The position numbers and the translations under genes were made by a program. The notes below the pieces were generated by a model. The model was not told the DNA's origin. It made no database searches and saw only the letters and a list, made by a program, of their open reading frames with translations. Source: Pseudomonas putida (GTDB lineage Bacteria > Pseudomonadota > Gammaproteobacteria > Pseudomonadales > Pseudomonadaceae). From it: a stretch of 64,000 nucleotides of DNA. Location: positions 1 through 64,000 of the forward strand of contig CP047152.1 of the NCBI GenBank assembly GCA_041879295.1. The letters run 5' to 3'. Shown piece after piece: positions 1 to 64,000 of the stretch (positions are counted from its first letter, which is position 1; the number at the start of each line of letters is the position of its first letter).

Positions 1-1491
1 GTGGAGCTTCTGCGCGATGAACTGCCTGCCCAGCAATTCAACACCTGGATCCGTCCGCTACAGGTCGAAGCCGAAGGCGACGAGTTGCGCGTCTATGCGC
101 CTAACCGTTTCGTCCTCGATTGGGTCAATGAAAAGTACCTGGGTCGCTTGCTCGAGCTGTTGGGTGAGAACGGTAGCGGCATTGCACCTGCCCTTTCCTT
201 ATTAATAGGTAGCCGACGCAGCTCGGCCCCGAGGGCTGCGCCGAACGCGCCAGTCAGCGCTGCCGTTGCGGCTTCGCTGGCGCAGACCCAGGCACACAAG
301 GCGGCCCCGGCAGCAGCGGTTGAGCCTGTTGCCGTGGCTGCGGCCGAGCCTGTGCTGGTCGAGACGTCTTCGCGTGACAGCTTTGATGCCATGGCAGAGC
401 CCGCTTCGGCGCCGCCCAGTGGTGGCCGGGCTGAACAGCGCACCGTGCAGGTTGAAGGTGCGCTCAAGCACACCAGCTACCTGAACCGGACCTTTACCTT
501 TGACACTTTCGTCGAAGGCAAGTCGAACCAGCTCGCCCGCGCGGCTGCCTGGCAGGTTGCGGACAACCCCAAGCATGGCTACAACCCGCTGTTCCTTTAT
601 GGCGGTGTGGGTTTGGGTAAAACCCACCTTATGCATGCTGTGGGTAACCATCTGCTGAAGAAGAATCCGAACGCCAAGGTGGTGTACCTGCATTCGGAGC
701 GTTTCGTCGCGGACATGGTCAAAGCGTTGCAGCTCAACGCCATCAACGAATTCAAGCGCTTCTACCGCTCGGTGGATGCGTTGCTGATCGACGATATCCA
801 GTTCTTCGCTCGCAAAGAGCGCTCGCAGGAAGAGTTTTTCCACACCTTCAACGCCTTGCTTGAGGGTGGCCAGCAGGTAATCCTTACCTCTGACCGCTAT
901 CCCAAGGAAATCGAAGGCCTGGAAGAGCGTCTGAAGTCGCGCTTTGGTTGGGGGCTGACGGTGGCTGTCGAGCCGCCAGAACTGGAGACCCGCGTAGCAA
1001 TTCTGATGAAGAAGGCCGACCAGGCCAAAGTCGAGCTCCCGCATGACGCAGCCTTTTTCATCGCTCAGCGCATTCGATCCAACGTCCGTGAGCTGGAAGG
1101 TGCACTGAAGCGGGTTATCGCTCACTCGCATTTCATGGGGCGTGACATCACCATCGAGCTGATTCGTGAATCGCTCAAGGACCTGTTGGCGCTGCAAGAC
1201 AAACTGGTCAGTGTGGATAACATTCAGCGTACTGTTGCTGAGTACTACAAGATCAAGATCTCCGATCTGCTGTCCAAGCGTCGTTCGCGTTCTGTCGCGC
1301 GCCCGCGTCAGGTAGCCATGGCCCTGTCCAAGGAGTTGACCAACCACAGTCTGCCGGAAATCGGCGACATGTTCGGTGGTCGCGACCATACGACCGTGCT
1401 GCATGCCTGCCGCAAAATCAATGAACTGAAGGAATCCGACGCGGACATCCGCGAGGACTACAAGAACCTGCTGCGGACGCTGACGACCTGA
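1..1491 (+). CDS. dnaA: Chromosomal replication initiator DnaA (5' end cut by window)
   Basis: DnaA binds DnaA boxes at oriC and opens the origin. The visible 496 codons contain the AAA+ domain, with Walker [10 protein letters not shown] at about residue 201 and Walker [10 protein letters not shown] at about 261, and the C-terminal DNA-binding signature [14 protein letters not shown] near 460. The linker between about residues 70 and 150 is Ala/Pro rich, as in pseudomonads. The frame is open at base 1 and the GTG there is an internal valine codon: Pseudomonas DnaA normally begins about nine residues earlier, so the true start lies outside the window. dnaN follows after 40 bp. Confidence 0.98.
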
Positions 1492-1531
1492 TGGCCGTCT
1501 GCGCAGCTAATTGAAGGCAAGGGACTAGACC

Positions 1532-2635
1532 ATGCATTTCACCATTCAACGCGAAGCCCTGTTGAAACCCCTGCAACTGGTCGCCGGTGTCGTCGAGCGC
1601 CGTCAGACCTTGCCGGTCCTGTCCAACGTATTGCTGGTCGTACAAGGCCAGCAACTGTCGTTGACCGGTACCGACCTGGAAGTCGAACTGGTAGGCCGCG
1701 TGCAACTGGATGAGCCGGCCGAGCCTGGCGAAATCACTGTTCCGGCGCGCAAGCTGATGGACATCTGTAAAAGCTTGCCTAACGACGCCCTGATCGATAT
1801 CAAGGTCGATGAGCAGAAATTGTTGGTAAAGGCCGGCCGCAGCCGCTTCACCCTGTCGACCCTGCCTGCCAACGACTTCCCGACTGTGGAAGAAGGCCCG
1901 GGTTCGCTGACCTGCAACCTGGAGCAGAGCAAGCTGCGCCGCCTGATCGAGCGAACCAGCTTCGCCATGGCCCAGCAGGATGTGCGCTATTACCTCAACG
2001 GTATGCTGCTTGAGGTTTCCCGCAACACGTTGCGCGCCGTATCCACCGACGGTCACCGCTTGGCGCTTTGCTCGATGAGCGCGCCGATCGAGCAAGAGGA
2101 TCGACACCAGGTCATCGTGCCGCGTAAAGGTATCCTGGAATTGGCGCGCCTGCTGACCGACCCTGAAGGTATGGTCAGCATCGTGCTGGGCCAGCATCAC
2201 ATCCGCGCCACTACTGGCGAGTTCACCTTTACCTCCAAGCTGGTGGACGGCAAGTTCCCGGACTACGAGCGCGTACTGCCCAAAGGCGGTGACAAGCTGG
2301 TTGTCGGAGATCGCCAGGCGCTGCGTGAGGCCTTCAGCCGTACCGCGATTCTTTCCAACGAAAAGTACCGCGGTATTCGCCTGCAACTGGCAGCTGGCCA
2401 ACTGAAGATCCAGGCTAACAACCCCGAGCAGGAAGAAGCTGAAGAAGAAATCAGCGTGGACTACGAAGGTAGCTCGCTGGAGATTGGTTTCAACGTCAGC
2501 TACTTGCTGGACGTGCTGGGCGTGATGACTACTGAGCAAGTTCGTCTGATCTTGTCCGATTCCAACAGCAGTGCGCTGCTGCAGGAAGCTGGCAATGACG
2601 ATTCTTCCTACGTTGTCATGCCGATGCGCCTGTAA
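1532..2635 (+). CDS. dnaN: DNA polymerase III beta sliding clamp
   Basis: The beta clamp encircles DNA and tethers polymerase III and other partners. The 367-residue length and the start MHFTIQREALLKPLQ are typical of the family; the product ends YVVMPMRL, the usual C-terminal clamp motif. The ATG is preceded by an AAGGCAAGGGA Shine-Dalgarno region. It lies in the conserved dnaA-dnaN-recF-gyrB cluster, 40 bp after dnaA and 15 bp before recF, and is probably cotranscribed with them. Nothing unusual was seen. Confidence 0.98.
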   Translation: MHFTIQREALLKPLQLVAGVVERRQTLPVLSNVLLVVQGQQLSLTGTDLEVELVGRVQLDEPAEPGEITVPARKLMDICKSLPNDALIDIKVDEQKLLVKAGRSRFTLSTLPANDFPTVEEGPGSLTCNLEQSKLRRLIERTSFAMAQQDVRYYLNGMLLEVSRNTLRAVSTDGHRLALCSMSAPIEQEDRHQVIVPRKGILELARLLTDPEGMVSIVLGQHHIRATTGEFTFTSKLVDGKFPDYERVLPKGGDKLVVGDRQALREAFSRTAILSNEKYRGIRLQLAAGQLKIQANNPEQEEAEEEISVDYEGSSLEIGFNVSYLLDVLGVMTTEQVRLILSDSNSSALLQEAGNDDSSYVVMPMRL

Positions 2636-2650
2636 CCTGTAGCAGGCGAA

Positions 2651-6179
<3,529 letters not shown>

Positions 6180-6265
6180 TCAGGTGTAGGTTCACAGAAA
6201 AGCTGCACGCTTTCACAAATAGATGACCGGCCGGGCTTCAACCATGGCCCCTGTCGGTCACCATC

Positions 6266-6291
6266 AAGCCCGCCTTCGCGGGCTTTTTTTT
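6266..6291 (+). terminator. Intrinsic terminator after gyrB
   Basis: The stem AAGCCCGC/GCGGGCTT has a CTTC loop and is followed directly by a run of T. It lies about 86 bp after the gyrB stop and ends the dnaA-gyrB cluster. Confidence 0.93.
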
Positions 6292-7015
6292 GCCTGGAAT
6301 TCCTGCCGGGGCGCCCTACTCCGCTCATTGGAAAATGATGCAGATGGGGGGATTTGAGGAAGTGATTTGATGGGGCGCTGGAAGTGCTGAGAGGGTCGGC
6401 GGGCGGATCTGAGCAGCAGAGAGATTGAGAGGACTTTAAAACTAATATTTGAACACCTTAATAGTTAATTAAGCGTACGTGTTAAGTATTAATTTGAACA
6501 ATTTAGTATGGAAATGGAATTTGGTGGAAGTTGCCATTTTGGATTTTTTGTAGATTTCGAAGGGATGTTGGAATAAGATCTATGACCAACTTTTCCGCTT
6601 TGCACTGAAGATTTTCAGCCAAATCAGCTGTTTGAAGCGAGAGCTTCAGACCTGATCCAAATTGCTCCAGCGATCACGAAGTGGCCGTTTAGAAATAAAG
6701 AGAGCAAGCCGATTGCTTTAGATTCTGATCAGTCATGAGAGTCATGACCAATGAGAGAAAAGGAGACCTGAAAATGTAGAAAAACGCGATCAATCCCGAG
6801 AGGACTGACCGCGCTTAGCGAAGCAGACTTGCGTCCTCAGAACCCGCAATGTCTGCTTTTTCGAAGCGACTGTCAATCCTCTCCCATTTTTTCGACCTTA
6901 GCGAGGTTACTCGACGGCACAGTGTTGCCTGTCGAAAGGCCTCACTTCGCCCGCCCTGCGCCTTGATTTTTTGGCGCAGCGTCGGCGCTCGTTTCGAGAT
7001 TTTCGGAGGTGTTTC
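6292..7015. other. Gene-free stretch between gyrB terminator and tnsA; probable transposon end region
   Basis: No convincing gene was found in these 724 bp. The middle (about 6420-6760) is clearly richer in A and T than the flanking core genes. Motifs of the form GAGAGGA(C/T)TGAC occur on the plus strand near 6799 and on the minus strand near 6890, and GAGAGGACTTTAAAAC occurs near 6428; these weakly resemble the repeats at 13058-13189 and may be TnsB binding sites. By analogy with Tn7, the target-proximal end should lie here, but I could not fix its terminal base or a target duplication. Confidence 0.5.
6448..6500. repeat. AT-rich inverted repeat bracketed by direct repeats
   Basis: TTAATAGTTAA (6458-6468) and TTAAGTATTAA (6482-6492) form an inverted repeat with one mismatch around a 13-bp loop. 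The octamer TTTGAACA brackets it as a direct repeat at 6448 and 6493. It could be a transposase or regulator binding array near the transposon end; no function is assigned. Confidence 0.5.
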
Positions 7016-7654
7016 ATGACAGTACGAAAGGTGGTCACGCGGCGGTCCAACCATTACCGCGGCTACTTCCCATCGCTCAAAAATAAAAAGCCTGTGCCCT
7101 GGGAGTCCCAGCTCGAAGGCGCTCTTTTTCGGCTTCTTGAGCTGTCTCCTGCGGTCATCGGCTACGTCCCGCAGCCCAGTGAGGAACGTGTTCCATCGCT
7201 CCAGGGCTACTTCAAATATTACCCAGACGTACAGGTTTTCCTCGCGGATGGGCGCGAGTGGTGGTTTGAAGTGAAGCCTCACGACCGACTGAAGATTGCC
7301 AGCGTCAGGCAGCGACTGGATGCCGCTGAGCGCTACTTCAACGCCACTGCCCGTAACTTTTCGGTGATCACTGAAAAGTTAATTGAAGCTGAACCCCTGG
7401 CTACCAATCTTAGAAGGCTGATGTATCACCGGCGCGGTCCAGAGCTTTCGCATCAGGCGTTGGAGGAGGTAATGGCGACCTTCAACGAATGGCCGCCTAT
7501 GACCGTTGCAGATCTGCTCTACGTGGTTGGTGAGGGGAAAGCCTGGCGCTTGTTAGGCCTTGGGGTGGTGGGCATTGACCTTGATAGGTCAATTGACACT
7601 GACTCCCCGGTCTTCCTGCAAGGGGGGCACCGTCATGCAAACCTTTTCCCTTAG
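7016..7654 (+). CDS. tnsA: TnsA-like transposon endonuclease
   Basis: TnsA cleaves the 5' ends of the transposon so that, with TnsB, the element is excised cut-and-paste. The 212-residue product carries the restriction-endonuclease-like core: acidic WESQLEG (residues 29-35), PDVQV with D71 and the ExK motif FEVK (E85, K87). The ATG at 7016 has GGAGGT 5 bp upstream and was preferred to an in-frame upstream start. The end overlaps tnsB by 20 bp, suggesting translational coupling. Context with tnsB, tnsC and tniQ makes the family call firm. Confidence 0.88.
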   Translation: MTVRKVVTRRSNHYRGYFPSLKNKKPVPWESQLEGALFRLLELSPAVIGYVPQPSEERVPSLQGYFKYYPDVQVFLADGREWWFEVKPHDRLKIASVRQRLDAAERYFNATARNFSVITEKLIEAEPLATNLRRLMYHRRGPELSHQALEEVMATFNEWPPMTVADLLYVVGEGKAWRLLGLGVVGIDLDRSIDTDSPVFLQGGHRHANLFP

Positions 7655-9593
7655 GGTGAAATTGGTCGTCATCGTTCGTGGCGTACTGATGGTGCTTGAG
7701 AAGAGGCTTATTGACCGGAAGCTGCTCTTTTTCGATGAGCTTGGTGAGCCCACGAAGCTATCCGAGAAGGAGTTCTATGAGGCCTACGAGAAGCGCGAGA
7801 TCGAGATCTCCGCTGATCAGCCATACCTTGGGAGGGTTCCGTATGTGCGGAACGTCCCTCCAGATATTTCATGCTTCCCCAAAAAACATGGAGATGAGGC
7901 ATTGCGTCGACGCAAGTATCTGGACGACCTAACTAAGCGCGGTAAATACAAGCTACCGGGTGACGAAGACATGATCAAGAAGCTTAGAGATATCGCCAAA
8001 AAGATTGGGGATGCGTGCGCACCCTCGGTTTCCACTATTCGACGTTGGGCAGCCAAATACATTGGCCAGAACGTAGTAAAGCTTATCCCTCAGCATGCCA
8101 AAAAGGGTCGGGCTGCCGCGATACAGGGAGAGCTCGAAGTTATTCTTGAAGGGGTGATTAATAAAACCTACCTGCAGGATACGATTCCAGCGGTCAGCGT
8201 GGTCGTTTCAGAATTCGAGGATCAGATAAAAGAGAGGAACAAAAGTCGTTTGCCTTCGGATCAGCTCAAGATCCCAAGCGGAATGACTGTCCGAAGGTAC
8301 ATCGCCAAGCTGGATCCGTACCTTGTGGATAAGGAGAGGCTCGGAAAACACGCAGCAGACAAGAAGCACCGTGTTGCGGCGGGTGTCCTACGTGTCCATG
8401 AGATTTTGGAACGTTGGGAAATTGATCACACCTTGTTGGACGTCCAGCTTGTGGATGAAACCTCGGGGCTGTGCATTGGGCGCCCCTATCTGACGATCGT
8501 CCTCGACCGCTTCTCTCGAATGGTGATGGGATATTTGCTCCACCTGTCGGCGCCAAATACGGAAACCGTGCTTCGTGTGATCGAACGCTCAATCCGTCCA
8601 AAAGCCGAATTGCTGAAGCGCTTTCCGAAAGTGAGAAATGAATGGTGGGCACGTGGGCTGCCGGCTCGAATAGTCCCAGACAACGCAGCGGAATTTCACG
8701 CGGGCGATCTCATCATGGGATTCAACGAGTTGGGTATCGAGATCATGTATCCCGCTTCAAGGGCCCCTCAAAGGAAAGGTGCCGTCGAACGCTTTTTCAG
8801 CACACAGAACCTGGGGCTTATCCACAACCTCCCGGGTACCACCTTCTCGAATATCCAGCAGCGTGGCGATTACGACTCGGAGAAGAATGCATGTTTCACG
8901 CTCCCTCAATTGGAGGCGGTGGTAGTGAAATGGATCGTCGATGGTTACCACCAGACTCCTCATCGGGGGCTGGACAACAGAACACCGGCTCAAGTCTGGG
9001 GGACTAGCGAGGCGAACCATGTCATCAGCCTTCCCGTCGACCTGGACTCGTTGGAGTGCATTCTGGCCAAGCGGGCCTCGGTGAAGGTTCACCATTACGG
9101 CATCGAGGTTGCCAAAGTGGGCTACCACTCTACGGAACTTGCTGAGCTCCGTATGCGTTTGGCAGACGGAGAAAAGGTAAACGTCCGCTATCGAGACGAA
9201 GCCGGGCACGTTTGGGTTCACGACCGCTTCAGAAACTTGTTCTTCAAAGTGCCCGCCAAAGATGAGCGAATGGCCGGTAAGAGCAGGGAGGTGTGGAAGG
9301 CTGCCGAGAAAGCGCTGCGAGAAAAATATAATGAGCAGCCTAGCTTCGAGGCTACGCACAGGTGCTACCAGGAAATTATGGAAGATGCAGACGAGGCCCG
9401 CCGTTCGCAGACGCTCAGAAAACGACGCGCAGCTGCCATAGCGAAAATCGACAAGGAGGGTCGAGTGACCGAAAGCACGCCTCCACCCAAGGTACTCGCT
9501 GAAGTGGAATGGACCGGTGACTCTATTCCTAACATTCCGCCAGCAGCCTTCAAGGTCTCGGTTCGTCGCCCTGCTGGGAGTTCTAAGCCATGA
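7635..9593 (+). CDS. tnsB: TnsB-like DDE transposase
   Basis: TnsB recognises the transposon ends and performs 3'-end cleavage and strand transfer. From the ATG at 7635 the protein has 652 residues. The RNase H-fold triad is visible as D264 (WEIDHT), D349 (VPDNAAEF) and E385 (GAVERFF), giving spacings of 85 and 35 residues, and the preceding region contains winged-helix-like segments. AAGGGGGGCACC before the ATG is a good ribosome site. The longer open frame from 7560 lies inside tnsA and is not needed. The stop overlaps the tnsC start as ATGA. Confidence 0.92.
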   Translation: MQTFSLRVKLVVIVRGVLMVLEKRLIDRKLLFFDELGEPTKLSEKEFYEAYEKREIEISADQPYLGRVPYVRNVPPDISCFPKKHGDEALRRRKYLDDLTKRGKYKLPGDEDMIKKLRDIAKKIGDACAPSVSTIRRWAAKYIGQNVVKLIPQHAKKGRAAAIQGELEVILEGVINKTYLQDTIPAVSVVVSEFEDQIKERNKSRLPSDQLKIPSGMTVRRYIAKLDPYLVDKERLGKHAADKKHRVAAGVLRVHEILERWEIDHTLLDVQLVDETSGLCIGRPYLTIVLDRFSRMVMGYLLHLSAPNTETVLRVIERSIRPKAELLKRFPKVRNEWWARGLPARIVPDNAAEFHAGDLIMGFNELGIEIMYPASRAPQRKGAVERFFSTQNLGLIHNLPGTTFSNIQQRGDYDSEKNACFTLPQLEAVVVKWIVDGYHQTPHRGLDNRTPAQVWGTSEANHVISLPVDLDSLECILAKRASVKVHHYGIEVAKVGYHSTELAELRMRLADGEKVNVRYRDEAGHVWVHDRFRNLFFKVPAKDERMAGKSREVWKAAEKALREKYNEQPSFEATHRCYQEIMEDADEARRSQTLRKRRAAAIAKIDKEGRVTESTPPPKVLAEVEWTGDSIPNIPPAAFKVSVRRPAGSSKP

Positions 9594-10549
9594 ACGCCAT
9601 CAATCTGTACGAATGCTACGAGCATGGTGAATACAGCTTTACGCTCCGCGATCGTTTTATTCACAGCCCTCAAGTCGAGCGAGCGTTGACGCGACTAGGC
9701 GATATCCACGGCGATAGTCGGCGTACCAGAGCAAGTAAAGGGTTGCTGATCCAAGGTCCAAGCGGAGTGGGCAAGAGCACATTGGTCAAGGAGTACATTC
9801 GGTCATTGGAGGAATTGGAGAGCCATGACCCACAGAAGCGGACAGTTCTGTTCGTCGAGATGCCTTCGTCTCCAACCAAAAAGAACCTGGCAGCAGCCAT
9901 TTTGGCAGAGCTGAAGGATCCCTTCGCAGAGGCACGAGGACATTCGGCAGAGGTTAAATTTGCGCGAGTAGTCCTGCTGCTGAAGAACCTTGGCGTGGAG
10001 ATGTTGGTCCTCGATGAGGCGCAGCACCTGGTCGATTATCGTCGTAATGGTGCGTATGAGGCAGCAGACTGGATCAAGAGTCTGATGAATGAAACCAGTA
10101 TCGCGTTTGTTCTGATTGGGCTGAAGCGCACCGAAAATCTCCTGCTAGCAAACGAGCAACTGCGACGCAGGTTTTCGGCCACGGTGGCATACGATCGCTT
10201 CACCTTCTCCGCTAATACGTCTCTTCATTTCGTGATGTTGTTGCAGGCAATCGAGGGCGAACTGCCTGTTCAAACCATCAGTTTTGTAGAGCCAGCGATG
10301 ATTAAACGCTTCTACCTGGCTTCCTATGGATTGATCGACTACCTCATCAAGATTGTGGACAGGGCTGTTTGGCTGGTTCAAGTCCAGGACCTTGTCGGGA
10401 TTGAACTTCCTGTGCTGGCCCAGGCTTTTGAAGACGAGGTTTGGAGCTACGCCACCGAGGATCGAAACCCCTTCAGTGCGAGCTTCAATTTCCAGCCTCT
10501 GTTCGGGAAGCGGGAGCCGTTTGAGACGTTCGAAGAGAGCAGTACCTGA
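9590..10549 (+). CDS. tnsC: TnsC-like AAA+ transposition regulator
   Basis: TnsC couples the target-selection protein to the TnsA/TnsB transposase through ATP-controlled filament assembly. The 319-residue product has Walker A GPSGVGKST (56-64) and Walker B MLVLDEAQH with D142 and E143. The ATGA overlap with tnsB indicates a tight operon. It is shorter than E. coli TnsC and closer in length to TniB-type proteins, so either name could be used. tniQ follows after 75 bp. Confidence 0.9.
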   Translation: MNAINLYECYEHGEYSFTLRDRFIHSPQVERALTRLGDIHGDSRRTRASKGLLIQGPSGVGKSTLVKEYIRSLEELESHDPQKRTVLFVEMPSSPTKKNLAAAILAELKDPFAEARGHSAEVKFARVVLLLKNLGVEMLVLDEAQHLVDYRRNGAYEAADWIKSLMNETSIAFVLIGLKRTENLLLANEQLRRRFSATVAYDRFTFSANTSLHFVMLLQAIEGELPVQTISFVEPAMIKRFYLASYGLIDYLIKIVDRAVWLVQVQDLVGIELPVLAQAFEDEVWSYATEDRNPFSASFNFQPLFGKREPFETFEESST

Positions 10550-10624
10550 CGGCCAAGGGCCGGGCTTATCGGCCCGGCTCTACTCCCCTGATTTTTATGT
10601 CTTCGATTTCATGGATGTGTAGGA

Positions 10625-12541
10625 ATGTTTGGTCTTTTAATCAACCCACGACCACACCAAGACGAAAGTCTTTTGGGGTACCTGCAGCGCCTGGCGAAAG
10701 CCAACGGATTACCCAGAAAGGAACTGCTCACCGCCTTTGCACGAGCCGACGAGACCGATGTTGCGGACTGGCTGCAGATGATGGAAGGACCACTGAGCTG
10801 GCCTGCGGTATCTGCTGAGTTTCGTGATCCAAGGCCCAAGGGGGTCAAGTTATGGACGACTCATCACGCTCGTTACTGTCCGATCTGTTTGGGCGAAGCC
10901 GGTTATTGGAGAGAAAGCTGGGGCTTGACCCTGGTTACGACGTGTTCTGTCCACGGCACTGAACTCCACGGGCGGTGCCCCAACTGTCTGAAGGAAACCG
11001 ATCCAAGCGCAATGAGTGCGAATAGTTGCCAAGCGTGTGGCACCTCATTGAGTGGGACCAATTTTGAGATCGCGCCGGCGAGTGATACGGCCGCCTGGCT
11101 CACCTCTGGCTTTGAAGATAGGTTTTACGCCGACTCGTTGCCAGCTGACGCGGGATTGGCGGCCCTCACCTACGAACAGTTTCACGAGTTGTCATCGCGT
11201 CTCGCTGTCAGAAGTTTGCCTACGGAAAGAACCCAGCCGCTGAAGGTTGCTGATTCGGGTTCGCTAGAGATATCGCGGCTTATGGCAAACGCGGCGGGCG
11301 TGGTTCTCATGAACTGGCCTCTCGCATTCAGAGAACTGCTGAGTGGCCTCAAGGCAGTCCATTCCGATAACGAACATTGGACGCTCAGCAGATCGTTCGG
11401 CCCGATATACCACGACATCCACCGTGATCTGGATGACTCTTGTTTTGACTTTCTTCGTCGAGAGTTCGAATCATTTCTGCAGCATGCGTGGGAAGCACCG
11501 TTAGCGAAGCGAAATCGCAATTTGAGTGAGGAGACGATTGAGAGACATCGTTGGGTGTCGTTCGATTCTGCTGCTGAAGCTTGTGGTCTCGGGGTATCAG
11601 TCATAAAACGCCTTCATCAGGAGGGACAAATCGCCTATCGGGAGAAGGTCCATGAAGATCGAGTCTTTACGGTCGTGGACCTGGATCATTTGAAGGCAAT
11701 CTCGCAGCATCTCCAGGGCGTGGCTGATATGAAAGAAACCTCGACTTTGCTAAGCCTCTGTCGCAATCGGGTTAGGCAGCTGCTAGCTGGTGGTACCCTC
11801 CAGTTCTTTGGTGGAGAACCGCGCCCAGGCGAAAGGTGGCTGATTGACTGCCGCTCGATCAACGAATTGATTGATGAGAAGCTGCCTACCAGCTCTGACC
11901 AGAGCCTGGTGTCGATCAACTACTTGGCCAAGCATTCTCTGCCCAAGGGGGGTGGGTTGGTCGAGTTGGTTCAGGCAATACGTGCAGGTGAACTTCGCGC
12001 TTACGGCCCAGCTGAGAATGGCTCGGTTGCGGTAGGGGCGTGGTTACTCAAGCCGCAAGATTTTGCAGCGTGGCAACAAGCCCGAGCTGAGAACAAGAGT
12101 CCGGTCTTTCCCGGCCTGTCGGTAGTCAAGGCTGCTGCGCTGTTAGGCGTCAAAGAACAATGCGCATACGCGTTCGTTCGACTGGGTCTGCTATGGAGCA
12201 CTGCTGTCGAACGAGGCCGGCGTACGCAATTGATGGTTAAGCCTCAAGCCATCGACAGATTCAGGCGTGGCTATATCTTGGGACCGGAGATTGCGGTGTA
12301 TTTGGGGAAGTCGACCAGGGAGGCGTTCAAGCACCTTTGGGAGGCCAGGTTTCGCCCCGTTGCGGGGCCATCCATTCCAAACGCGGCTTGCCGGCAGTAC
12401 GTTTGGGTAAGAAGCAAAAAGCTGATCGATTACCTCGCAAGTGAAGCCGCCCAGATCGACGATCCTGAAGCCATCACGTTTTTATCCACACCGATCGCTC
12501 AGCCTCGTGATTGCCGATTCAGGCATGTGGGATCAAGATAG
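10625..12541 (+). CDS. tniQ: TniQ/TnsD-family target-site selector
   Basis: TniQ/TnsD proteins bind the attachment site and recruit TnsC. The 638-residue protein starts with the TniQ motif (INPRPHQDESLLGYLQRLA) and has paired zinc-finger cysteines, YCPICL near residue 86, CSVHG near 106, CPNC near 117 and CQAC near 135. The remainder contains several HTH-like repeats such as SVVKAAALLGVKEQCAYAFV. The length is that of a full DNA-binding TnsD-like selector, not a short accessory TniQ. Given the position of the element, the 3' end of gyrB is its most likely target; this is inference. Confidence 0.85.
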   Translation: MFGLLINPRPHQDESLLGYLQRLAKANGLPRKELLTAFARADETDVADWLQMMEGPLSWPAVSAEFRDPRPKGVKLWTTHHARYCPICLGEAGYWRESWGLTLVTTCSVHGTELHGRCPNCLKETDPSAMSANSCQACGTSLSGTNFEIAPASDTAAWLTSGFEDRFYADSLPADAGLAALTYEQFHELSSRLAVRSLPTERTQPLKVADSGSLEISRLMANAAGVVLMNWPLAFRELLSGLKAVHSDNEHWTLSRSFGPIYHDIHRDLDDSCFDFLRREFESFLQHAWEAPLAKRNRNLSEETIERHRWVSFDSAAEACGLGVSVIKRLHQEGQIAYREKVHEDRVFTVVDLDHLKAISQHLQGVADMKETSTLLSLCRNRVRQLLAGGTLQFFGGEPRPGERWLIDCRSINELIDEKLPTSSDQSLVSINYLAKHSLPKGGGLVELVQAIRAGELRAYGPAENGSVAVGAWLLKPQDFAAWQQARAENKSPVFPGLSVVKAAALLGVKEQCAYAFVRLGLLWSTAVERGRRTQLMVKPQAIDRFRRGYILGPEIAVYLGKSTREAFKHLWEARFRPVAGPSIPNAACRQYVWVRSKKLIDYLASEAAQIDDPEAITFLSTPIAQPRDCRFRHVGSR

Positions 12542-12597
12542 TTAGCACGCTTTCTTTCTTGATTGCTAAAATCATCGAACCCATTTTGGAGAATCTT

Positions 12598-12957
12598 ATG
12601 TCCCGTCTCGCTGAATTCCGCCTGCTCGAACAACAGCTCGCAGCCCAACTGGCGGAGCTGGAAGCGCTGAAAAATGACTCTGCCCTGAAGCAGGAAATGG
12701 AATTTGAAACGAAGCTGCGCAGTTTGCTCAACGAGTATGGCTACGGCCTGCGCCAAGTGGTGCTGATCCTCGATCCGCAAGCGGTGGCTTCCACTGATAT
12801 GGCCCCAAAAACCTCTCGGAAACCACGCGAAGTGAAGGTCTACAAGAATCCACACAGCGGAGAGGTTGTTGAGACCAAGGGTGGTAATCAGCGTACGCTT
12901 AAGGCCTGGAAAAACGAGTATGGCGCTGAGGTAGTCGAGTCTTGGCTCGCCAATTGA
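12598..12957 (+). CDS. MvaT/Tur-family H-NS-like silencer
   Basis: MvaT-family proteins coat AT-rich, often foreign DNA and silence it. The 119-residue product has an N-terminal coiled-coil oligomerisation segment (SRLAEFRLLEQQLAAQLAELEA) and the C-terminal DNA-binding motif TLKAWKNEYGAEVVESWL typical of the family. The ATG at 12598, behind TTGGAGAA, gives the standard length; an upstream in-frame extension is not supported. It is one of several Tur paralogues expected in P. putida (the set named TurA-TurE). Carriage just after tniQ suggests it travels with, or silences, the transposon and its cargo. Confidence 0.9.
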   Translation: MSRLAEFRLLEQQLAAQLAELEALKNDSALKQEMEFETKLRSLLNEYGYGLRQVVLILDPQAVASTDMAPKTSRKPREVKVYKNPHSGEVVETKGGNQRTLKAWKNEYGAEVVESWLAN

Positions 12958-12998
12958 TTGCACTGCAGGCGGCTTCTGGCACGAGATGAATCGTGGTG

Positions 12999-13029
12999 CG
13001 CCCCGAATGCAAATTCCCATTCTGGGGCG
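12999..13029 (+). terminator. Hairpin after the tur gene
   Basis: CGCCCCGAATG pairs with CATTC-T-GGGGCG around an 8-base loop, leaving a single bulged base. A weak T-rich stretch follows. It probably terminates the tns-tur transcript. Confidence 0.6.
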
Positions 13030-13057
13030 TGACGAAATTTTCTGCGGGTGGTGGATT

Positions 13058-13189
13058 TAGAGAATTAAAACTGTCGCTAGAGGGTCCCGTCTTTCGCGGC
13101 CTGCAGCCATTTGGAGAGGAAACGCAAAACTGTCGCAATCACCCAAAACGCCGGTTCAGACTGATTCGCTAGAGAATTAAAACTGTCGC
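13058..13189 (+). repeat. Three direct repeats of an AAAACTGTCGC motif
   Basis: TAGAGAATTAAAACTGTCGC occurs identically at 13058-13077 and 13170-13189, 112 bp apart. A partial copy ending in AAAACTGTCGC lies between at 13126-13136. All three point the same way. Arrays of about 20-bp direct repeats are how TnsB-type transposases mark transposon ends, so this may be an end, or the scar of an end, of the Tn7-like element. No gene was found in 12958-13328. Confidence 0.7.
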
Positions 13190-13246
13190 AGCCTGAAACG
13201 ACGCGGCTTTCACGTGTATTCAGAGCCATCATTATCGATAGCCTGC

Positions 13247-13260
13247 TTACAAACATGTAA
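13247..13260. promoter_or_regulatory. TTACA-N4-TGTAA box before the first DUF2790 gene
   Basis: TTACAAACATGTAA is a perfect example of the palindrome used by copper- and zinc-responsive OmpR-type regulators (CopR/CzcR) in Pseudomonas. It lies 68 bp upstream of the ATG at 13329. The same motif stands in front of copA and other metal genes in this window. Confidence 0.75.
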
Positions 13261-13328
13261 TTCCTGGATCACGTGGATGACAGCTCCCAGTCGGTAAGCT
13301 TCACTCATGTCTTCATGGAGTAACAGAA

Positions 13329-13661
13329 ATGAACACCGCTAAAAGCATTGCCGCCCTCATGCTCGTAATCGCCTCCTCATCCGCTTTAGCTGAAGGAGGA
13401 TCTGATCGCTTACACGGAAAGATGATTCAGGCAAATGAGCAAGCAATGCGTGCCTACGCCGCTGCCAATGGAAAAAAACCACCTGAAGTGATCCATTATC
13501 GCTACGGAATGAAACTGGATGTGGCGAGAGTTATCAGTATGACTTCGCTCAAAGGTAGCTGCGACGTGATGCCGACACAGATGAATTACGAGGACTCAAC
13601 AGGTGAGTTGAAAATCCTCGAATATCGCTCTGCTGGAATTAACTGTAGAGGTCAAAACTGA
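13329..13661 (+). CDS. DUF2790-family small secreted protein, copy 1
   Basis: The 110-residue product begins with a signal peptide ending ALA/EGG near residue 21. It carries the DUF2790 pattern YGMKLDVARV near 59-68, a cysteine (C78), the YEDSTGEL stretch and a second cysteine near the C-terminus (C107), probably a disulfide pair. The family has no established biochemical role and in pseudomonads is often metal-regulated. GGAG before the ATG supports the start. Two relatives lie at 47536 and 61386. The upstream TTACA box suggests control by CopR or CzcR. Confidence 0.85.
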   Translation: MNTAKSIAALMLVIASSSALAEGGSDRLHGKMIQANEQAMRAYAAANGKKPPEVIHYRYGMKLDVARVISMTSLKGSCDVMPTQMNYEDSTGELKILEYRSAGINCRGQN

Positions 13662-13698
13662 CCGAAGGGACAGGGTAAGTCTTGGAGTAAGCTGACCA

Positions 13699-13720
13699 CG
13701 ACCAGCGCTGCAGCTGGTCG
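13699..13720. terminator. Hairpin between convergent genes
   Basis: CGACCAGC and GCTGGTCG form a perfect 8-bp stem with a 6-base loop. It lies between the plus-strand DUF2790 gene and the minus-strand copper operon. There is no T-run on either side, so terminator function is a guess. Confidence 0.35.
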
Positions 13721-13758
13721 GCTGGCCGGCAGAAGCCCTTCCCCCGGGGCATCTTGCA

Positions 13759-14214
13759 TTACGTGTCAGGATAACTGGCAACTACTTGATCGTCCCCACT
13801 CTTGGTGAGGCCGATGACTTGATAGGCGTGTTTCATGCCATCAACCTCCATACCTGGTGAGCCAGCGGGCATGCCAGGTACCGCGACGCCTGCCAGGTCG
13901 TTGCGCTTTATGAGCTCCTGCACCTGGGCTGCGGGGACGTGACCTTCCACAAACTTGCCATCGATAACCGCGGTGTGACACGAAGCCAGCCTCGGAGCTA
14001 CTCCTAGCTCTTGCTTCACCGCCCTCATGTCCGTTTCAACGTGGTCGACGACCTTGAAGCCGTTTGCCTCCAAGTGCGCTATCCATTTCTTACAGCAACC
14101 GCAATTAGCGTCCCGGTGCACATCGATAGTCAGGGGCTCCGCAGCAAAGGCGGCTGAGGCGATTAGAAGTGACGCTGCGGTACTTAAACCGAGGAAGCGG
14201 CGCTTACTTGTCAT
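13759..14214 (-). CDS. copG: DUF411 periplasmic metal-binding protein (CopG-like)
   Basis: Members of DUF411 bind copper through a CGCC motif and occur in copper resistance operons. The 151-residue product starts with a basic signal region (MTSKRRFLGLSTAASLL) and has the motif DANCGCCKKW soon after the mature start. The ATG at 14214 was chosen because it begins the signal peptide; the longer frame adds an implausible leader. It overlaps the upstream cytochrome gene by 11 bp and is the last gene of the minus-strand cop operon. Confidence 0.85.
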   Translation of the reverse strand: MTSKRRFLGLSTAASLLIASAAFAAEPLTIDVHRDANCGCCKKWIAHLEANGFKVVDHVETDMRAVKQELGVAPRLASCHTAVIDGKFVEGHVPAAQVQELIKRNDLAGVAVPGMPAGSPGMEVDGMKHAYQVIGLTKSGDDQVVASYPDT

Positions 14215-14983
14215 GAGTGTGCTCCTTCCCGTCTTTGTGCACATGGGTTTTGGGAGTAGAACCTGTGTGGTGGTCCGAGTGCGCCTCGCCGGACTCGTGT
14301 TCACCGTGGTGCTCCGCTACTGATGAAGACTCCGAATGCGAACTGCCATGATCATGACTTTCCTCAGCCACGCCGTTTGCTGCGGAATCATCATGATTTC
14401 CATGACCTGATTTCGCACCACCGTGTTGGCCTTCATGGTTATGCATATCGCTTTCGCCACCGCCATGTTGGTGACCACCACTGGAAGCGACCATCATCTG
14501 GTACTGCTCAGCATTGAGTTGCGGTAGCTGGTCCAGGAACGCGACGATTCCCCAGATGTACTGGTCGTCCATGCTCTTACCCCAGGCTGGCATGCCTGTC
14601 GCTTTGATACCGTGCTTGATGGTCCAAAACGCAGCAGCAGGGTCACCGCTTACACCTATCTCGGTGAGGTTTGGTGGGGATGGGTATAGGGCTTGGCTGA
14701 GTTCAGTTTTCTCCACCCCTGGCGCGAGGTGGCAACCGATACACATGGCGTTGTAGTTGCCTGCCCCTGCTTGGATGAGAGCAGGATCTTTAAGGTTTGG
14801 CACCTCAATGTCGCTTGCTCGGACTTCAATCGAGCGATCCCGCGCCATGGCCAAAAACGCATGCACAGCGGGGAAGTGTGGGTCGTCCGCACCAACGTTC
14901 ACGAGACCGAAGTAAGCAGCACCTAGCACTGCTGCGCTAGTAACAGCACCTGCCGCCACCAGCGTTGTAATTGTTTTTTTCAT
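14204..14983 (-). CDS. Secreted c-type cytochrome with His-rich tail
   Basis: The 259-residue protein has an N-terminal signal/anchor segment and one haem c site, CIGCH, near residue 83; a GMPAWG methionine at about 132-137 is a likely axial ligand. From about residue 168 the tail is strikingly rich in His, Asp, Glu and Ser (HQHGGGESDMHNHEG), a probable metal-binding extension. Cytochromes of this kind are found in extended copper operons. It lies between copB and the DUF411 gene. A role in electron transfer linked to copper oxidation is inference. Confidence 0.82.
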   Translation of the reverse strand: MKKTITTLVAAGAVTSAAVLGAAYFGLVNVGADDPHFPAVHAFLAMARDRSIEVRASDIEVPNLKDPALIQAGAGNYNAMCIGCHLAPGVEKTELSQALYPSPPNLTEIGVSGDPAAAFWTIKHGIKATGMPAWGKSMDDQYIWGIVAFLDQLPQLNAEQYQMMVASSGGHQHGGGESDMHNHEGQHGGAKSGHGNHDDSAANGVAEESHDHGSSHSESSSVAEHHGEHESGEAHSDHHTGSTPKTHVHKDGKEHTHDK

Positions 14984-14992
14984 GTTGAGTTC

Positions 14993-16108
14993 TCAAAACC
15001 ACATCCGAATACCGGCCACAAAACGAGCTTCGTCCACGTCCCCGCCTTCATCCCGAATGAAATCGGCGGTTTTGCCGTAGGAACGGCTCCAGGTGACACC
15101 TATGTATGGCGCGAACTGGCGAACAATCTCGTACCGTAACCGCAGCCCGACTTCGGTGTTTGCCAGGCCAGAGCCGACGCCGCGTTCCGGGTCGTTCTTG
15201 CCATAAAAGTTGGCCTCAGCGGTTGGCTGAAGAATTAAACGATTGGTTAGCAAGATGTCGTACTCGCCCTCCAGACGGGCAGCGGTTTGACCGTTCTCGC
15301 CGATAAAGGCGGTGGCTTCAGCTTCGAAGTCATACAGGGCCAGGCCCTGAATACCGAACGCAGCCCAGGTCTGCGGATCCTCCGGTTTGAAATCCTGCCG
15401 GACGCCGGCGACAACATCCCACCACGGGCTTACCGAGCGGCCATAGAGGAGCTGCAGCTCAGCATCTTCAGTCACACCATTGGTTCGTTCACCTTCCGAG
15501 CGAATCCAGAGCCTATTGATATCGCCGCCCACCCAGCCGGATGCATCCCAAGCAAGCGTGCTACCTTCATCGGCATCTTGGTATTCCAGTTGGTCTAGCA
15601 AGAAAAAGCTGTTGAACCCGCTGTCATCCATTTTGTGCCCGTCAAGCGGGGGGAAGGCAGCCTGCCGGTCGGCATCAGTCAGCACCGGGATTGGCGTACG
15701 GCTGGTCGGGGTCGGCGAATCAGCGTTCCCGTTTCCCATCGTGGAATGACCCATCGCGCCATGATCCATGCCTTCCATGGACCCGTGATCCATGCCTTTC
15801 ATGCTTCCATGGTCCATCTTGCTGTGGTCCATCGAGGCGGGTTTCGCTTTGGGCTGGCCATGGCCCATTTTGCTGTGATCAACGGGTGCAGGTTGCGTGG
15901 GTTGCTTGCTCGCGCCCATCTGGCTGTGGTCCATGCCCGGCATCGCAGCCTGTGATGAGGCGTGGTCCATCTGCATGGCACCGTGGCCCATTGCCGAGTG
16001 GTCCATTCCGGAATGATCCATTTCAGCGGCGAAGCTGGGCGAAACGCCCAGCACACCTAAAGAAACGGCGAATGCCAGCAGCGATGGTCGTGCAACGCTA
16101 TTGGCCAT
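14993..16108 (-). CDS. copB: Copper resistance outer-membrane protein CopB
   Basis: CopB/PcoB is an outer-membrane barrel that works with the CopA oxidase in periplasmic copper sequestration. The 371-residue product has a signal peptide, a Met/His-rich segment of MDHSKM-like units up to about residue 130, and a C-terminal barrel domain ([14 protein letters not shown] onward) ending in FVAGIRMWF with the terminal aromatic typical of barrels. The ATG at 16108 has AGGGAA upstream and overlaps the preceding gene by 11 bp. It belongs to the copA operon. Confidence 0.93.
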
Positions 16109-16421
16109 TTTTCCCTGCCTTAGCTTTGTCGCTGCCATGCGATTCCATCATTTTGCTGTGATCCATTCCTTCCATGGAACCATGATCCATGCCCTCCATA
16201 GAGCCATGATCCATGCCTTTCATGGAGCCGTGATCCATGCCTTCATGGTTCATGCCCTGGGCTTGCTTGCTCTTCGAGCCGTTCGATTGCGCCGCGTTGG
16301 ACGACTTTTGAGAGTGCTGATCATGGTTGTCACTGGACCAGGAAGACGGGGCGTACACCGCGAGCAGGCCAACCATCGCGGCAGAGAGGAAAAAGGCGCT
16401 TCGTTTCATTGGTTTGCTCAT
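16098..16421 (-). CDS. Small periplasmic Met/His-rich copper-binding protein
   Basis: The product is about 107 residues: a signal peptide followed by a polar Ser/Asn/Lys linker and repeated MDHGSM(K/E)G units. These are the same motif found in copA and copB. It lies between the two with 14 bp to copA and an 11-bp overlap with copB. The ATG at 16421 has GGAG seven bases upstream. It probably buffers copper in the periplasm; no enzymatic domain is visible. Confidence 0.8.
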
Positions 16422-16435
16422 CTCGTATCTCCAGT

Positions 16436-18394
16436 TCATTCGTCCACGCGGACTTCTCGGAACATGCCCATCTCCATGTGGTACATGAGGTGACAGTGAT
16501 AGGCCCAGCGCCCGAGTGCATCTGCGGTTACGCGATAGCTTCGTTTCGAGCCAGGCGGCATATCGATCGTGTGTTTTCGCACCATGAAATTGCCGTCCTC
16601 ATCCTCCAGGTCACTCCACATGCCGTGCAGATGGATGGGGTGAGTCATCATGGTGTCGTTGACCAAGGTAATACGCAGGCGCTCGCCGTACTTGAGCCGC
16701 AGCGGCTCTGCGTCAGAAAACTTGATCCCATCGAAGGACCAAGCGAACTTTTCCATATGCCCGGTAAGGTGCAGTTCGATTGTCCGGCCAGGTTCCCGGC
16801 CGTCAGGGTCGATGAAGGTGCTACGCAAATCCGAATACGTGAGAACCCGACGCCCGTTATCGCGAAGCCCGATCCCCGGATCGCTCAGCTTTGGCGTAGG
16901 GGTCATGGTCTGCATATCGACCAGAGGGTTGTTTGTTTCGGAGGCGGGATGGTTCTGCATGGCACCGCTGGCGGCCATATTGCTTTGGTCCATACCGGTC
17001 ATGTTGCCGTGGTCCATGCCAGCCATCTTGCTATGGTCCATACCGGCCATGCTGCCGTGGTCCATGCCAGCCATCTTGCTATGGTCCATACCGGCCATGC
17101 TGCCGTGGTCCATGCCAGCCATCTTGCTATGGTCCATACCGGCCATGCTGCCGTGGTCCATGCCAGCCATCTTGCTATGGTCCATACCGGCCATGCTGCC
17201 GTGGTCCATGCCAGCCATCTTGCTGTGGTCCATACCGGCCATGCTGCCGTGATCCATGCCACCCATGCTGCCGTGGTCCATCCCCATATCACTCATGGAG
17301 ATGAGAGGCCTTGGATCTACAGCCGGCACCGGTGCCTGCAGGCCCTCACGGACAGCCAAGGTACCCCTTGAATAGCCGGTGCGATCCATGGATTGAGCAA
17401 AGATGGTGTAAGCCTGCTCGTTTTCAGGCTCGACAATGACATCGTAGGTTTCAGCAACGGCAATCCGGAATTCATCGATCGACACTGGCTTAACGTACTG
17501 ACCGTCGGCTGCGACAACCGTCATTTTCAAGCCGGGGATCCGCACGTCGAAATAGGTCATCGCCGAGCCATTGATAAAGCGAAGCCGGATTTTCTCCCCT
17601 GGCTTGAAGATTCCCGTCCAGTTCCCATTTGGCGCCTGGCCGTTCATGAGGTAGGTGTAGGTGTGCCCGCTCACGTCAGCGAGATCGGTTGGGCTCATCT
17701 TCATCTCGGCCCACATCTTTCGATCGGCCACAGCAGCAGACCAACTTTTCTCGCTCACGTCGTCGACGAAGTCGCCAACGGTGCGCTTGTGGAAGTTGTA
17801 ATAGTCCGACTGTTTTTTGAGCTTGGACATAACCCGCGCCGGGTCTTCGTCGGTCCAATCACTCAGCATGACGACATAGTCACGATCGTAGGTGAAAGGC
17901 TCTGGATCCTTGGCATCAATCACCAGCGCACCGTAAACACCGACCTGCTCCTGGAAGCCCGAATGGCTGTGGTACCAGTAGGTGCCGTTCTGGTGGACCT
18001 TGAACTTGTACTCGTACATGCCGTCGGGAGCGATGCCATGGAAGCTTAGACCCGGCACGCCGTCCATATTCGCCGGCAGGATGATGCCGTGCCAGTGGAT
18101 GGACGTGTCCTGCTTCAAGCGGTTGCGAACCCGTAGCGTGACCGTGTCGCCTTCGCGCCAACGGAGTATTGGTCCTGGCAGCGAACCGTTGATGGCCATC
18201 GCCGTTCGAGCTGCCCCGGTAATGTTCACCGGGAGCTCCCCGATGTACAGGTCAAAATCGGTGCCGGTCAGTACGTTAGGCTGGCCAGGGCTGGTTACGG
18301 CCCAGACCGGCGCGCGCCACATGCCCAGCCCACCCAGTAGTCCGGTAGCAGCCAGGCCTTTGACGAATGAACGTCTCGTGGTTTTGCTTTGCAT
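16436..18394 (-). CDS. copA: Periplasmic multicopper oxidase CopA
   Basis: CopA/PcoA oxidises Cu(I) and binds extra copper in the periplasm. The 652-residue protein begins with a Tat signal (TTRRSFVKG). It carries the four multicopper oxidase motifs: HWHG, WYHSH, HPIHLHG and [12 protein letters not shown]. Between the second and third lies a long Met/His insert built of tandem [16 protein letters not shown] units, encoded by a 48-bp DNA repeat. The ATG at 18394 was chosen because it starts the Tat signal. A perfect TTACA-N4-TGTAA box lies about 160 bp upstream. Confidence 0.96.
17021..17260 (-). repeat. 48-bp tandem repeat inside copA, five units
   Basis: Five 48-bp units, at 17021, 17069, 17117, 17165 and 17213, encode 16 residues each (two octapeptides MDHSKMAG and MDHGSMAG). 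The first four are identical or nearly so; the last has a few substitutions. Degenerate partial units flank the array on both sides. The length is a multiple of three, so unit gain or loss keeps the frame. Confidence 0.95.
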
Positions 18395-18555
18395 GCCGTT
18401 GCGTCCAATCAGGTAGATCGCTGATATCCAGACTGCGGGATCCGCAGCCATCTGGTTTCAATTGAGCTCCCCCAAGCCTCGTAGACTTTCGCCAAAGCAC
18501 AAGGATTGCGGGAGGCAATACCCCGAAAGCTGACATAGTTCAGATTCCGGGGTGA

Positions 18556-18569
18556 TTACATTTCTGTAA
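18556..18569. promoter_or_regulatory. Cop box upstream of copA
   Basis: TTACATTTCTGTAA is a perfect TTACA-N4-TGTAA palindrome between copA (minus strand, start 18394) and the stop of the small gene at 18577. It is the expected CopR binding site for the copA operon. Confidence 0.85.
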
Positions 18570-18576
18570 GCTAAGC

Positions 18577-18783
18577 TCAGCAGCTCTCGTGGCCGGGGTG
18601 CTTTTGGCTTTGGGCGGTAACAGGAGCCTCTGCTTTTTTCTCCTGAGCAACCTGGTAAGCCTGCATGGAAGATGCACGTGCAGCTTCCATCCTGGCGAAG
18701 GTGCGATCCGCGCCGCCTTCAGCCAGGGCGAGGCTCGCCATGCCGAAGGTGACTACCATCACAATCGCTTTGATCATGTTCAT
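18577..18783 (-). CDS. Small periplasmic PtrA-like protein
   Basis: The 68-residue product is a signal peptide (MNMIKAIVMVVTFGMASLALA) followed by a short charged mature segment, EGGADRTFARMEAARAS, and a C-terminus KHPGHESC with a possible metal-binding His/Cys tail. This EGG-(A/F)-(D/E)R-T start after the cleavage site is shared with the protein at 51553 and resembles the PtrA N-terminal family. AGAGGAAA precedes the ATG. It stands upstream of copA on the same strand and diverges from copRS, so copper induction is likely. Confidence 0.75.
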   Translation of the reverse strand: MNMIKAIVMVVTFGMASLALAEGGADRTFARMEAARASSMQAYQVAQEKKAEAPVTAQSQKHPGHESC

Positions 18784-18949
18784 TTGCGTTTCCTCTAAGG
18801 GTCAGTTTCGCCTGATTGGCGCCGTTCACAGTGCTCAAGCTAGCTACCCGGCACTGTCAGCAAGCTGAGCCCGACATTACTTTTCCGTCAGCTTCTGGTT
18901 GGGTGCCTTTTTTGCTGCACACTGAAGGGCATCCAAGGGGGCGCAGCAG

Positions 18950-19627
18950 ATGAAATTACTCGTAGCCGAAGATGAGCCAAAAATCGGGGCCTACCTGCAG
19001 CAAGGGCTGACGGAGGCAGGCTTTACCGTCGATCGTGTGGTCACAGGGACCGACGCGCTGCAATACGCTTTGAGCGAGGCGTATGACCTGCTGATTCTTG
19101 ATGTAATGATGCCGGGGCTAGACGGCTGGGAGGTGCTGCGGATGGTACGTGCGGCAGGGAAAGAGGTCCCAGTCTTGTTTTTGACGGCCCGTGATGGCGT
19201 GGACGATCGCGTGAAAGGGTTAGAACTCGGGGCTGACGATTACCTGGTCAAACCCTTTGCATTCTCGGAACTGCTAGCGCGTGTGCGCACTTTGCTGCGA
19301 AGAGGCAGCAGTGGCTATGCTCAGACCACTATGAAGATGGCTGACCTGGAGGTAGACCTGCTTAAGCGCCGGGCCACCCGAAATGGCAAGCGGATCGACC
19401 TCACAGCCAAGGAGTTCTCCTTACTGGAACTACTCATGCGCCGACGCGGCGAGGTACTGCCGAAGTCCCTGATCGCATCGCAGGTGTGGGATATGAACTT
19501 CGACAGCGACACTAACGTGATCGAGGTTGCTGTTCGTAGGTTGCGGGCCAAGATTGATGACGATTTCGCCCCCAAGCTCATACATACAGTTCGTGGCATG
19601 GGCTATCTGATGGATGTTCCCGAGTAA
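18950..19627 (+). CDS. copR: Copper-responsive OmpR-family response regulator
   Basis: The 225-residue protein has a receiver domain with phospho-acceptor D51 and switch lysine in DDYLVKPF near 97-104. A C-terminal winged helix follows ([26 protein letters not shown]). It activates copper genes from TTACA-N4-TGTAA boxes, one of which lies before copA. The stop overlaps the copS start by one base (TAATG), so the pair is translationally coupled. It diverges from the small gene at 18577 and the cop operon. The name CusR is equally acceptable. Confidence 0.93.
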
Positions 19628-21033
19628 TGCGCGCCCAATCGTCGCTCGTTAAACGCCTTACCCTCATGTTCATGTTCGCGGTCATCGCCGTATTGGTCGT
19701 TGCCGGCGTGAGCTTCTACATGCTCAGTCAGCACCATTTCCAGATGCTGGATGAGCAAGCCCTGGCCGAGAAACTCGAATCCACCCGGCACATCCTTTCA
19801 CTTTCAGCAGCACGTGATGAACTTGAGGATCAGGAGCCTCAACTGCGTGCTTTGTTGGGGGCTCATCAGGACCTTTCTGCGGAGATTCTTGATGCTGACG
19901 GTACTGTCCTGTTCTCGGACTCCAAGGCATCCCGCATCCCTGAGCGCTTTAAGCAGGCCTCTTCTGGCGCCGTTTGGGACTGGCAAATCGACTCGCGGAA
20001 CTTCCGGGGGATTACCTCTCAACTGGCTATAGCGCAGGCGCAGGCGCCGGTAACAGTCATGTTGATGCTGGATGTCACCAGCCATGCCCACTTTTTCAAG
20101 ACGCTGCAATGGTGGTTCGGCATTGGCTTGGTCATCAGCGCTCTGGTTAGTGCAGGATTGGGGTGGATCGTGGCCAAGAGCGGTCTTCGGCCGGTTGGGC
20201 AGATCACCAAGGTGGCGACATCCATGTCTGCCCGGTCCCTTCGCGAGCGAATTCCATTGGAGCCCGTGCCGCTTGAATTGCAGGAGCTGATCCTCTCCTT
20301 CAACGGAATGCTTGCACGCCTGGAAGACGCGTTCGTCCGGCTATCAAACTTCTCAGCCGACATCGCACATGAGCTGCGGACTCCGGTAAGTAATCTTCTG
20401 ACGCATACCGAAGTCGTTCTGACCAAAAAACGCGACCTCGATGCCTACGAAGACAACCTCTACTCCAATCTTGAAGACCTCAAGCGCATGTCGCGCATGA
20501 TCGATGACATGCTGTTCCTGGCAAAAGCTGATAACGGCTTGATCATCCCCGAGCAGGTTGATATCGATCTGGTCGGGCTAGTGTCCAGACTGATTGAGTA
20601 CTACCAGCTTGCAGCCGAAGACCGAAGCATTCGGCTTGCCCTTCAAGGCGAAGGTACGATCCGTGGTGACCGGCTAATGATTGACCGGGCGGTTTCCAAC
20701 ATTCTATCCAACGCTTTGCGCTATACCCCCGAAGGCCACGATATCGCCGTCCGGATTGTCGAGGCGGCTGATCAAGTGAACCTGTCCGTCCAGAACAATG
20801 GGGCCACGATTGATCCGGAACATATCAACAAAATCTTCGACCGGTTCTATCGCGCTGACCCTGCAAGGCGGGAAGGAAGCCCAAGCAACGCCGGCTTGGG
20901 TCTGGCCATAACGCGTTCGATCATCGAGGCTCATGGTGGGCGAATTTGGTGTACCTCCGCTGACGGCGTGACGAGTTTTCACATCGCTCTGCCGCACGCC
21001 AAACAATCCACTTCCAAGCCTCAAACGGCTTAA
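19627..21033 (+). CDS. copS: Copper-sensing histidine kinase
   Basis: The 468-residue membrane kinase has TM1 at about 10-33, a periplasmic sensor loop, TM2 at about 163-185, a HAMP region, the H-box FSADIAHELRTPVSNL with H248, and the N and G boxes (NILSNALRY, GLGLAITRSI). The sensor loop should bind Cu or Ag in the periplasm, as in CusS/CopS. It forms an operon with copR and probably reads into the cus genes downstream (36 bp to the next start). Confidence 0.93.
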   Translation: MRAQSSLVKRLTLMFMFAVIAVLVVAGVSFYMLSQHHFQMLDEQALAEKLESTRHILSLSAARDELEDQEPQLRALLGAHQDLSAEILDADGTVLFSDSKASRIPERFKQASSGAVWDWQIDSRNFRGITSQLAIAQAQAPVTVMLMLDVTSHAHFFKTLQWWFGIGLVISALVSAGLGWIVAKSGLRPVGQITKVATSMSARSLRERIPLEPVPLELQELILSFNGMLARLEDAFVRLSNFSADIAHELRTPVSNLLTHTEVVLTKKRDLDAYEDNLYSNLEDLKRMSRMIDDMLFLAKADNGLIIPEQVDIDLVGLVSRLIEYYQLAAEDRSIRLALQGEGTIRGDRLMIDRAVSNILSNALRYTPEGHDIAVRIVEAADQVNLSVQNNGATIDPEHINKIFDRFYRADPARREGSPSNAGLGLAITRSIIEAHGGRIWCTSADGVTSFHIALPHAKQSTSKPQTA

Positions 21034-21069
21034 TGCTCATTTCATGCGTGTAACCTATACTCGGCCATC

Positions 21070-21417
21070 ATGAACCGGCTCCTACGACTGTTCACCATCC
21101 TGCTTCTAATCGCATCGCTTCCTCTCAACGGCATGGCGGGAGTCGACTCAGCCATTGAACCATGTCCCATGCAAACCATGGGGATGGAGATGATGGCGGG
21201 GATGGATCACGATTGTTGCCAGGATACTGATCCAGGATCAGCTGCCGACCACTCCAAAGCCTGCAAAGTGGGCCAGGAGTGTAGAACCGCGAGCACAGTT
21301 CAGGTCGAAATAATTAACCCCACGCTCACCTATTCTGCGCCTAGGCCAGTAGATACCTATGCGGTGAGCCTCGTAAACAGGGCGCCTCCTGACCCTTGGC
21401 GGCCACCCCGCGCCTGA
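21070..21417 (+). CDS. Small secreted Cys/Met/His-containing protein before cusC
   Basis: The 115-residue product has a signal peptide and a mature part with clustered Cys, Met and His (CPMQTMGMEMMAGMDHDCC, then KACKVGQEC). It ends PPDPWRPPRA, a proline-rich tail like that of CzcI/CopL-type proteins encoded beside heavy-metal RND systems. The function is not established. The cysteines and methionines could bind Cu(I). It lies between copS and cusC and is likely cotranscribed with both. Confidence 0.65.
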   Translation: MNRLLRLFTILLLIASLPLNGMAGVDSAIEPCPMQTMGMEMMAGMDHDCCQDTDPGSAADHSKACKVGQECRTASTVQVEIINPTLTYSAPRPVDTYAVSLVNRAPPDPWRPPRA

Positions 21418-21503
21418 TTACCTCTTAAATTCACCCCATCGTCCTGTTTTGCAGCCGGATGATGGCATGCGCTTGCGCGCTGATTTTTTGAGGAATCATT
21501 TCC

Positions 21504-22757
21504 ATGACTCCCCCACGTTACCGATTAGGGATGGCATGTCTGGCCGCTCTGATCAGCCTGTTGTCGACGTTACCGGCTCAGGCTACACCGTTGTCTCTGG
21601 AGGAAGCGCTTCAACTTGCCGAACGCAATGCCCCCATCCTCCAGGCCAGGCAAGAGCAAATGACGGCCGCTCGACACGCTGTGATCCCAGCAGGCGAGCT
21701 GCCTGATCCACGTCTCAACCTAGGAGTGCAGAACCTTCCTGTTGACGGCAGTGATCGTTGGAGCATGAACCGCGATTTCATGACGATGCAGGTTGTCGGC
21801 CTCTCCCAGGAAGTACCAAACCGGGACAAGCGGGAGGCACGAGTTGAGACGGCACGAGCGAGCGTTGAGCGAGCCGATGCAGAGGCGGTGTTCGAGCGCT
21901 TAAAAGTGCGTGCTGCCACAGCCCAAGCTTGGGTCGCGGCGTACACCGTTCAACGGAAACTGCAGCAGTTTGAGGACTTCTACAAAGAAAACCGTCTGTT
22001 GGCCGCAGCAATCCGCGCACGCCTGGCCGGCGGTACCGGCGCGACGGCCGACGCACTTGCTCCTGACCAGGAAGCTGCGCAACTCGATGAGCAAAAAGAT
22101 GTTCTGCTCACACAGGCCGCTCAGGCACGGGCTGCACTCAAGCGATGGATTGGAGAGGATGCTGATCCGCAAGCTCAAGCATTTCCGCGCTGGCCAGTGA
22201 GCGCGCCGGACTATCTACACGCTATACATGCACATCCAGAATTGGCGACCTACAACGCCCTTACGCGGGAAGCACAAGCTCAAGTGCACCAAGCCTTGGC
22301 AGAAAAGAAGTCGGACTGGGGGTGGCAGGTGGATTACCAGCGGCGCGGGCCTGAATTCAGCAATATGGTGAGCCTGCAGGTAAGTTTCCAACTGCCCTTG
22401 TTCGCTGGCTCACGGCAGGACCCGATGATCGCGGCACGTCGCGCACAAGTCCGGCAACTGGAGGACGAACAGGAAGCGGCATTGCGTGAGCATAAAGCGC
22501 AGCTGGAGACAGATCTTGCGGATTACCAGCGATTGCAGCGAGCAGTGCAGCGCAGCCGTGAAACATTGTTACCGCTAGCGGAGGATCGAGTCCGCCTCGC
22601 CCTTGCTGACTATCGAGCCGGTAAATCACCCTTAAGTGAGGTTCTCACCGCTCGACGTCAGCGGGTTGAAACACGACTGCAAGACATCGATCTGCAAGGA
22701 CAGTTGGCCGCGACAGCTGCACGGCTGCACTTCGCGTATGGAGAGGTGCGCGCATGA
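21504..22757 (+). CDS. cusC: Outer-membrane channel of Cu/Ag efflux system (CusC/CzcC-like)
   Basis: This TolC-family outer-membrane factor is the exit duct of the tripartite RND pump. The 417-residue product has a signal peptide and the two outer-membrane efflux repeats: LSLEEALQLAERNAP near the N-terminus and the long helical pair with EHKAQLETDLADYQRLQRA near the C-terminus. GAGGAA precedes the ATG at 21504. Its stop overlaps the cusB start by 4 bp (ATGA). It is of CzcC-like length rather than CusC length, so the subfamily is set by its partners. Confidence 0.88.
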   Translation: MTPPRYRLGMACLAALISLLSTLPAQATPLSLEEALQLAERNAPILQARQEQMTAARHAVIPAGELPDPRLNLGVQNLPVDGSDRWSMNRDFMTMQVVGLSQEVPNRDKREARVETARASVERADAEAVFERLKVRAATAQAWVAAYTVQRKLQQFEDFYKENRLLAAAIRARLAGGTGATADALAPDQEAAQLDEQKDVLLTQAAQARAALKRWIGEDADPQAQAFPRWPVSAPDYLHAIHAHPELATYNALTREAQAQVHQALAEKKSDWGWQVDYQRRGPEFSNMVSLQVSFQLPLFAGSRQDPMIAARRAQVRQLEDEQEAALREHKAQLETDLADYQRLQRAVQRSRETLLPLAEDRVRLALADYRAGKSPLSEVLTARRQRVETRLQDIDLQGQLAATAARLHFAYGEVRA

Positions 22758-24220
22758 GAAATTCAACTATCAGCCTTGTGGTATTGGCCGCGTTGGCTAT
22801 CGGCGGTGGCGTTGGCTATCAGCTAGCAAAGCGTGGGCAGGTGTCCACTGCCTCCCCTGAAACGCTACAGAAGGTGCTGTATTGGTATGACCCGATGTAC
22901 CCCCAGCAGCACTTTCCAGCACCGGGCAAGTCGCCCTTCATGGACATGCCACTGGTGCCGAAGTACCAGGAAAGCACCGCTGCTGAGGTGAGCCCCGCAG
23001 TTCAAGTTTCACAGGGGCTCCAACAAAACCTGGGGGTCCGTCTGGCTACCGTAGCGAAAGGGCAGCTTGCTCGAACCCTCCAGGTGAGCGGCGTGCTTAC
23101 CTTCGATGAGCGGGATTTTAGCGTTCTGCAGGCTCGTACCGGTGGCTACGTCGAACGCACCTATGGCCGCGCTACAGGCGACGTGGTTGCCAAGGGCGCC
23201 CCATTGGCAGATGTGTTGACGCCTGAATGGGCGGGCTTGCAGGAAGAGTACCTGGCGCTTCAGCGATCTGGGGACAATGAATTGCGCGCTGCAGCTCGGC
23301 AACGACTACTGCTGGCGGGTATGCCTGCCGATCTTATCAACCGGATTGACCGTACGGGAAGGGTCCAGAATTCGGTAACGCTCTTGGCCCCAACAGCAGG
23401 CGTCCTTCAGGCTCTGGAATTGCGGCCAGGCATGACAATGACACCGGGTGCAACGTTGGCGAAGATCAATGGTATCGCGAACGTCTGGCTTGAGGCCGCA
23501 GTACCTGAAGCGCAAGCCCAAGGCCTACAGGAAGGACAGGCAGTGCAGGCGAATCTGGCAGCGTTCCCAGGCGAACCTGTTCCCGGCAAGCTGACCGCAT
23601 TGCTGGCTGATGCGGATCTGCAAAGCCGCACCTTGCGGCTTCGTATAGAACTGCCCAACCCCGGCGGCCGGTTGCGCCCAGGCATGACCGCGCAGGTTTC
23701 CCTCCATCCGTCCGGGCAACAGGATGACAGCCTACTGGTGCCAGCCGAGGCGATCATTCGGACGGGGAAACGCGATCTCGTAATGGTGTCAGAAGACGGA
23801 GGTCGATTCCGGCCGGTGGAAGTAGTGCTCGGCCAGGAAAGTGCTGGCCAGGTGGTCGTGCTGCGAGGCCTTCAGGCGGGCCAGCGCGTTGTGGCGTCCG
23901 GGCAGTTTCTGCTGGACTCCGAAGCGAGCTTGAAAGGTATCGAGGCCGTTACTGCTGGCGATGCTCCACTTGCGCAACCTGTACAGCCGGCTCTACATCA
24001 GGCCAATGGGCGCATCGTTCAAATAGAAGGTAATCAGCTGACCATCGCTCATGGACCGTTCGTGACGCTGGGCATGCCTGGTATGACGATGACTTTCCCT
24101 GTGGCAGATCCCCGCTTGATTGCCGGACTCAAGGTTGGCGAACGCATCCGGTTTGGAGTGCGCGAGCGCGATGAAGGCATGGTCATCGAGCAAATAACCC
24201 AGCAGGAGAACCAGCCATGA
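22754..24220 (+). CDS. cusB: Periplasmic adaptor CusB with C-terminal CusF-like domain
   Basis: CusB links the RND pump to the outer-membrane channel and binds Cu(I). The 488-residue product starts with a membrane anchor, then a heavy-metal-binding domain ([21 protein letters not shown], about 36-56). The adaptor hairpin and barrel domains follow. The last 80 residues ([27 protein letters not shown]) match the CusF copper chaperone fold, so a chaperone is fused to the adaptor. ATGA overlaps join it to cusC and cusA. Confidence 0.92.
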
Positions 24221-27200
24221 TCGCGAACCTGATTCGTTGGTCGGTTGGCAACCGCGTCCTGGTCCTGCTGGCAACACTGTTTGCCGTAGCTTGGGGCGTT
24301 TTCTCTCTGCGCAGTTTGCCGATCGACGCGTTGCCTGACCTGTCAGATGTGCAGGTGATTATCCGCACCTCCTACCCAGGGCAGGCACCGCAGATCGTGG
24401 AAAATCAGGTGACATATCCCCTGACCACCACAATGCTTTCCGTACCCGGAGCCAAGACAGTGCGGGGCTTTTCAGCATTTGGAGACAGCTTCGTATATGT
24501 GTTGTTTGAGGACGGCACAGATCTCTATTGGGCGCGGTCCAGGGTGCTCGAATACCTAAGCCAGGTTCAGTCTCGATTACCGGCGTCCGCTAAGCCAGTG
24601 CTCGGACCCGATGCCACTGGTGTAGGCTGGATCTACCAGTATGCGCTGGTGGACCGCAGTGGTACCCATGACCTGGCACAGCTGCGCAGCCTTCAGGACT
24701 GGTTCCTGCGCTTCGAGTTGAAAACTCTTCCGGACGTTGCCGAAGTGGCGACGATAGGCGGGATGGTCAAGCAGTACCAGGTAGTGCTCGATCCGCTGCG
24801 CATGGCCAGCTTGGGAATCACTCAAGTTGAGGTTTCGGACGCCATCGCCAAGGCCAATCAGGAAACCGGTGGCGGCGTGCTCGAACAAGGCGAAGCTGAG
24901 TTCATGGTAAGGGCTTCCGGCTATCTGAAGTCACTCGATGATTTCCGAGCCATTCCCCTGCGCCTGGCTGCGAAGGGTATACCCGTAACACTGGGCGATG
25001 TAGCCACTGTACAGCTGGGCCCTGAGGCACGTCGCGGCATCGGCGAGCTTGATGGACAGGGCGAAGCGGTGGGCGGCGTAGTAATTCTGCGCAGTGGCAA
25101 GAATGCGAAAGATGCCATCGCTCACGTCAAATCCAAGCTTGAATCGCTGGAAAAAAGCCTGCCTGCCGGGGTCGAGCTGGTCACTACCTACGACCGTAGC
25201 CAGTTGATCGATCGTGCTGTGGAAAATCTGAGCCAGAAGCTGATTGAAGAGTTCATCGTGGTCGCACTGGTGTGCGCTGCATTTCTTTGGCATCTGCGCT
25301 CATCGTTGGTCGCCATCGTCTCGCTTCCGGTTGGTGTCCTCATTGCCCTGATCGTCATGCGCCACCAGGGCATCAACGCCAACATCATGTCGCTTGGGGG
25401 CATAGCCATTGCAATCGGTGCGATGGTGGACGCCGCTGTGGTGATGATTGAGAACGCGCACAAACGGGTTGAGGCTTGGCATACGTGGCACCCTGGAAAG
25501 TCGTTGCGTGGCGAAGATCATTGGAAAGTGATGACTGAGGCAGCAGTCGAGGTCGGGCCTGCGCTGTTCTTCAGCCTCATGATCATTACGCTGTCCTTCA
25601 TACCGGTATTCACCTTGCAGGCTCAGGAGGGAAGGCTGTTTGCGCCCCTCGCATTCACCAAGACTTATGCAATGGCAGCAGCAGCGGGCCTTTCGGTTAC
25701 CCTGGTACCCGTGCTGATGGGGTACTGGATTCGGGGTCGTTTACCGGCAGAAGAGCGCAACCCACTCAATCGAACCCTGATACGGCTCTATCGCCCAGCA
25801 TTGGAGATCGTTCTACGCCGGCCAAAGCTCACGTTGGCGGGTGCACTGTTGATTTTGCTCAGCAGTGTCTGGCCCCTGAGCCAGCTCGGCGGCGAATTCT
25901 TGCCGCCACTGGATGAAGGCGATTTGCTGTACATGCCGACTGCCCTGCCAGGTCTTTCGGCGCAGAAAGCCTCTGAGCTTTTGCAACGTACGGACCGGCT
26001 GATCCGAACGGTACCGGAGGTCGCCAGTGTCTTCGGTAAAGCGGGCCGGGCTGAATCAGCGACCGACCCGGCCCCGCTGGAGATGTTCGAGACGACTGTC
26101 CGACTTAAACCGAAGGATCAGTGGCGAGCAGGGATGACCACTGAGAAGCTGATCGAAGAGCTGGACCGTACCGTGCAGGTACCTGGGCTAACCAATATCT
26201 GGATCCCACCGATTCGAAACCGTATCGACATGCTCGCAACCGGTATCAAAAGCCCGATCGGCGTAAAGGTTGCCGGCAGCAATTTGAATGAGATCGACCG
26301 GGTGACTCTGGCTATCGAGAAGGTGGCCAAAACGGTTCCAGGGGTGACTTCCGCCCTCGCCGAGCGATTAACCGGTGGACGCTACATCGATCTGGATATC
26401 GACCGCCAATTCGCAGCGCGTTACGGCCTGAACATTGCTGATGTCCAAGCGATTGTTGCCGGCGCCGTTGGGGGCGAAAACATCGGCGAAACCGTAGAAG
26501 GCCTGGCGCGATATCCCATCAGTGTTCGGTACCCACGGGAGTGGCGTGACTCTGTTGATGCCCTGCGGCAGCTACCGATTTACACCAGCCAAGGGGGGCG
26601 AATCACACTGGGAACCGTGGCACGGGTGCGTATTGCGGACGGTCCACCCATGCTCAAGAGTGAAAACGCGCGCCCCTCGGGCTGGGTGTATATCGACGTG
26701 CGGAGACGGGACCTGTCCTCCGTCGTTGCCGACCTGCGCCGGCTAGTCGATCAGCAGGTGAAGCTCGATCCTGGCATAAGCTTGAGCTATTCCGGGCAGT
26801 TCGAATACCTGGAGCGCGCCAATGCGCGCTTAGCATGGGTAGTACCGGCGACGCTGGCCATTATTTTCGTCCTTCTCTACCTCACGTTTGGCCGCCTCGG
26901 TGAAGCGCTGCTGATCATGGCTACCTTGCCATTTGCGCTAACCGGCGGCGTATGGCTGCTGTACATGATGGGCTACAACCTGTCGGTGGCCACGGGTGTC
27001 GGTTTTATCGCCTTGGCTGGGGTCGCAGCAGAGTTTGGAGTCATCATGCTGATCTACCTCAACAATGCCTGGACTGAACGAAACGGCAACGGTACGCAGG
27101 GGCAACCTGCGCTTCTGGATGCTATCCGCGAAGGGGCCGTGCAGCGCATCCGCCCCAAAGCCATGACCGTAGCAGTGATCGTCGCAGGCTTGATGCCAAT

Positions 27201-27375
27201 CCTCTGGAGTAGCGGTACCGGCAGCGAAGTCATGAGCCGGATCGCTGTACCCATGGTCGGCGGCATGCTCACCGCGCCTTTGCTCTCACTATTTGTAATC
27301 CCTGCGGCTTACTGGCTCGTCAGGCGCCGCGGACTCGCTGTACACGATAACCCCCAAACAGGAGTAACCCGATGA
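24217..27375 (+). CDS. cusA: Heavy-metal RND transporter CusA
   Basis: This 1052-residue inner-membrane pump exports Cu(I)/Ag(I) by proton antiport. The TM4 segment contains [17 protein letters not shown], the signature of the Cu/Ag subgroup; the CzcA at the right edge has [14 protein letters not shown] instead. The N-terminus [20 protein letters not shown], the two large periplasmic domains and the C-terminal TM bundle are complete. ATGA overlaps join it to cusB and to cusF. Confidence 0.95.
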
Positions 27376-27719
27376 AGAAGCTACTGATCAGCGCTGGCCT
27401 GGTGTTCGCCGTTGCGGCGGCGGTGCAGGCCCAAGACATGTATGGCACGGATATGAAGAATATGCCCATGGAAGGCAACGAGACCCAAGGCAGCCAGGCG
27501 GCTCCGACTGCATCGGCTGAGGGAACCATCAAAGCTTTGGAACCAGGTAAAGTTACCTTGGCGCATGGACCAGTATCAGCCCTGAAATGGCCGGCAATGA
27601 CCATGGGCTTCAGCGCTACCGAGCAGCAACTCAAGGGACTCAAGGTAGGCGACAAGGTCAGCTTCGATTTCCGAATGAATGGGGGCACAGCGACGATCGT
27701 AGGCATTCGCAAGCAGTGA
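27372..27719 (+). CDS. cusF: Periplasmic copper chaperone CusF
   Basis: CusF carries Cu(I)/Ag(I) to the CusBA complex. The 115-residue product has a signal peptide ending AVQAQ, a Met-rich linker ([13 protein letters not shown]) and the OB-fold CusF domain with [18 protein letters not shown] and the Met/Trp site KWPAMTMGF. The start overlaps the cusA stop as ATGA. It is the last gene of the cus operon, before a strong hairpin. A second CusF-like domain is fused to CusB. Confidence 0.93.
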
Positions 27720-27734
27720 CGGATTGACTTCTAA

Positions 27735-27762
27735 CCCTGCCTATTAGAGCTGATAGGCAGGG
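27735..27762 (+). terminator. Hairpin terminator after the cus operon
   Basis: CCCTGCCTAT pairs perfectly with ATAGGCAGGG around an 8-base loop, 16 bp after the cusF stop. The T-tract is weak (TCATTT). Confidence 0.75.
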
Positions 27763-28133
27763 TCATTTAGCCAAACTTTGGAAAAAGTGCTGCCGCAATT
27801 CCTGACCGCGCCGCCTTCAGCTCTGTGCCTCGGGACGCTAGTTGGTCTTTGCGCTCTGTAGCCGGGATGCATTCAGATCAGAGTAGTAGCTGACGTTTGA
27901 GCAGAGATCTTCGTGCATCACGATCTATATGGGTCGAAAGCGGACAGGGCATCGCAAAGTCATCCAACTGCCTGAGTTATCCGAACGCCAACAAGGATTC
28001 CACCGAGCTTGTCGACAAGAAAACCCGCGACAACTCAGAGTGTTATCCGAGCAAACAGACTTTGGATACCCTATTCCCGCTAGAAACACTGCCGCTGAAA
28101 CCCTCCTGGCATGTAGCTCCTTCGTCCTACGCT
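27763..28133. other. Gene-free gap between converging copper gene sets
   Basis: This 371-bp stretch separates the cus operon from the minus-strand accessory genes. A plus-strand open frame from 27897 runs far into the antisense of the methyltransferase-like gene and has no family features, so I treat it as spurious. No repeat or regulatory site was recognised. Confidence 0.55.
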
Positions 28134-28793
28134 TCAGCCTCTATGACCCCCACCCAACCTTTCGCGCAGGTGCGGAACGAACCTAGGCGTAACGCGGGTA
28201 TAAGCTTCGTAGGCAGCGCCAAACTGCTTGTGCATTTCCCGCTCTTCGGAAACCGCCAAACGCCCGTACATCACCAGCAACACCGGGAACATTGCCAGCG
28301 TCAGCAGCGTCGGCCACTGAAGGAGAAAGCCCAGAAGAATCAGCACAAATGCCACGTACTGCGGATGTCTGATCCAGCCATAGGGCCCGACCGTTGCAAG
28401 TGAACGGCGGCGTTGCGCGTGATATAGCACGTTCCAGGCGGCAGAAAGCAAATAGAAGCCGAAACCCAGGAATAGGTAACTGGCAATGTGCAAAACACTG
28501 AAGTGTGGGTTGCCCTGGTCACCGAGCAACGTCGACCACAGATGGCCGGATTCGTGGGAAAGCAGATCGAGGTTGGGGAACCTGGCCTGCAACCAGCCTG
28601 ACAACAGATAGATCGTCAGGGGGAAGCCATACATTTCCACAAACAGGGCAACGATGAAGGCCGAGAATGCACCGAAGCTCCTCCAGTCTCTCGCCGTTGC
28701 CGGCTTGAAGAAACTGAAGGCAAACATGATGAAGATCGCGGAGTTGATGAAAACCAGCGACCAGAGGCCATACGCGCTTTCACCATGATTCAT
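28134..28793 (-). CDS. Isoprenylcysteine carboxyl methyltransferase-family membrane protein
   Basis: The 219-residue integral membrane protein has five or so hydrophobic segments. The conserved motif of ICMT/phospholipid-methyltransferase-like proteins, GPYGWIRHPQYVAFVLILLG, is at about 137-156, with EER near 186. These proteins are common in bacterial copper/silver clusters, but their substrate there is not established. The start overlaps the stop of the upstream DUF2933 gene by 4 bp, indicating one operon with it and the Met-rich protein. Confidence 0.82.
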   Translation of the reverse strand: MNHGESAYGLWSLVFINSAIFIMFAFSFFKPATARDWRSFGAFSAFIVALFVEMYGFPLTIYLLSGWLQARFPNLDLLSHESGHLWSTLLGDQGNPHFSVLHIASYLFLGFGFYLLSAAWNVLYHAQRRRSLATVGPYGWIRHPQYVAFVLILLGFLLQWPTLLTLAMFPVLLVMYGRLAVSEEREMHKQFGAAYEAYTRVTPRFVPHLRERLGGGHRG

Positions 28794-29065
28794 GATGGAT
28801 CTCCCGGCTTATGGATATCAGCCTTATCGGAGGGGGCCGGTTTGCTCTGGCCCTGGTGATGGTGTCCCCCATGTCCTCGATGCATGAAGACATGCATCAG
28901 CGGACAGGCGAGCAACAACAGATAAGGCAGGGCTCCAACGACATGGGCAAGGTGCTCGGTGAGCAGGAAGTAGACGGCGATCCCACCGATTACCACCAGG
29001 CCGATTGCATAGCGTGAACGCCAGAAACTGTGTGGTGAGCCGTTTTCATCGAAGTGAGGGTTCAT
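28790..29065 (-). CDS. DUF2933 small membrane protein
   Basis: The 91-residue protein has a hydrophobic stretch (YAIGLVVIGGIAVYFLL), the conserved segment HLAHVVGALPYLLLLACPLMHVFMH and a His/Gly-rich tail (HRGHGGHHHQGQ). This is the DUF2933 layout, found with copper-tolerance genes; its function is unknown and metal handling at the membrane is a guess. It overlaps the next gene by 4 bp. A broken relative lies at 33899-34160. Confidence 0.82.
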   Translation of the reverse strand: MNPHFDENGSPHSFWRSRYAIGLVVIGGIAVYFLLTEHLAHVVGALPYLLLLACPLMHVFMHRGHGGHHHQGQSKPAPSDKADIHKPGDPS

Positions 29066-29090
29066 AGCGACTCCTGGGAAAGGAGATGGG

Positions 29091-29552
29091 TTACTTCGAT
29101 GCAGCAGATGGCATGCGGTCCATCATCATCTGCATCATCGACTCCATCATGTCCATGCGCTTTTCCATCATCTGGTGGCGGGCGGCCATATCCCCGCCCA
29201 TGCCGCCATGCATGCCCCCCATTTCAGGCATGCCACCCTCCATGGACTTCATCATGGCCATGCCATTTTTCATCAGCGCCATATGCTCGGCCATCAACGC
29301 CTGACGGGCTTCCGGCGTTTTGGCTGCAGCCATCTTTTCGTGCATGGCTTGCATGGCCTTCATTTGCTGGTCCATCGCCGCCATTTGCCCTTTGTCCATT
29401 GGCTGAGAAGGCGTCTTCTCGGTAGCCGCCGCGCTTGGCGCATCGGCCGGGTGATGTGTCGAGTGTTCATCGGTGTTTTGCGCCATGGCGCCCACGGACG
29501 CTGCGGCCAAACAAAGTCCGATCAGTAAATTTCGAACGTTGTTCATCATCAT
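29091..29552 (-). CDS. Periplasmic Met-rich protein
   Basis: The 153-residue product has a signal peptide ending GAMAQ, an early HSTHHPAD metal-type motif and a mature part extremely rich in Met, with helical MMEKRMDMMESMMQMMMDR near the C-terminus. Such proteins bind Cu(I) weakly through thioethers and appear in copper clusters. It is the first gene of a small operon with DUF2933 and the ICMT-family gene. The first of three possible ATGs is given; the second or third is as likely. Confidence 0.8.
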   Translation of the reverse strand: MMMNNVRNLLIGLCLAAASVGAMAQNTDEHSTHHPADAPSAAATEKTPSQPMDKGQMAAMDQQMKAMQAMHEKMAAAKTPEARQALMAEHMALMKNGMAMMKSMEGGMPEMGGMHGGMGGDMAARHQMMEKRMDMMESMMQMMMDRMPSAASK

Positions 29553-29684
29553 CTCCTTAGCACTGTTTTAAAGCCGGATGCCTTGGTCTGGGCGCTAGGC
29601 CTCACCTGGCACGACAAGCAAATTACTGCGCCGGCGTGAATGCTCATTTTTCGCGTCGTGCTCGGGTTGTACACCGACGGGCTA

Positions 29685-30707
29685 TTATTGGGCACTCGGC
29701 GGCTCGAAGCTGATCCCGTTTGGCCCGGCGCCAACCTTATGGGTAGCAACGACCTTTCGGCTGCTCGTATCGATGACAGATACGGTGCCCGCTTCAATAT
29801 TGCTGACAAACACATAAGCGCCGTCGCTGCTGATGGCCACACCATGGGCACCCTTGCCGGTGGTCACGGTGCCCAGGCTGCTACGCGTCTGGAGATCTAC
29901 GATGGAGACTCGGTCGTCCGGATTCTGGCCACTGCCCTGATTCGCGACATAGACCTGGCGACCGTCAACGGTGGCCATCATCTGGATTGGCGTGCGGCCG
30001 ACATCAACCTTGCTGATCACCTTGCGTCTGGCCGTGTCGATGATGCCAAGCTGATTTGTCGCACTGAGCGAGACGAATGCCAGGCGACCGTCAGGGGCAA
30101 AGCCGACCTGGACAGGGCCTTTGCCCACGGGAATCTGCGCGGTTTCTTTGAGTGTGACGACATCGATAAGCGATACGCTGTCGCTCTTCATGTTCGCGAT
30201 ATAGAGTGTCCGGCCATCAGGGCTCAAGCGCAGCCCATGGGGATAACGCCCAGTTGGAATACCGGGCAACTCGATTCGCTGCTCAAGGTCAAATACTCGC
30301 ACCTGGTTGGCAGCGGAATCGGTCACAAAAGCTCGCAGCCCGGTGACGTCGGTGACCACATGAGCCGGGTGATCGCCTGCCGGGAAGCTGAACGGTGGCC
30401 TGTCCAGCGCGCTGGTACTGAACACCAGCAACTGCCCACCGGGCTTTTCACCGCTCGAATGCCCCGCATGTCCAGCCACTCCAACAACCAGAAGCAAGCT
30501 GCCGTCGGGCGAAACCTGTAGGTTGTGGGGTGCGATCGGCAAGGCGACCGTGCTCACATCACCTGTCGCAAGATTTACCTGGCTAATGGAAGCGGACCGT
30601 TCATTGGCCGTGTAGACGTTACCCGTAGGGTTTGCCATGACCAGCCCCAGAGGGATGAGCAGGGATATCCCCAAGGCCATAGAACTAAACCGCTTGGCAG
30701 TCATCAT
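29685..30707 (-). CDS. Secreted YVTN beta-propeller protein
   Basis: The 340-residue product starts with a signal peptide (MTAKRFSSMALGISLLIPLGLVMA). About seven YVTN/YncE-type blades follow, each with patterns such as GRTLYIANMKSDSVSLIDV and GRQVYVANQGSG. A short insert HAGHSSGEK is a possible metal site. The start at 30707 was chosen because GGAG lies upstream and the signal peptide begins there; the longer frame adds a non-signal leader. Propellers of this type occur in metal clusters without a defined role. Confidence 0.82.
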   Translation of the reverse strand: MMTAKRFSSMALGISLLIPLGLVMANPTGNVYTANERSASISQVNLATGDVSTVALPIAPHNLQVSPDGSLLLVVGVAGHAGHSSGEKPGGQLLVFSTSALDRPPFSFPAGDHPAHVVTDVTGLRAFVTDSAANQVRVFDLEQRIELPGIPTGRYPHGLRLSPDGRTLYIANMKSDSVSLIDVVTLKETAQIPVGKGPVQVGFAPDGRLAFVSLSATNQLGIIDTARRKVISKVDVGRTPIQMMATVDGRQVYVANQGSGQNPDDRVSIVDLQTRSSLGTVTTGKGAHGVAISSDGAYVFVSNIEAGTVSVIDTSSRKVVATHKVGAGPNGISFEPPSAQ

Positions 30708-30972
30708 TGTGAATGAGCTCCAACGAGGGGCCGGGGTATGTGAGCCAGGCTGGCCTATACATTTACTCAAGATAAACACCAATCGCGAAGCATTTTCTTG
30801 ATCAGCGTCAACGTCCACAGCTTGACTCGGCACTGGGTGATCGAAGGCCGTCCATTTCTTGGGGAGTATTGCTGGCTATCCCGACCCGGAGTCAGTCGAC
30901 ATCAGGCTGTATATGAAGAAACCGCGCCATGAAACATGGCACGGCGGCTTGCCATCTGAGCGGTAACGAGAC

Positions 30973-31173
30973 TTAGCGACTGACTTTGGTTGGGTAACCA
31001 AGCGCCTGGACCAGTGCACCGACGCGTTCCGCCTCGATGTTGCTTTGGACACTCACTGTACCGGCAGCACGATCAACGATCACCTTCGCGTCGCCATCGG
31101 CAGCCTGGATGGCCTTGGTGATCTTGTTGACACAACTGCCACATCCCATACCGGAAACTTCCAAAACGAACAT
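30973..31173 (-). CDS. copZ: Cytosolic copper chaperone CopZ (HMA domain)
   Basis: The 66-residue protein is a single heavy-metal-associated domain with the Cu(I) motif GMGCGSC at about 8-14 and the ferredoxin-like fold pattern ending LGYPTKVSR. It hands copper to P-type ATPases or to CueR. The ATG at 31173 has GAGAGG upstream and gives the normal size; the longer frame would add a leader with no homology pattern. A CueR-type operator stands 52 bp upstream. No cueR gene is in the window. Confidence 0.93.
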   Translation of the reverse strand: MFVLEVSGMGCGSCVNKITKAIQAADGDAKVIVDRAAGTVSVQSNIEAERVGALVQALGYPTKVSR

Positions 31174-31224
31174 AGCGGGCCTCTCATGCTGGTACGGCTT
31201 TTCTCGCCGCATTTACAGCTTCAA

Positions 31225-31247
31225 CCTTGACACGATGACAAGGTCAA
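31225..31247 (-). promoter_or_regulatory. CueR-type operator/promoter before copZ
   Basis: Read on the minus strand, a -35 element TTGACC (31242-31247) runs into the dyad CCTTGTCATCGTGTCAAGG (31225-31243). This is the same layout as the E. coli copA promoter, where the MerR-family activator CueR bends a 19-bp spacer. The -10 is weak (about GAAGCT), as expected for an activated promoter. Confidence 0.8.
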
Positions 31248-31510
31248 GGCCCGGTCAAAGGATTTATCTTCGCCCTGAAATCTTGTCCAACTCCTCTGGC
31301 GGCGGCCCCTGCTGCATCACAATTGTCCCTTACGATCTTGGCAGAAGATGGCGGACGTCGCAGTTGCCCGATGTCCTCCATCAGGACCAGATTGGCGCCG
31401 AACTCGCGGACATACCCGCTAAGGCCAAAGCCCTAGACAGTCAGTCATATGGATCAGGCGTTGAAACGCTGATGGCGGAACTTCCTCTCATAGGTTGCGG
31501 TGTGCCCATT

Positions 31511-33898
31511 TCAGTCTGTGACTACGCGCTTCAGCCGCAGTGCGTTGAATACCACGGAAGCCGAACTTACGCTCATGGCCAATGCCGCAATCATCGGTGA
31601 CAATAGATGGCCGGTAAGCGGGTAGAACAAACCTGCCGCCAGCGGTATGCCCATAGCGTTGTAGAAGAATGCGAAGCCCAAGTTTTGACGCATGTTCTTC
31701 ACCGTGGCCACGGATAGTGTTCTGGCCCGCAGGATGCCCATCAGGTCGCCCTTGACCAGCGTCAACTGGGAGCTGTTCATGGCAACATCGGTGCCAGTTC
31801 CCATGGCGATCCCGACATCAGCCCGGGCCAGCGCAGGGGCATCGTTGATCCCATCTCCTGCCATGGCAACCCGGCGCTTATCGCCCTGCAGGAGCGCCAC
31901 CAGTTGCTCCTTGTCCTCGGGTTTCACTTCTCCGTGGACTTCCTCGATGCCGAGTTGTTTCGCGACCGCACGTGCCGTAGTCAGGCCGTCGCCGGTGGCC
32001 ATGATGACCTTCACATCTTCTGCCTGTAGCCGGGTTACCGCCTCCTTGGAGGTGGGTTTGACCGGATCGGACACCGCTAGCAGGCCAGCGAGCACGCCAT
32101 CGACGGCCAAGTACATGATACTCATGCCTTCCAGACGCAGCTGCTCGGCGCGGTCTCGCAACGGACTGGTGTCGAGGCCAGCCTCTTCCATCAAGGTCGT
32201 GTTGCCAAGCTGCAGCCGTTTGCCGTTCACCTGGCCACGTACACCGATCCCAGAGCCCGACTCAAACGCCTCTGGCTTGGACAAGCTGTGTCCATGCGCT
32301 CGCGCATGATCGACAATCGCATGTGCCAGCGGATGCTCGCTGCCTTGGTCCAGGCTGGCGGCAAGGCGCAAGACTTCGGGTGGCATGAACTGCCCGGTAC
32401 CGACCACGCTATGAAACACTGGCCGGCCCTCGGTGAGGGTCCCGGTCTTGTCGACGATCAGCGTGTCGATCTTGCAGAGGTTCTCGATAGCACTGGCGTC
32501 TCGGAAGAGCACGCCACTGCTGGCAGCCTTCCCGGTAGCGACCATGATCGACATGGGAGTGGCTAGGCCGAGCGCGCAGGGGCAGGCAATGATCAGGACC
32601 GCGACCGCATTGATCAGGCCGAAGACCCAGCCAGGCTCCGGTCCGAAAAGCCCCCAGCCGAAGAGCGTGACCAGCGCGACCAGAATCACCCCCATGACGA
32701 AATAGCCGGCCACGGTGTCCGCCATCCGCTGCATCGGGGCTTTCGAGCGCTGAGCCCGCGCGACCATCTGCACGATTTGCGAGAGCACTGTCTCGGCGCC
32801 GACCTTCTGCGCCGCCATCACAAGGCTGCCGTGGGTATTCAGCGTGGCACCGATGAGTGCATCCCCAGCTTTCTTCATCACTGGCACGGGCTCGCCTGTC
32901 AGCATGGATTCATCGATAGCACTTTCGCCTTCCAGGACCACCCCGTCGACCGGCACCTTCTCGCCAGGGCGAACGCGCAGGTGGTCGCCCGTATGCACGT
33001 GGGTGAGCGGAATATCTTCCTCCTGACCATCGGCCCCGATGCGACGGGCCGTCTTGGGGGCAAGACCCAGGAGCGACTTGATGGCGGCGGAGGTTTGTGA
33101 GCGCGCCTTGAGCTCGAGCATTTGGCCGAGCAACGTTAATGAGATGATGACTGCAGCCGCTTCGAAGTAGACACCGATGCGGCCATCCTGCATGAAAGTC
33201 GTCGGGAAAACCTGCGGGAACACTGTGGCCGCAACGCTGTATAGGTACGCCGCAGCCGTTCCCAAACCTATCAGGGTCCACATATTCGGGCTGCGATTAC
33301 GAATCGATGCGACCCCACGCACGAAAAACGGCCAGCCAGCCCATAGTGTCACGGGAGTGGCCAGAATCAACTCCACCCAATTCTGTGTGGCACCATGCAG
33401 CAATTGGAGTTGGTGGGCAGTCATGGCCAACACGGTCACGATGACCGTCAGGGGCAAGGTCCACCAGAAGCGGCGGGAGAAGTCCTTGAGTTCCGGGTTC
33501 TCGTCTTCCTCAAGCTCCGGTATTACCGGCTCTAGGGCCATGCCACAGATTGGGCAACTGCCCGGCCCACGCTGGCGGATTTGGGGATGCATCGGGCAAG
33601 TGTATTCGGCGTCCGCCGCGTTGCTTGGCTGCGGGGCAGCCGAGTGGAGATGGCCCGCGTGTTCTTGGTCCTGGGGAGGGCTAAGATAATGCACAGGCGC
33701 TGCGCGGAATTTCGTCAGGCACTTTTCACTGCAGAAGCGGTATGTCCTTCCCTCGTATAGCTCGAAGTAGCGACTATCCGGTGGCACCGTCATACCGCAT
33801 ACCAAATCGCGCTGACTACCATCCGGTTGCTCATGCGGGTGCGAGTGGTCATGGTCATGGTCATGGTCATGGTCATGCTGGCACGATTCGGTGTGCAT
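31511..33898 (-). CDS. Cu(+)-translocating P1B-type ATPase with His-rich N-terminus and YHS domain
   Basis: This copper-exporting ATPase of the CopA/CueA class has 795 residues. The order is: a His/Asp tract (HDHDHDHDH), a YHS/TRASH domain ([14 protein letters not shown]), a second metal domain ([22 protein letters not shown]), the CPC transport site in [12 protein letters not shown], the phosphorylation motif DKTGTLT and the hinge GDGINDAP. Classical HMA domains are absent; the YHS and CPMHP domains replace them. The ATG at 33898 has AGGGAA upstream. The open frame continues upstream into a decayed DUF2933 gene. Confidence 0.93.
33847..33876 (-). repeat. Hexanucleotide tandem repeat encoding a His-Asp tract
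   Basis: Five perfect copies of GGTCAT (plus strand) encode alternating His and Asp near the N-terminus of the copper ATPase. Changes in copy number stay in frame, so only the length of the metal-binding tract would vary. Confidence 0.92.
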
Positions 33899-34160
33899 GA
33901 AGTAGTTCCCTTTGTTGTCCGGTTTGGACGAGTTTTCACCCTTCTGGTGAGAATACCCGCCATGGTTGTGCCCGAAGAGTTGCGTCAGCGGACAGAGCAA
34001 CAAAATTAAATAACTGTAGTGCCTGTGACAGGTGGCCATAGTGCACGAGCCACATAAAACAGGCCAAATATGGCCAGCATGATCAGTGCAATACCGCCTT
34101 TAGTCCGCCAAAAAGGTATTGCCAGATCTGTACCACGGCGATGGGCTCCGTCATGATCAA
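33899..34160 (-). pseudogene. Decayed DUF2933 gene, frameshifted
   Basis: In one minus-strand frame the region reads [20 protein letters not shown]; in another it reads [21 protein letters not shown]. Together these match the intact DUF2933 protein at 28790 (FWRSRYAIGLVV... then LPYLLLLACPLMHVF). The two halves meet near 34010-34050, so one frameshift separates them. No good start codon is seen, and the second half runs without a stop into the ATPase frame. It is probably a dead copy, although a fused product starting at 34039 is formally possible. Confidence 0.65.
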
Positions 34161-34282
34161 CTCCCAAGCTGGGTGGGAAATATCGGCCGCTGCCGTATTG
34201 TCCAGCCTAGACAACATCTCCTTGAACAGCTGTGACGCCAATCAATGCTCCTGTAAGCGTGTCGATTATTGTTGTGGTGTAG

Positions 34283-34640
34283 CGTCATGGCATAGATCAT
34301 TTCTGGAGGTTGCTGATCCTGCTGCTGCACCAGTGGTTGCCCTTCGACAATGCGCTGGCTGCCTTGTACCCCGGCGAGGGAGTGCCCAAGCCGCTGGAGG
34401 AGTACGACGCCGGCTCCCGGTGGGGAACGCCGTCCATGCTTTCCTGCCTGGACGGCCTATACTTGCTCGACCCCTTCTACCAGGCCTGTCAGGAAGGCCT
34501 GCCCAGTGGGCTGTAACGCCTGGAGGAGATCGCTTCTGACCAGTTCCGTCAAAGCGAGTACTTCCTCAGTTACTTCCACGCCAACGCATTGGAAGACGAG
34601 GTGCAGTTCGTTCTCCAGTTGCCGGCCAAGGTAGCCTTAT
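34283..34640 (+). pseudogene. LuxR-type regulator fragment with in-frame stop
   Basis: One plus-strand frame reads HFWRLLILLLHQWLPFDNA, then DGLYLLDPFYQACQEGLPSGL, an ochre codon at 34514-34516, then RLEEIASDQFRQSEYFLSY. This resembles the N-terminal domain of a group of Pseudomonas LuxR-family regulators, where the interrupted position is usually Tyr, so one change of TAC or TAT to TAA explains the stop. The start and the helix-turn-helix part are missing. It is a non-functional remnant. I recognise the family by pattern only. Confidence 0.55.
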
Positions 34641-35047
34641 GCGATCTAACAGCTCAAGCCCCAGACCTGATACATGCGGTGCGGTACAGCGCTGATCGGG
34701 TCACTCTTCGCTGTTCCCCTTCCAGCTTTGCCTTTGCCCACAGCAGACGTCGGAGATGAAACTGCTCGGCGGACTCACAAACCTGCTCCAGTGCTCTCGC
34801 ACAAGGCTTTGATCTGGCCATCTTTGCTTGAATGGCTGACCCGTGGCAGGGCGTTGGCCGTGTTTTCTTCGTGCGTGTTGAGCCCAAGGCGAGCGCGATC
34901 CACCATCCACAGGCCGCTACTGCCGCGCGCCAATTCTATGCCGGCACTACTCGTCAAAAAATAGGTGAGTGCTTACCCGGCAGGCAATGGGCTACTATCG
35001 AGCCCTATATCTATCCGAAAGGGTTAGCTCCGTTGCCAGGGAATTGC

Positions 35048-36067
35048 ATGCAGGCCATCGATATTGAAAACGCGATCGTTCTTCCTTGGGGGCTTGGCTC
35101 AAGATCGCCCCATGACCTGTTTTCTGTGTGCGCAGAAATCATTAACTGCCCTGGTGACATCGTTTTAGACGCTAGCAACCTCTCGTATATCGATCCGTTA
35201 GGGATGGCCACGCTGCGAGCGTTGTTTGAAAACCAGTTGGTCCAGAAGCGAGTTTCGATGCAGTTTTTGAGCAGAGACCTGACCTCCTACCTGGCCAGGA
35301 TGGATTTTTTCAAGGACATTGATGTAGAGGGTGTAGATCTATCGGGGGTAGGACGTCGAAACGACCGAAGCACCTCGTTGGTGGAAATCACCAAAATCAG
35401 CGAACACCATCAAGCAGAGGCTGCAGCCTCTCGCCTCGCTAGAGCTATTACGGGAAGGTTGACTCAATCGGACCCGGATGCCCCAGTCGACGAGCACACG
35501 GGACGGAATGAGTTTGACTCCTACCGGGGCCCTCTGGAGTATTCGCTCAAGGAGCTATTGGAAAACTCGCTTACTCACGCCCGCAGAGAGGGACGTGGTG
35601 ACGCCGCCGTTTGGCTGACCTGTCAGTTTTATCCAAAATTGAACCTTGTACGCATGGCCATCGTCGATAATGGGTGTGGGTTTCTCGCGACACTGAGGAA
35701 TCACCCTGAGCTTCATGACCGCACGCATTTGCACGCGATCGAGGCGGCACTCAAACCGCGAGTGAGCTGCAACCGGGGTGCGATGGCCCAGATCCTGGGT
35801 AGCGAGAACCAAGGTATCGGGTTAACAACTACCGCAAAAATTGCAGACGCGGCGGGCGGTGGTTTGATCATCGTGAGCGGCAATGGCATACATGACACAA
35901 AGCGTCGGCAGTCTCAGGAGCTGCATGATGCGCTGTGGAATGGTGTATCGATCGCGTTTAGCTGTACCCGTGAGCTGCTGCCCACCATTTCGATCAGTGA
36001 CTTGCTGCCGAAGGACGATGCAGGACAGGTTGACGACGATCTCGACCTAGATCTGAATTTCCGCTAG
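35048..36067 (+). CDS. STAS-GHKL ATPase protein, anti-sigma-like
   Basis: The 339-residue product combines an N-terminal STAS-like part (DIVLDASNLSYIDPLGMATLRAL, about 38-60) with a GHKL ATPase domain. The N box is KELLENSLTHA, the G1 box DNGCGF and the G2 box NQGIGLTT. The tail is a run of Asp and Leu. No DNA-binding or membrane segment is visible. Such pairs are typical of partner-switching regulation (anti-sigma kinase with STAS antagonist), but the target is unknown. The ATG at 35048 has CCAGGGAA upstream; the longer frame from 34832 adds a sequence without features. The next gene encodes a STAS-like DUF4325 protein. Confidence 0.75.
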   Translation: MQAIDIENAIVLPWGLGSRSPHDLFSVCAEIINCPGDIVLDASNLSYIDPLGMATLRALFENQLVQKRVSMQFLSRDLTSYLARMDFFKDIDVEGVDLSGVGRRNDRSTSLVEITKISEHHQAEAAASRLARAITGRLTQSDPDAPVDEHTGRNEFDSYRGPLEYSLKELLENSLTHARREGRGDAAVWLTCQFYPKLNLVRMAIVDNGCGFLATLRNHPELHDRTHLHAIEAALKPRVSCNRGAMAQILGSENQGIGLTTTAKIADAAGGGLIIVSGNGIHDTKRRQSQELHDALWNGVSIAFSCTRELLPTISISDLLPKDDAGQVDDDLDLDLNFR

Positions 36068-36190
36068 CTCTGGCTTTTTGATAGCTCGAGGGCTAGAGTC
36101 GATCATGCAAGGAGCGGTAAATGGGAGATTCAGCGTCAACTGAAACTCTCGGGCTGCAAAAAAGGATTATGCAATACAAGGGGTTACGAC

Positions 36191-36496
36191 ATGCAAACTC
36201 AAATTCGATTAAGTAGGGATAGTTCTATCCGAACGTACGGAATGCGAGCTTCAGCGATCCCCTACCGTACCGAAATCGAACGCTCGCTCAGCAGTGGTGA
36301 GAGCGTTGTCATAGATTTCGCTGGGAACGATGTCACTCAGTCCTTCGTCGACGAGTTGATCGGGGCGCTGATTCTGAAGGAGGGTCGCCAGGTGGTATCG
36401 CGCCTTGCCTTTGAAAACTGCACCAACGATGTCAAAGGAATCATTAAATTTGTGGTCCATGATCGAGTTCGACAGCTGCAAAAAATGCCCGCGTGA
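36191..36496 (+). CDS. STAS-like DUF4325 protein
   Basis: The 101-residue protein carries the DUF4325 pattern SGESVVIDFAGNDVTQSFVDELIGAL near 37-62, with a serine in the position where STAS antagonists are phosphorylated (TQSF). AAGGGG precedes the ATG. It follows the STAS-GHKL gene by 123 bp and ends before a strong terminator. A phosphorylation partnership between the two is inference from family architecture. Confidence 0.75.
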   Translation: MQTQIRLSRDSSIRTYGMRASAIPYRTEIERSLSSGESVVIDFAGNDVTQSFVDELIGALILKEGRQVVSRLAFENCTNDVKGIIKFVVHDRVRQLQKMPA

Positions 36497-36514
36497 CGGA
36501 TCCGCATTGAATTT

Positions 36515-36540
36515 AAGGCCCTCAATATTGAGGGCCTTTT
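36515..36540 (+). terminator. Intrinsic terminator after the DUF4325 gene
   Basis: AAGGCCCTCAAT and ATTGAGGGCCTT form a perfect 24-base palindrome ending in a T-run. It lies 18 bp after the stop codon. Confidence 0.9.
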
Positions 36541-36813
36541 CATTGGTGCCAGGCAAAAGATAGCCGTCTTGAGTGGCCCCCATAGCTCGCCCTGAAAAGC
36601 GAATGTCAGGGGACACACCGCAGAAAAGCGTTCTGTAGCGGAGGAATACGTGGAAAACGGAGCTTAGGTTTCCTCATTGAGATGTGTAGAAATCCATCGC
36701 GACTCACCTATGCAAAGGCTGCGAAAAGCCTGAATCTACTGGGGTATCGTGGCGTGAGATATGTGCAAAAAAATGTGCACAGCATCTGCGGATTGGAGAG
36801 CTGGCTTGGCTCC
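36541..36813. other. Short gap without recognised genes
   Basis: The 273 bp between the terminator and the sirtuin remnant contain only a small plus-strand open frame (36682-36876) that runs into the antisense of the sirtuin and shows no family pattern. No repeat was recognised. Confidence 0.5.
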
Positions 36814-37602
36814 TTAAGTAAAACCATCAAGCTGCAACGGACCTGCAACTCCTGCGGCTTGAAGCAAAGCGGGTAATACCACCCCTGCAGGCCCAACGAG
36901 CATTATCTCTTCCGCCCCGTCCATCCCCACGTCGTCAAGGTTCACATGGATCACGGTTGCCCCGGCCGCCAGAGCCATATCTGGAATACCGGCTGCCGGC
37001 ATGACTACGCCAGATGTACCCACCGAAATCAGCAAGTCACAGGCTTCCACAAGCCTTACTGCTGAACGCCACGCATCCTCTGGAAGATTCTCTCTGAACC
37101 AGACCACCCCAGGGCGCAACCTCCCGTTGCATCGAGTGCACCGCGGAGGCTCGATCATCTGTCCCGCCGGGGGAACCGCCAGTTGATCTGGTGATAACTC
37201 TGCTGGCCGGTGGCATCCGAAGCATTTCACGTCCATCAAGCGGCCATGAAGGTGTATCACCGAACTGGAGCCGGCTCGTTCATGCAGATCATCAATATTC
37301 TGGGTAACGACAGATACGTTCCAGCCAGCATCAGCTATCCGTGGAATAGATAGATGAGCCAAGTTAGGTTTGGCCTGGCCAACCTGCTGCCGGCGCCAAA
37401 GATACCAGCTCTAGACGAGAGCTGGATTTTTGCGAAAGGCGTCCGCTGTTTCGAGACGCTGAGGGTCATGCTTCGCCCAGAGGCCTGTCAGCTTGTCGCG
37501 GAAGGTCGGAATTCCGCTGTCAGCAGAGATGCCAGCACCCGTGAAAAAAACGACCCTCTTGGACCTGCGCAAAGCCTCAGCAGCTCTTTGCAAATTGCTC
37601 AT
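36814..37602 (-). pseudogene. Sir2-family NAD-dependent deacetylase interrupted by one amber codon
   Basis: In a single minus-strand frame of 263 codons the sequence has the sirtuin landmarks: [17 protein letters not shown] near residue 20, then TQNIDDLHERAG, the catalytic HLHG, a four-cysteine zinc site (CFGC...CTRC) and GTSG. The frame is interrupted only by TAG at 37411-37413, between PALV and SWYLW. Sirtuins usually have Trp there, so a single TGG to TAG change explains it. Without suppression the product would be a 63-residue stub. An ATG at 37362 could allow a truncated C-terminal protein lacking most of the NAD site. Confidence 0.85.
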
Positions 37603-37757
37603 TGGACACACCTCAGCCCCGCAGCGGGGACTCCCTTGCAGTAAACACGGTAACGGCCGCACATCCCAGCTAAAGCACTCGCGTTTGATCGGAAAACCAA
37701 GCGTAGAGCGCAGGGTGCCGCATACTGCTGCTACCGCTCTAGTAAACCTCCAATGGA

Positions 37758-39138
37758 GATCGTGTCCCGGGAAGTGGTGTAACTGAACCAGCCGAAGGCG
37801 CCCTGCGGGCGAAAGAGGATGGTCATCGTGGTTCTTGGCTAACGTTGAGTTTGCGAAGACCAAACACTCACCAGAGAAACCACGATGACCAAGCCCACTA
37901 TCGCATTGACCGAGTTGGTTGAGAAAGGGGCAGACGCTGATCTGCTCAAGCAAATGATCCAGTTCGTTGCCCAGCGCATGATGGAGTTCGACGTCGAAGG
38001 CCTGTGCGGCGCGGGCTTCGATGTCAAAAGCCCAGACCGGACAAATAGCCGTAATGGCTACCGCGATCGTCTTTGGCAAACCCGCGCAGGCGACGTCGAC
38101 CTTAAGATTCCCAAGCTGCGCCAAGGCAGCTATTTCCCTGGTTTCCTTGAACCTCGACGCACCGCTGAGAAAGCCATGGCGGCAGTCATCCAGGAGGCCT
38201 ACATCCAAGGCGTTTCAACACGCTCAGTGGACGAGCTGGTCAAAGCCATGGGCATGACCGGCATCTCCAAAAGCCAGGTCTCACGGCTAGCTGGTGAGAT
38301 CGATGAGCGCGTTCACGCCTTCCTTGACCGCCCGCTTGAGGGCGACTGGCCCTATCTCTGGATCGATGCCACCTACGTCAAAGTGCGGGAGGCCGGACGC
38401 ATCGTCTCGGTCGCCGTAATAATCGCCGTGGCCGTGAACACCGACGGTGGCCGCGAAGTCCTGGGCATGCGGGTTGGGCCGTCAGAGGCTGAGCCGTTCT
38501 GGACAGACTTCCTGCGCAGCCTCACGCGACGTGGCTTGCGGGGCGTGAAACTGGTCATCTCCGACGCCCACGAAGGGCTCAAGGCGGCTGTTTCCAAGGT
38601 CTTCAACGCGACCTGGCAGCGCTGCCGTGTGCATTTCATGCGTAATGCCATGGCCCACGTCGGCAAAGGTCAGCGCACCATGGTGGCGGCCCTACTGCGC
38701 ACAGTCTTCGCCCAGGACAGCCGTGCCGAATGCCATCAGCAATGGCGTTTGGTCGCTGATCAGCTACGCGAAAAATACCCCAAGATCGCGACACTCATGG
38801 ACGGCTGCGAGGATGAAGTGCTGGCTCACATGGCGTTTCCAAAAGCGCACCGACAGCAATTACACAGCACCAATCCACTGGAGCGGCTTAACGCGGAGAT
38901 CAAACGCCGCACCGACGTCGTAGGCATCTTTCCCAACGATCCTGCAATCACACGGCTGGTAGGCGCGATGCTGCTGGAGCAGAACGACGAGTGGTGCCTG
39001 CAACGGCGTTACATGCAGTTGGAGGCCTTTGAGGCAGTCAGCGATAATCCACAGGCCAAGCTGTCGGCCGTGATCAACTAAACGGCGAACTCAGCGGCCA
39101 GAACCATGATGAGTTACACCACTTCCCGGGACACGATC
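37758..39138 (+). mobile_element. Complete IS256-family insertion sequence with 8-bp target duplication
   Basis: The ends are perfect 27-bp inverted repeats (37758-37784 and 39112-39138) beginning GATCGTGTCCCGGGAAG. The 8-bp direct repeat CCAATGGA flanks the element exactly at 37750-37757 and 39139-39146. This is the target-site duplication expected for IS256. The element is 1381 bp with one transposase gene. It lies in the gap between the sirtuin and the gene at 39198 and breaks no visible gene. The intact ends suggest recent insertion. Confidence 0.95.
37885..39081 (+). CDS. IS256-family (mutator-type) transposase
   Basis: The 398-residue protein has the DDE triad of the family: [18 protein letters not shown] and the C-terminal [13 protein letters not shown]. 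The full length and intact frame suggest an active enzyme. It starts about 127 bp inside the left end of the IS. It is unrelated in function to the neighbouring accessory genes. Confidence 0.95.
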
Positions 39139-39197
39139 CCAATGGATTTCAGCTACCCGACCTACAGCTATCTCTAGCCCCATCGCGGGAGGTGCAT

Positions 39198-39854
39198 ATG
39201 ACCACTCCCTTTGCTCACATCCAGACCCGACATGAGCCTTCAACCGCCCTGAATAAAAGCAAGGTCGCTTTGGTTGCTACCCTGTCGATTGAAGCCAATT
39301 CAGACCGGACGATCGATGCTTACCTTGGTGGCCTGCAGATGTACAACGATCTATTCGAGTGGCGGCTGGATGAATACCCCCAGGAAGCGCTAGATCTCAT
39401 CATCGACTGCTTTCTCCCCGCAGAGTCGGTGCCTCAATCCATCCTGAAGAGTGGCGTTTCAGCCGGGCTCATCCGCTCCAGGGTCTTCCAAAGCGGAGAC
39501 TGGATATCAGGCAAGCAATGGCTTCAGCTCGCATCTACCTCCACCCCAGGGGGTGGAGTTGACCCCGACCAGCTACTGGCTGATGGTCAGATCTTCTCGC
39601 TTCGACCTGGGAAGGTCGACTTCTTCCCCGCTTATGCTTTGGACGGTAGCAACGGCTATCAACCGATCAGCAGCCTTTGCGACGTATTGTCCGTTCTCTC
39701 GACTCGCATGGACGAGTGGTCTATGGCGGCTTGGTTCCAATCAGAAAATTCGTCTCTGGGCGGTATCGCCCCCAAAGCCTTGCTGTCATCCGCCCCAGAA
39801 TGGGTGCTAGCTGCGGCAAAGAAAAAGCCAAGAGGAAGACGTGTGATTAGATGA
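39198..39854 (+). CDS. Unknown protein with MbcA/ParS-like C-terminal motif
   Basis: I do not recognise this 218-residue protein as a whole. The C-terminal third (PISSLCDVLSVLSTRMDEWSMAAWF, SLGGIAPKALLSS, WVLAAAKKK) resembles the toxin-binding domain of MbcA/ParS/Xre antitoxins, but no RES-type toxin gene adjoins. The middle includes a segment with a Gly/Pro loop (STPGGGVDPDQLLADG). GGGAGG six bases before the ATG at 39198 fixes the start. Two further unknown genes follow on the same strand. Confidence 0.5.
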   Translation: MTTPFAHIQTRHEPSTALNKSKVALVATLSIEANSDRTIDAYLGGLQMYNDLFEWRLDEYPQEALDLIIDCFLPAESVPQSILKSGVSAGLIRSRVFQSGDWISGKQWLQLASTSTPGGGVDPDQLLADGQIFSLRPGKVDFFPAYALDGSNGYQPISSLCDVLSVLSTRMDEWSMAAWFQSENSSLGGIAPKALLSSAPEWVLAAAKKKPRGRRVIR

Positions 39855-39911
39855 ACGGCTTCAGATTGCATACCGTGACGCGCCCGATGGATAGTGTCTC
39901 AGGGGATCAAG

Positions 39912-40208
39912 ATGAGCAGTCAACCAGCTCCCCGCAACGATCGTAACTGGCGACCCGTCTTCCATGATTGCTATTCGACGGTGATCAAGGCGGTTGATGC
40001 TCGATATGACGTTCGCGGTTATTTGTTATCAGAGTTGGTGAAGCTGTGCCTGAAAAATCGGGCCACAGTTCCGCTAGCCCGGCGAGCCTACTACGAGGGA
40101 TGCGTTCAGAAGGAAGCCATAGCTTTTCTGGAGCGTTATACCTCCCACTTGCTATTCGGCCCAGGCGGCCGACTCTCGCCGCAGGAATACCGATACGGCG
40201 CATATTGA
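39912..40208 (+). CDS. Unknown 98-residue protein
   Basis: No family was recognised. The protein is basic and soluble, without signal peptide or membrane segment, with a central helical stretch (VRGYLLSELVKLCLKNRATVPLARRAYYEGC). AGGGGATCAAG before the ATG at 39912 is a good ribosome site. It lies 57 bp after the previous gene on the same strand, so the two may be cotranscribed. Confidence 0.55.
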   Translation: MSSQPAPRNDRNWRPVFHDCYSTVIKAVDARYDVRGYLLSELVKLCLKNRATVPLARRAYYEGCVQKEAIAFLERYTSHLLFGPGGRLSPQEYRYGAY

Positions 40209-40265
40209 TGCTCTCCAAGGCCCAACTCTGGCGTAATCATTTGTCCCAACGTTGGCAGAGGCTTC

Positions 40266-40574
40266 ATGATGAAAATCACTGGTCGTGTAGAAACAGAAGC
40301 GGTGGTCGACGTGAGCTGCGACGTATGCGGCTCCTCCACACGTTTGGAAAACGGCAGCCTGCAGTATGGGGTGCTCCAGGCGCACTGGGGCTTTGGTGCA
40401 CTGCATGACGGAGAGCGCTATGAGGTACACCTATGTGAACCTTGCTTCTTCCAAACCATCGCTTACCTCAAGCAAGAGCGGCGCACAGCCAACATGTTTG
40501 AAGGTGATCCGCAGCAGCCCGAGGATGACTTCGGCCTCGCTTCCAGGGATGACTTCTTCCGTGATGGTCATTGA
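40266..40574 (+). CDS. Unknown protein with zinc-ribbon-like cysteines
   Basis: The 102-residue protein has two cysteine pairs, CDVCG near residue 18 and CEPC near 57, spaced like a small zinc ribbon. An acidic C-terminal tail follows. No further family is recognised. It starts 57 bp after the previous gene with AGAGG upstream, and converges on the truncated gene at 40597. The second ATG at 40269 is an alternative start. Confidence 0.6.
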   Translation: MMKITGRVETEAVVDVSCDVCGSSTRLENGSLQYGVLQAHWGFGALHDGERYEVHLCEPCFFQTIAYLKQERRTANMFEGDPQQPEDDFGLASRDDFFRDGH

Positions 40575-40596
40575 TTTGAAAGCCAAACCAGCCATG

Positions 40597-41038
40597 CTAC
40601 TTCGGCTTTTTAGGTGAGGACGGGGACTGTGAGTCCACGTATCGATGGAAGGCTAGTGCTAGGTCTTCGTCGGTCGCCTTTGGAAGCGGTTTACGACGAG
40701 GCGCTTTGACCGGAGCGTTCTCATCCGGTTGGGTGATCTGCCTCAGTAGGGTGCGCTCAGTCTCGGTAGCCGACGAATCGAAGACCCTTGTCTGTACACG
40801 CTGATCACGGTCTGTCCTGTTAAAACTCACCACGTTCGACTTGTATTCAACAGGTAAGTCAAATGGACAGCGCAGGTCCAAATGCCCGCCTTGATTGCCT
40901 TTGCTAATGGCCAACAACTGCAGTTCTTCGACCTCTTTCGAGCTGGTGGTATACGCGCTCGATCGGTAAGCCTTGTGGAGGTCGTCGATTTCAATCCGGT
41001 TTCTGCCAGCGACTCGGCATTCGATGTAGGCAAGCTTT
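40597..41038 (-). pseudogene. C-terminal fragment of a larger protein, truncated at an IS3 element
   Basis: The frame (GAIQKLAYIECRVAGRNRIEIDD onward) is open through the IS junction at 41039 and ends after a basic Pro/Lys-rich tail (KAPRRKPLPK, SSPKKPK). The start of the fragment looks like the end of an AAA+ ATPase lid helix bundle such as TnsC/TniB, but this is a weak pattern match. The missing N-terminal half is not found on the far side of the IS, so sequence was lost. It is probably inactive. Confidence 0.5.
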
Positions 41039-41056
41039 TGAATCGCCCCTGGTTTT

Positions 41057-41938
41057 CTAGACACTCTCCAAGCTCAGGAAATAGCGTTTCTCATACTCTA
41101 CTGGAGACAGCTGCATAGCACTGCTGTGTCGGCGTTTAGGGTTATAGAACATCTCGGTGTAATCGAAAATATCACTTCGGGCTTCTTCACGGGTTGTGTA
41201 GATCTTTCGTCGGATTCGCTCTCGCTTCAAAAGCTGGAAAAAGCTCTCGGCTACGGCATTGTCGTGGCAGTTTCCCCGCCGGCTCATGCTGCTGATTACA
41301 TTGTTGGCCTTCAAAAAGCTTTTCCAATCCGAGCTACTGAACTGACTGCCTTGATCTGAGTGAATCATAACTTGCTGCTGAGGCTTGCGTCGCCAAACAG
41401 CCATCAACATCGCGTCGATAGCCAGGTCGCTGCACATCCTTGGCTTCATTGACCAACCAATTACTTGGCGTGAGAACAGATCCAGCACTACCGCGAGGTA
41501 GAGCCACCCTTCATAGGTGCGGATGTAAGTGATATCTGTCACCCAGACCTTGTTCGGCTCACTTACCTTGAACTGCCGCGCGAGGTGGTTGGGCGAGGCC
41601 ACTGTTGGTTTTCCACCATAGAACCCTGGACGCCGCCGATAGCCCGTTTGAGAACGCAGTCCCTCCGCCTGCATCAAGCGCCTGACTCGATTTCGGCCGC
41701 ATTCCTCTCCCAGCTCACGCAGGTCATCGTGAATTTTGCGGTAGCCGTATACACCTCCGCTTTCCAGCCAAGCGTGTTTGATCAAGCCAAGCAGACGTTG
41801 ATCTTCTTTTGCTCGGGCAGATTGAGGCTCGGCCAGCCAGGCGTAATAGCCGCTGGGGTGCACCTTGAGGGTTTGGCAAAGGCGCCGCACCGGGTAATCA
41901 GTCGAGTGCTTCTTGATGAAGGCGTACTTCAGCCGCAC
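41057..41938 (-). CDS. IS3-family transposase OrfB
   Basis: The 293-residue integrase-core protein has the DDE triad in VTDITYI, HSDQGSQF and NAVAESFF, and an HTH_21-type N-terminus (VHPSGYYAWL). It is normally made as an OrfAB fusion by -1 frameshifting. The slippery sequence A-AAA-AAG lies at 41962-41968 within the end of orfA. The frame is intact. Confidence 0.93.
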   Translation of the reverse strand: MRLKYAFIKKHSTDYPVRRLCQTLKVHPSGYYAWLAEPQSARAKEDQRLLGLIKHAWLESGGVYGYRKIHDDLRELGEECGRNRVRRLMQAEGLRSQTGYRRRPGFYGGKPTVASPNHLARQFKVSEPNKVWVTDITYIRTYEGWLYLAVVLDLFSRQVIGWSMKPRMCSDLAIDAMLMAVWRRKPQQQVMIHSDQGSQFSSSDWKSFLKANNVISSMSRRGNCHDNAVAESFFQLLKRERIRRKIYTTREEARSDIFDYTEMFYNPKRRHSSAMQLSPVEYEKRYFLSLESV

Positions 41939-42207
41939 TCCTTGGCAAAGTACGCGGCGGCCTTTTTTAAGATGTCTCGCTCTTCCGTCACGCGCTTGAG
42001 TTCAGCGCGTAGCTTGCGCAGTTCGGCCTGCTGATCGTCGTCTTGCTGACGCTGCTCTTGGGGCTTGCTGTAGACCTTGATCCAGGCGTAAAGACTGTGC
42101 ACGGACATGCCCAGGCGCTGGGCGACATCGGCGACAGGTTTGCCTTTCTCGGTCACTTGCTTGACCGCTTCGATCTTGAATTCTTCGGGGTAACGCTGAC
42201 GACTCAT
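41929..42207 (-). CDS. IS3-family transposase OrfA
   Basis: The 92-residue protein has an HTH domain (YPEEFKIEAVKQVTEKGKP, VADVAQRLGMSVHSLYAW) and a leucine-zipper-like coiled coil (LRKLRAELKRVTEERDILKKA), as in all IS3 OrfA proteins. It binds the IS ends. It overlaps orfB by 10 bp in another frame. Confidence 0.93.
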   Translation of the reverse strand: MSRQRYPEEFKIEAVKQVTEKGKPVADVAQRLGMSVHSLYAWIKVYSKPQEQRQQDDDQQAELRKLRAELKRVTEERDILKKAAAYFAKECG

Positions 42208-42274
42208 GGCACCTCCTATTTGGGCCTCATTATGAGGCTTGGAGGTGTCTACGAAACCAGGGGCGATTCAAAGC

Positions 42275-42463
42275 ATGGAGTTTGTAGTGTCACAGCCTCG
42301 CGGAGGTGAGCTTGAGCACATTCACAAGGAAGTCATCAAATTCGATTCGGCTTGGTTCGAATCTCTTATCCGGATGCCGGTTGATCATCCTTATCGCAGA
42401 ATGGATAGAGTGAAGATGGCCCGGGAGGAACTGGGCGATCTGCTGGAGCTGACTCAGGCCTGA
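42275..42463 (+). CDS. Small unknown protein or fragment beside the IS3 element
   Basis: The 62-residue frame starts at the first ATG, only 5 bp outside the IS right end, and reads MEFVVSQPRGGELEHIHKEV to GDLLELTQA. It has no recognised family. No good ribosome site is left in front, because the IS end lies there, so it may be the tail of a larger interrupted gene. The inverted repeat at 42474 begins 10 bp after its stop. Confidence 0.4.
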   Translation: MEFVVSQPRGGELEHIHKEVIKFDSAWFESLIRMPVDHPYRRMDRVKMAREELGDLLELTQA

Positions 42464-42473
42464 GGAGGCCTGC

Positions 42474-42533
42474 TGTAAACCACTTTTTTTCACTGTAAAC
42501 CACAGTGGTTTACAGTGAAAAAAGTGGTTTACA
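42474..42533. repeat. 60-bp near-perfect inverted repeat built of four TGTAAACCAC motifs
   Basis: The left arm (42474-42503) and right arm (42504-42533) are inverted copies of each other except for one base in a T/A run and the centre. Each arm holds the decamer TGTAAACCAC twice, at the outer edge and near the centre. The inner 27 bp form a perfect palindrome, CACTGTAAACCAC around a single A. This could be a paired operator, or the RNA could fold into a very long hairpin; a T- or A-run occurs inside the arms, not after the stem. Confidence 0.9.
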
Positions 42534-42668
42534 ACGTAGCTATGACACGCGCCCTGGCCACTCCCCAGGCCAGCGCGCTCCTCATTGGTTCGTTCAGCCG
42601 GACGTCGAACACCTGTGCTGCTCGGGGCCTTGCCACGCCGCGGTGTCCTATAATTCATCTTCAGCTGA

Positions 42669-42893
42669 ATGGAGCAAAATGTTGTGAAGCGCACATTCAT
42701 TGGAATGGTCGAGGCTGGTGAGCCACTGATGAGGCAAGCGCTTGAAGCTATCCGACAGGCCCACGAAGCGGAGGCTGCTGGATTGCCAGACCTTGAGGTA
42801 CAGCGTCTTCACCTATTGGCAGATTCGCTCTATCAGGCGGTCATTGATTTTCAGCTCCTCAAAGCAGGTAAACCACCGTCGACTATCCAGTGA
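42669..42893 (+). CDS. Small helical protein, first of two tandem paralogues
   Basis: The 74-residue protein is predicted to be helical and acidic (RQALEAIRQAHEAEAAGLPDLEVQRLHLLADSLYQAVIDFQLL in outline). No family was recognised. It aligns with the next gene over about 33 residues: (A/Y)HEA-(E/Q)-A-x-G then E-V-(Q/E)-R-L, A-(D/E)-S and a final A-V-x-(D/E)-(F/Y)-Q-L. A TATAAT hexamer lies at 42648. GTG at 42684 with GGAG ten bases upstream is an alternative start. Confidence 0.6.
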   Translation: MEQNVVKRTFIGMVEAGEPLMRQALEAIRQAHEAEAAGLPDLEVQRLHLLADSLYQAVIDFQLLKAGKPPSTIQ

Positions 42894-42907
42894 GGACCTG
42901 CCGCTAC

Positions 42908-43114
42908 ATGACGAAAAAGATACCAGCTCTTCTCCCCGACCACCCCATGTATACCGACGCAGTGGATGCGATGAAGCAATACCACGAGGCGCAGGCTTCT
43001 GGCTCATCTGCCGAAGAGGTTGAGCGCCTGCGTCAAATCGCAGAATCACAATTTCGGGCTGTCAGCGAGTATCAGCTCAACGCTCTGGGATATCAGTCTC
43101 GTCGTCCGCACTGA
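42908..43114 (+). CDS. Small helical protein, second tandem paralogue
   Basis: The 68-residue protein starts at ATG 42908, behind GAGGA, just after the stop of its paralogue. Its core YHEAQASGSSAEEVERLRQ matches the pattern of the previous protein, so the pair arose by duplication. It has no signal peptide, membrane segment or recognised motif. The two genes form a small operon downstream of the 60-bp inverted repeat and before a bidirectional terminator. Confidence 0.6.
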   Translation: MTKKIPALLPDHPMYTDAVDAMKQYHEAQASGSSAEEVERLRQIAESQFRAVSEYQLNALGYQSRRPH

Positions 43115-43231
43115 AGGGATAACCGATCCGGAGGTAGCTTCAGAATCCATCAAGCCAAGCGGAAGACTCACGACGCGGTCCGATTGATCAGCGAGACGGT
43201 CGGGAGGGTTTGCACACAGCCCCAAAAAAAA

Positions 43232-43256
43232 AGCAGCTCCCGAGAGCTGCTTTTTT
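43232..43256. terminator. Bidirectional intrinsic terminator
   Basis: AGCAGCTC and GAGCTGCT form a stem with a CCGA loop. An A-run lies before it and a T-run after it, so it can end transcription on both strands. It separates the tandem small genes from the minus-strand gene at 43258. Confidence 0.9.
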
Positions 43257-43257
43257 C

Positions 43258-43386
43258 TTACTCCCCCTTTTTGTGCTTGTGGGGTTTCAGGTCCGGATGG
43301 TCCTTCTGCTTTTCAGGGGTGACTCGCTGCCTTTTGTCCGGAGTGCCATCTTCATTGGTGCGCTTTGGGCCTGGCTTGATGCTCAT
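43258..43386 (-). CDS. 42-residue basic Lys/His/Pro-rich protein
   Basis: This short gene was found by reading the minus strand. It reads MSIKPGPKRTNEDGTPDKRQ and ends HPDLKPHKHKKGE. GGAA stands about eight bases before the ATG, and the stop is followed at once by the terminator at 43232-43256, which supports a real transcription unit. It is hydrophilic, without signal peptide. No function is known. It follows eptA on the same strand, with the gap 43387-43508 between them. Confidence 0.6.
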   Translation of the reverse strand: MSIKPGPKRTNEDGTPDKRQRVTPEKQKDHPDLKPHKHKKGE

Positions 43387-43508
43387 GCAAAACTTCCTTT
43401 TCCGCTTGGGTTGTTGAATGCAGCTATGTAATTAGTCCAGCTTCTCTCAGCTGTCAAAGCAGGCTGGTGCAGAACCGCCTGGCCGATGATCCGGTCCACA
43501 TCGAACAT

Positions 43509-45206
43509 TCAGAGGCCAGAATAAGAGCCTCCGACAAAGGGCTTACAAGGGGCAGTGAAATCCAGCGCTGAGCGATACGAAGACGTCTGGACGTTCATCA
43601 TGCCGAGCACGGTGTGGAACAGGTTGTCGTGGCTCAGCGGTGACGTGGTTTGAGCTTTCAAACAACCCACGTTGACCTTTTCGCTCTTCGCGAGCGAGTC
43701 AGACATCCAAAGTACCAACGGCACCTTTGTTTGCTCGTCAGGAGCCATCGCGTAAGGCAGCCCGTGTAGATAGAGCCCACCCTCCCCCAGCGATTCGCCG
43801 TGGTCCGAAACGTACATCAGCGCAGTGTCGAACTTGGTGTTGGCCGCCAGGATATCGATGAGATTTGCAGTCACATAATCGGTGTAGAGGATTGAGTTGT
43901 CGTAGGCATTGACCACCTCCTCCTGCTTACATTTGTCGAGCTCGTTGGTCTCGCACACCGGTGCGAATTTCTTGAATTGCGAGGGGTAGCGCTTGTAGTA
44001 GGCCGGGCCGTGACTGCCTTTGTAGTGGAGCACCAGGACAGCATCGCCTTCCTGGCGCTTGATGAAGTCTTGCATCTCCGTGAGCAGCACCCCGTCCTTA
44101 CACTCCTCGCTGGTGCACAGTTGGGAATCCGCGTGAGAGGCAGCCTTGTGGTTGGGAACCCTGTCGCAGACCCCTTTGCACCCCGAGTTGTTGTCAGTCC
44201 ACATGACACTGATGCCAGCGCGTTGAAGCACGTCGAGCAGCCCTTCTCGGCTCTTGGCCAAGCCATCTTTGTACTGGGCCTTACCCACGTCCAGGAACAT
44301 GCATGGCAGCGAGACCGCGGTAGCGGTACCGCAGGAGCTCACGTTCGTGAAGCTAATGACATTTCGCTTTTCTAGTTCCGGATTCGTTTCACGGGAGTAG
44401 CCGTTGAGGGAGAAGTTGGCGGAGCGAGCGGTCTCTCCTACTGCCAGTACCAGCAGCCTGGGTTTACGAGCCGCACCCTGTCGATTAACTACCGCATCAG
44501 TACCAATGGCCGTCAGCGTTTTAGGTGAGGCCAGCTGACGCTTCAGGTACCCATGGCCAGCCGCAAACAAGTTGGTAGGTACCAGAATCAGCCGGATCTC
44601 CCGATTGTTGCGCAGCAAGGAGGCATACGACTGGTACTGACTCAACGCGATGCCAGATAAGGTCAACAGAGCGAGCGACAGAGCAATGAACCTGCTGACC
44701 AAAGCTTTGGCCCAAGGCTTGCGCCGGAGGGGAACCCGGGCAATCAGGTAGACGGGCAACACCCCAACCATTGCGACCCAAAGACCGAGCTTCCAATTCA
44801 GCAGCTCGGTTGCCTCAGCGACGTCGGTCTCCACAACGTTGGTGAACATTGTGTAATCGATCACGATGCCGTAGGCATTCATGAAGTAACTCGCAAAAGA
44901 CGCGCTGATCAGTACCAGGCACAGTATGGGTTTGGCCAGCCGCCCCCATGACAGCAAGCTCAGAACGGTAAACACCCATGCGAATACTATGACTGGGAGG
45001 CTAGCCGCTAGCTGCCAGTTCACTTCATCGGTTTTGAATACCAGCTTCCAGAGCACGTTCCAGAGCTCAGCGTTCGCGAATAGCAGTAACCAAAAAGTCA
45101 CCAGGCCGATTAGCAAATTAGTACTGATGCCTTTCTGCCGCGCATTGCGAATAGCAAAGATCCATTTGCTTAACAGGGTGTGAACAATGGATTTGGAAGG
45201 TGTCAT
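43509..45206 (-). CDS. eptA: Lipid A phosphoethanolamine transferase EptA
   Basis: EptA adds phosphoethanolamine to lipid A in the periplasm and lowers the negative surface charge, which protects against polymyxin and metal cations. The 565-residue protein has about five N-terminal membrane segments and a sulfatase-fold catalytic domain: VGETARSANFSLNGY with the metal-ligand Glu, the catalytic Thr in SSCGTATAVSLPC, and SDHGESLGE. Several Cys pairs suit the periplasmic domain. The ATG at 45206 is preferred over TTG at 45212. A degenerate TTACA box lies 230 bp upstream. Confidence 0.93.
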   Translation of the reverse strand: MTPSKSIVHTLLSKWIFAIRNARQKGISTNLLIGLVTFWLLLFANAELWNVLWKLVFKTDEVNWQLAASLPVIVFAWVFTVLSLLSWGRLAKPILCLVLISASFASYFMNAYGIVIDYTMFTNVVETDVAEATELLNWKLGLWVAMVGVLPVYLIARVPLRRKPWAKALVSRFIALSLALLTLSGIALSQYQSYASLLRNNREIRLILVPTNLFAAGHGYLKRQLASPKTLTAIGTDAVVNRQGAARKPRLLVLAVGETARSANFSLNGYSRETNPELEKRNVISFTNVSSCGTATAVSLPCMFLDVGKAQYKDGLAKSREGLLDVLQRAGISVMWTDNNSGCKGVCDRVPNHKAASHADSQLCTSEECKDGVLLTEMQDFIKRQEGDAVLVLHYKGSHGPAYYKRYPSQFKKFAPVCETNELDKCKQEEVVNAYDNSILYTDYVTANLIDILAANTKFDTALMYVSDHGESLGEGGLYLHGLPYAMAPDEQTKVPLVLWMSDSLAKSEKVNVGCLKAQTTSPLSHDNLFHTVLGMMNVQTSSYRSALDFTAPCKPFVGGSYSGL

Positions 45207-45696
45207 TATCAAACTCTGGAAGCTGCTTATCCATGGCGGTAGCTATGGAGTTAGCGGGAGCTACAAGGCAAACCGTCGACAGATGCTGAGCGATTGCGCA
45301 ATGTGCGGAGCGTCAGAGGCCTTAGGCCCCTAGGCGTTGGGGACGCTTAGTATGTGTGAGGCATAGGGATAAAAAGAGAAATGAATCTCGCTGAGCGCAT
45401 TATTTCCGGGACCTGATAACGACACGATGACCTCGGGATTACAATGCTGACAGAAATCCAATTACTGCTGTTTTGATTGTCATTGATCACGCTATGATCA
45501 AAATTAGGGGGATACTACCCACCAAAAGCAATGCTCCGCTCAGCTAGATAAATTTAATTTCACAAACAAAACGGTTTCGTTTTGTCGTAGGCTAATTTTG
45601 AACTTTCAATTCAACTTACAAGTCTTTCTCGCGAGCAGAATATTATTTTCAACTTTTGCTCGTTAATATGTCACCCATCAATGAGGGGCGAATACC
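45207..45696. other. Intergenic region upstream of eptA and the zinc-ribbon gene
   Basis: This 490-bp divergent region has no convincing gene. It is AT-rich towards 45480-45680 and holds the TTACA-type box at 45439-45452, about halfway, so the box could serve either flanking gene. Confidence 0.6.
45439..45452. promoter_or_regulatory. Degenerate TTACA-N4-TGTAA box upstream of eptA
   Basis: TTACAATGCTGACA keeps the TTACA half and the four-base spacer; the other half reads TGACA. A very similar sequence, sharing 23 of 31 bases over the wider stretch 45427-45457, stands at 54849-54879 before the gtrA operon. Both loci modify the envelope. Confidence 0.6.
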
Positions 45697-46035
45697 ATGA
45701 GCTTTTTCAAAAACATCCTGGGCGGGCACCATGGCCGTGGAAACCACGGTGGAGGCAAGCACCACAGCGGGGGACATGGGGCCGAGCAATATGATCGCCA
45801 TGGCCGGCAGCAGGGCTGCGACGGCGGTAATCAGGTGTATGACGGCGGGCGCCCTCCCACTCCTGCCCCCATCAAAGATCTGCAGGGCTGCAGGCAGTGC
45901 CGGACGGCCAACGATCCGTCAGCACGCTTTTGTCTAAACTGCGGAACACCGCTATCGAGTGGTTGCACCGCCTGCGGCTCGCTGCTGAGTGCAGGAGCAA
46001 GATTTTGCAGTCACTGTGGCCAAGCGACGCTCTAA
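45697..46035 (+). CDS. Double zinc-ribbon protein with His/Gly-rich N-terminus
   Basis: The 112-residue protein begins MSFFKNILGGHHGRGNHGGG and continues with many His and Gly up to about residue 50. Two zinc ribbons follow: CRQC..CLNCG at about 65-83 and CTACG..CSHCG at about 90-108. It has no signal peptide. It may sense or buffer zinc in the cytosol, which suits its place before czcD, but no function is established. Confidence 0.75.
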   Translation: MSFFKNILGGHHGRGNHGGGKHHSGGHGAEQYDRHGRQQGCDGGNQVYDGGRPPTPAPIKDLQGCRQCRTANDPSARFCLNCGTPLSSGCTACGSLLSAGARFCSHCGQATL

Positions 46036-46089
46036 GGCTAGGTAGACAGGAAGGCCAACGAGACCACAACCCTGCGCAAGGAGAAATAC

Positions 46090-46995
46090 GTGGGTTCAAA
46101 TCATGACCATGGCAGCGCTGCAGTACGCGAGGGGCATCAGAAGAAGCTAATCATGGCGCTCGGCTTGACTGGCAGCTTCATGATTGCAGAAGTGATCGGT
46201 GCGTGGATTACCGGCAGCCTGGCGCTGCTGTCGGACGCATCTCACATGTTCACAGATACTGCCGCCTTGGCGATCTCACTGATTGCACTTCAGATAGCCA
46301 AGCGGCCGGCGGATCAGAAAAGAACCTTCGGCTATGCGCGCCTGGAAATTCTGGCTTCGACGTTCAACGCCGTGCTGCTCTTCCTGGTGGCGATGTACAT
46401 CTTGTATGAGGCCTACCAGCGCTTCTTCATGCCGGCGGAGATCGCTACCGGAGCGATGATGTGGATCGCAATCGCCGGCCTGATCATCAACCTAATTTCG
46501 ATGCGCCTTCTGGCATCTGCGAGCAACGAAAGCCTCAACGTCAAAGGAGCCTACCTCGAAGTTTGGAGCGACATGCTCGGCTCGCTTGGCGTAATCATCG
46601 CGGCACTTATCATCCGCTTCACCGGCTGGACCTGGGTCGACACGATTGTCGCTGTGGCGATCGGCCTTTGGGTTCTGCCGCGGACGTGGCAGTTGCTTCG
46701 CGAAAGCCTGGGGATCCTCATGGAGGGTGTCCCGAGGGGGCTCGACGTTACGGCAATCGAGGCCACCATCCTCGGAGTAGATGGCGTGACGGACGTTCAT
46801 GACTTGCACGTGTGGGCTGTCAGCAGTGGCAGTAACGTGATGACGTCGCACGTAGTGGTTCGGGATTCTGCAGATGGGGATGCTGTGTTGGCGGCCGTCG
46901 TGGATGCTGTCAGCGATGCATTCGAAATCCATCACTGCACCATCCAGATCGAGCGGGCAGCTTTCCACGAGAGCGTTCCCTCACCCTCGCACTGA
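46090..46995 (+). CDS. czcD: Cation diffusion facilitator CzcD
   Basis: CzcD exports Zn, Cd and Co from the cytosol by proton exchange. The 301-residue protein has six membrane segments with the CDF metal-site motifs SDASHMFTD in TM2 and EVWSDMLGS in TM5, and a cytosolic C-terminal domain with DLHVWAVSSG. The start is GTG at 46090 with AAGGAG seven bases upstream; the nearby ATG is out of frame. The N-terminus NHDHG is a small His loop typical of the family. Confidence 0.93.
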   Translation: MGSNHDHGSAAVREGHQKKLIMALGLTGSFMIAEVIGAWITGSLALLSDASHMFTDTAALAISLIALQIAKRPADQKRTFGYARLEILASTFNAVLLFLVAMYILYEAYQRFFMPAEIATGAMMWIAIAGLIINLISMRLLASASNESLNVKGAYLEVWSDMLGSLGVIIAALIIRFTGWTWVDTIVAVAIGLWVLPRTWQLLRESLGILMEGVPRGLDVTAIEATILGVDGVTDVHDLHVWAVSSGSNVMTSHVVVRDSADGDAVLAAVVDAVSDAFEIHHCTIQIERAAFHESVPSPSH

Positions 46996-47020
46996 CCGAT
47001 CGGTAAACACCATGCAAACA

Positions 47021-47046
47021 CATCACCCTCCTGGCTGAGGGTGATG
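47021..47046. terminator. Hairpin after czcD
   Basis: CATCACCCTC and GAGGGTGATG form a perfect 10-bp stem with a 6-base loop. An A-run rather than a T-run follows on the plus strand, so terminator activity in that direction is uncertain. Confidence 0.5.
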
Positions 47047-47152
47047 TTGCAAAAAAAATGCGGTGAGGGATGCCGTAAACGGCAGGAGCGCTTCAAGGGG
47101 GTTGGTGAATGGCTTCGCCTGCCCTCGTCAACAACCTCCAGAAGGCTCAGCG

Positions 47153-47503
47153 ATGGCCTGGATCATCACGAAGTACCTACTCACTGCCGGTATAGTGATT
47201 CTCGTGTCAGAGCTGGCGAAACGCAGCGACAAGCTGGGCGGCTTGGTCGCCGCCCTACCCTTGGTCACGGTCGTGACGTTGGTCTGGCTCTATTTAGAGA
47301 ACCAGAGCATGGAGAAGATCTCCAACCATGCTTGGTACACGTTCTGGTACGTGCTTCCGACCCTACCGATGTTTATTGCTTTTCCATTGCTGCTACCTAA
47401 GCTCGGCTTTTGGCCGACACTGATCAGCAGCATCCTCATCACAATGGCCAGCTTCGGAGGCTTCGCCATACTGCTGCGCCGGTTCGGCATTGAGCTTCTA
47501 TGA
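47153..47503 (+). CDS. DUF3147-family membrane protein
   Basis: The 116-residue protein has four hydrophobic segments in the DUF3147 arrangement (ITKYLLTAGIVILVSELAKR, GLVAALPLVTVVTLVWLY, then two more). Its function is unknown. The ATG at 47153 with GAAGG upstream gives a compact start at the first membrane helix; the longer frame adds a soluble leader without features. It lies between czcD and the convergent DUF2790 gene. Confidence 0.78.
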   Translation: MAWIITKYLLTAGIVILVSELAKRSDKLGGLVAALPLVTVVTLVWLYLENQSMEKISNHAWYTFWYVLPTLPMFIAFPLLLPKLGFWPTLISSILITMASFGGFAILLRRFGIELL

Positions 47504-47535
47504 TCCGGTGGCCGCAGGGATCATCTTGATGAGTC

Positions 47536-47862
47536 TTAACGGCTATTAACACACTCGCCCTTCACCAGGTAGCGAACCATGTGCAGTTCGCCTTTCGAGT
47601 CTTCGTAGGTCATCATGCTTCTTACATTACCGCAGTACCGCACACTGGGTGATACATACACCAACTTACCAACGTCCAGGTCCATGCCATAGGCGTAGTC
47701 TTCTAGTTGAGGCATGGGCTTTTTTACGCGTTGAGCATAATCCGCTGTAGCCTCTCTAGCAGTACGCTCGATGCGTTTATTGATCTCCATACCGCTTTGG
47801 GCATTGGCTGTTAGTGATGTAAAGAGCAAAAACACGGCGATCGCTGATACAGTAGTGTTCAT
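47536..47862 (-). CDS. DUF2790-family small secreted protein, copy 2
   Basis: The 108-residue product has a signal peptide ending ANAQ, then the family pattern YAYGMDLDVGKLVYV, a Cys at about 77, YEDSKGEL and a second Cys near the C-terminus. It is a paralogue of the proteins at 13329 and 61386. AAGGGA precedes the ATG. An intrinsic-terminator-like hairpin ends only 15 bp before that ATG, within a structured leader, so its expression may be set by attenuation or read-through. TTACA/TGTAA half-sites lie about 210-240 bp upstream. Confidence 0.85.
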   Translation of the reverse strand: MNTTVSAIAVFLLFTSLTANAQSGMEINKRIERTAREATADYAQRVKKPMPQLEDYAYGMDLDVGKLVYVSPSVRYCGNVRSMMTYEDSKGELHMVRYLVKGECVNSR

Positions 47863-47877
47863 AAGAAGTCCCTTAAT

Positions 47878-48050
47878 AAAAAAGCGCCCGTAGGGGGGCG
47901 CTAAAATTCACCTACCAAAGGAGCGTATGGTTTACAGGTGAATGCACTGGCGCGAACAACTGCTCGGTGCTCTTGCCAAGCTGCTTTGAAATGAGACAAT
48001 TTCCAAAGCAGCGATGCCTCTTCCGCTGCCCTTAAACTAGCAAAGGAGGC
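47878..48050 (-). ncRNA. Candidate small RNA or attenuator leader before DUF2790 copy 2
   Basis: Read on the minus strand this segment contains a hairpin with stem GCTGCTTTG (48012-47980), then a pair ATTCACCT/AGGTGAAT (47943-47906), then an intrinsic terminator AGCGCCC/GGGCGCT followed by six T (47902-47878). Two copies of CTCCTTTG followed by CTAG or GTAG lie in the loops, like anti-Shine-Dalgarno sequences. The terminator stands between a likely promoter and the DUF2790 start. The 5' end is a guess. Confidence 0.5.
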
Positions 48051-48072
48051 TAACACCAAGATGATCGGGCAA

Positions 48073-48101
48073 TTACAATTTGGACATGTAATAGATTGTA
48101 A
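48073..48101. promoter_or_regulatory. Cluster of TTACA/TGTAA half-sites
   Basis: TTACA at 48073-48077 is followed by TGTAA at 48087-48091 and 48097-48101. The two TGTAA copies are spaced 10 bp, one helical turn, as in OmpR-family direct-repeat sites. It lies upstream of the minus-strand leader and DUF2790 gene. Confidence 0.55.
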
Positions 48102-48363
48102 GATAATTATTCGAGAGAATATCGAGCCGCCACGTGAACTAATTTGCAGAAAGGCGCTGCGGTTTGCGGCCGTGCATGGGGTCTGCCTGCGTGGCGCCCT
48201 CGATCCAAGGCCAGTACCAGTCCTTGCAAGCTAACGACCGAAATGCTGCCTGTCCTGGCCGATTCCACCTGCCAGGCGAATCTGTCATACACCGCCGCAG
48301 GCCCCAGAATCCGCTATGCTTAGGGGTGGAGCCTGCATGACTGTCAGAAATCTTGCGGCTACA

Positions 48364-48377
48364 TTACAAATTTGTAG
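48364..48377. promoter_or_regulatory. TTACA-N4-TGTAA box upstream of czcR
   Basis: TTACAAATTTGTAG matches the palindrome at 9 of 10 fixed bases and lies 174 bp before the czcR start. It may be an autoregulatory CzcR site. The surrounding 48102-48551 holds no convincing gene; a minus-strand frame at 48107-48292 shows no family pattern. Confidence 0.65.
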
Positions 48378-48551
48378 GATTTCGCCGCGGCCAGCTTCTT
48401 CGCGTTAAGATTCAAGCGTCCTCAGGTGACCCGGCGTATGGACAGAGGTAGCGACTACCACATGCCATACCCTCAGCCAAACTTTCGAACAGCCTGCAAC
48501 CATAATCTTGGCGGATTAGGCCAACTCCTACCTCACACCTTGAGATAAGTT

Positions 48552-49226
48552 ATGCGCGTTCTAGTTGTGGAAGACGAAATTAAAACTGCCGAATATCTTC
48601 AGCAGGGCCTATCCGAAAGCGGGTATGTCGTAGATATCGTGCACAACGGTGTAGATGCTCTGCACTTGTTCAACACTAATGTCTATTCGTTGGTCCTCCT
48701 GGACGTGAACCTCCCGGGTATCGACGGCTGGGACCTGCTGGAAACCATCCGTAAGACCAGCCGGGTCCGCATCATCATGCTGACCGCCCGCGGACGCATC
48801 AATGACAAGCTCAAGGGCTTGGACGGCGGCGCGGATGACTACCTTGTGAAGCCATTCGAATTCCCTGAGCTGCTTGCTCGCATCCGTTCGCTGCAACGCC
48901 GTGGTGATGAGTTAGTCGAGAAGAGCTCGCTGAAAATTGCCGATCTGGAACTCGACTCCGTCCGCCATCGCGTCTTCCGCGGTGGCACACGCATCGATCT
49001 CACCACCAAGGAATTTGCGCTTCTGCACCTGCTCATGAGCCGAACGGGCGAAGCGCTGACTCGCTCTCAGATCATCTCGTTGGTCTGGGATATGAATTTC
49101 GATTGCGACACCAATGTCATCGATGTAGCCATCCGGCGCTTGCGCTCGAAGATCGATGAGCCGTTTGAAACCAAGCTCATTCACACGCTTCGTGGCGTTG
49201 GGTACGTTTTTGAGGAACGCGCATGA
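48552..49226 (+). CDS. czcR: Zinc/cadmium/cobalt-responsive response regulator CzcR
   Basis: The 224-residue OmpR-family regulator has phospho-acceptor D51 (SLVLLDVNLPG), the switch lysine in [12 protein letters not shown] and a winged-helix output domain (TKEFALLHLLM, VIDVAIRRLRSKID). In Pseudomonas CzcR activates czcCBA and related genes. The call rests on its place next to czcD, cadA-like and czcA genes, since CopR and CzcR are close homologues. The stop overlaps the czcS start as ATGA. Confidence 0.88.
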   Translation: MRVLVVEDEIKTAEYLQQGLSESGYVVDIVHNGVDALHLFNTNVYSLVLLDVNLPGIDGWDLLETIRKTSRVRIIMLTARGRINDKLKGLDGGADDYLVKPFEFPELLARIRSLQRRGDELVEKSSLKIADLELDSVRHRVFRGGTRIDLTTKEFALLHLLMSRTGEALTRSQIISLVWDMNFDCDTNVIDVAIRRLRSKIDEPFETKLIHTLRGVGYVFEERA

Positions 49227-50641
49227 GGCCATTCAGCCTGGCTGCAAAGCTGGGGTTAAAAGTTGGGTTGATGAGCGCAGCGTTGCTGCTTCTGTTCGCC
49301 ACCTTTGGCTATCTGATGGTAGGCAAGGCTCTGGAAAGAAATGCCAGAGCAGACCTGGAAGTAAAGATGGCGGGGATGGCTCACAACCTGTCCACCATCC
49401 CGGACATCTCCGGCGTCAACGCGGATGCGCATCAGCTTGTCGATTTGGTCATGGGCCACAACAACCTGTATGTGAGCATATTCGATACCTCACAGAATCA
49501 GACTCCCCTGCTCTCGATTGGCTCGAAACAGGTCAATCTGGAGGTGCACAAGTTTCAGCCGGCGGCCCAGCCCAAAGAGCACGAATGGCGTGATACGCAG
49601 GACCGTCCTCTGCTGAGTGCTTCTCGAATCATGCGTTTGGGCGATGGAACAGAGGTCAGCGTCTATATGACCATGGACCAGTCATCCAGTGAGGCGCTGC
49701 TCGATGCGTTGCTGACCTGGGCCTTGATGATGTCCCCCGTCATCCTCGCACTGATCTTGGCCATTGGCTGGTGGACTGTGCGCAGAGGCCTGCTACCACT
49801 GACCAAGTTCCTCAAGATCGCCTCGAAAATCTCAACCGAGAGCCTCGACCATCGCCTTCCAACTGATGGGATGCCGGCAGAACTCAAAATGCTCGCCGAC
49901 GGCATCAACATCATGCTGGCTCGCCTGGATGATGGGGTTCAGCAGCTCTCGCAGTTTTCTGACGACCTTGCTCACGAACTTCGAGCACCGCTTTCCAACC
50001 TGATGGGCAAGGCCCAGGTTGCCTTGACCAGAGAACGATCGCTTTCCGAGTACCGGGAGGTTCTGGAGTCGTGCACAGAAGAGCTGGACCGCATGAGCCG
50101 CATGGTTTCCGACATGCTGTTCTTGGCCCAGGTCAGTCATCCAGCATCAATGGTGGAGTTCGAATCCGTCTCCTTGGTCGACGAGGTTCAGCGAGTGTGC
50201 GAGCTCTTCAGCATTTCAGCAGAAGAAGGCGAGATTCAGCTGCAGATCTCCGGCAGTGATGACGTGGTGCGCGGGAATCGCCTGATGGTTCAACGTGCCG
50301 TCTCGAATCTGGTCTCGAACGCGATCCGTTACTGCCCTCGCGGCCGCACGGTCTACGTTAAGGTGCAGCATAGTGCGAGCGGTACGACGTTGAGTGTCGG
50401 CAACCCCGGCCGTGGTATTGCCAAGGAACACCACGCGCACTTGTTTGAGCGGTTCTACCGTGTGGACAAGAGCCGAGCACGGAGCGAAGGCGGTACCGGT
50501 CTTGGCTTGGCCATTGTGCAGTCGATCATGAGTCTGCACCAGGGATCGGCGAGCGTGGAGGTGACCGAAGAAAACTTCACCTGGTTCCACCTTCACTTTC
50601 CGGAAGCCCAGCAAATGCAGCCGGCAATGACCGCCGCTTAA
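49223..50641 (+). CDS. czcS: Metal-sensing histidine kinase CzcS
   Basis: The 472-residue kinase has two membrane segments (about 10-33 and 165-185) around a periplasmic sensor, a HAMP domain, the H-box FSDDLAHELRAPLSNL with H251, and catalytic boxes NLVSNAIRY and GTGLGLAIVQSI. It is paired with czcR by a 4-bp overlap. It probably senses periplasmic Zn or Cd; the ligand cannot be read from the sequence. A terminator follows. Confidence 0.9.
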   Translation: MRPFSLAAKLGLKVGLMSAALLLLFATFGYLMVGKALERNARADLEVKMAGMAHNLSTIPDISGVNADAHQLVDLVMGHNNLYVSIFDTSQNQTPLLSIGSKQVNLEVHKFQPAAQPKEHEWRDTQDRPLLSASRIMRLGDGTEVSVYMTMDQSSSEALLDALLTWALMMSPVILALILAIGWWTVRRGLLPLTKFLKIASKISTESLDHRLPTDGMPAELKMLADGINIMLARLDDGVQQLSQFSDDLAHELRAPLSNLMGKAQVALTRERSLSEYREVLESCTEELDRMSRMVSDMLFLAQVSHPASMVEFESVSLVDEVQRVCELFSISAEEGEIQLQISGSDDVVRGNRLMVQRAVSNLVSNAIRYCPRGRTVYVKVQHSASGTTLSVGNPGRGIAKEHHAHLFERFYRVDKSRARSEGGTGLGLAIVQSIMSLHQGSASVEVTEENFTWFHLHFPEAQQMQPAMTAA

Positions 50642-50658
50642 ATTGCGCAGACACGATT

Positions 50659-50684
50659 AGGCCCGTCAATCGACGGGCCTTTTG
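50659..50684 (+). terminator. Intrinsic terminator after czcRS
   Basis: AGGCCCGTC and GACGGGCCT pair around a 5-base loop or less and are followed by TTTTG, 18 bp after the czcS stop. Confidence 0.88.
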
Positions 50685-50698
50685 TTTGCCTCAATGCA

Positions 50699-51286
50699 TC
50701 AGTGCCGAAGGACCACAGGGTCCATGGGCGACCGCAGAATCACCGACTTAATAATCTTCTGTTCGTCAGGATTGGCGTTTTTCCACAGGTGTGAGAAGTA
50801 CTGAGCATTCACTTTCTCTTGAGCACTTACGCTGCCGGCGGCATCGATCAGGCGCATGGTCGAGTAGACACAGATCAGCGCCAGAATGAAGAACGCCGTG
50901 GCGACCACCATCACATAACGCTTGGCCAGCACCGGTGCCCGCTTGAGCTCCTGGATAGAGGCGTCCGCCGCCTTTGTCGCTGCTGTAAGCTCCGAGATCA
51001 GTGGCTGGATGGCGGTGTCGACTCCGCGGCATGCAGCTGAATACGCTGATGCAGCGGCGCGCAAGGCAACCTCCTCCGCGTTCGACCAAGCCTTCTCCGC
51101 CTTTCGCACCTCCTCCTGAATCTGCCGGCCGACAGCGTCCACCTGCTCCACCAGTTCGTTCGACCTCTCCAGAACAGCGCTGGAGGTGCGCGTCTGCGAG
51201 GTCAGCTCATCGAGCTGGACAGTGAGTTTTTCAGTGCAGCGGCGAAAGTCACCGATAGCAACTGCCCAGGGCTCTATGTCATTCAT
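50699..51286 (-). CDS. Unknown coiled-coil protein with one membrane segment
   Basis: The 195-residue protein has a long helical, coiled-coil N-terminal part (about 15-120, rich in Glu, Ala and Gln) and one hydrophobic segment YVMVVATAFFILALICVYS near 123-141. A short C-terminal domain follows. The layout resembles MobB-like or chemoreceptor-like stalk proteins, but no family was recognised. The ATG at 51286 is the only good start. It converges on the czcRS terminator. Confidence 0.65.
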   Translation of the reverse strand: MNDIEPWAVAIGDFRRCTEKLTVQLDELTSQTRTSSAVLERSNELVEQVDAVGRQIQEEVRKAEKAWSNAEEVALRAAASAYSAACRGVDTAIQPLISELTAATKAADASIQELKRAPVLAKRYVMVVATAFFILALICVYSTMRLIDAAGSVSAQEKVNAQYFSHLWKNANPDEQKIIKSVILRSPMDPVVLRH

Positions 51287-51444
51287 GGCTATCTCCTAGG
51301 GCGGCCAACAACGCCGCGCTGAATTAACGCGCTAGATATCAAAATTGTAATTTAAGAGAAAATTCGAAGTCGCCCTCGACAGTGCCGAGATAGACATGAT
51401 CCTTCCAGATTTGAAGATTTAACGCATCCTATCTGCAGCCAAAA

Positions 51445-51458
51445 TTACGGAATTGTAA
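51445..51458. promoter_or_regulatory. TTACA-N4-TGTAA box before the PtrA-like gene
   Basis: TTACGGAATTGTAA has one mismatch to the palindrome and extends to ATTACGGAATTGTAAT at its edges. It lies 94 bp before the ATG at 51553. The divergent gene at 50699-51286 starts 158 bp away. Confidence 0.7.
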
Positions 51459-51552
51459 TTATTGACTCACCTTGTCGTTAGCTTCGCGTTCCTAAACTAC
51501 AAACCAACAAAGGCCGCTAATCAGGTTGGCCTAGTATGAACCGAGGTTCACA

Positions 51553-51774
51553 ATGAAATTTGTCAAATCTATCGCTATTGGCAGCCTGCTGCTGGGTCTC
51601 ATGGGTACCGCTTACGCTGAAGGCGGCTTCGAGCGAACGAAACAGTTCAACGAGAACTTCCGAACCGAACAGGCTCGCCTATGGAGCGATGACTCTTCGG
51701 ACCAGAACAAACAACAAGTCGCTCAAGAGCAAAAGAAAGAAAGCAAGGATGGTAAGGAACAAGCCGACAATTAA
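51553..51774 (+). CDS. Small secreted PtrA-like protein
   Basis: The 73-residue product has a signal peptide (MKFVKSIAIGSLLLGLMGTAYA) and a charged mature part starting EGGFERTKQFNENFR, rich in Lys, Glu and Gln at the end. The EGG(F/A)(E/D)RT start is shared with the protein at 18577 and places both in the PtrA N-terminal group. No enzymatic motif is visible. The upstream box suggests metal control, and a bidirectional terminator follows. Confidence 0.72.
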   Translation: MKFVKSIAIGSLLLGLMGTAYAEGGFERTKQFNENFRTEQARLWSDDSSDQNKQQVAQEQKKESKDGKEQADN

Positions 51775-51815
51775 TCGGCGGTTAAATAGGACTTCAAATG
51801 ACGAAAGAAATCGAC

Positions 51816-51845
51816 AAAAAAGCCAGGGTAAAACCTGGCTTTTTT
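51816..51845. terminator. Bidirectional terminator between PtrA-like gene and glycosyltransferase operon
   Basis: GCCAGG and CCTGGC form a stem with a 6-base loop, flanked by six A before and six T after. It serves the plus-strand small gene and the minus-strand operon that ends at 51857. Confidence 0.9.
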
Positions 51846-51856
51846 GTGCTTGGAAT

Positions 51857-53311
51857 TTAGCCTTCGTTCTTGCGAGGCGTTTCCGCATTGCTTTCTCCGG
51901 CCAGACCCTCGGCACCTTGTGCGGGGCGTTTCCAATGGCACAGCAGGAGCTGGCTGGCGTTCGCTTCGGTGATCGATGTGCAAGCTAGATCAGCGGGCAG
52001 ACCATCCTTGCTGTCTCGCAAGCGCCTGGACAGATAGAACGAGCCATCCCGCGGCCACTTGGCAGGATCCTTGATGTTCTCGGACTTCCCGCTGCTGTAA
52101 AACTCCGACGAGTATGAGCGGCGGCCAGGATAGATCAGGGGAGCGGAATGAGCAGACTGCACATTGAGCCAGGCTTGAACCACATCCCGCTGATTCTGAG
52201 GGCGCTCCTCTAGTACCCCGGCGTAGATGATGCCCGCACCGATGATTGGCAACACCAATGCGCTCGCAGCGGCAGCCCAGGTGGTCTTCGGGCCAACTTC
52301 GCTGACCCGTGCAGACAGCAGCAATGCCCACGCTGGCAGCGCGGGTAGCAGGTAGGTCCACAGAATGTTGCCTGCAAATGTGAAGAAGACCGGTGTCGCC
52401 AAGGCCCACAGCCAGAGGTAGGCTTTGAAGCGCTGCATCGATCCACGCTTGCGGATCAACAGTGGTAGAAACAAGGCCCATGGCAGTAGCGACAATCCGA
52501 GCTGGATCCAGATGCTGCCGTACGGCTTGGCATGAGCACTACCATAGAGGTCCCCTGCCCAGTTACTGACGACGTAGCGGCTCCAGTGCTCACCAACGAA
52601 GAAGTACTCCATGAAGCCGGGCGTTTTCATCTCGGCCGCGACATACCATGGCACGGATATACCGAACATGAGTACAAGGCCGCTAATCCAGGGAAGCCTC
52701 AGTACCCGTCCCCATTCCTTGTAGATAACGAACCAGGCGAATGCCGGCGCCCCCATAAGCACCAGGGTCAGCGGCCCTTTGGCAAGCAAGCCCAGCCCGA
52801 GACCTGCGAACATCAGGTAGGCATCCGCCTTGCTGGCGCACTTCATCCAACGCCAGAAACCGTAGCTGGCCAGCAGAATCGAGAACGACAAAACAGGGTC
52901 AGTCAGCACAACACCGCTGGAGACCAGGCCAAGTGTGGTGCTGGAAAAAATAATGGCAGCCCAGATGCCGGCGTTACGAGAAATCTGCTGCGTGCCGAGT
53001 TTGATGATGATGAAACAGCTTGCCAGGTGGAGTAGCCACGCTGGGAAGCGCGCAGCGAACTCGTTAACGCCGAAGACCGTCATGCTCGCGGCCTGGGTCC
53101 AGAAGGACAACGGAGGCTTGCCCCAGAACGGTACCCCGTAGTCGAACATGGGCGTGATCCAGTCATTCAACTCGACCATCTTGCGAGCCATTTCAGCGTA
53201 ACGGGCCTCAGATGTGTCCATCAGCGGGTAGATGCCCAGCCCCACCAAACGCAATAGCAAAATCGAACCCAGGACCCACCACAGCGTCCTCTCGTTCTTC
53301 AGGTTCAGCAT
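51857..53311 (-). CDS. ArnT-like lipid-linked sugar glycosyltransferase
   Basis: This 484-residue integral membrane protein belongs to the PMT/ArnT (GT83-like) group that moves a sugar from a polyprenyl carrier to an envelope acceptor such as lipid A. The first periplasmic loop has DTSEARYAEMARKM, with the catalytic-type Asp and Glu, and GVPFWGKPPLSFW; about ten membrane helices follow, then a soluble C-terminal part. It lacks the aminoarabinose pathway genes nearby, so the sugar is unknown. It overlaps the GtrB-like gene by 7 bp. Confidence 0.85.
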   Translation of the reverse strand: MLNLKNERTLWWVLGSILLLRLVGLGIYPLMDTSEARYAEMARKMVELNDWITPMFDYGVPFWGKPPLSFWTQAASMTVFGVNEFAARFPAWLLHLASCFIIIKLGTQQISRNAGIWAAIIFSSTTLGLVSSGVVLTDPVLSFSILLASYGFWRWMKCASKADAYLMFAGLGLGLLAKGPLTLVLMGAPAFAWFVIYKEWGRVLRLPWISGLVLMFGISVPWYVAAEMKTPGFMEYFFVGEHWSRYVVSNWAGDLYGSAHAKPYGSIWIQLGLSLLPWALFLPLLIRKRGSMQRFKAYLWLWALATPVFFTFAGNILWTYLLPALPAWALLLSARVSEVGPKTTWAAAASALVLPIIGAGIIYAGVLEERPQNQRDVVQAWLNVQSAHSAPLIYPGRRSYSSEFYSSGKSENIKDPAKWPRDGSFYLSRRLRDSKDGLPADLACTSITEANASQLLLCHWKRPAQGAEGLAGESNAETPRKNEG

Positions 53312-54288
53312 TTCTTACCCTCGATCGAAGCCATCGAAGGGTGGAGTGACACGGGATCTGCCTTGTTGCTGTGCTTCAGGAAATAGAGAGGCCGGCGCTT
53401 CACTTCCGCGAGTGTCACGCCCAGGTACTCCCCCACCATGGCGACACCGACGCACATGAATGAAGCCATTCCGACGATCAGGTGATGGATGTCGAAACTG
53501 CCTGCCACAAGCGACGCAAGCATGTAGCAGATGCTGGAGACGAAAAGACCGAAACTGATGAGGCTGAAAATGCGCAGTGGTTTGCGAGAGAAGCTGACGA
53601 TGCTCTCGATGGCCAGATTGAACAGGCCAGCTGCATTCCATTTGGTGCTCCCGGCATGGCGAACAGTGCGATTGTAGGGCAGTTCGATGGTACGAAAGCC
53701 TACCCAGCCGATCATGCCTTTGAGAATCCTGGAGCGTTCATCCAGGGCCCGCAGGGCTGCCAGCGGCGCAGGCCCAATCAATCGGAAATCGCTGACATCG
53801 GCCGGCATGTCCACCTTCTCCACCAGGCGCTGCATGACCCAGTAGTAAGCCCGGGCACTCATGCGCTTGAACCACGAATCACCGATTCTCAGGTTGCGCT
53901 GCATGTTCACCACGTCGTAGCCGCGTTGCCAGTAGTCCACCATGGCCGCGATGAGCTCTGGTGGATCCTGCAGGTCGACATCAATGAAGATCAGCGCACT
54001 GCCACGGGCATGGTCTATCCCGGCGCTCAGTGCAGCCTCTTTGCCGAAGTTGCGACTCAGGGACAGGCAACGTACAGATGACCCATCCTGATAGTGGCGA
54101 AGAATGTCGGCCGTCCGGTCATTACTGCCGTCGTCGACATAGAGGATTTCGCAGGAGACGGGTAAGCGCTTCACCACGCGGGTGATTCGCTGGTGGAACT
54201 CGGGGATGGTTTCCTCTTCCTGGAAGCAAGGGACCACGATGGTTAACAAGGGATCAGGGCGCTCGGGAAAGCGATGTAATGTCTGCAT
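53305..54288 (-). CDS. GtrB/ArnC-like polyprenyl-phosphate glycosyltransferase
   Basis: The 327-residue protein has a GT2 domain (LTIVVPCFQEEETIPEF, YVDDGSNDRT, then IDVDLQDPPEL with the metal-binding Asp pair) and two C-terminal membrane helices (about 225-250 and 260-285). It is expected to attach a sugar to undecaprenyl phosphate for the ArnT-like transferase. The ATG at 54288 begins the normal N-terminus. It overlaps the gtrA-like gene by about 35 bp. Confidence 0.9.
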   Translation of the reverse strand: MQTLHRFPERPDPLLTIVVPCFQEEETIPEFHQRITRVVKRLPVSCEILYVDDGSNDRTADILRHYQDGSSVRCLSLSRNFGKEAALSAGIDHARGSALIFIDVDLQDPPELIAAMVDYWQRGYDVVNMQRNLRIGDSWFKRMSARAYYWVMQRLVEKVDMPADVSDFRLIGPAPLAALRALDERSRILKGMIGWVGFRTIELPYNRTVRHAGSTKWNAAGLFNLAIESIVSFSRKPLRIFSLISFGLFVSSICYMLASLVAGSFDIHHLIVGMASFMCVGVAMVGEYLGVTLAEVKRRPLYFLKHSNKADPVSLHPSMASIEGKKC

Positions 54289-54673
54289 GATTGAATGTCC
54301 AAAAACGATGTGCAATGAATCCAAGTGCAGTGAGGCTTAAGGTCACTACGACTTGGGAGATGAGCGGTGACAGATTCGACTTGATGAGGAACCACATACC
54401 CACGCCATTGCCGAAGTTTGTGGTTAACGCGACCAGTGCAAACCTGACAGGCTGAAACTTACGAGAGCCATCTGCCACAAAACAGAGCGCCCTATTTCCA
54501 ATGAAGCTCGCGATTGCGCCAACCATGCCGCCACAGATACTGGCCAGTAACGGAGTAACGAATTCTGTCGTAACCAGCAATAGGAACACCGCATAATGGA
54601 CTCCCGTTGCTATGAAGCCGATCCCCAGATAACGAATCAGTAAGGTAGTAAGAGGTGGGGTTTGATTTTCCAT
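54254..54673 (-). CDS. GtrA-family flippase-like membrane protein
   Basis: The 139-residue protein has four membrane segments and the GtrA pattern (LIRYLGIGFIATGVHYAVFL, ASFIGNRALCF, ALGFIAHRFWTF). GtrA proteins are thought to flip polyprenyl-linked sugars across the inner membrane. With the GtrB-like and ArnT-like genes it forms a complete three-gene charge, flip and transfer module. The start at 54673 is preferred over TTG at 54679. It is the first gene of the operon; a TTACA-type box lies 188 bp upstream. Confidence 0.88.
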   Translation of the reverse strand: MENQTPPLTTLLIRYLGIGFIATGVHYAVFLLLVTTEFVTPLLASICGGMVGAIASFIGNRALCFVADGSRKFQPVRFALVALTTNFGNGVGMWFLIKSNLSPLISQVVVTLSLTALGFIAHRFWTFNHADITSLSRAP

Positions 54674-54860
54674 GCCCAAAGCCTATGGAGGCAAAGGTGA
54701 AAAAATAGTGAACTAAATGTAAATGCGTAATTAGCCGAATCTATATATGGTAAGTAACAAGTCGGCGCACTAGGCTAGCACGCTACAATATCAGAGGGAT
54801 TGCCTGAAAATTACGCTTTCGAAATAAAAGCCTTCCGATAACGCATGCATGACCCGTGGA

Positions 54861-54874
54861 TTACAATGTTGACA
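54861..54874. promoter_or_regulatory. Degenerate TTACA-N4-TGTAA box upstream of the gtrA operon
   Basis: TTACAATGTTGACA differs in one spacer base from the eptA box at 45439, and the similarity extends to 23 of 31 bases (54849-54879). It lies between the minus-strand gtrA operon and the plus-strand LysR gene. Confidence 0.6.
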
Positions 54875-54930
54875 AGATAAGGAAACACCGGGTGGCATTG
54901 AGATAGATTCCCCGAATTAAGGGGGACCTA

Positions 54931-55899
54931 ATGGTTACACAAAATGAAACATATACAAGCAGCGTTGTTCCTTACAGCCCTGACATATTGGATGATTTGC
55001 CAATTGATGATCAGCTGGCCGTAGAGTTTTTCGCAACAGCACGTTGTGCCAGTTTCAAACAGGCTGCCCGAGGGCTCAATGTGCCAGTGGTAGGCCTGCG
55101 GAAACGCTTGGAGAAACTGGAAGAGCACATTGGTGCTCCCGTGTTTGTCTACAAACACAACAAGCTTGCCCTGACCCGCACAGGCGAGAGGGTCAGCCAT
55201 TACCTGTGCCAGCTCTTCGGCCCAGACGGCCTTGGCAAGTCCGGTGAAAAGGAAGTCCCCAGGCTTACCATCGCGATCACAGAGCCAGTGCTGAACGACA
55301 TCGTAAACCGCGATCTAGTCGCCTACGTGCGTGATCATGCCGAAATGCAGCTGGAAATCCATTCAGAATGCACAACGCAGATGCTTTCTGAGTGTGAAGT
55401 CGATGTGGGTATCGCTTTGGTGAGCCCAGATGATAAAGGCGCGCTTGATCGCCATCCTACGTATAGGTTTGAAAGGCTTGGCCGGATTGGGCACGCCCTG
55501 TTCATTTCCAGCCGCTATTCAAGAAGCGTCACCCTTCCAGTGGAGAGCTTGGATTTGCACAACTTCATGCTCGTTGTCCCTTGGGATGAAGAGATCTTGG
55601 CGGGCTCACGAAAGTGGGCATCGATAATGGCTGAGCATCAGGGCGGTACCACTCGGGTCAAGAGCTACAACCTATCACGAGGCCTTGTCGTTGGCGGTGC
55701 GTGTATTGGAGTGCTGCCCGACTACAGCCGAAAACTGGAGAGAAATATCCTACCCGTGCCGGGTTTCCTGGACGACCTGGAGGAGAAAGATGTCTATCTT
55801 GTTATCAAAACGAAGCTTGTCCGCAATCCGCAGGTTTTGGAAATTCGAAGATTGATCAAGAAGAGCTTCTTTGATAAGAAGGACTGGCTTGTTCGGTAA
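54931..55899 (+). CDS. LysR-family transcriptional regulator
   Basis: The 322-residue protein has an N-terminal helix-turn-helix shifted by about 25 residues (EFFATARCASFKQAARGLNVPV) and the LysR effector-binding domain. The recognition helix is unusual (VPVVGLRKRLEKLEEHIGAPVF against the usual SQ..VS..I..LE), but the pattern is clear. GGGGGACCT precedes the ATG. It diverges from the glycosyltransferase operon, which it may regulate; the effector is unknown. Confidence 0.85.
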   Translation: MVTQNETYTSSVVPYSPDILDDLPIDDQLAVEFFATARCASFKQAARGLNVPVVGLRKRLEKLEEHIGAPVFVYKHNKLALTRTGERVSHYLCQLFGPDGLGKSGEKEVPRLTIAITEPVLNDIVNRDLVAYVRDHAEMQLEIHSECTTQMLSECEVDVGIALVSPDDKGALDRHPTYRFERLGRIGHALFISSRYSRSVTLPVESLDLHNFMLVVPWDEEILAGSRKWASIMAEHQGGTTRVKSYNLSRGLVVGGACIGVLPDYSRKLERNILPVPGFLDDLEEKDVYLVIKTKLVRNPQVLEIRRLIKKSFFDKKDWLVR

Positions 55900-56109
55900 C
55901 AGTTTTGTTAGGTTTCAAACTCCTCCGTTAACACTACAGAAACACAACTGTCATATTCGCTTGCAACCTAGTCAGAGTGCTTAGAACAAAGGCATCTTGT
56001 TACAGCGGGTGACAACCGTGGCCTGCTCCCATCTGCAAGATAAATTTAGGCCGGCGCAGGGCGAAATATAACGTCGGTAGCTAAGCACTTAACATACGAG
56101 AGGCAAGCA

Positions 56110-57417
56110 ATGATCCGTTCTTCGAACATGCGGGAAAAGCTGTTGGCTGCCGCAATAATAGGCACATTTTCCTCGCAAGCATTCTCCGGAACAGTAACCA
56201 CTGACGGAGCTGACATCGTTCTGAAGACCAAGGGCGGTCTTGAAGTATCGACTTCTGACAAGGAATTCAGTTTCAAACTGGGCGGCCGAGTTCAGGCCGA
56301 CTACGGCCGTTTCGATGGTGTCTTCACCAAGAATGGCGATACCGCTGACGCAGGCTACTTCCGTCGCGCCTACCTTGAGCTCGGTGGCGTGCTGTACCGC
56401 GACTGGAAGTATCAGCTCAACTACGACCTTTCCCGCAACACGGGCAACGACTCCGACGGCTACTTCGACGAAGCCAGCCTGACCTACACGGGTTTCAAGC
56501 CGGTGCAACTGCGCTTTGGCCGTTTCTACACCGACTTCGGTCTTGAGAAAGCCACCAGTTCGAAGTGGACCACCGCCATGGAGCGGAACCTCTCGTACGA
56601 CCTGGCGGACTGGATCAACGACAACGCCGGCATGGGTGTTCAAGCCACCAGCACCATCGCTGACATGGCTTATGTTTCCGGTAGCGTTTTCAGCGAAACC
56701 AATAACAACTCGGATGGCGACAGCACCAAGCGCTACAACGTACGTGGCGTGTTCGCACCGCTGCACAGTGATGGCAACGTCCTGCACGTCGGTGCTCAGT
56801 ACGCTTACCGCGACCTCAAAAACAGTGCGGTCGATACCCGGATTCGTTCGCGTCTGGGCGTCCGCGGTGTAGATACCAATGGCGGCGGCGATGCCGGCAC
56901 CAACGGCAACCGCATGCTGTTTGGCGGTGCTGCTGCACAAGATGGCCTGTGGAAGGACGACTCGGTCTGGGGTCTCGAAGGTGCCTGGGCCACCGGCCCG
57001 TTCTCGGTTCAAGCGGAATACCTTCGCCGCAAGCTGAAAGCTGACCAGGCCAACAACGACATGAAGGCCTCCGGTTACTACGCCCAGATGGCTTACACCC
57101 TGACCGGCGAGCCGCGTATCTACAAGCTCGATGGTGCCAAGTTCGACACTATCAAACCAGAGAACAAGGAACTGGGGGCCTGGGAAGTCTTCTACCGCTT
57201 TGACGATATCAAGGTCGAAGACGGCAACCTGGTCACCGCGGCGGACCAATCGAACGAGCGCAAGGCCAAGAGCCACACGGTGGGTGTGAACTGGTACGTC
57301 AACGAGGCGGTGAAAGTCAGTGCCAACTACATCAACGTGCGCACCGACAACAACGAGAACACCGTGGGCGACGACAGCGGCAATGCCATCGTGACCCGCC
57401 TGCAATACGTCTTCTGA
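56110..57417 (+). CDS. Phosphate-selective porin (OprP/OprO family)
   Basis: This 435-residue outer-membrane porin has a signal peptide ending QAFSG and a long barrel with the family pattern [23 protein letters not shown] and repeated aromatic-girdle strands, ending [11 protein letters not shown] with the terminal Phe. Family members take up phosphate or pyrophosphate; here the substrate is unknown. Its place in a metal island could reflect envelope remodelling. The ATG at 56110 or the one at 56128 could serve as start. A strong terminator follows. Confidence 0.9.
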
Positions 57418-57441
57418 TCCCTCTCATCAGTCTGACGTGAG

Positions 57442-57480
57442 AAAGCCGGAAGCGCTCAACGTGCTTCCGGCTTTCCTGTT
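57442..57480 (+). terminator. Intrinsic terminator after the porin gene
   Basis: AAAGCCGGAAGC and GCTTCCGGCTTT form a perfect 12-bp stem with a 9-base loop, then CCTGTT. It lies 24 bp after the porin stop. The rest of the gap to 57715 holds no recognised feature. Confidence 0.88.
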
Positions 57481-57715
57481 TCTGGAGGTGATCAAGCATG
57501 GAGCGCCCTCCTCCTACCTGCTTTCGCTTACCGATGACCGCTCTTGCCAAAGCTCGGCGAATCTGATGTGATTGCCGCGTCGGGCTTTGCATGGTGGCCG
57601 TGCAAGCAAATCAAACCTGACTCCTATTCATGATTGAACCTGATTCGACGTCCAGCTTCGCGTCTAACGGCCCTACAAGCGCAGCTACCCCAACGTCGCT
57701 CATTAGGGGATAGTC

Positions 57716-58741
57716 ATGTCTGCAAAAAAGCTGCTTCAACCTCTCGCTGCTCAGCTGCACGCCTCGTTCTCGGCTTCTGGCCGCCCGTACTCTCATCTGC
57801 ACCTCCACCAGCTGTTCCACGCGGCCATCGGCTCCGTTGCACCGCAAGTTGCCATCCAAGACAAGCTGCCAATTCAGGTCTGTCGTGACAACGAGACACG
57901 GCAGTACAACCTCTACGCGGCGGTCGAGCGGGCGAAAACGTGCTTAGGATTGACCGATCTTCAAGCAGTCGGTGTGGCTGAAGAAGTCATTGAGGTGCTA
58001 CGAACTGCGGGAATCGGCGTGAACCAGGTTCGCCTGCTCCTTGACCCCTCCTTCAGCTCGAAGACTCGCAAAAAGGCCTTCAAGGCTCTCTGCAAGAACC
58101 TGGATCTGAACGAGCTAGGCGATCGCTTCGTCCCCAAGACTGCCACGTTGGCCATCGCTGCTGGTATTGCGCCGCCTCCCAAAATGTCGTGGAAGGATCG
58201 CTTCGCCCTGGCTGCAAATTCCCCCATGCGGGGGCCAAGCGAGCTCATCAGCATGGTCAACCGGGATGAGTGTTATCTGTGGGTATTCCCACCGACTGAC
58301 CATCATGCGACGGCTCCAGCGACGCATGACCGTTTCTTTGGTGAAAAGACCCACCCGAGCGCAGAAATGGGCATGGGGTTCAGCATCATCGATTCCGGCT
58401 GGACCCGCCCCAAGTACCCGCTATCCAGGCAGTCACAAGAGACCTTCATCCAGTATTCGCTTTCTGCGCCGATGTGGTCCTGGCGCGCACAAAGTGACAC
58501 CTGGCGCCTGGGAAACATCCTGCGTTCAAGAATCCTTGACGGGGCTCCTTGGCATAACGAGCCTCTGAGTGACGTGCTTCCGAGCGGCCTTAAATCCCTG
58601 CCCCGGATCTATGGGTGCGAAACCTGCCGAACGCTGTTCATTGAGAATCACAGCGACTACCCGGATGTACCCACTCAGTGCCAATGCGGTGAGGCGAGCA
58701 GCACGGGTGACCAAAACGAGTCATCTGCTCTCAATAGCTGA
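57716..58741 (+). CDS. Unknown 341-residue protein with C-terminal Cys cluster
   Basis: I do not recognise this protein. It begins with a soluble helical part (MSAKKLLQPLAAQLHAS) and has no membrane segment. Near the C-terminus CETC (about 300) and QCQC (about 321) look like a zinc knuckle. The middle has Trp- and Pro-rich stretches (GWTRPKYPLS, PMWSWRAQSDTW). AGGGGATAG before the ATG is a good ribosome site. It may form a unit with the small gene at 58869. Its base composition looks like that of the neighbours. Confidence 0.6.
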   Translation: MSAKKLLQPLAAQLHASFSASGRPYSHLHLHQLFHAAIGSVAPQVAIQDKLPIQVCRDNETRQYNLYAAVERAKTCLGLTDLQAVGVAEEVIEVLRTAGIGVNQVRLLLDPSFSSKTRKKAFKALCKNLDLNELGDRFVPKTATLAIAAGIAPPPKMSWKDRFALAANSPMRGPSELISMVNRDECYLWVFPPTDHHATAPATHDRFFGEKTHPSAEMGMGFSIIDSGWTRPKYPLSRQSQETFIQYSLSAPMWSWRAQSDTWRLGNILRSRILDGAPWHNEPLSDVLPSGLKSLPRIYGCETCRTLFIENHSDYPDVPTQCQCGEASSTGDQNESSALNS

Positions 58742-58868
58742 TTTTCCTTACGGTGGCGGGCTGAGCCCCCCGTTAGGGATTGGCTATGGGAGCGGGATTC
58801 GCTCACCCCAAACCTGAAGGCGCCGCCACCTAACCGAGCGATATGAGCTGAATGCTCGCGGAGTAGAT

Positions 58869-59093
58869 ATGCAAAAGAGTAAAAACAAACAGGACACCCT
58901 GGCGGCGATCAATGCGCTTGTCGAGATTGCGTATGATCAGGGATTTGCGGACGGACACGGAGTCGGCAATCAAGTCGGTTTCGTAGCCGGTGTCATGAGC
59001 CTCAAAGCTGCATTGGCCTGCGGCTTACGGCATGGCTCACCTGAGTGCGGAAAGGCCCTTGAAAGCCTCAAGCGCATCGGGATCGACGAGTGA
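58869..59093 (+). CDS. Unknown 74-residue protein
   Basis: The product is a short soluble protein, MQKSKNKQDTLAAINALVEI at the start, with a Gly-rich centre (GFADGHGVGNQVGFVAGVM) and a C-terminal helix. No family is recognised. It lies 127 bp after the unknown gene at 57716 on the same strand and ends just before a strong hairpin, which supports a real gene. Confidence 0.55.
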   Translation: MQKSKNKQDTLAAINALVEIAYDQGFADGHGVGNQVGFVAGVMSLKAALACGLRHGSPECGKALESLKRIGIDE

Positions 59094-59100
59094 GAGAAAA

Positions 59101-59135
59101 GTACGGGTCGTGCGCTGATCGCGCACGACCCGTAC
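59101..59135. terminator. Long hairpin between convergent genes
   Basis: GTACGGGTCGTGCGC and its exact complement form a 15-bp stem with a 5-base loop. T-runs are short on both sides (TTCT on the plus strand, TTTTC on the minus strand). It probably ends both the plus-strand gene at 58869 and the minus-strand ATPase gene. Confidence 0.75.
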
Positions 59136-59185
59136 TTCTACTTCAGGTCATTTCCCTGCTTAGCTTCATGATTGAAGCTCAGGGA

Positions 59186-61183
59186 TCAGGTGCTTCTGCG
59201 GTAGGCCAACAGGCGCAAGGCGTTGAAGACGACCAACAGTGTGGAGCCCTCATGGATCGCAACAGCGGCACCAATGCTCAAGCCCATGATGGTGGACGGA
59301 ACCAGGATGGCCACAATCCCCAAGCTGACGAACAGATTCTGGTGGATGATCGATCGCGTGTGACGGCTCAGCCCCACCGCAAATGGGAGTTGCCTGATGT
59401 CGTCAGCCATAAGCGCGATATCAGCCGTTTCCAGGGCAACATCAGATCCAGCAGCCCCCATTGCGATACCAACGCTCGAACTGGCCATGGCAGGGGCATC
59501 ATTGACGCCGTCACCCACCATGGCCACCTTGGCGCTAAGGCGCAGGTTTTTGATGGCCTTGACCTTGTCTTCCGGCATCAGGTCTCCCCACGCTTCATCT
59601 AAGCCAACTTGTTTGGCTACAGCCTCTGCAACGCGGTTGTGGTCTCCAGAAATCATGACCATGCGTTCGATGCCCATCTCTCTAAGCTTCTGGAGTGCCT
59701 CTTTGGCCCCCTCCCGGGGTGTGTCCAATAGCCCGATAGCGCCCAGATCCTTGTCAGCACGCCGTACCACCATGGTGGTACGGCCTGACTGACGTAGACG
59801 CTCCGCAGCCTCCAGGGCTGCCTTGCTGAGTGCGGGAATACCATTGGTACCGAACATCTCGACCTTGCCAATCCAGACGAACTGCCCATCAAGCTCAGCA
59901 CGCACGCCGCGGCCAATCATGTTGCTCATGTTCTTGGCTTGGAATCGGCGCCGTGTGCCAATCATCTCTTCACCGTCACGCACAATTGCCGCAGCCAGCG
60001 GATGGTCGCTCATCGACTCCACAGCGATGGCGACGTTTAGCAGATCCTCGATCTGCGTGCCGCCTATGGGTATTACATCGGTGATACGTGGGCGCCCTTC
60101 GGTCAGGGTACCGGTCTTGTCGAATGCCATGGCATTCAATGATCCAAGCTCTTCAAGTGGCGCACCGCCCTTGATCAGCACGCCACCTCGGGCTGCCCTG
60201 GCGATGCCAGAGAGAATGGCGCTTGGTGTAGCGATCGCGAGCGCGCAGGGGCTGGCTGCAACCAGTACGGCCATCGCCCGGTAGAACGAGTCACGGAACG
60301 GCTCGTCAAGGAAAATGCCGGCAAATAGCAGCCCGACTACCAGCAGTAAAACCAACGGGACGAATATGCGTTGGAAGCGGTCCGTGAATCGCTGGGTCGG
60401 TGACTTCCTGACTTCGGCTTCACTGACCATCTTGATGACCCGCGCCAAGGTACTCTCCGTAGAGCGCCGTGTTACCTCAACCTCGATGAGCGTTTCGCCA
60501 TTGATGGTACCGGCGAAGACTTTCGAGGCTGCATCCACTGCATCTGGCTTGCTGCGTGCGAGTTCGGCATCAGGAACAGGTTGCTTGTCCACGGGGACGC
60601 TCTCACCGGTTACTGGCGCCTGGTTGATACTTGAGGAGCCTACGACTACAAAACCATCGGCCGGCAGGCGGTCATTGGGGCGCACGATGACAACGTCACC
60701 GGGAACCAGCAGCTCCACGGGCATCTCCACCGTGCCATTTGCTCTGCGTACGATCGCGGTGGCTGGTGCGAGCTTGGACAGTGCCTCAATCGCTTTCTTG
60801 GCCCGCCCCATCGCGTAGCTTTCAAGGGAATGCCCCAGACTGAACAGGAACAGCAGCAGAGCCCCCTCCGCCCAGGCGCCGATGCTCGCGGCACCGACTG
60901 CGGCGAGAAGCATCAGCGAGTCGATCTCGAAGCGTTTCTGACGGATGTTGGTAACCGCTTCCTTAGTGGTGAACCATCCACCGAACACGTAGGCCGACAC
61001 GTACAGAATCAGAGGCAGACGATCAATCAGGCCAAGTTTTCCTGCGAGAGCTCCGGCACCCAGGAGAGCACCACAGATCAGCGCGAAAATCAGCTCTGTG
61101 TTCATTCCAAAAATGCCGCCATGCTCATGGCTATGACCTTCATGCCCGGCTTGGTCATCAGGGCGTTCAAGCAAACTCTTCAT
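59186..61183 (-). CDS. cadA: P1B-type heavy-metal ATPase with SPC motif (CadA/CzcP-like)
   Basis: The 665-residue ATPase has a His-rich N-terminus (HEGHSHEHGG) instead of an HMA domain. The transport motif is SPC (AASPCALAIATPSA), the phosphorylation motif DKTGTLT, the hinge GDGVNDAPA and the C-terminal [19 protein letters not shown] with HEG-S/G-T is the P1B-4 signature, known for Zn, Cd and Co export (CzcP type), so the cadA symbol is by context and a CzcP name would be as good. It has no CPC motif, unlike the copper ATPase at 31511. Confidence 0.88.
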   Translation of the reverse strand: MKSLLERPDDQAGHEGHSHEHGGIFGMNTELIFALICGALLGAGALAGKLGLIDRLPLILYVSAYVFGGWFTTKEAVTNIRQKRFEIDSLMLLAAVGAASIGAWAEGALLLFLFSLGHSLESYAMGRAKKAIEALSKLAPATAIVRRANGTVEMPVELLVPGDVVIVRPNDRLPADGFVVVGSSSINQAPVTGESVPVDKQPVPDAELARSKPDAVDAASKVFAGTINGETLIEVEVTRRSTESTLARVIKMVSEAEVRKSPTQRFTDRFQRIFVPLVLLLVVGLLFAGIFLDEPFRDSFYRAMAVLVAASPCALAIATPSAILSGIARAARGGVLIKGGAPLEELGSLNAMAFDKTGTLTEGRPRITDVIPIGGTQIEDLLNVAIAVESMSDHPLAAAIVRDGEEMIGTRRRFQAKNMSNMIGRGVRAELDGQFVWIGKVEMFGTNGIPALSKAALEAAERLRQSGRTTMVVRRADKDLGAIGLLDTPREGAKEALQKLREMGIERMVMISGDHNRVAEAVAKQVGLDEAWGDLMPEDKVKAIKNLRLSAKVAMVGDGVNDAPAMASSSVGIAMGAAGSDVALETADIALMADDIRQLPFAVGLSRHTRSIIHQNLFVSLGIVAILVPSTIMGLSIGAAVAIHEGSTLLVVFNALRLLAYRRST

Positions 61184-61324
61184 AACTCGTCCCTTCTGGG
61201 GTCAAGGCTTCCAATTGCCCTCTGCAGTTGGGGAGCCGTCTCTGTTGGTTGGCTAAGATCTATTGCACGGTTTGCCCGAGCCCAGGCGTTAACATTTCGA
61301 AGCTATGGGGTATCGGGCGTAATA

Positions 61325-61351
61325 AAAAATGCCAGGCACTGCCTGGCATTT
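61325..61351 (-). terminator. Terminator of DUF2790 copy 3
   Basis: AAATGCCAGGC and GCCTGGCATTT pair around a three-base loop. On the minus strand a T-run follows, about 35 bp after the DUF2790 stop, so it ends that gene before the ATPase gene. Confidence 0.85.
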
Positions 61352-61385
61352 ATGAATTCTCTAATTGTTCTGTTCAAATCGTTTA

Positions 61386-61709
61386 CTACTTGTTGTTGAT
61401 GCATTGCGAATACATCGAGTAACGAACAGTCTTGAGCGTGCCCTGGGAGTCCTCGAAGGTCATCAACCGTGGATAGACCTGGCAGGTACGGGGGTCCTGC
61501 GACTGACGTACGAATTTCGCAACGTCTATCTTCATGCCATATTTGTAATCCTGAATCTCTGGCATTGGCTTGCCATTTTTCTCCGCGTACTTGGCCACTG
61601 CGGTCTGGTGTTCCTTGGTGTATTGAAGCTGCTTGCTCTCGGAGAAAGTGTTGGCCTGCGAAGCCACCGAGAAAACAACAAGTGCAGCAGCGATAATTAG
61701 CTTTTTCAT
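61386..61709 (-). CDS. DUF2790-family small secreted protein, copy 3
   Basis: The 107-residue product has a signal peptide ending SQANTF and the family pattern YKYGMKIDVAKFV, a Cys at about 76, FEDSQGTL and a final Cys (QCINNK). It is closest in layout to the copy at 47536. It has its own terminator and lies between czcA and the P1B ATPase gene, in the same orientation as both. A TTACA-type box lies 75-88 bp upstream. Confidence 0.87.
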   Translation of the reverse strand: MKKLIIAAALVVFSVASQANTFSESKQLQYTKEHQTAVAKYAEKNGKPMPEIQDYKYGMKIDVAKFVRQSQDPRTCQVYPRLMTFEDSQGTLKTVRYSMYSQCINNK

Positions 61710-61783
61710 AAAACCCTCTCAATTTCAAAACTTCTCGGGCGTAACCTTAGCAATGCATAGGCATCACCGGCATGACGAGAAAC

Positions 61784-61797
61784 TTACAATTTTGAAA
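61784..61797. promoter_or_regulatory. Degenerate TTACA box before DUF2790 copy 3
   Basis: TTACAATTTTGAAA keeps TTACA and the four-base spacer; a complementary GTAAG lies 7 bp beyond, making CTTAC...GTAAG at 61783-61803. It stands after the czcA terminator and before the DUF2790 ATG, so it would control that gene alone. Confidence 0.5.
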
Positions 61798-61824
61798 GGT
61801 AAGTGCATCTACTTCACTTTAAAC

Positions 61825-61853
61825 AAAAAAGCCCACAACACGTGTTGTGGGCT
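61825..61853 (-). terminator. Terminator after czcA
   Basis: AGCCCACAACAC and GTGTTGTGGGCT form a perfect 24-base palindrome; on the minus strand six T follow. It lies 19 bp after the czcA stop. Confidence 0.93.
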
Positions 61854-61871
61854 TCTCTTTAGCGGAGGCTG

Positions 61872-64000
<2,129 letters not shown>

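Follow-up and report, generated by a model that had tools for sequence, protein, structure and literature searches.

A directional array of half-sites upstream of copper, zinc and lipid A genes in Pseudomonas, in which one base of the last repeat appears to separate copper from zinc promoters

How close response regulators that use the same DNA motif separate their regulons is an open question in metal homeostasis. It is raised by the first 64,000 nucleotides of the Pseudomonas putida contig CP047152.1 (the window, meaning throughout this whole stretch), which contains genes for copper and zinc resistance, small secreted proteins and lipid A modification. An initial annotation had proposed that these genes form one regulon, marked by the palindrome TTACA-N4-TGTAA. 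That a CopR/CzcR-type site joins the four groups of genes was borne out, and shared binding by such regulators is published, as the available excerpts of two papers report (PMC11195947, PMC8469834). The features of the window were the following:

13247..13282, + strand: copper-type array (third half-site GACA), with a perfect palindrome as its upstream end
13329..13661, + strand: DUF2790 copy 1, with a PtrA N-terminal domain (Pfam PF10976; NCBIfam NF041599)
16436..18394, - strand: copA, copper-resistance multicopper oxidase (TIGR01480; the longer ORF starts at 18451)
18556..18569: perfect palindrome without array, between copA and the PtrA-like gene
18577..18783, - strand: PtrA-like small secreted protein (NF041599, 72 bits, cut-off 31)
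18855..18890, - strand: copper-type array (GACA) with one mismatch, directed toward the PtrA-like gene and also just upstream of copR
18950..19627, + strand: copR, heavy-metal response regulator (TIGR01387, 339 bits, cut-off 279)
19627..21033, + strand: copS-type sensor kinase, so named from its position after copR and its sequence
43509..45206, - strand: eptA, lipid A phosphoethanolamine transferase
45417..45452, - strand: zinc-type array (GTTA) of eptA, left half TGTC
47536..47862, - strand: DUF2790 copy 2
48051..48086, - strand: zinc-type array (GTTA) of DUF2790 copy 2, left half TGTC
48364..48377: palindrome with one mismatch upstream of czcR; the partial array here (4 of 6, copper-like) points away from czcR
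48552..49226, + strand: czcR, heavy-metal response regulator (TIGR01387, 340 bits, cut-off 279)
49223..50641, + strand: czcS-type sensor kinase, so named from its position after czcR and its sequence
51445..51480, + strand: zinc-type array (GTTA), with a one-mismatch palindrome as its upstream end
51553..51774, + strand: PtrA-like small secreted protein, by resemblance only, with no family match
54254..54679, - strand: gtrA, first gene of a putative lipid A/LPS modification operon (51857-54679)
54697..54712, - strand: ColR box, agreeing with the published consensus at every base
54839..54874, - strand: zinc-type array (GTTA) of gtrA, left half TGTC
61386..61709, - strand: DUF2790 copy 3, adjoining czcA
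61762..61797, - strand: array of DUF2790 copy 3, imperfect (GATG as third half-site; T at +24)

Two perfect palindromes (13247 and 18556), three with one mismatch (48364, 51445 and 61784) and two with two mismatches, in the eptA region (45439) and the gtrA region (54861), were found in the window. The initial annotation had placed boxes at all these coordinates, and those at 13247, 18556, 48364 and 51445 were as it described; the box at 61784 had been called a half-site but has only one mismatch, and the perfect box at 18556, said to stand before copA, lies between copA and the PtrA-like gene, 162-175 bp before the called copA start. With up to two mismatches, 20 matches were counted in the window against 10.7 expected, and 20 were reached in 2 of 100 shuffles. 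Because two-mismatch matches are common by chance, the boxes reported upstream of eptA and gtrA, although present, carry little meaning as palindromes.

A scan of the 6.05-Mb genome yielded nine perfect palindromes and none of the reversed control pattern, in agreement with the earlier statement that two perfect copies in the window exceed chance. When one mismatch was allowed, 45 palindromes were obtained vs 23 reversed-pattern sites. Genes outside the window were called with our own simple codon-score caller, which missed some small genes; by these calls eight of the nine perfect copies were intergenic, as were 29 of the 45 palindromes and 11 of the 23 control sites, a difference that is only modest. 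The 16 palindromes inside called genes include the perfect one at 1807610. Perfect copies stand before DUF2790 copy 1, two copA copies and czcC; the others occur in a degraded third cop cluster, beside an SDR gene (twice), upstream of a TonB receptor and in the interior of an ORF. Elsewhere in the genome, one-mismatch sites were found at copA1, cupredoxin/copR1, a second PtrA-like/czcR pair and czcC/OprD. Homologs of the window-derived proteins, a set without czcC and OprD, were located near 12 of 39 sites outside the window vs 2 of 23 control sites, and in 35 genomes of the same genus the bare palindrome showed a modest excess (53 vs 22 for the control, summed by hand).

The palindrome alone was rejected as a marker, solo perfect copies being present in the ORF interior (1807610) and before the TonB receptor (3788429). 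A further one-mismatch box of the window, at 21040, which the initial annotation does not list, was also rejected as a promoter element; an ATG follows it at about 17 bp, and it seems to be accidental. The site at 4117154 is doubtful and shares positions with a match to the control pattern. A scan of the window against Rfam at gathering scores gave no match.

The regions upstream of eptA and gtrA fit the palindrome poorly, yet their alignment gave a common 26-bp element, with 0 matches in shuffles, whose half-sites GTAAT, GTCAT and GTTAT recur every 11 bp. The same phasing was seen before DUF2790 copies 1 and 2 and before the PtrA-like gene at 51553. The pattern GTAAT-N7-TCAY-N6-GNYA was built from five window sites, which it fits by construction; seven further exact matches were found elsewhere in the genome. 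Five of these seven are at OprD porins (67910 and 2353232), a cop-cluster DUF2790 gene, a PtrA-like gene and beside a degraded copR, and the other two (2740716 and 5022549) are without a sensible target. Allowing one mismatch, the genome contains 55 sites vs 18 for the reversed control, and an inverted left half-site, T[TGA][AT]C, was present at 17 of the 55 though absent from the search pattern.

The complete array reads T[T/G]AC-N6-GTAAT-N6-nTCAY-N6-GNYA, followed twelve bases on by a TAnnnT -10 box: an inverted half-site (TTAC or TGAC) and the direct repeats GTAAT, nTCAY and GNYA, all on an 11-bp spacing. The palindrome is its upstream end. In this layout the array resembles the phased repeats of PhoB-type regulators. 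Base counts were made on 18 arrays of this genome, chosen by locus and look and including all 17 with a left half-site: in the hexamer at +38 to +43, A+39 was found in 16 of 18, T+43 in 14 of 18 and T+38 in 11 of 18. No recognised gene lies downstream of the arrays at 69753 and 3031568.

Arrays with at most one mismatch stand in the window upstream of DUF2790 copies 1 and 2, two PtrA-like genes, eptA and gtrA. The half-sites previously noted at 48073-48101 before DUF2790 copy 2 belong to its array at 48051-48086. At eptA, gtrA and DUF2790 copy 2 the direct repeats are kept and the inverted half is poor. The reverse holds for the boxes of copA (18556 and 3131104), which have no repeats and which, like the czcR box at 48364, misfit the array despite adjoining core metal genes. 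Twelve of the 45 palindromes lie in a well-formed array (score 5-6 of 6; random positions, 1.6%), eleven of them in metal loci and one, 3031590, about 7 kb from the degraded cop cluster. In these 12 the inverted repeat ATTACA-N4-TGTAAT stands together with a flanking direct repeat, which is the AgrR-type layout. The marking element is thus better described by the directional array, which predicts better than the palindrome first put forward.

The 36-bp array was then sought in 199 Pseudomonas genomes, with a pattern to which the left half-site had been added after inspection of the OprD and czcC sites of this genome. The search gave 144 matches, in 81 genomes, vs 5 for the reversed control (both totals summed by hand; six of the 144 are in the window's own genome), which makes the array a much sharper genome-scanning tool than the palindrome. 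We examined 73 of the 138 foreign arrays: 32 arrays at 30 loci returned by the search and 41 arrays in 40 chosen stretches, most of which were taken for distinct sequences and three for an eptA-array look. A relative of an expected family was found within 400 bp in the array's direction for 70 of the 73 (tblastn, E up to 1e-3; some PtrA-like matches are weak). These families were OprD porin (41), czcC (6), DUF2790 (7), PtrA-like (7), DUF411 (6) and eptA (3); the OprD, czcC and DUF411 classes had no part in deriving the five-site pattern.

Conservation was also followed from the small secreted proteins. A scan of species genomes with a DUF2790 alignment gave 472 relatives, of which the best 80 were kept, and their 120-bp upstream regions reduced to 38 distinct sequences. 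Between -130 and -40 the box (up to one mismatch) was found at -81 to -85 in 32 of these 38, compared with at most 3 of 38 for permuted half-sites of the same bases; in all 32 the triplet TCA stands invariant one helical turn past the GTAA half. The other 6 of the 38 had no box within one mismatch. Among the PtrA-like relatives, 13 of 16 carry the palindrome (up to one mismatch) at -86 to -108, and of the remaining three one carries a copy with two mismatches, another a copy at -227 only and the last no copy; the box at 51445 stands at -108 before the PtrA-like gene in six genomes, this one included. DUF2790 genes had been annotated as members of the regulon, and this holds for some: three of the eight copies in this genome have a palindrome (up to one mismatch) at -76 to -88, and an array stands before copy 2, its left half being poor. 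Uniform membership was rejected, five of the eight copies being without a palindrome (up to one mismatch) near the start. For one of these five, the copy at 1564374, a match with one mismatch was seen at -392, where it falls within an adjacent called gene.

Base +24 of the array, in the last repeat, differed with the type of target. The search pattern admits only C or T at this position. The split was first noticed by eye in this genome, where by cluster C was found in 7 of 7 cop-type arrays and T in 10 of 10 czc- or porin-type arrays, 69753 among the ten being labelled by location only; a further C array, 3031568, has no assigned metal. It was then tested on the 73 foreign arrays, with metal labels given from gene family and neighbourhood after the own-genome split was known and with DUF411 left unassigned beforehand. 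Base +24 was T in 57 of 57 zinc-type arrays, 41 of which belong to OprD porins, orthologous promoters that are not independent cases. It was C in 7 of 7 copper-type arrays (6 of 6 of the DUF2790 copy-1 type and the single cop-type PtrA array) and C in 6 of 6 arrays of DUF411; the three arrays without a family had T twice and C once. The same split was obtained with distinct sequences (48 zinc-type, 6 copper-type and 6 DUF411). The DUF411 protein matches PDB entries 6wis/6wje, which we take to be the copper protein CopG.

Within the DUF2790 family, +24 is C at copy 1 and at the second cop-cluster copy and T at copies 2 and 3; within the PtrA-like family it is C in the cop cluster and T in the czc clusters. 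Such a flip inside paralogous families argues against simple ancestry. From these sequences, one base in the last repeat appears to separate copper from zinc genes. The single code first proposed stands as a common scaffold; it comes in two flavours, with the third half-site GnCA at copper and GnTA at zinc genes. The full third repeats, TGACAG (copper) vs CGTTAT (zinc), resemble the published CopR half-site TGACA and the CzcR3 motif GTTAT, respectively.

Seven regulators of the CopR/CzcR clade are encoded in the genome, 55-100% identical to CopR and one of them truncated; the next relatives are at 44% and below. The recognition helices of the six intact members are nearly identical, and CopR and CzcR of the window both pass the cut-off of the heavy-metal subfamily TIGR01387. 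The core TTAC-N6-GTAA (up to one mismatch) occurs in the 400 bp preceding 7 of 7 clade genes vs 2 of 20 other OmpR-type genes; for copR the only zero-mismatch core is the copA box, at -394. These features fit the seven regulators as candidate readers of the array. At four cop promoters the position of the array or box agrees to about 10 bp with the DNase I footprints of P. putida CopR, taken from the available part of PMC12428095, with gene correspondence and start codons assumed: copR2, footprint -96 to -58 and here -95 to -60; copA2, -185 to -159 and here -175 to -162; copA1, -89 to -43 and here -81 to -46; copR1, -144 to -110 and here -150 to -115.

Several published operators resemble the array; they are compared here from excerpts of the papers. 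P. putida CopR1/CopR2 sites, TGACA-N4-TGTCA, have several half-sites within footprints of 27-47 bp and lie at similar positions, and the paper speaks of multiple TGACA-like motifs and not of directional repeats in phase (PMC12428095). The P. putida CzcR3 site, aTTAC-N6-GTAAT, has a core identical to that of the array, and ATAAC, ATTAC and GTTAT motifs are noted in the regulator's own promoter; in the excerpt CzcR3 is not extended to an array, to eptA/gtrA or to DUF2790 (PMC8469834). In Cupriavidus metallidurans the AgrR box is read by a relative of CopR and CzcR for which Type II activation was proposed (PMC7380067). As excerpted, its direct repeat is imperfect and occurs at some operators. 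The array described here has two downstream repeats of constant phase and sequence and can have a degenerate inverted half, and its last repeat is not the same at copper targets as at zinc targets. A ChIP-derived CzcR motif of P. aeruginosa, in the portion available, has the GYAAY half in common with the array but not the TTAC half. In P. paraeruginosa, CusR, CopR and CzcR use a single palindrome, ATTCATnnATGTAAT, with different outputs; its mutated form is printed as ATTACATnnATAGCCT, so that the left half is probably ATTACAT, and the excerpt mentions neither repeats downstream nor a rule linking sequence to metal (PMC11195947).

We consider it likely that the boxes are operators of the CopR/CzcR clade of OmpR-family regulators, and that most of them are directional arrays whose last repeat tunes the choice between copper and zinc. 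The sites, their phasing, orientation and conservation, and the split of the base by target gene, were observed directly; the pairing of proteins with flavours, and that the regulators activate rather than repress each gene, we infer. Counted from the inferred start, the array would reach from about -60 to -25, with its end right before the -10 element, and bound regulators would recruit RNA polymerase there, the array replacing a good -35 box, much as AgrR was proposed to do in Type II activation. The invariant GTAAT core would be recognised by all paralogues, presumably including CopR and CzcR, since they have almost identical recognition helices. The last repeat, adjoining the polymerase, would set the activator: TGACAG-like for CopR-type proteins (copper) and CGTTAT-like for CzcR-type proteins (zinc). 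The copA and czcR boxes depart from this layout. Discrimination cannot be absolute, given the one palindrome that serves both CzcR and CopR in P. paraeruginosa and the overlapping targets in P. stutzeri, where those of CzcR, CopR1 and CopR2 are nearly the same, as reported via a review. It is quite possible, if somewhat short of probable, that copper and zinc paralogues with near-identical helices divide their targets through +24 (C for copper, T for zinc) across Pseudomonas, with DUF2790/PtrA-like proteins and EptA as core outputs.

The clade regulators might instead bind all arrays alike, as a single undiscriminating code in which C or T at +24 reflects promoter ancestry without function. 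A palindrome shared by CusR, CopR and CzcR would agree with such a code (PMC11195947, in excerpt), as would near-identical recognition helices and the many zinc-type cases that are orthologous OprD promoters. The base nevertheless follows the cluster within the DUF2790 and PtrA-like paralogues and coincides with the difference between CopR TGACA and CzcR3 GTTAT in the published excerpts, and we regard this alternative as unlikely.

For eptA and gtrA another OmpR-type regulator, such as ColR, could be the reader, their resemblance to CopR/CzcR sites being incidental. The gtrA upstream region contains an exact ColR box, YYNASNNYTTTTTSAC, at 54697-54712, and the 50 bp at 54681-54730 match, without a difference, the ColR footprint reported at PP0035 of P. 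putida. Both this footprint and the box consensus are given in the available part of PMC2689224. The box is a T-tract element, distinct from the array, and lies closer to gtrA. ColR genes are zinc-responsive, according to an excerpt of PMC4074579, and the left half TGTC of the two window arrays is unusual. No ColR consensus within one mismatch was found upstream of eptA, where only the array is present, and the half-site bases and phasing at both genes match zinc-type arrays. At eptA arrays of three other genomes the left half is the canonical TGAC, so the TGTC of the window is probably a variant. The 26-bp element was found in 11 of 119 genomes: six of these, this genome among them, have it at both eptA and gtrA and one at eptA alone, and in the remaining four it stands where neither gene is present. 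A different reader for these arrays seems to us improbable. As predicted from the sequence, gtrA would have two inputs, the array and the ColR box nearer the gene; the earlier placing of the lipid A genes under the shared code agrees with the arrays at eptA and gtrA, and their control would include a separate zinc-responsive input at gtrA. An origin of the palindromes by chance, in promoter DNA rich in A and T, can practically be dismissed: two-mismatch matches are indeed common and 16 of 45 sites, one of them perfect, fall inside called genes, but the real and reversed counts are unequal (9 vs 0 and 144 vs 5) and the box is conserved upstream of DUF2790.

Earlier publications, in the excerpts cited above, already describe binding shared by CopR, CusR and CzcR, the core of the CzcR3 site and the AgrR box. 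DUF2790 appears in the available text of a study on lanthanides without mention of CzcR or CopR (PMC11520305), and occurs also in PMC7921472 and PMC9145825. In the open-access literature searched, we found no statement of a three-repeat array, a +24 rule or DUF2790 as a CopR/CzcR target. As far as that literature and its excerpts go, the fixed three-repeat grammar in Pseudomonas, the +24 split and the conserved arrays at DUF2790, PtrA-like and eptA promoters are new.

The array points to little-studied, conserved targets: DUF2790 proteins, PtrA-like proteins and eptA. If the proposed reading is true, metal specificity sits in the promoter-proximal repeat, and one mutation could switch the metal to which an operon responds.

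An exact array, the set of directional half-sites proposed as the operator of CopR/CzcR-clade regulators, was found adjoining a third cop cluster outside the window (L029, genome C1:3038264-3041000). This cluster is degraded: it retains a fragment of a cytochrome c gene, and its copR is cut after approximately 158 residues, beside a transposase-like ORF. In the second cop cluster (L030, C1:3131583-3135023), two near-identical tandem ORFs are located between the PtrA-like gene and copR; named by eye, they resemble the reverse transcriptases of group II introns.

A further exact array (L273, C1:2353222-2353257), of the zinc type (third repeat GnTA), lies far from the czc clusters seen in the genome and 63 bp upstream of an OprD-like porin, which shows 76% identity, in part, to the porin at 68053. 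No convincing downstream gene was found for the exact short arrays, which follow the same pattern without the left half-site, at C1:2740716 and C1:5022549.

Analysis of DUF2790 copy 1 (window 13329-13661) identified a PtrA N-terminal domain (NF041599) fused to DUF2790. The motif AEGG-x-[DE]-R is located close to the predicted mature N-terminus and recurs in several PtrA-like proteins. Downstream from copS, a small His/Met-rich protein is encoded at window 21070-21417; its resemblance to CopL was weak (23.8 bits, below the 40-bit cut-off).

Immediately 5' of the ATG of DUF2790 copy 2, inspection by eye showed a GC-rich hairpin with a run of Ts after it (window ~47868-47905, minus strand). This structure resembles a terminator or attenuator; the hairpin yielded no match in Rfam.

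The czcR box (window 48342-48377, minus strand) carries TGACAG in the position of the copper-type third repeat and is oriented away from czcR. This box may relate to the published action of CopR on czcR.
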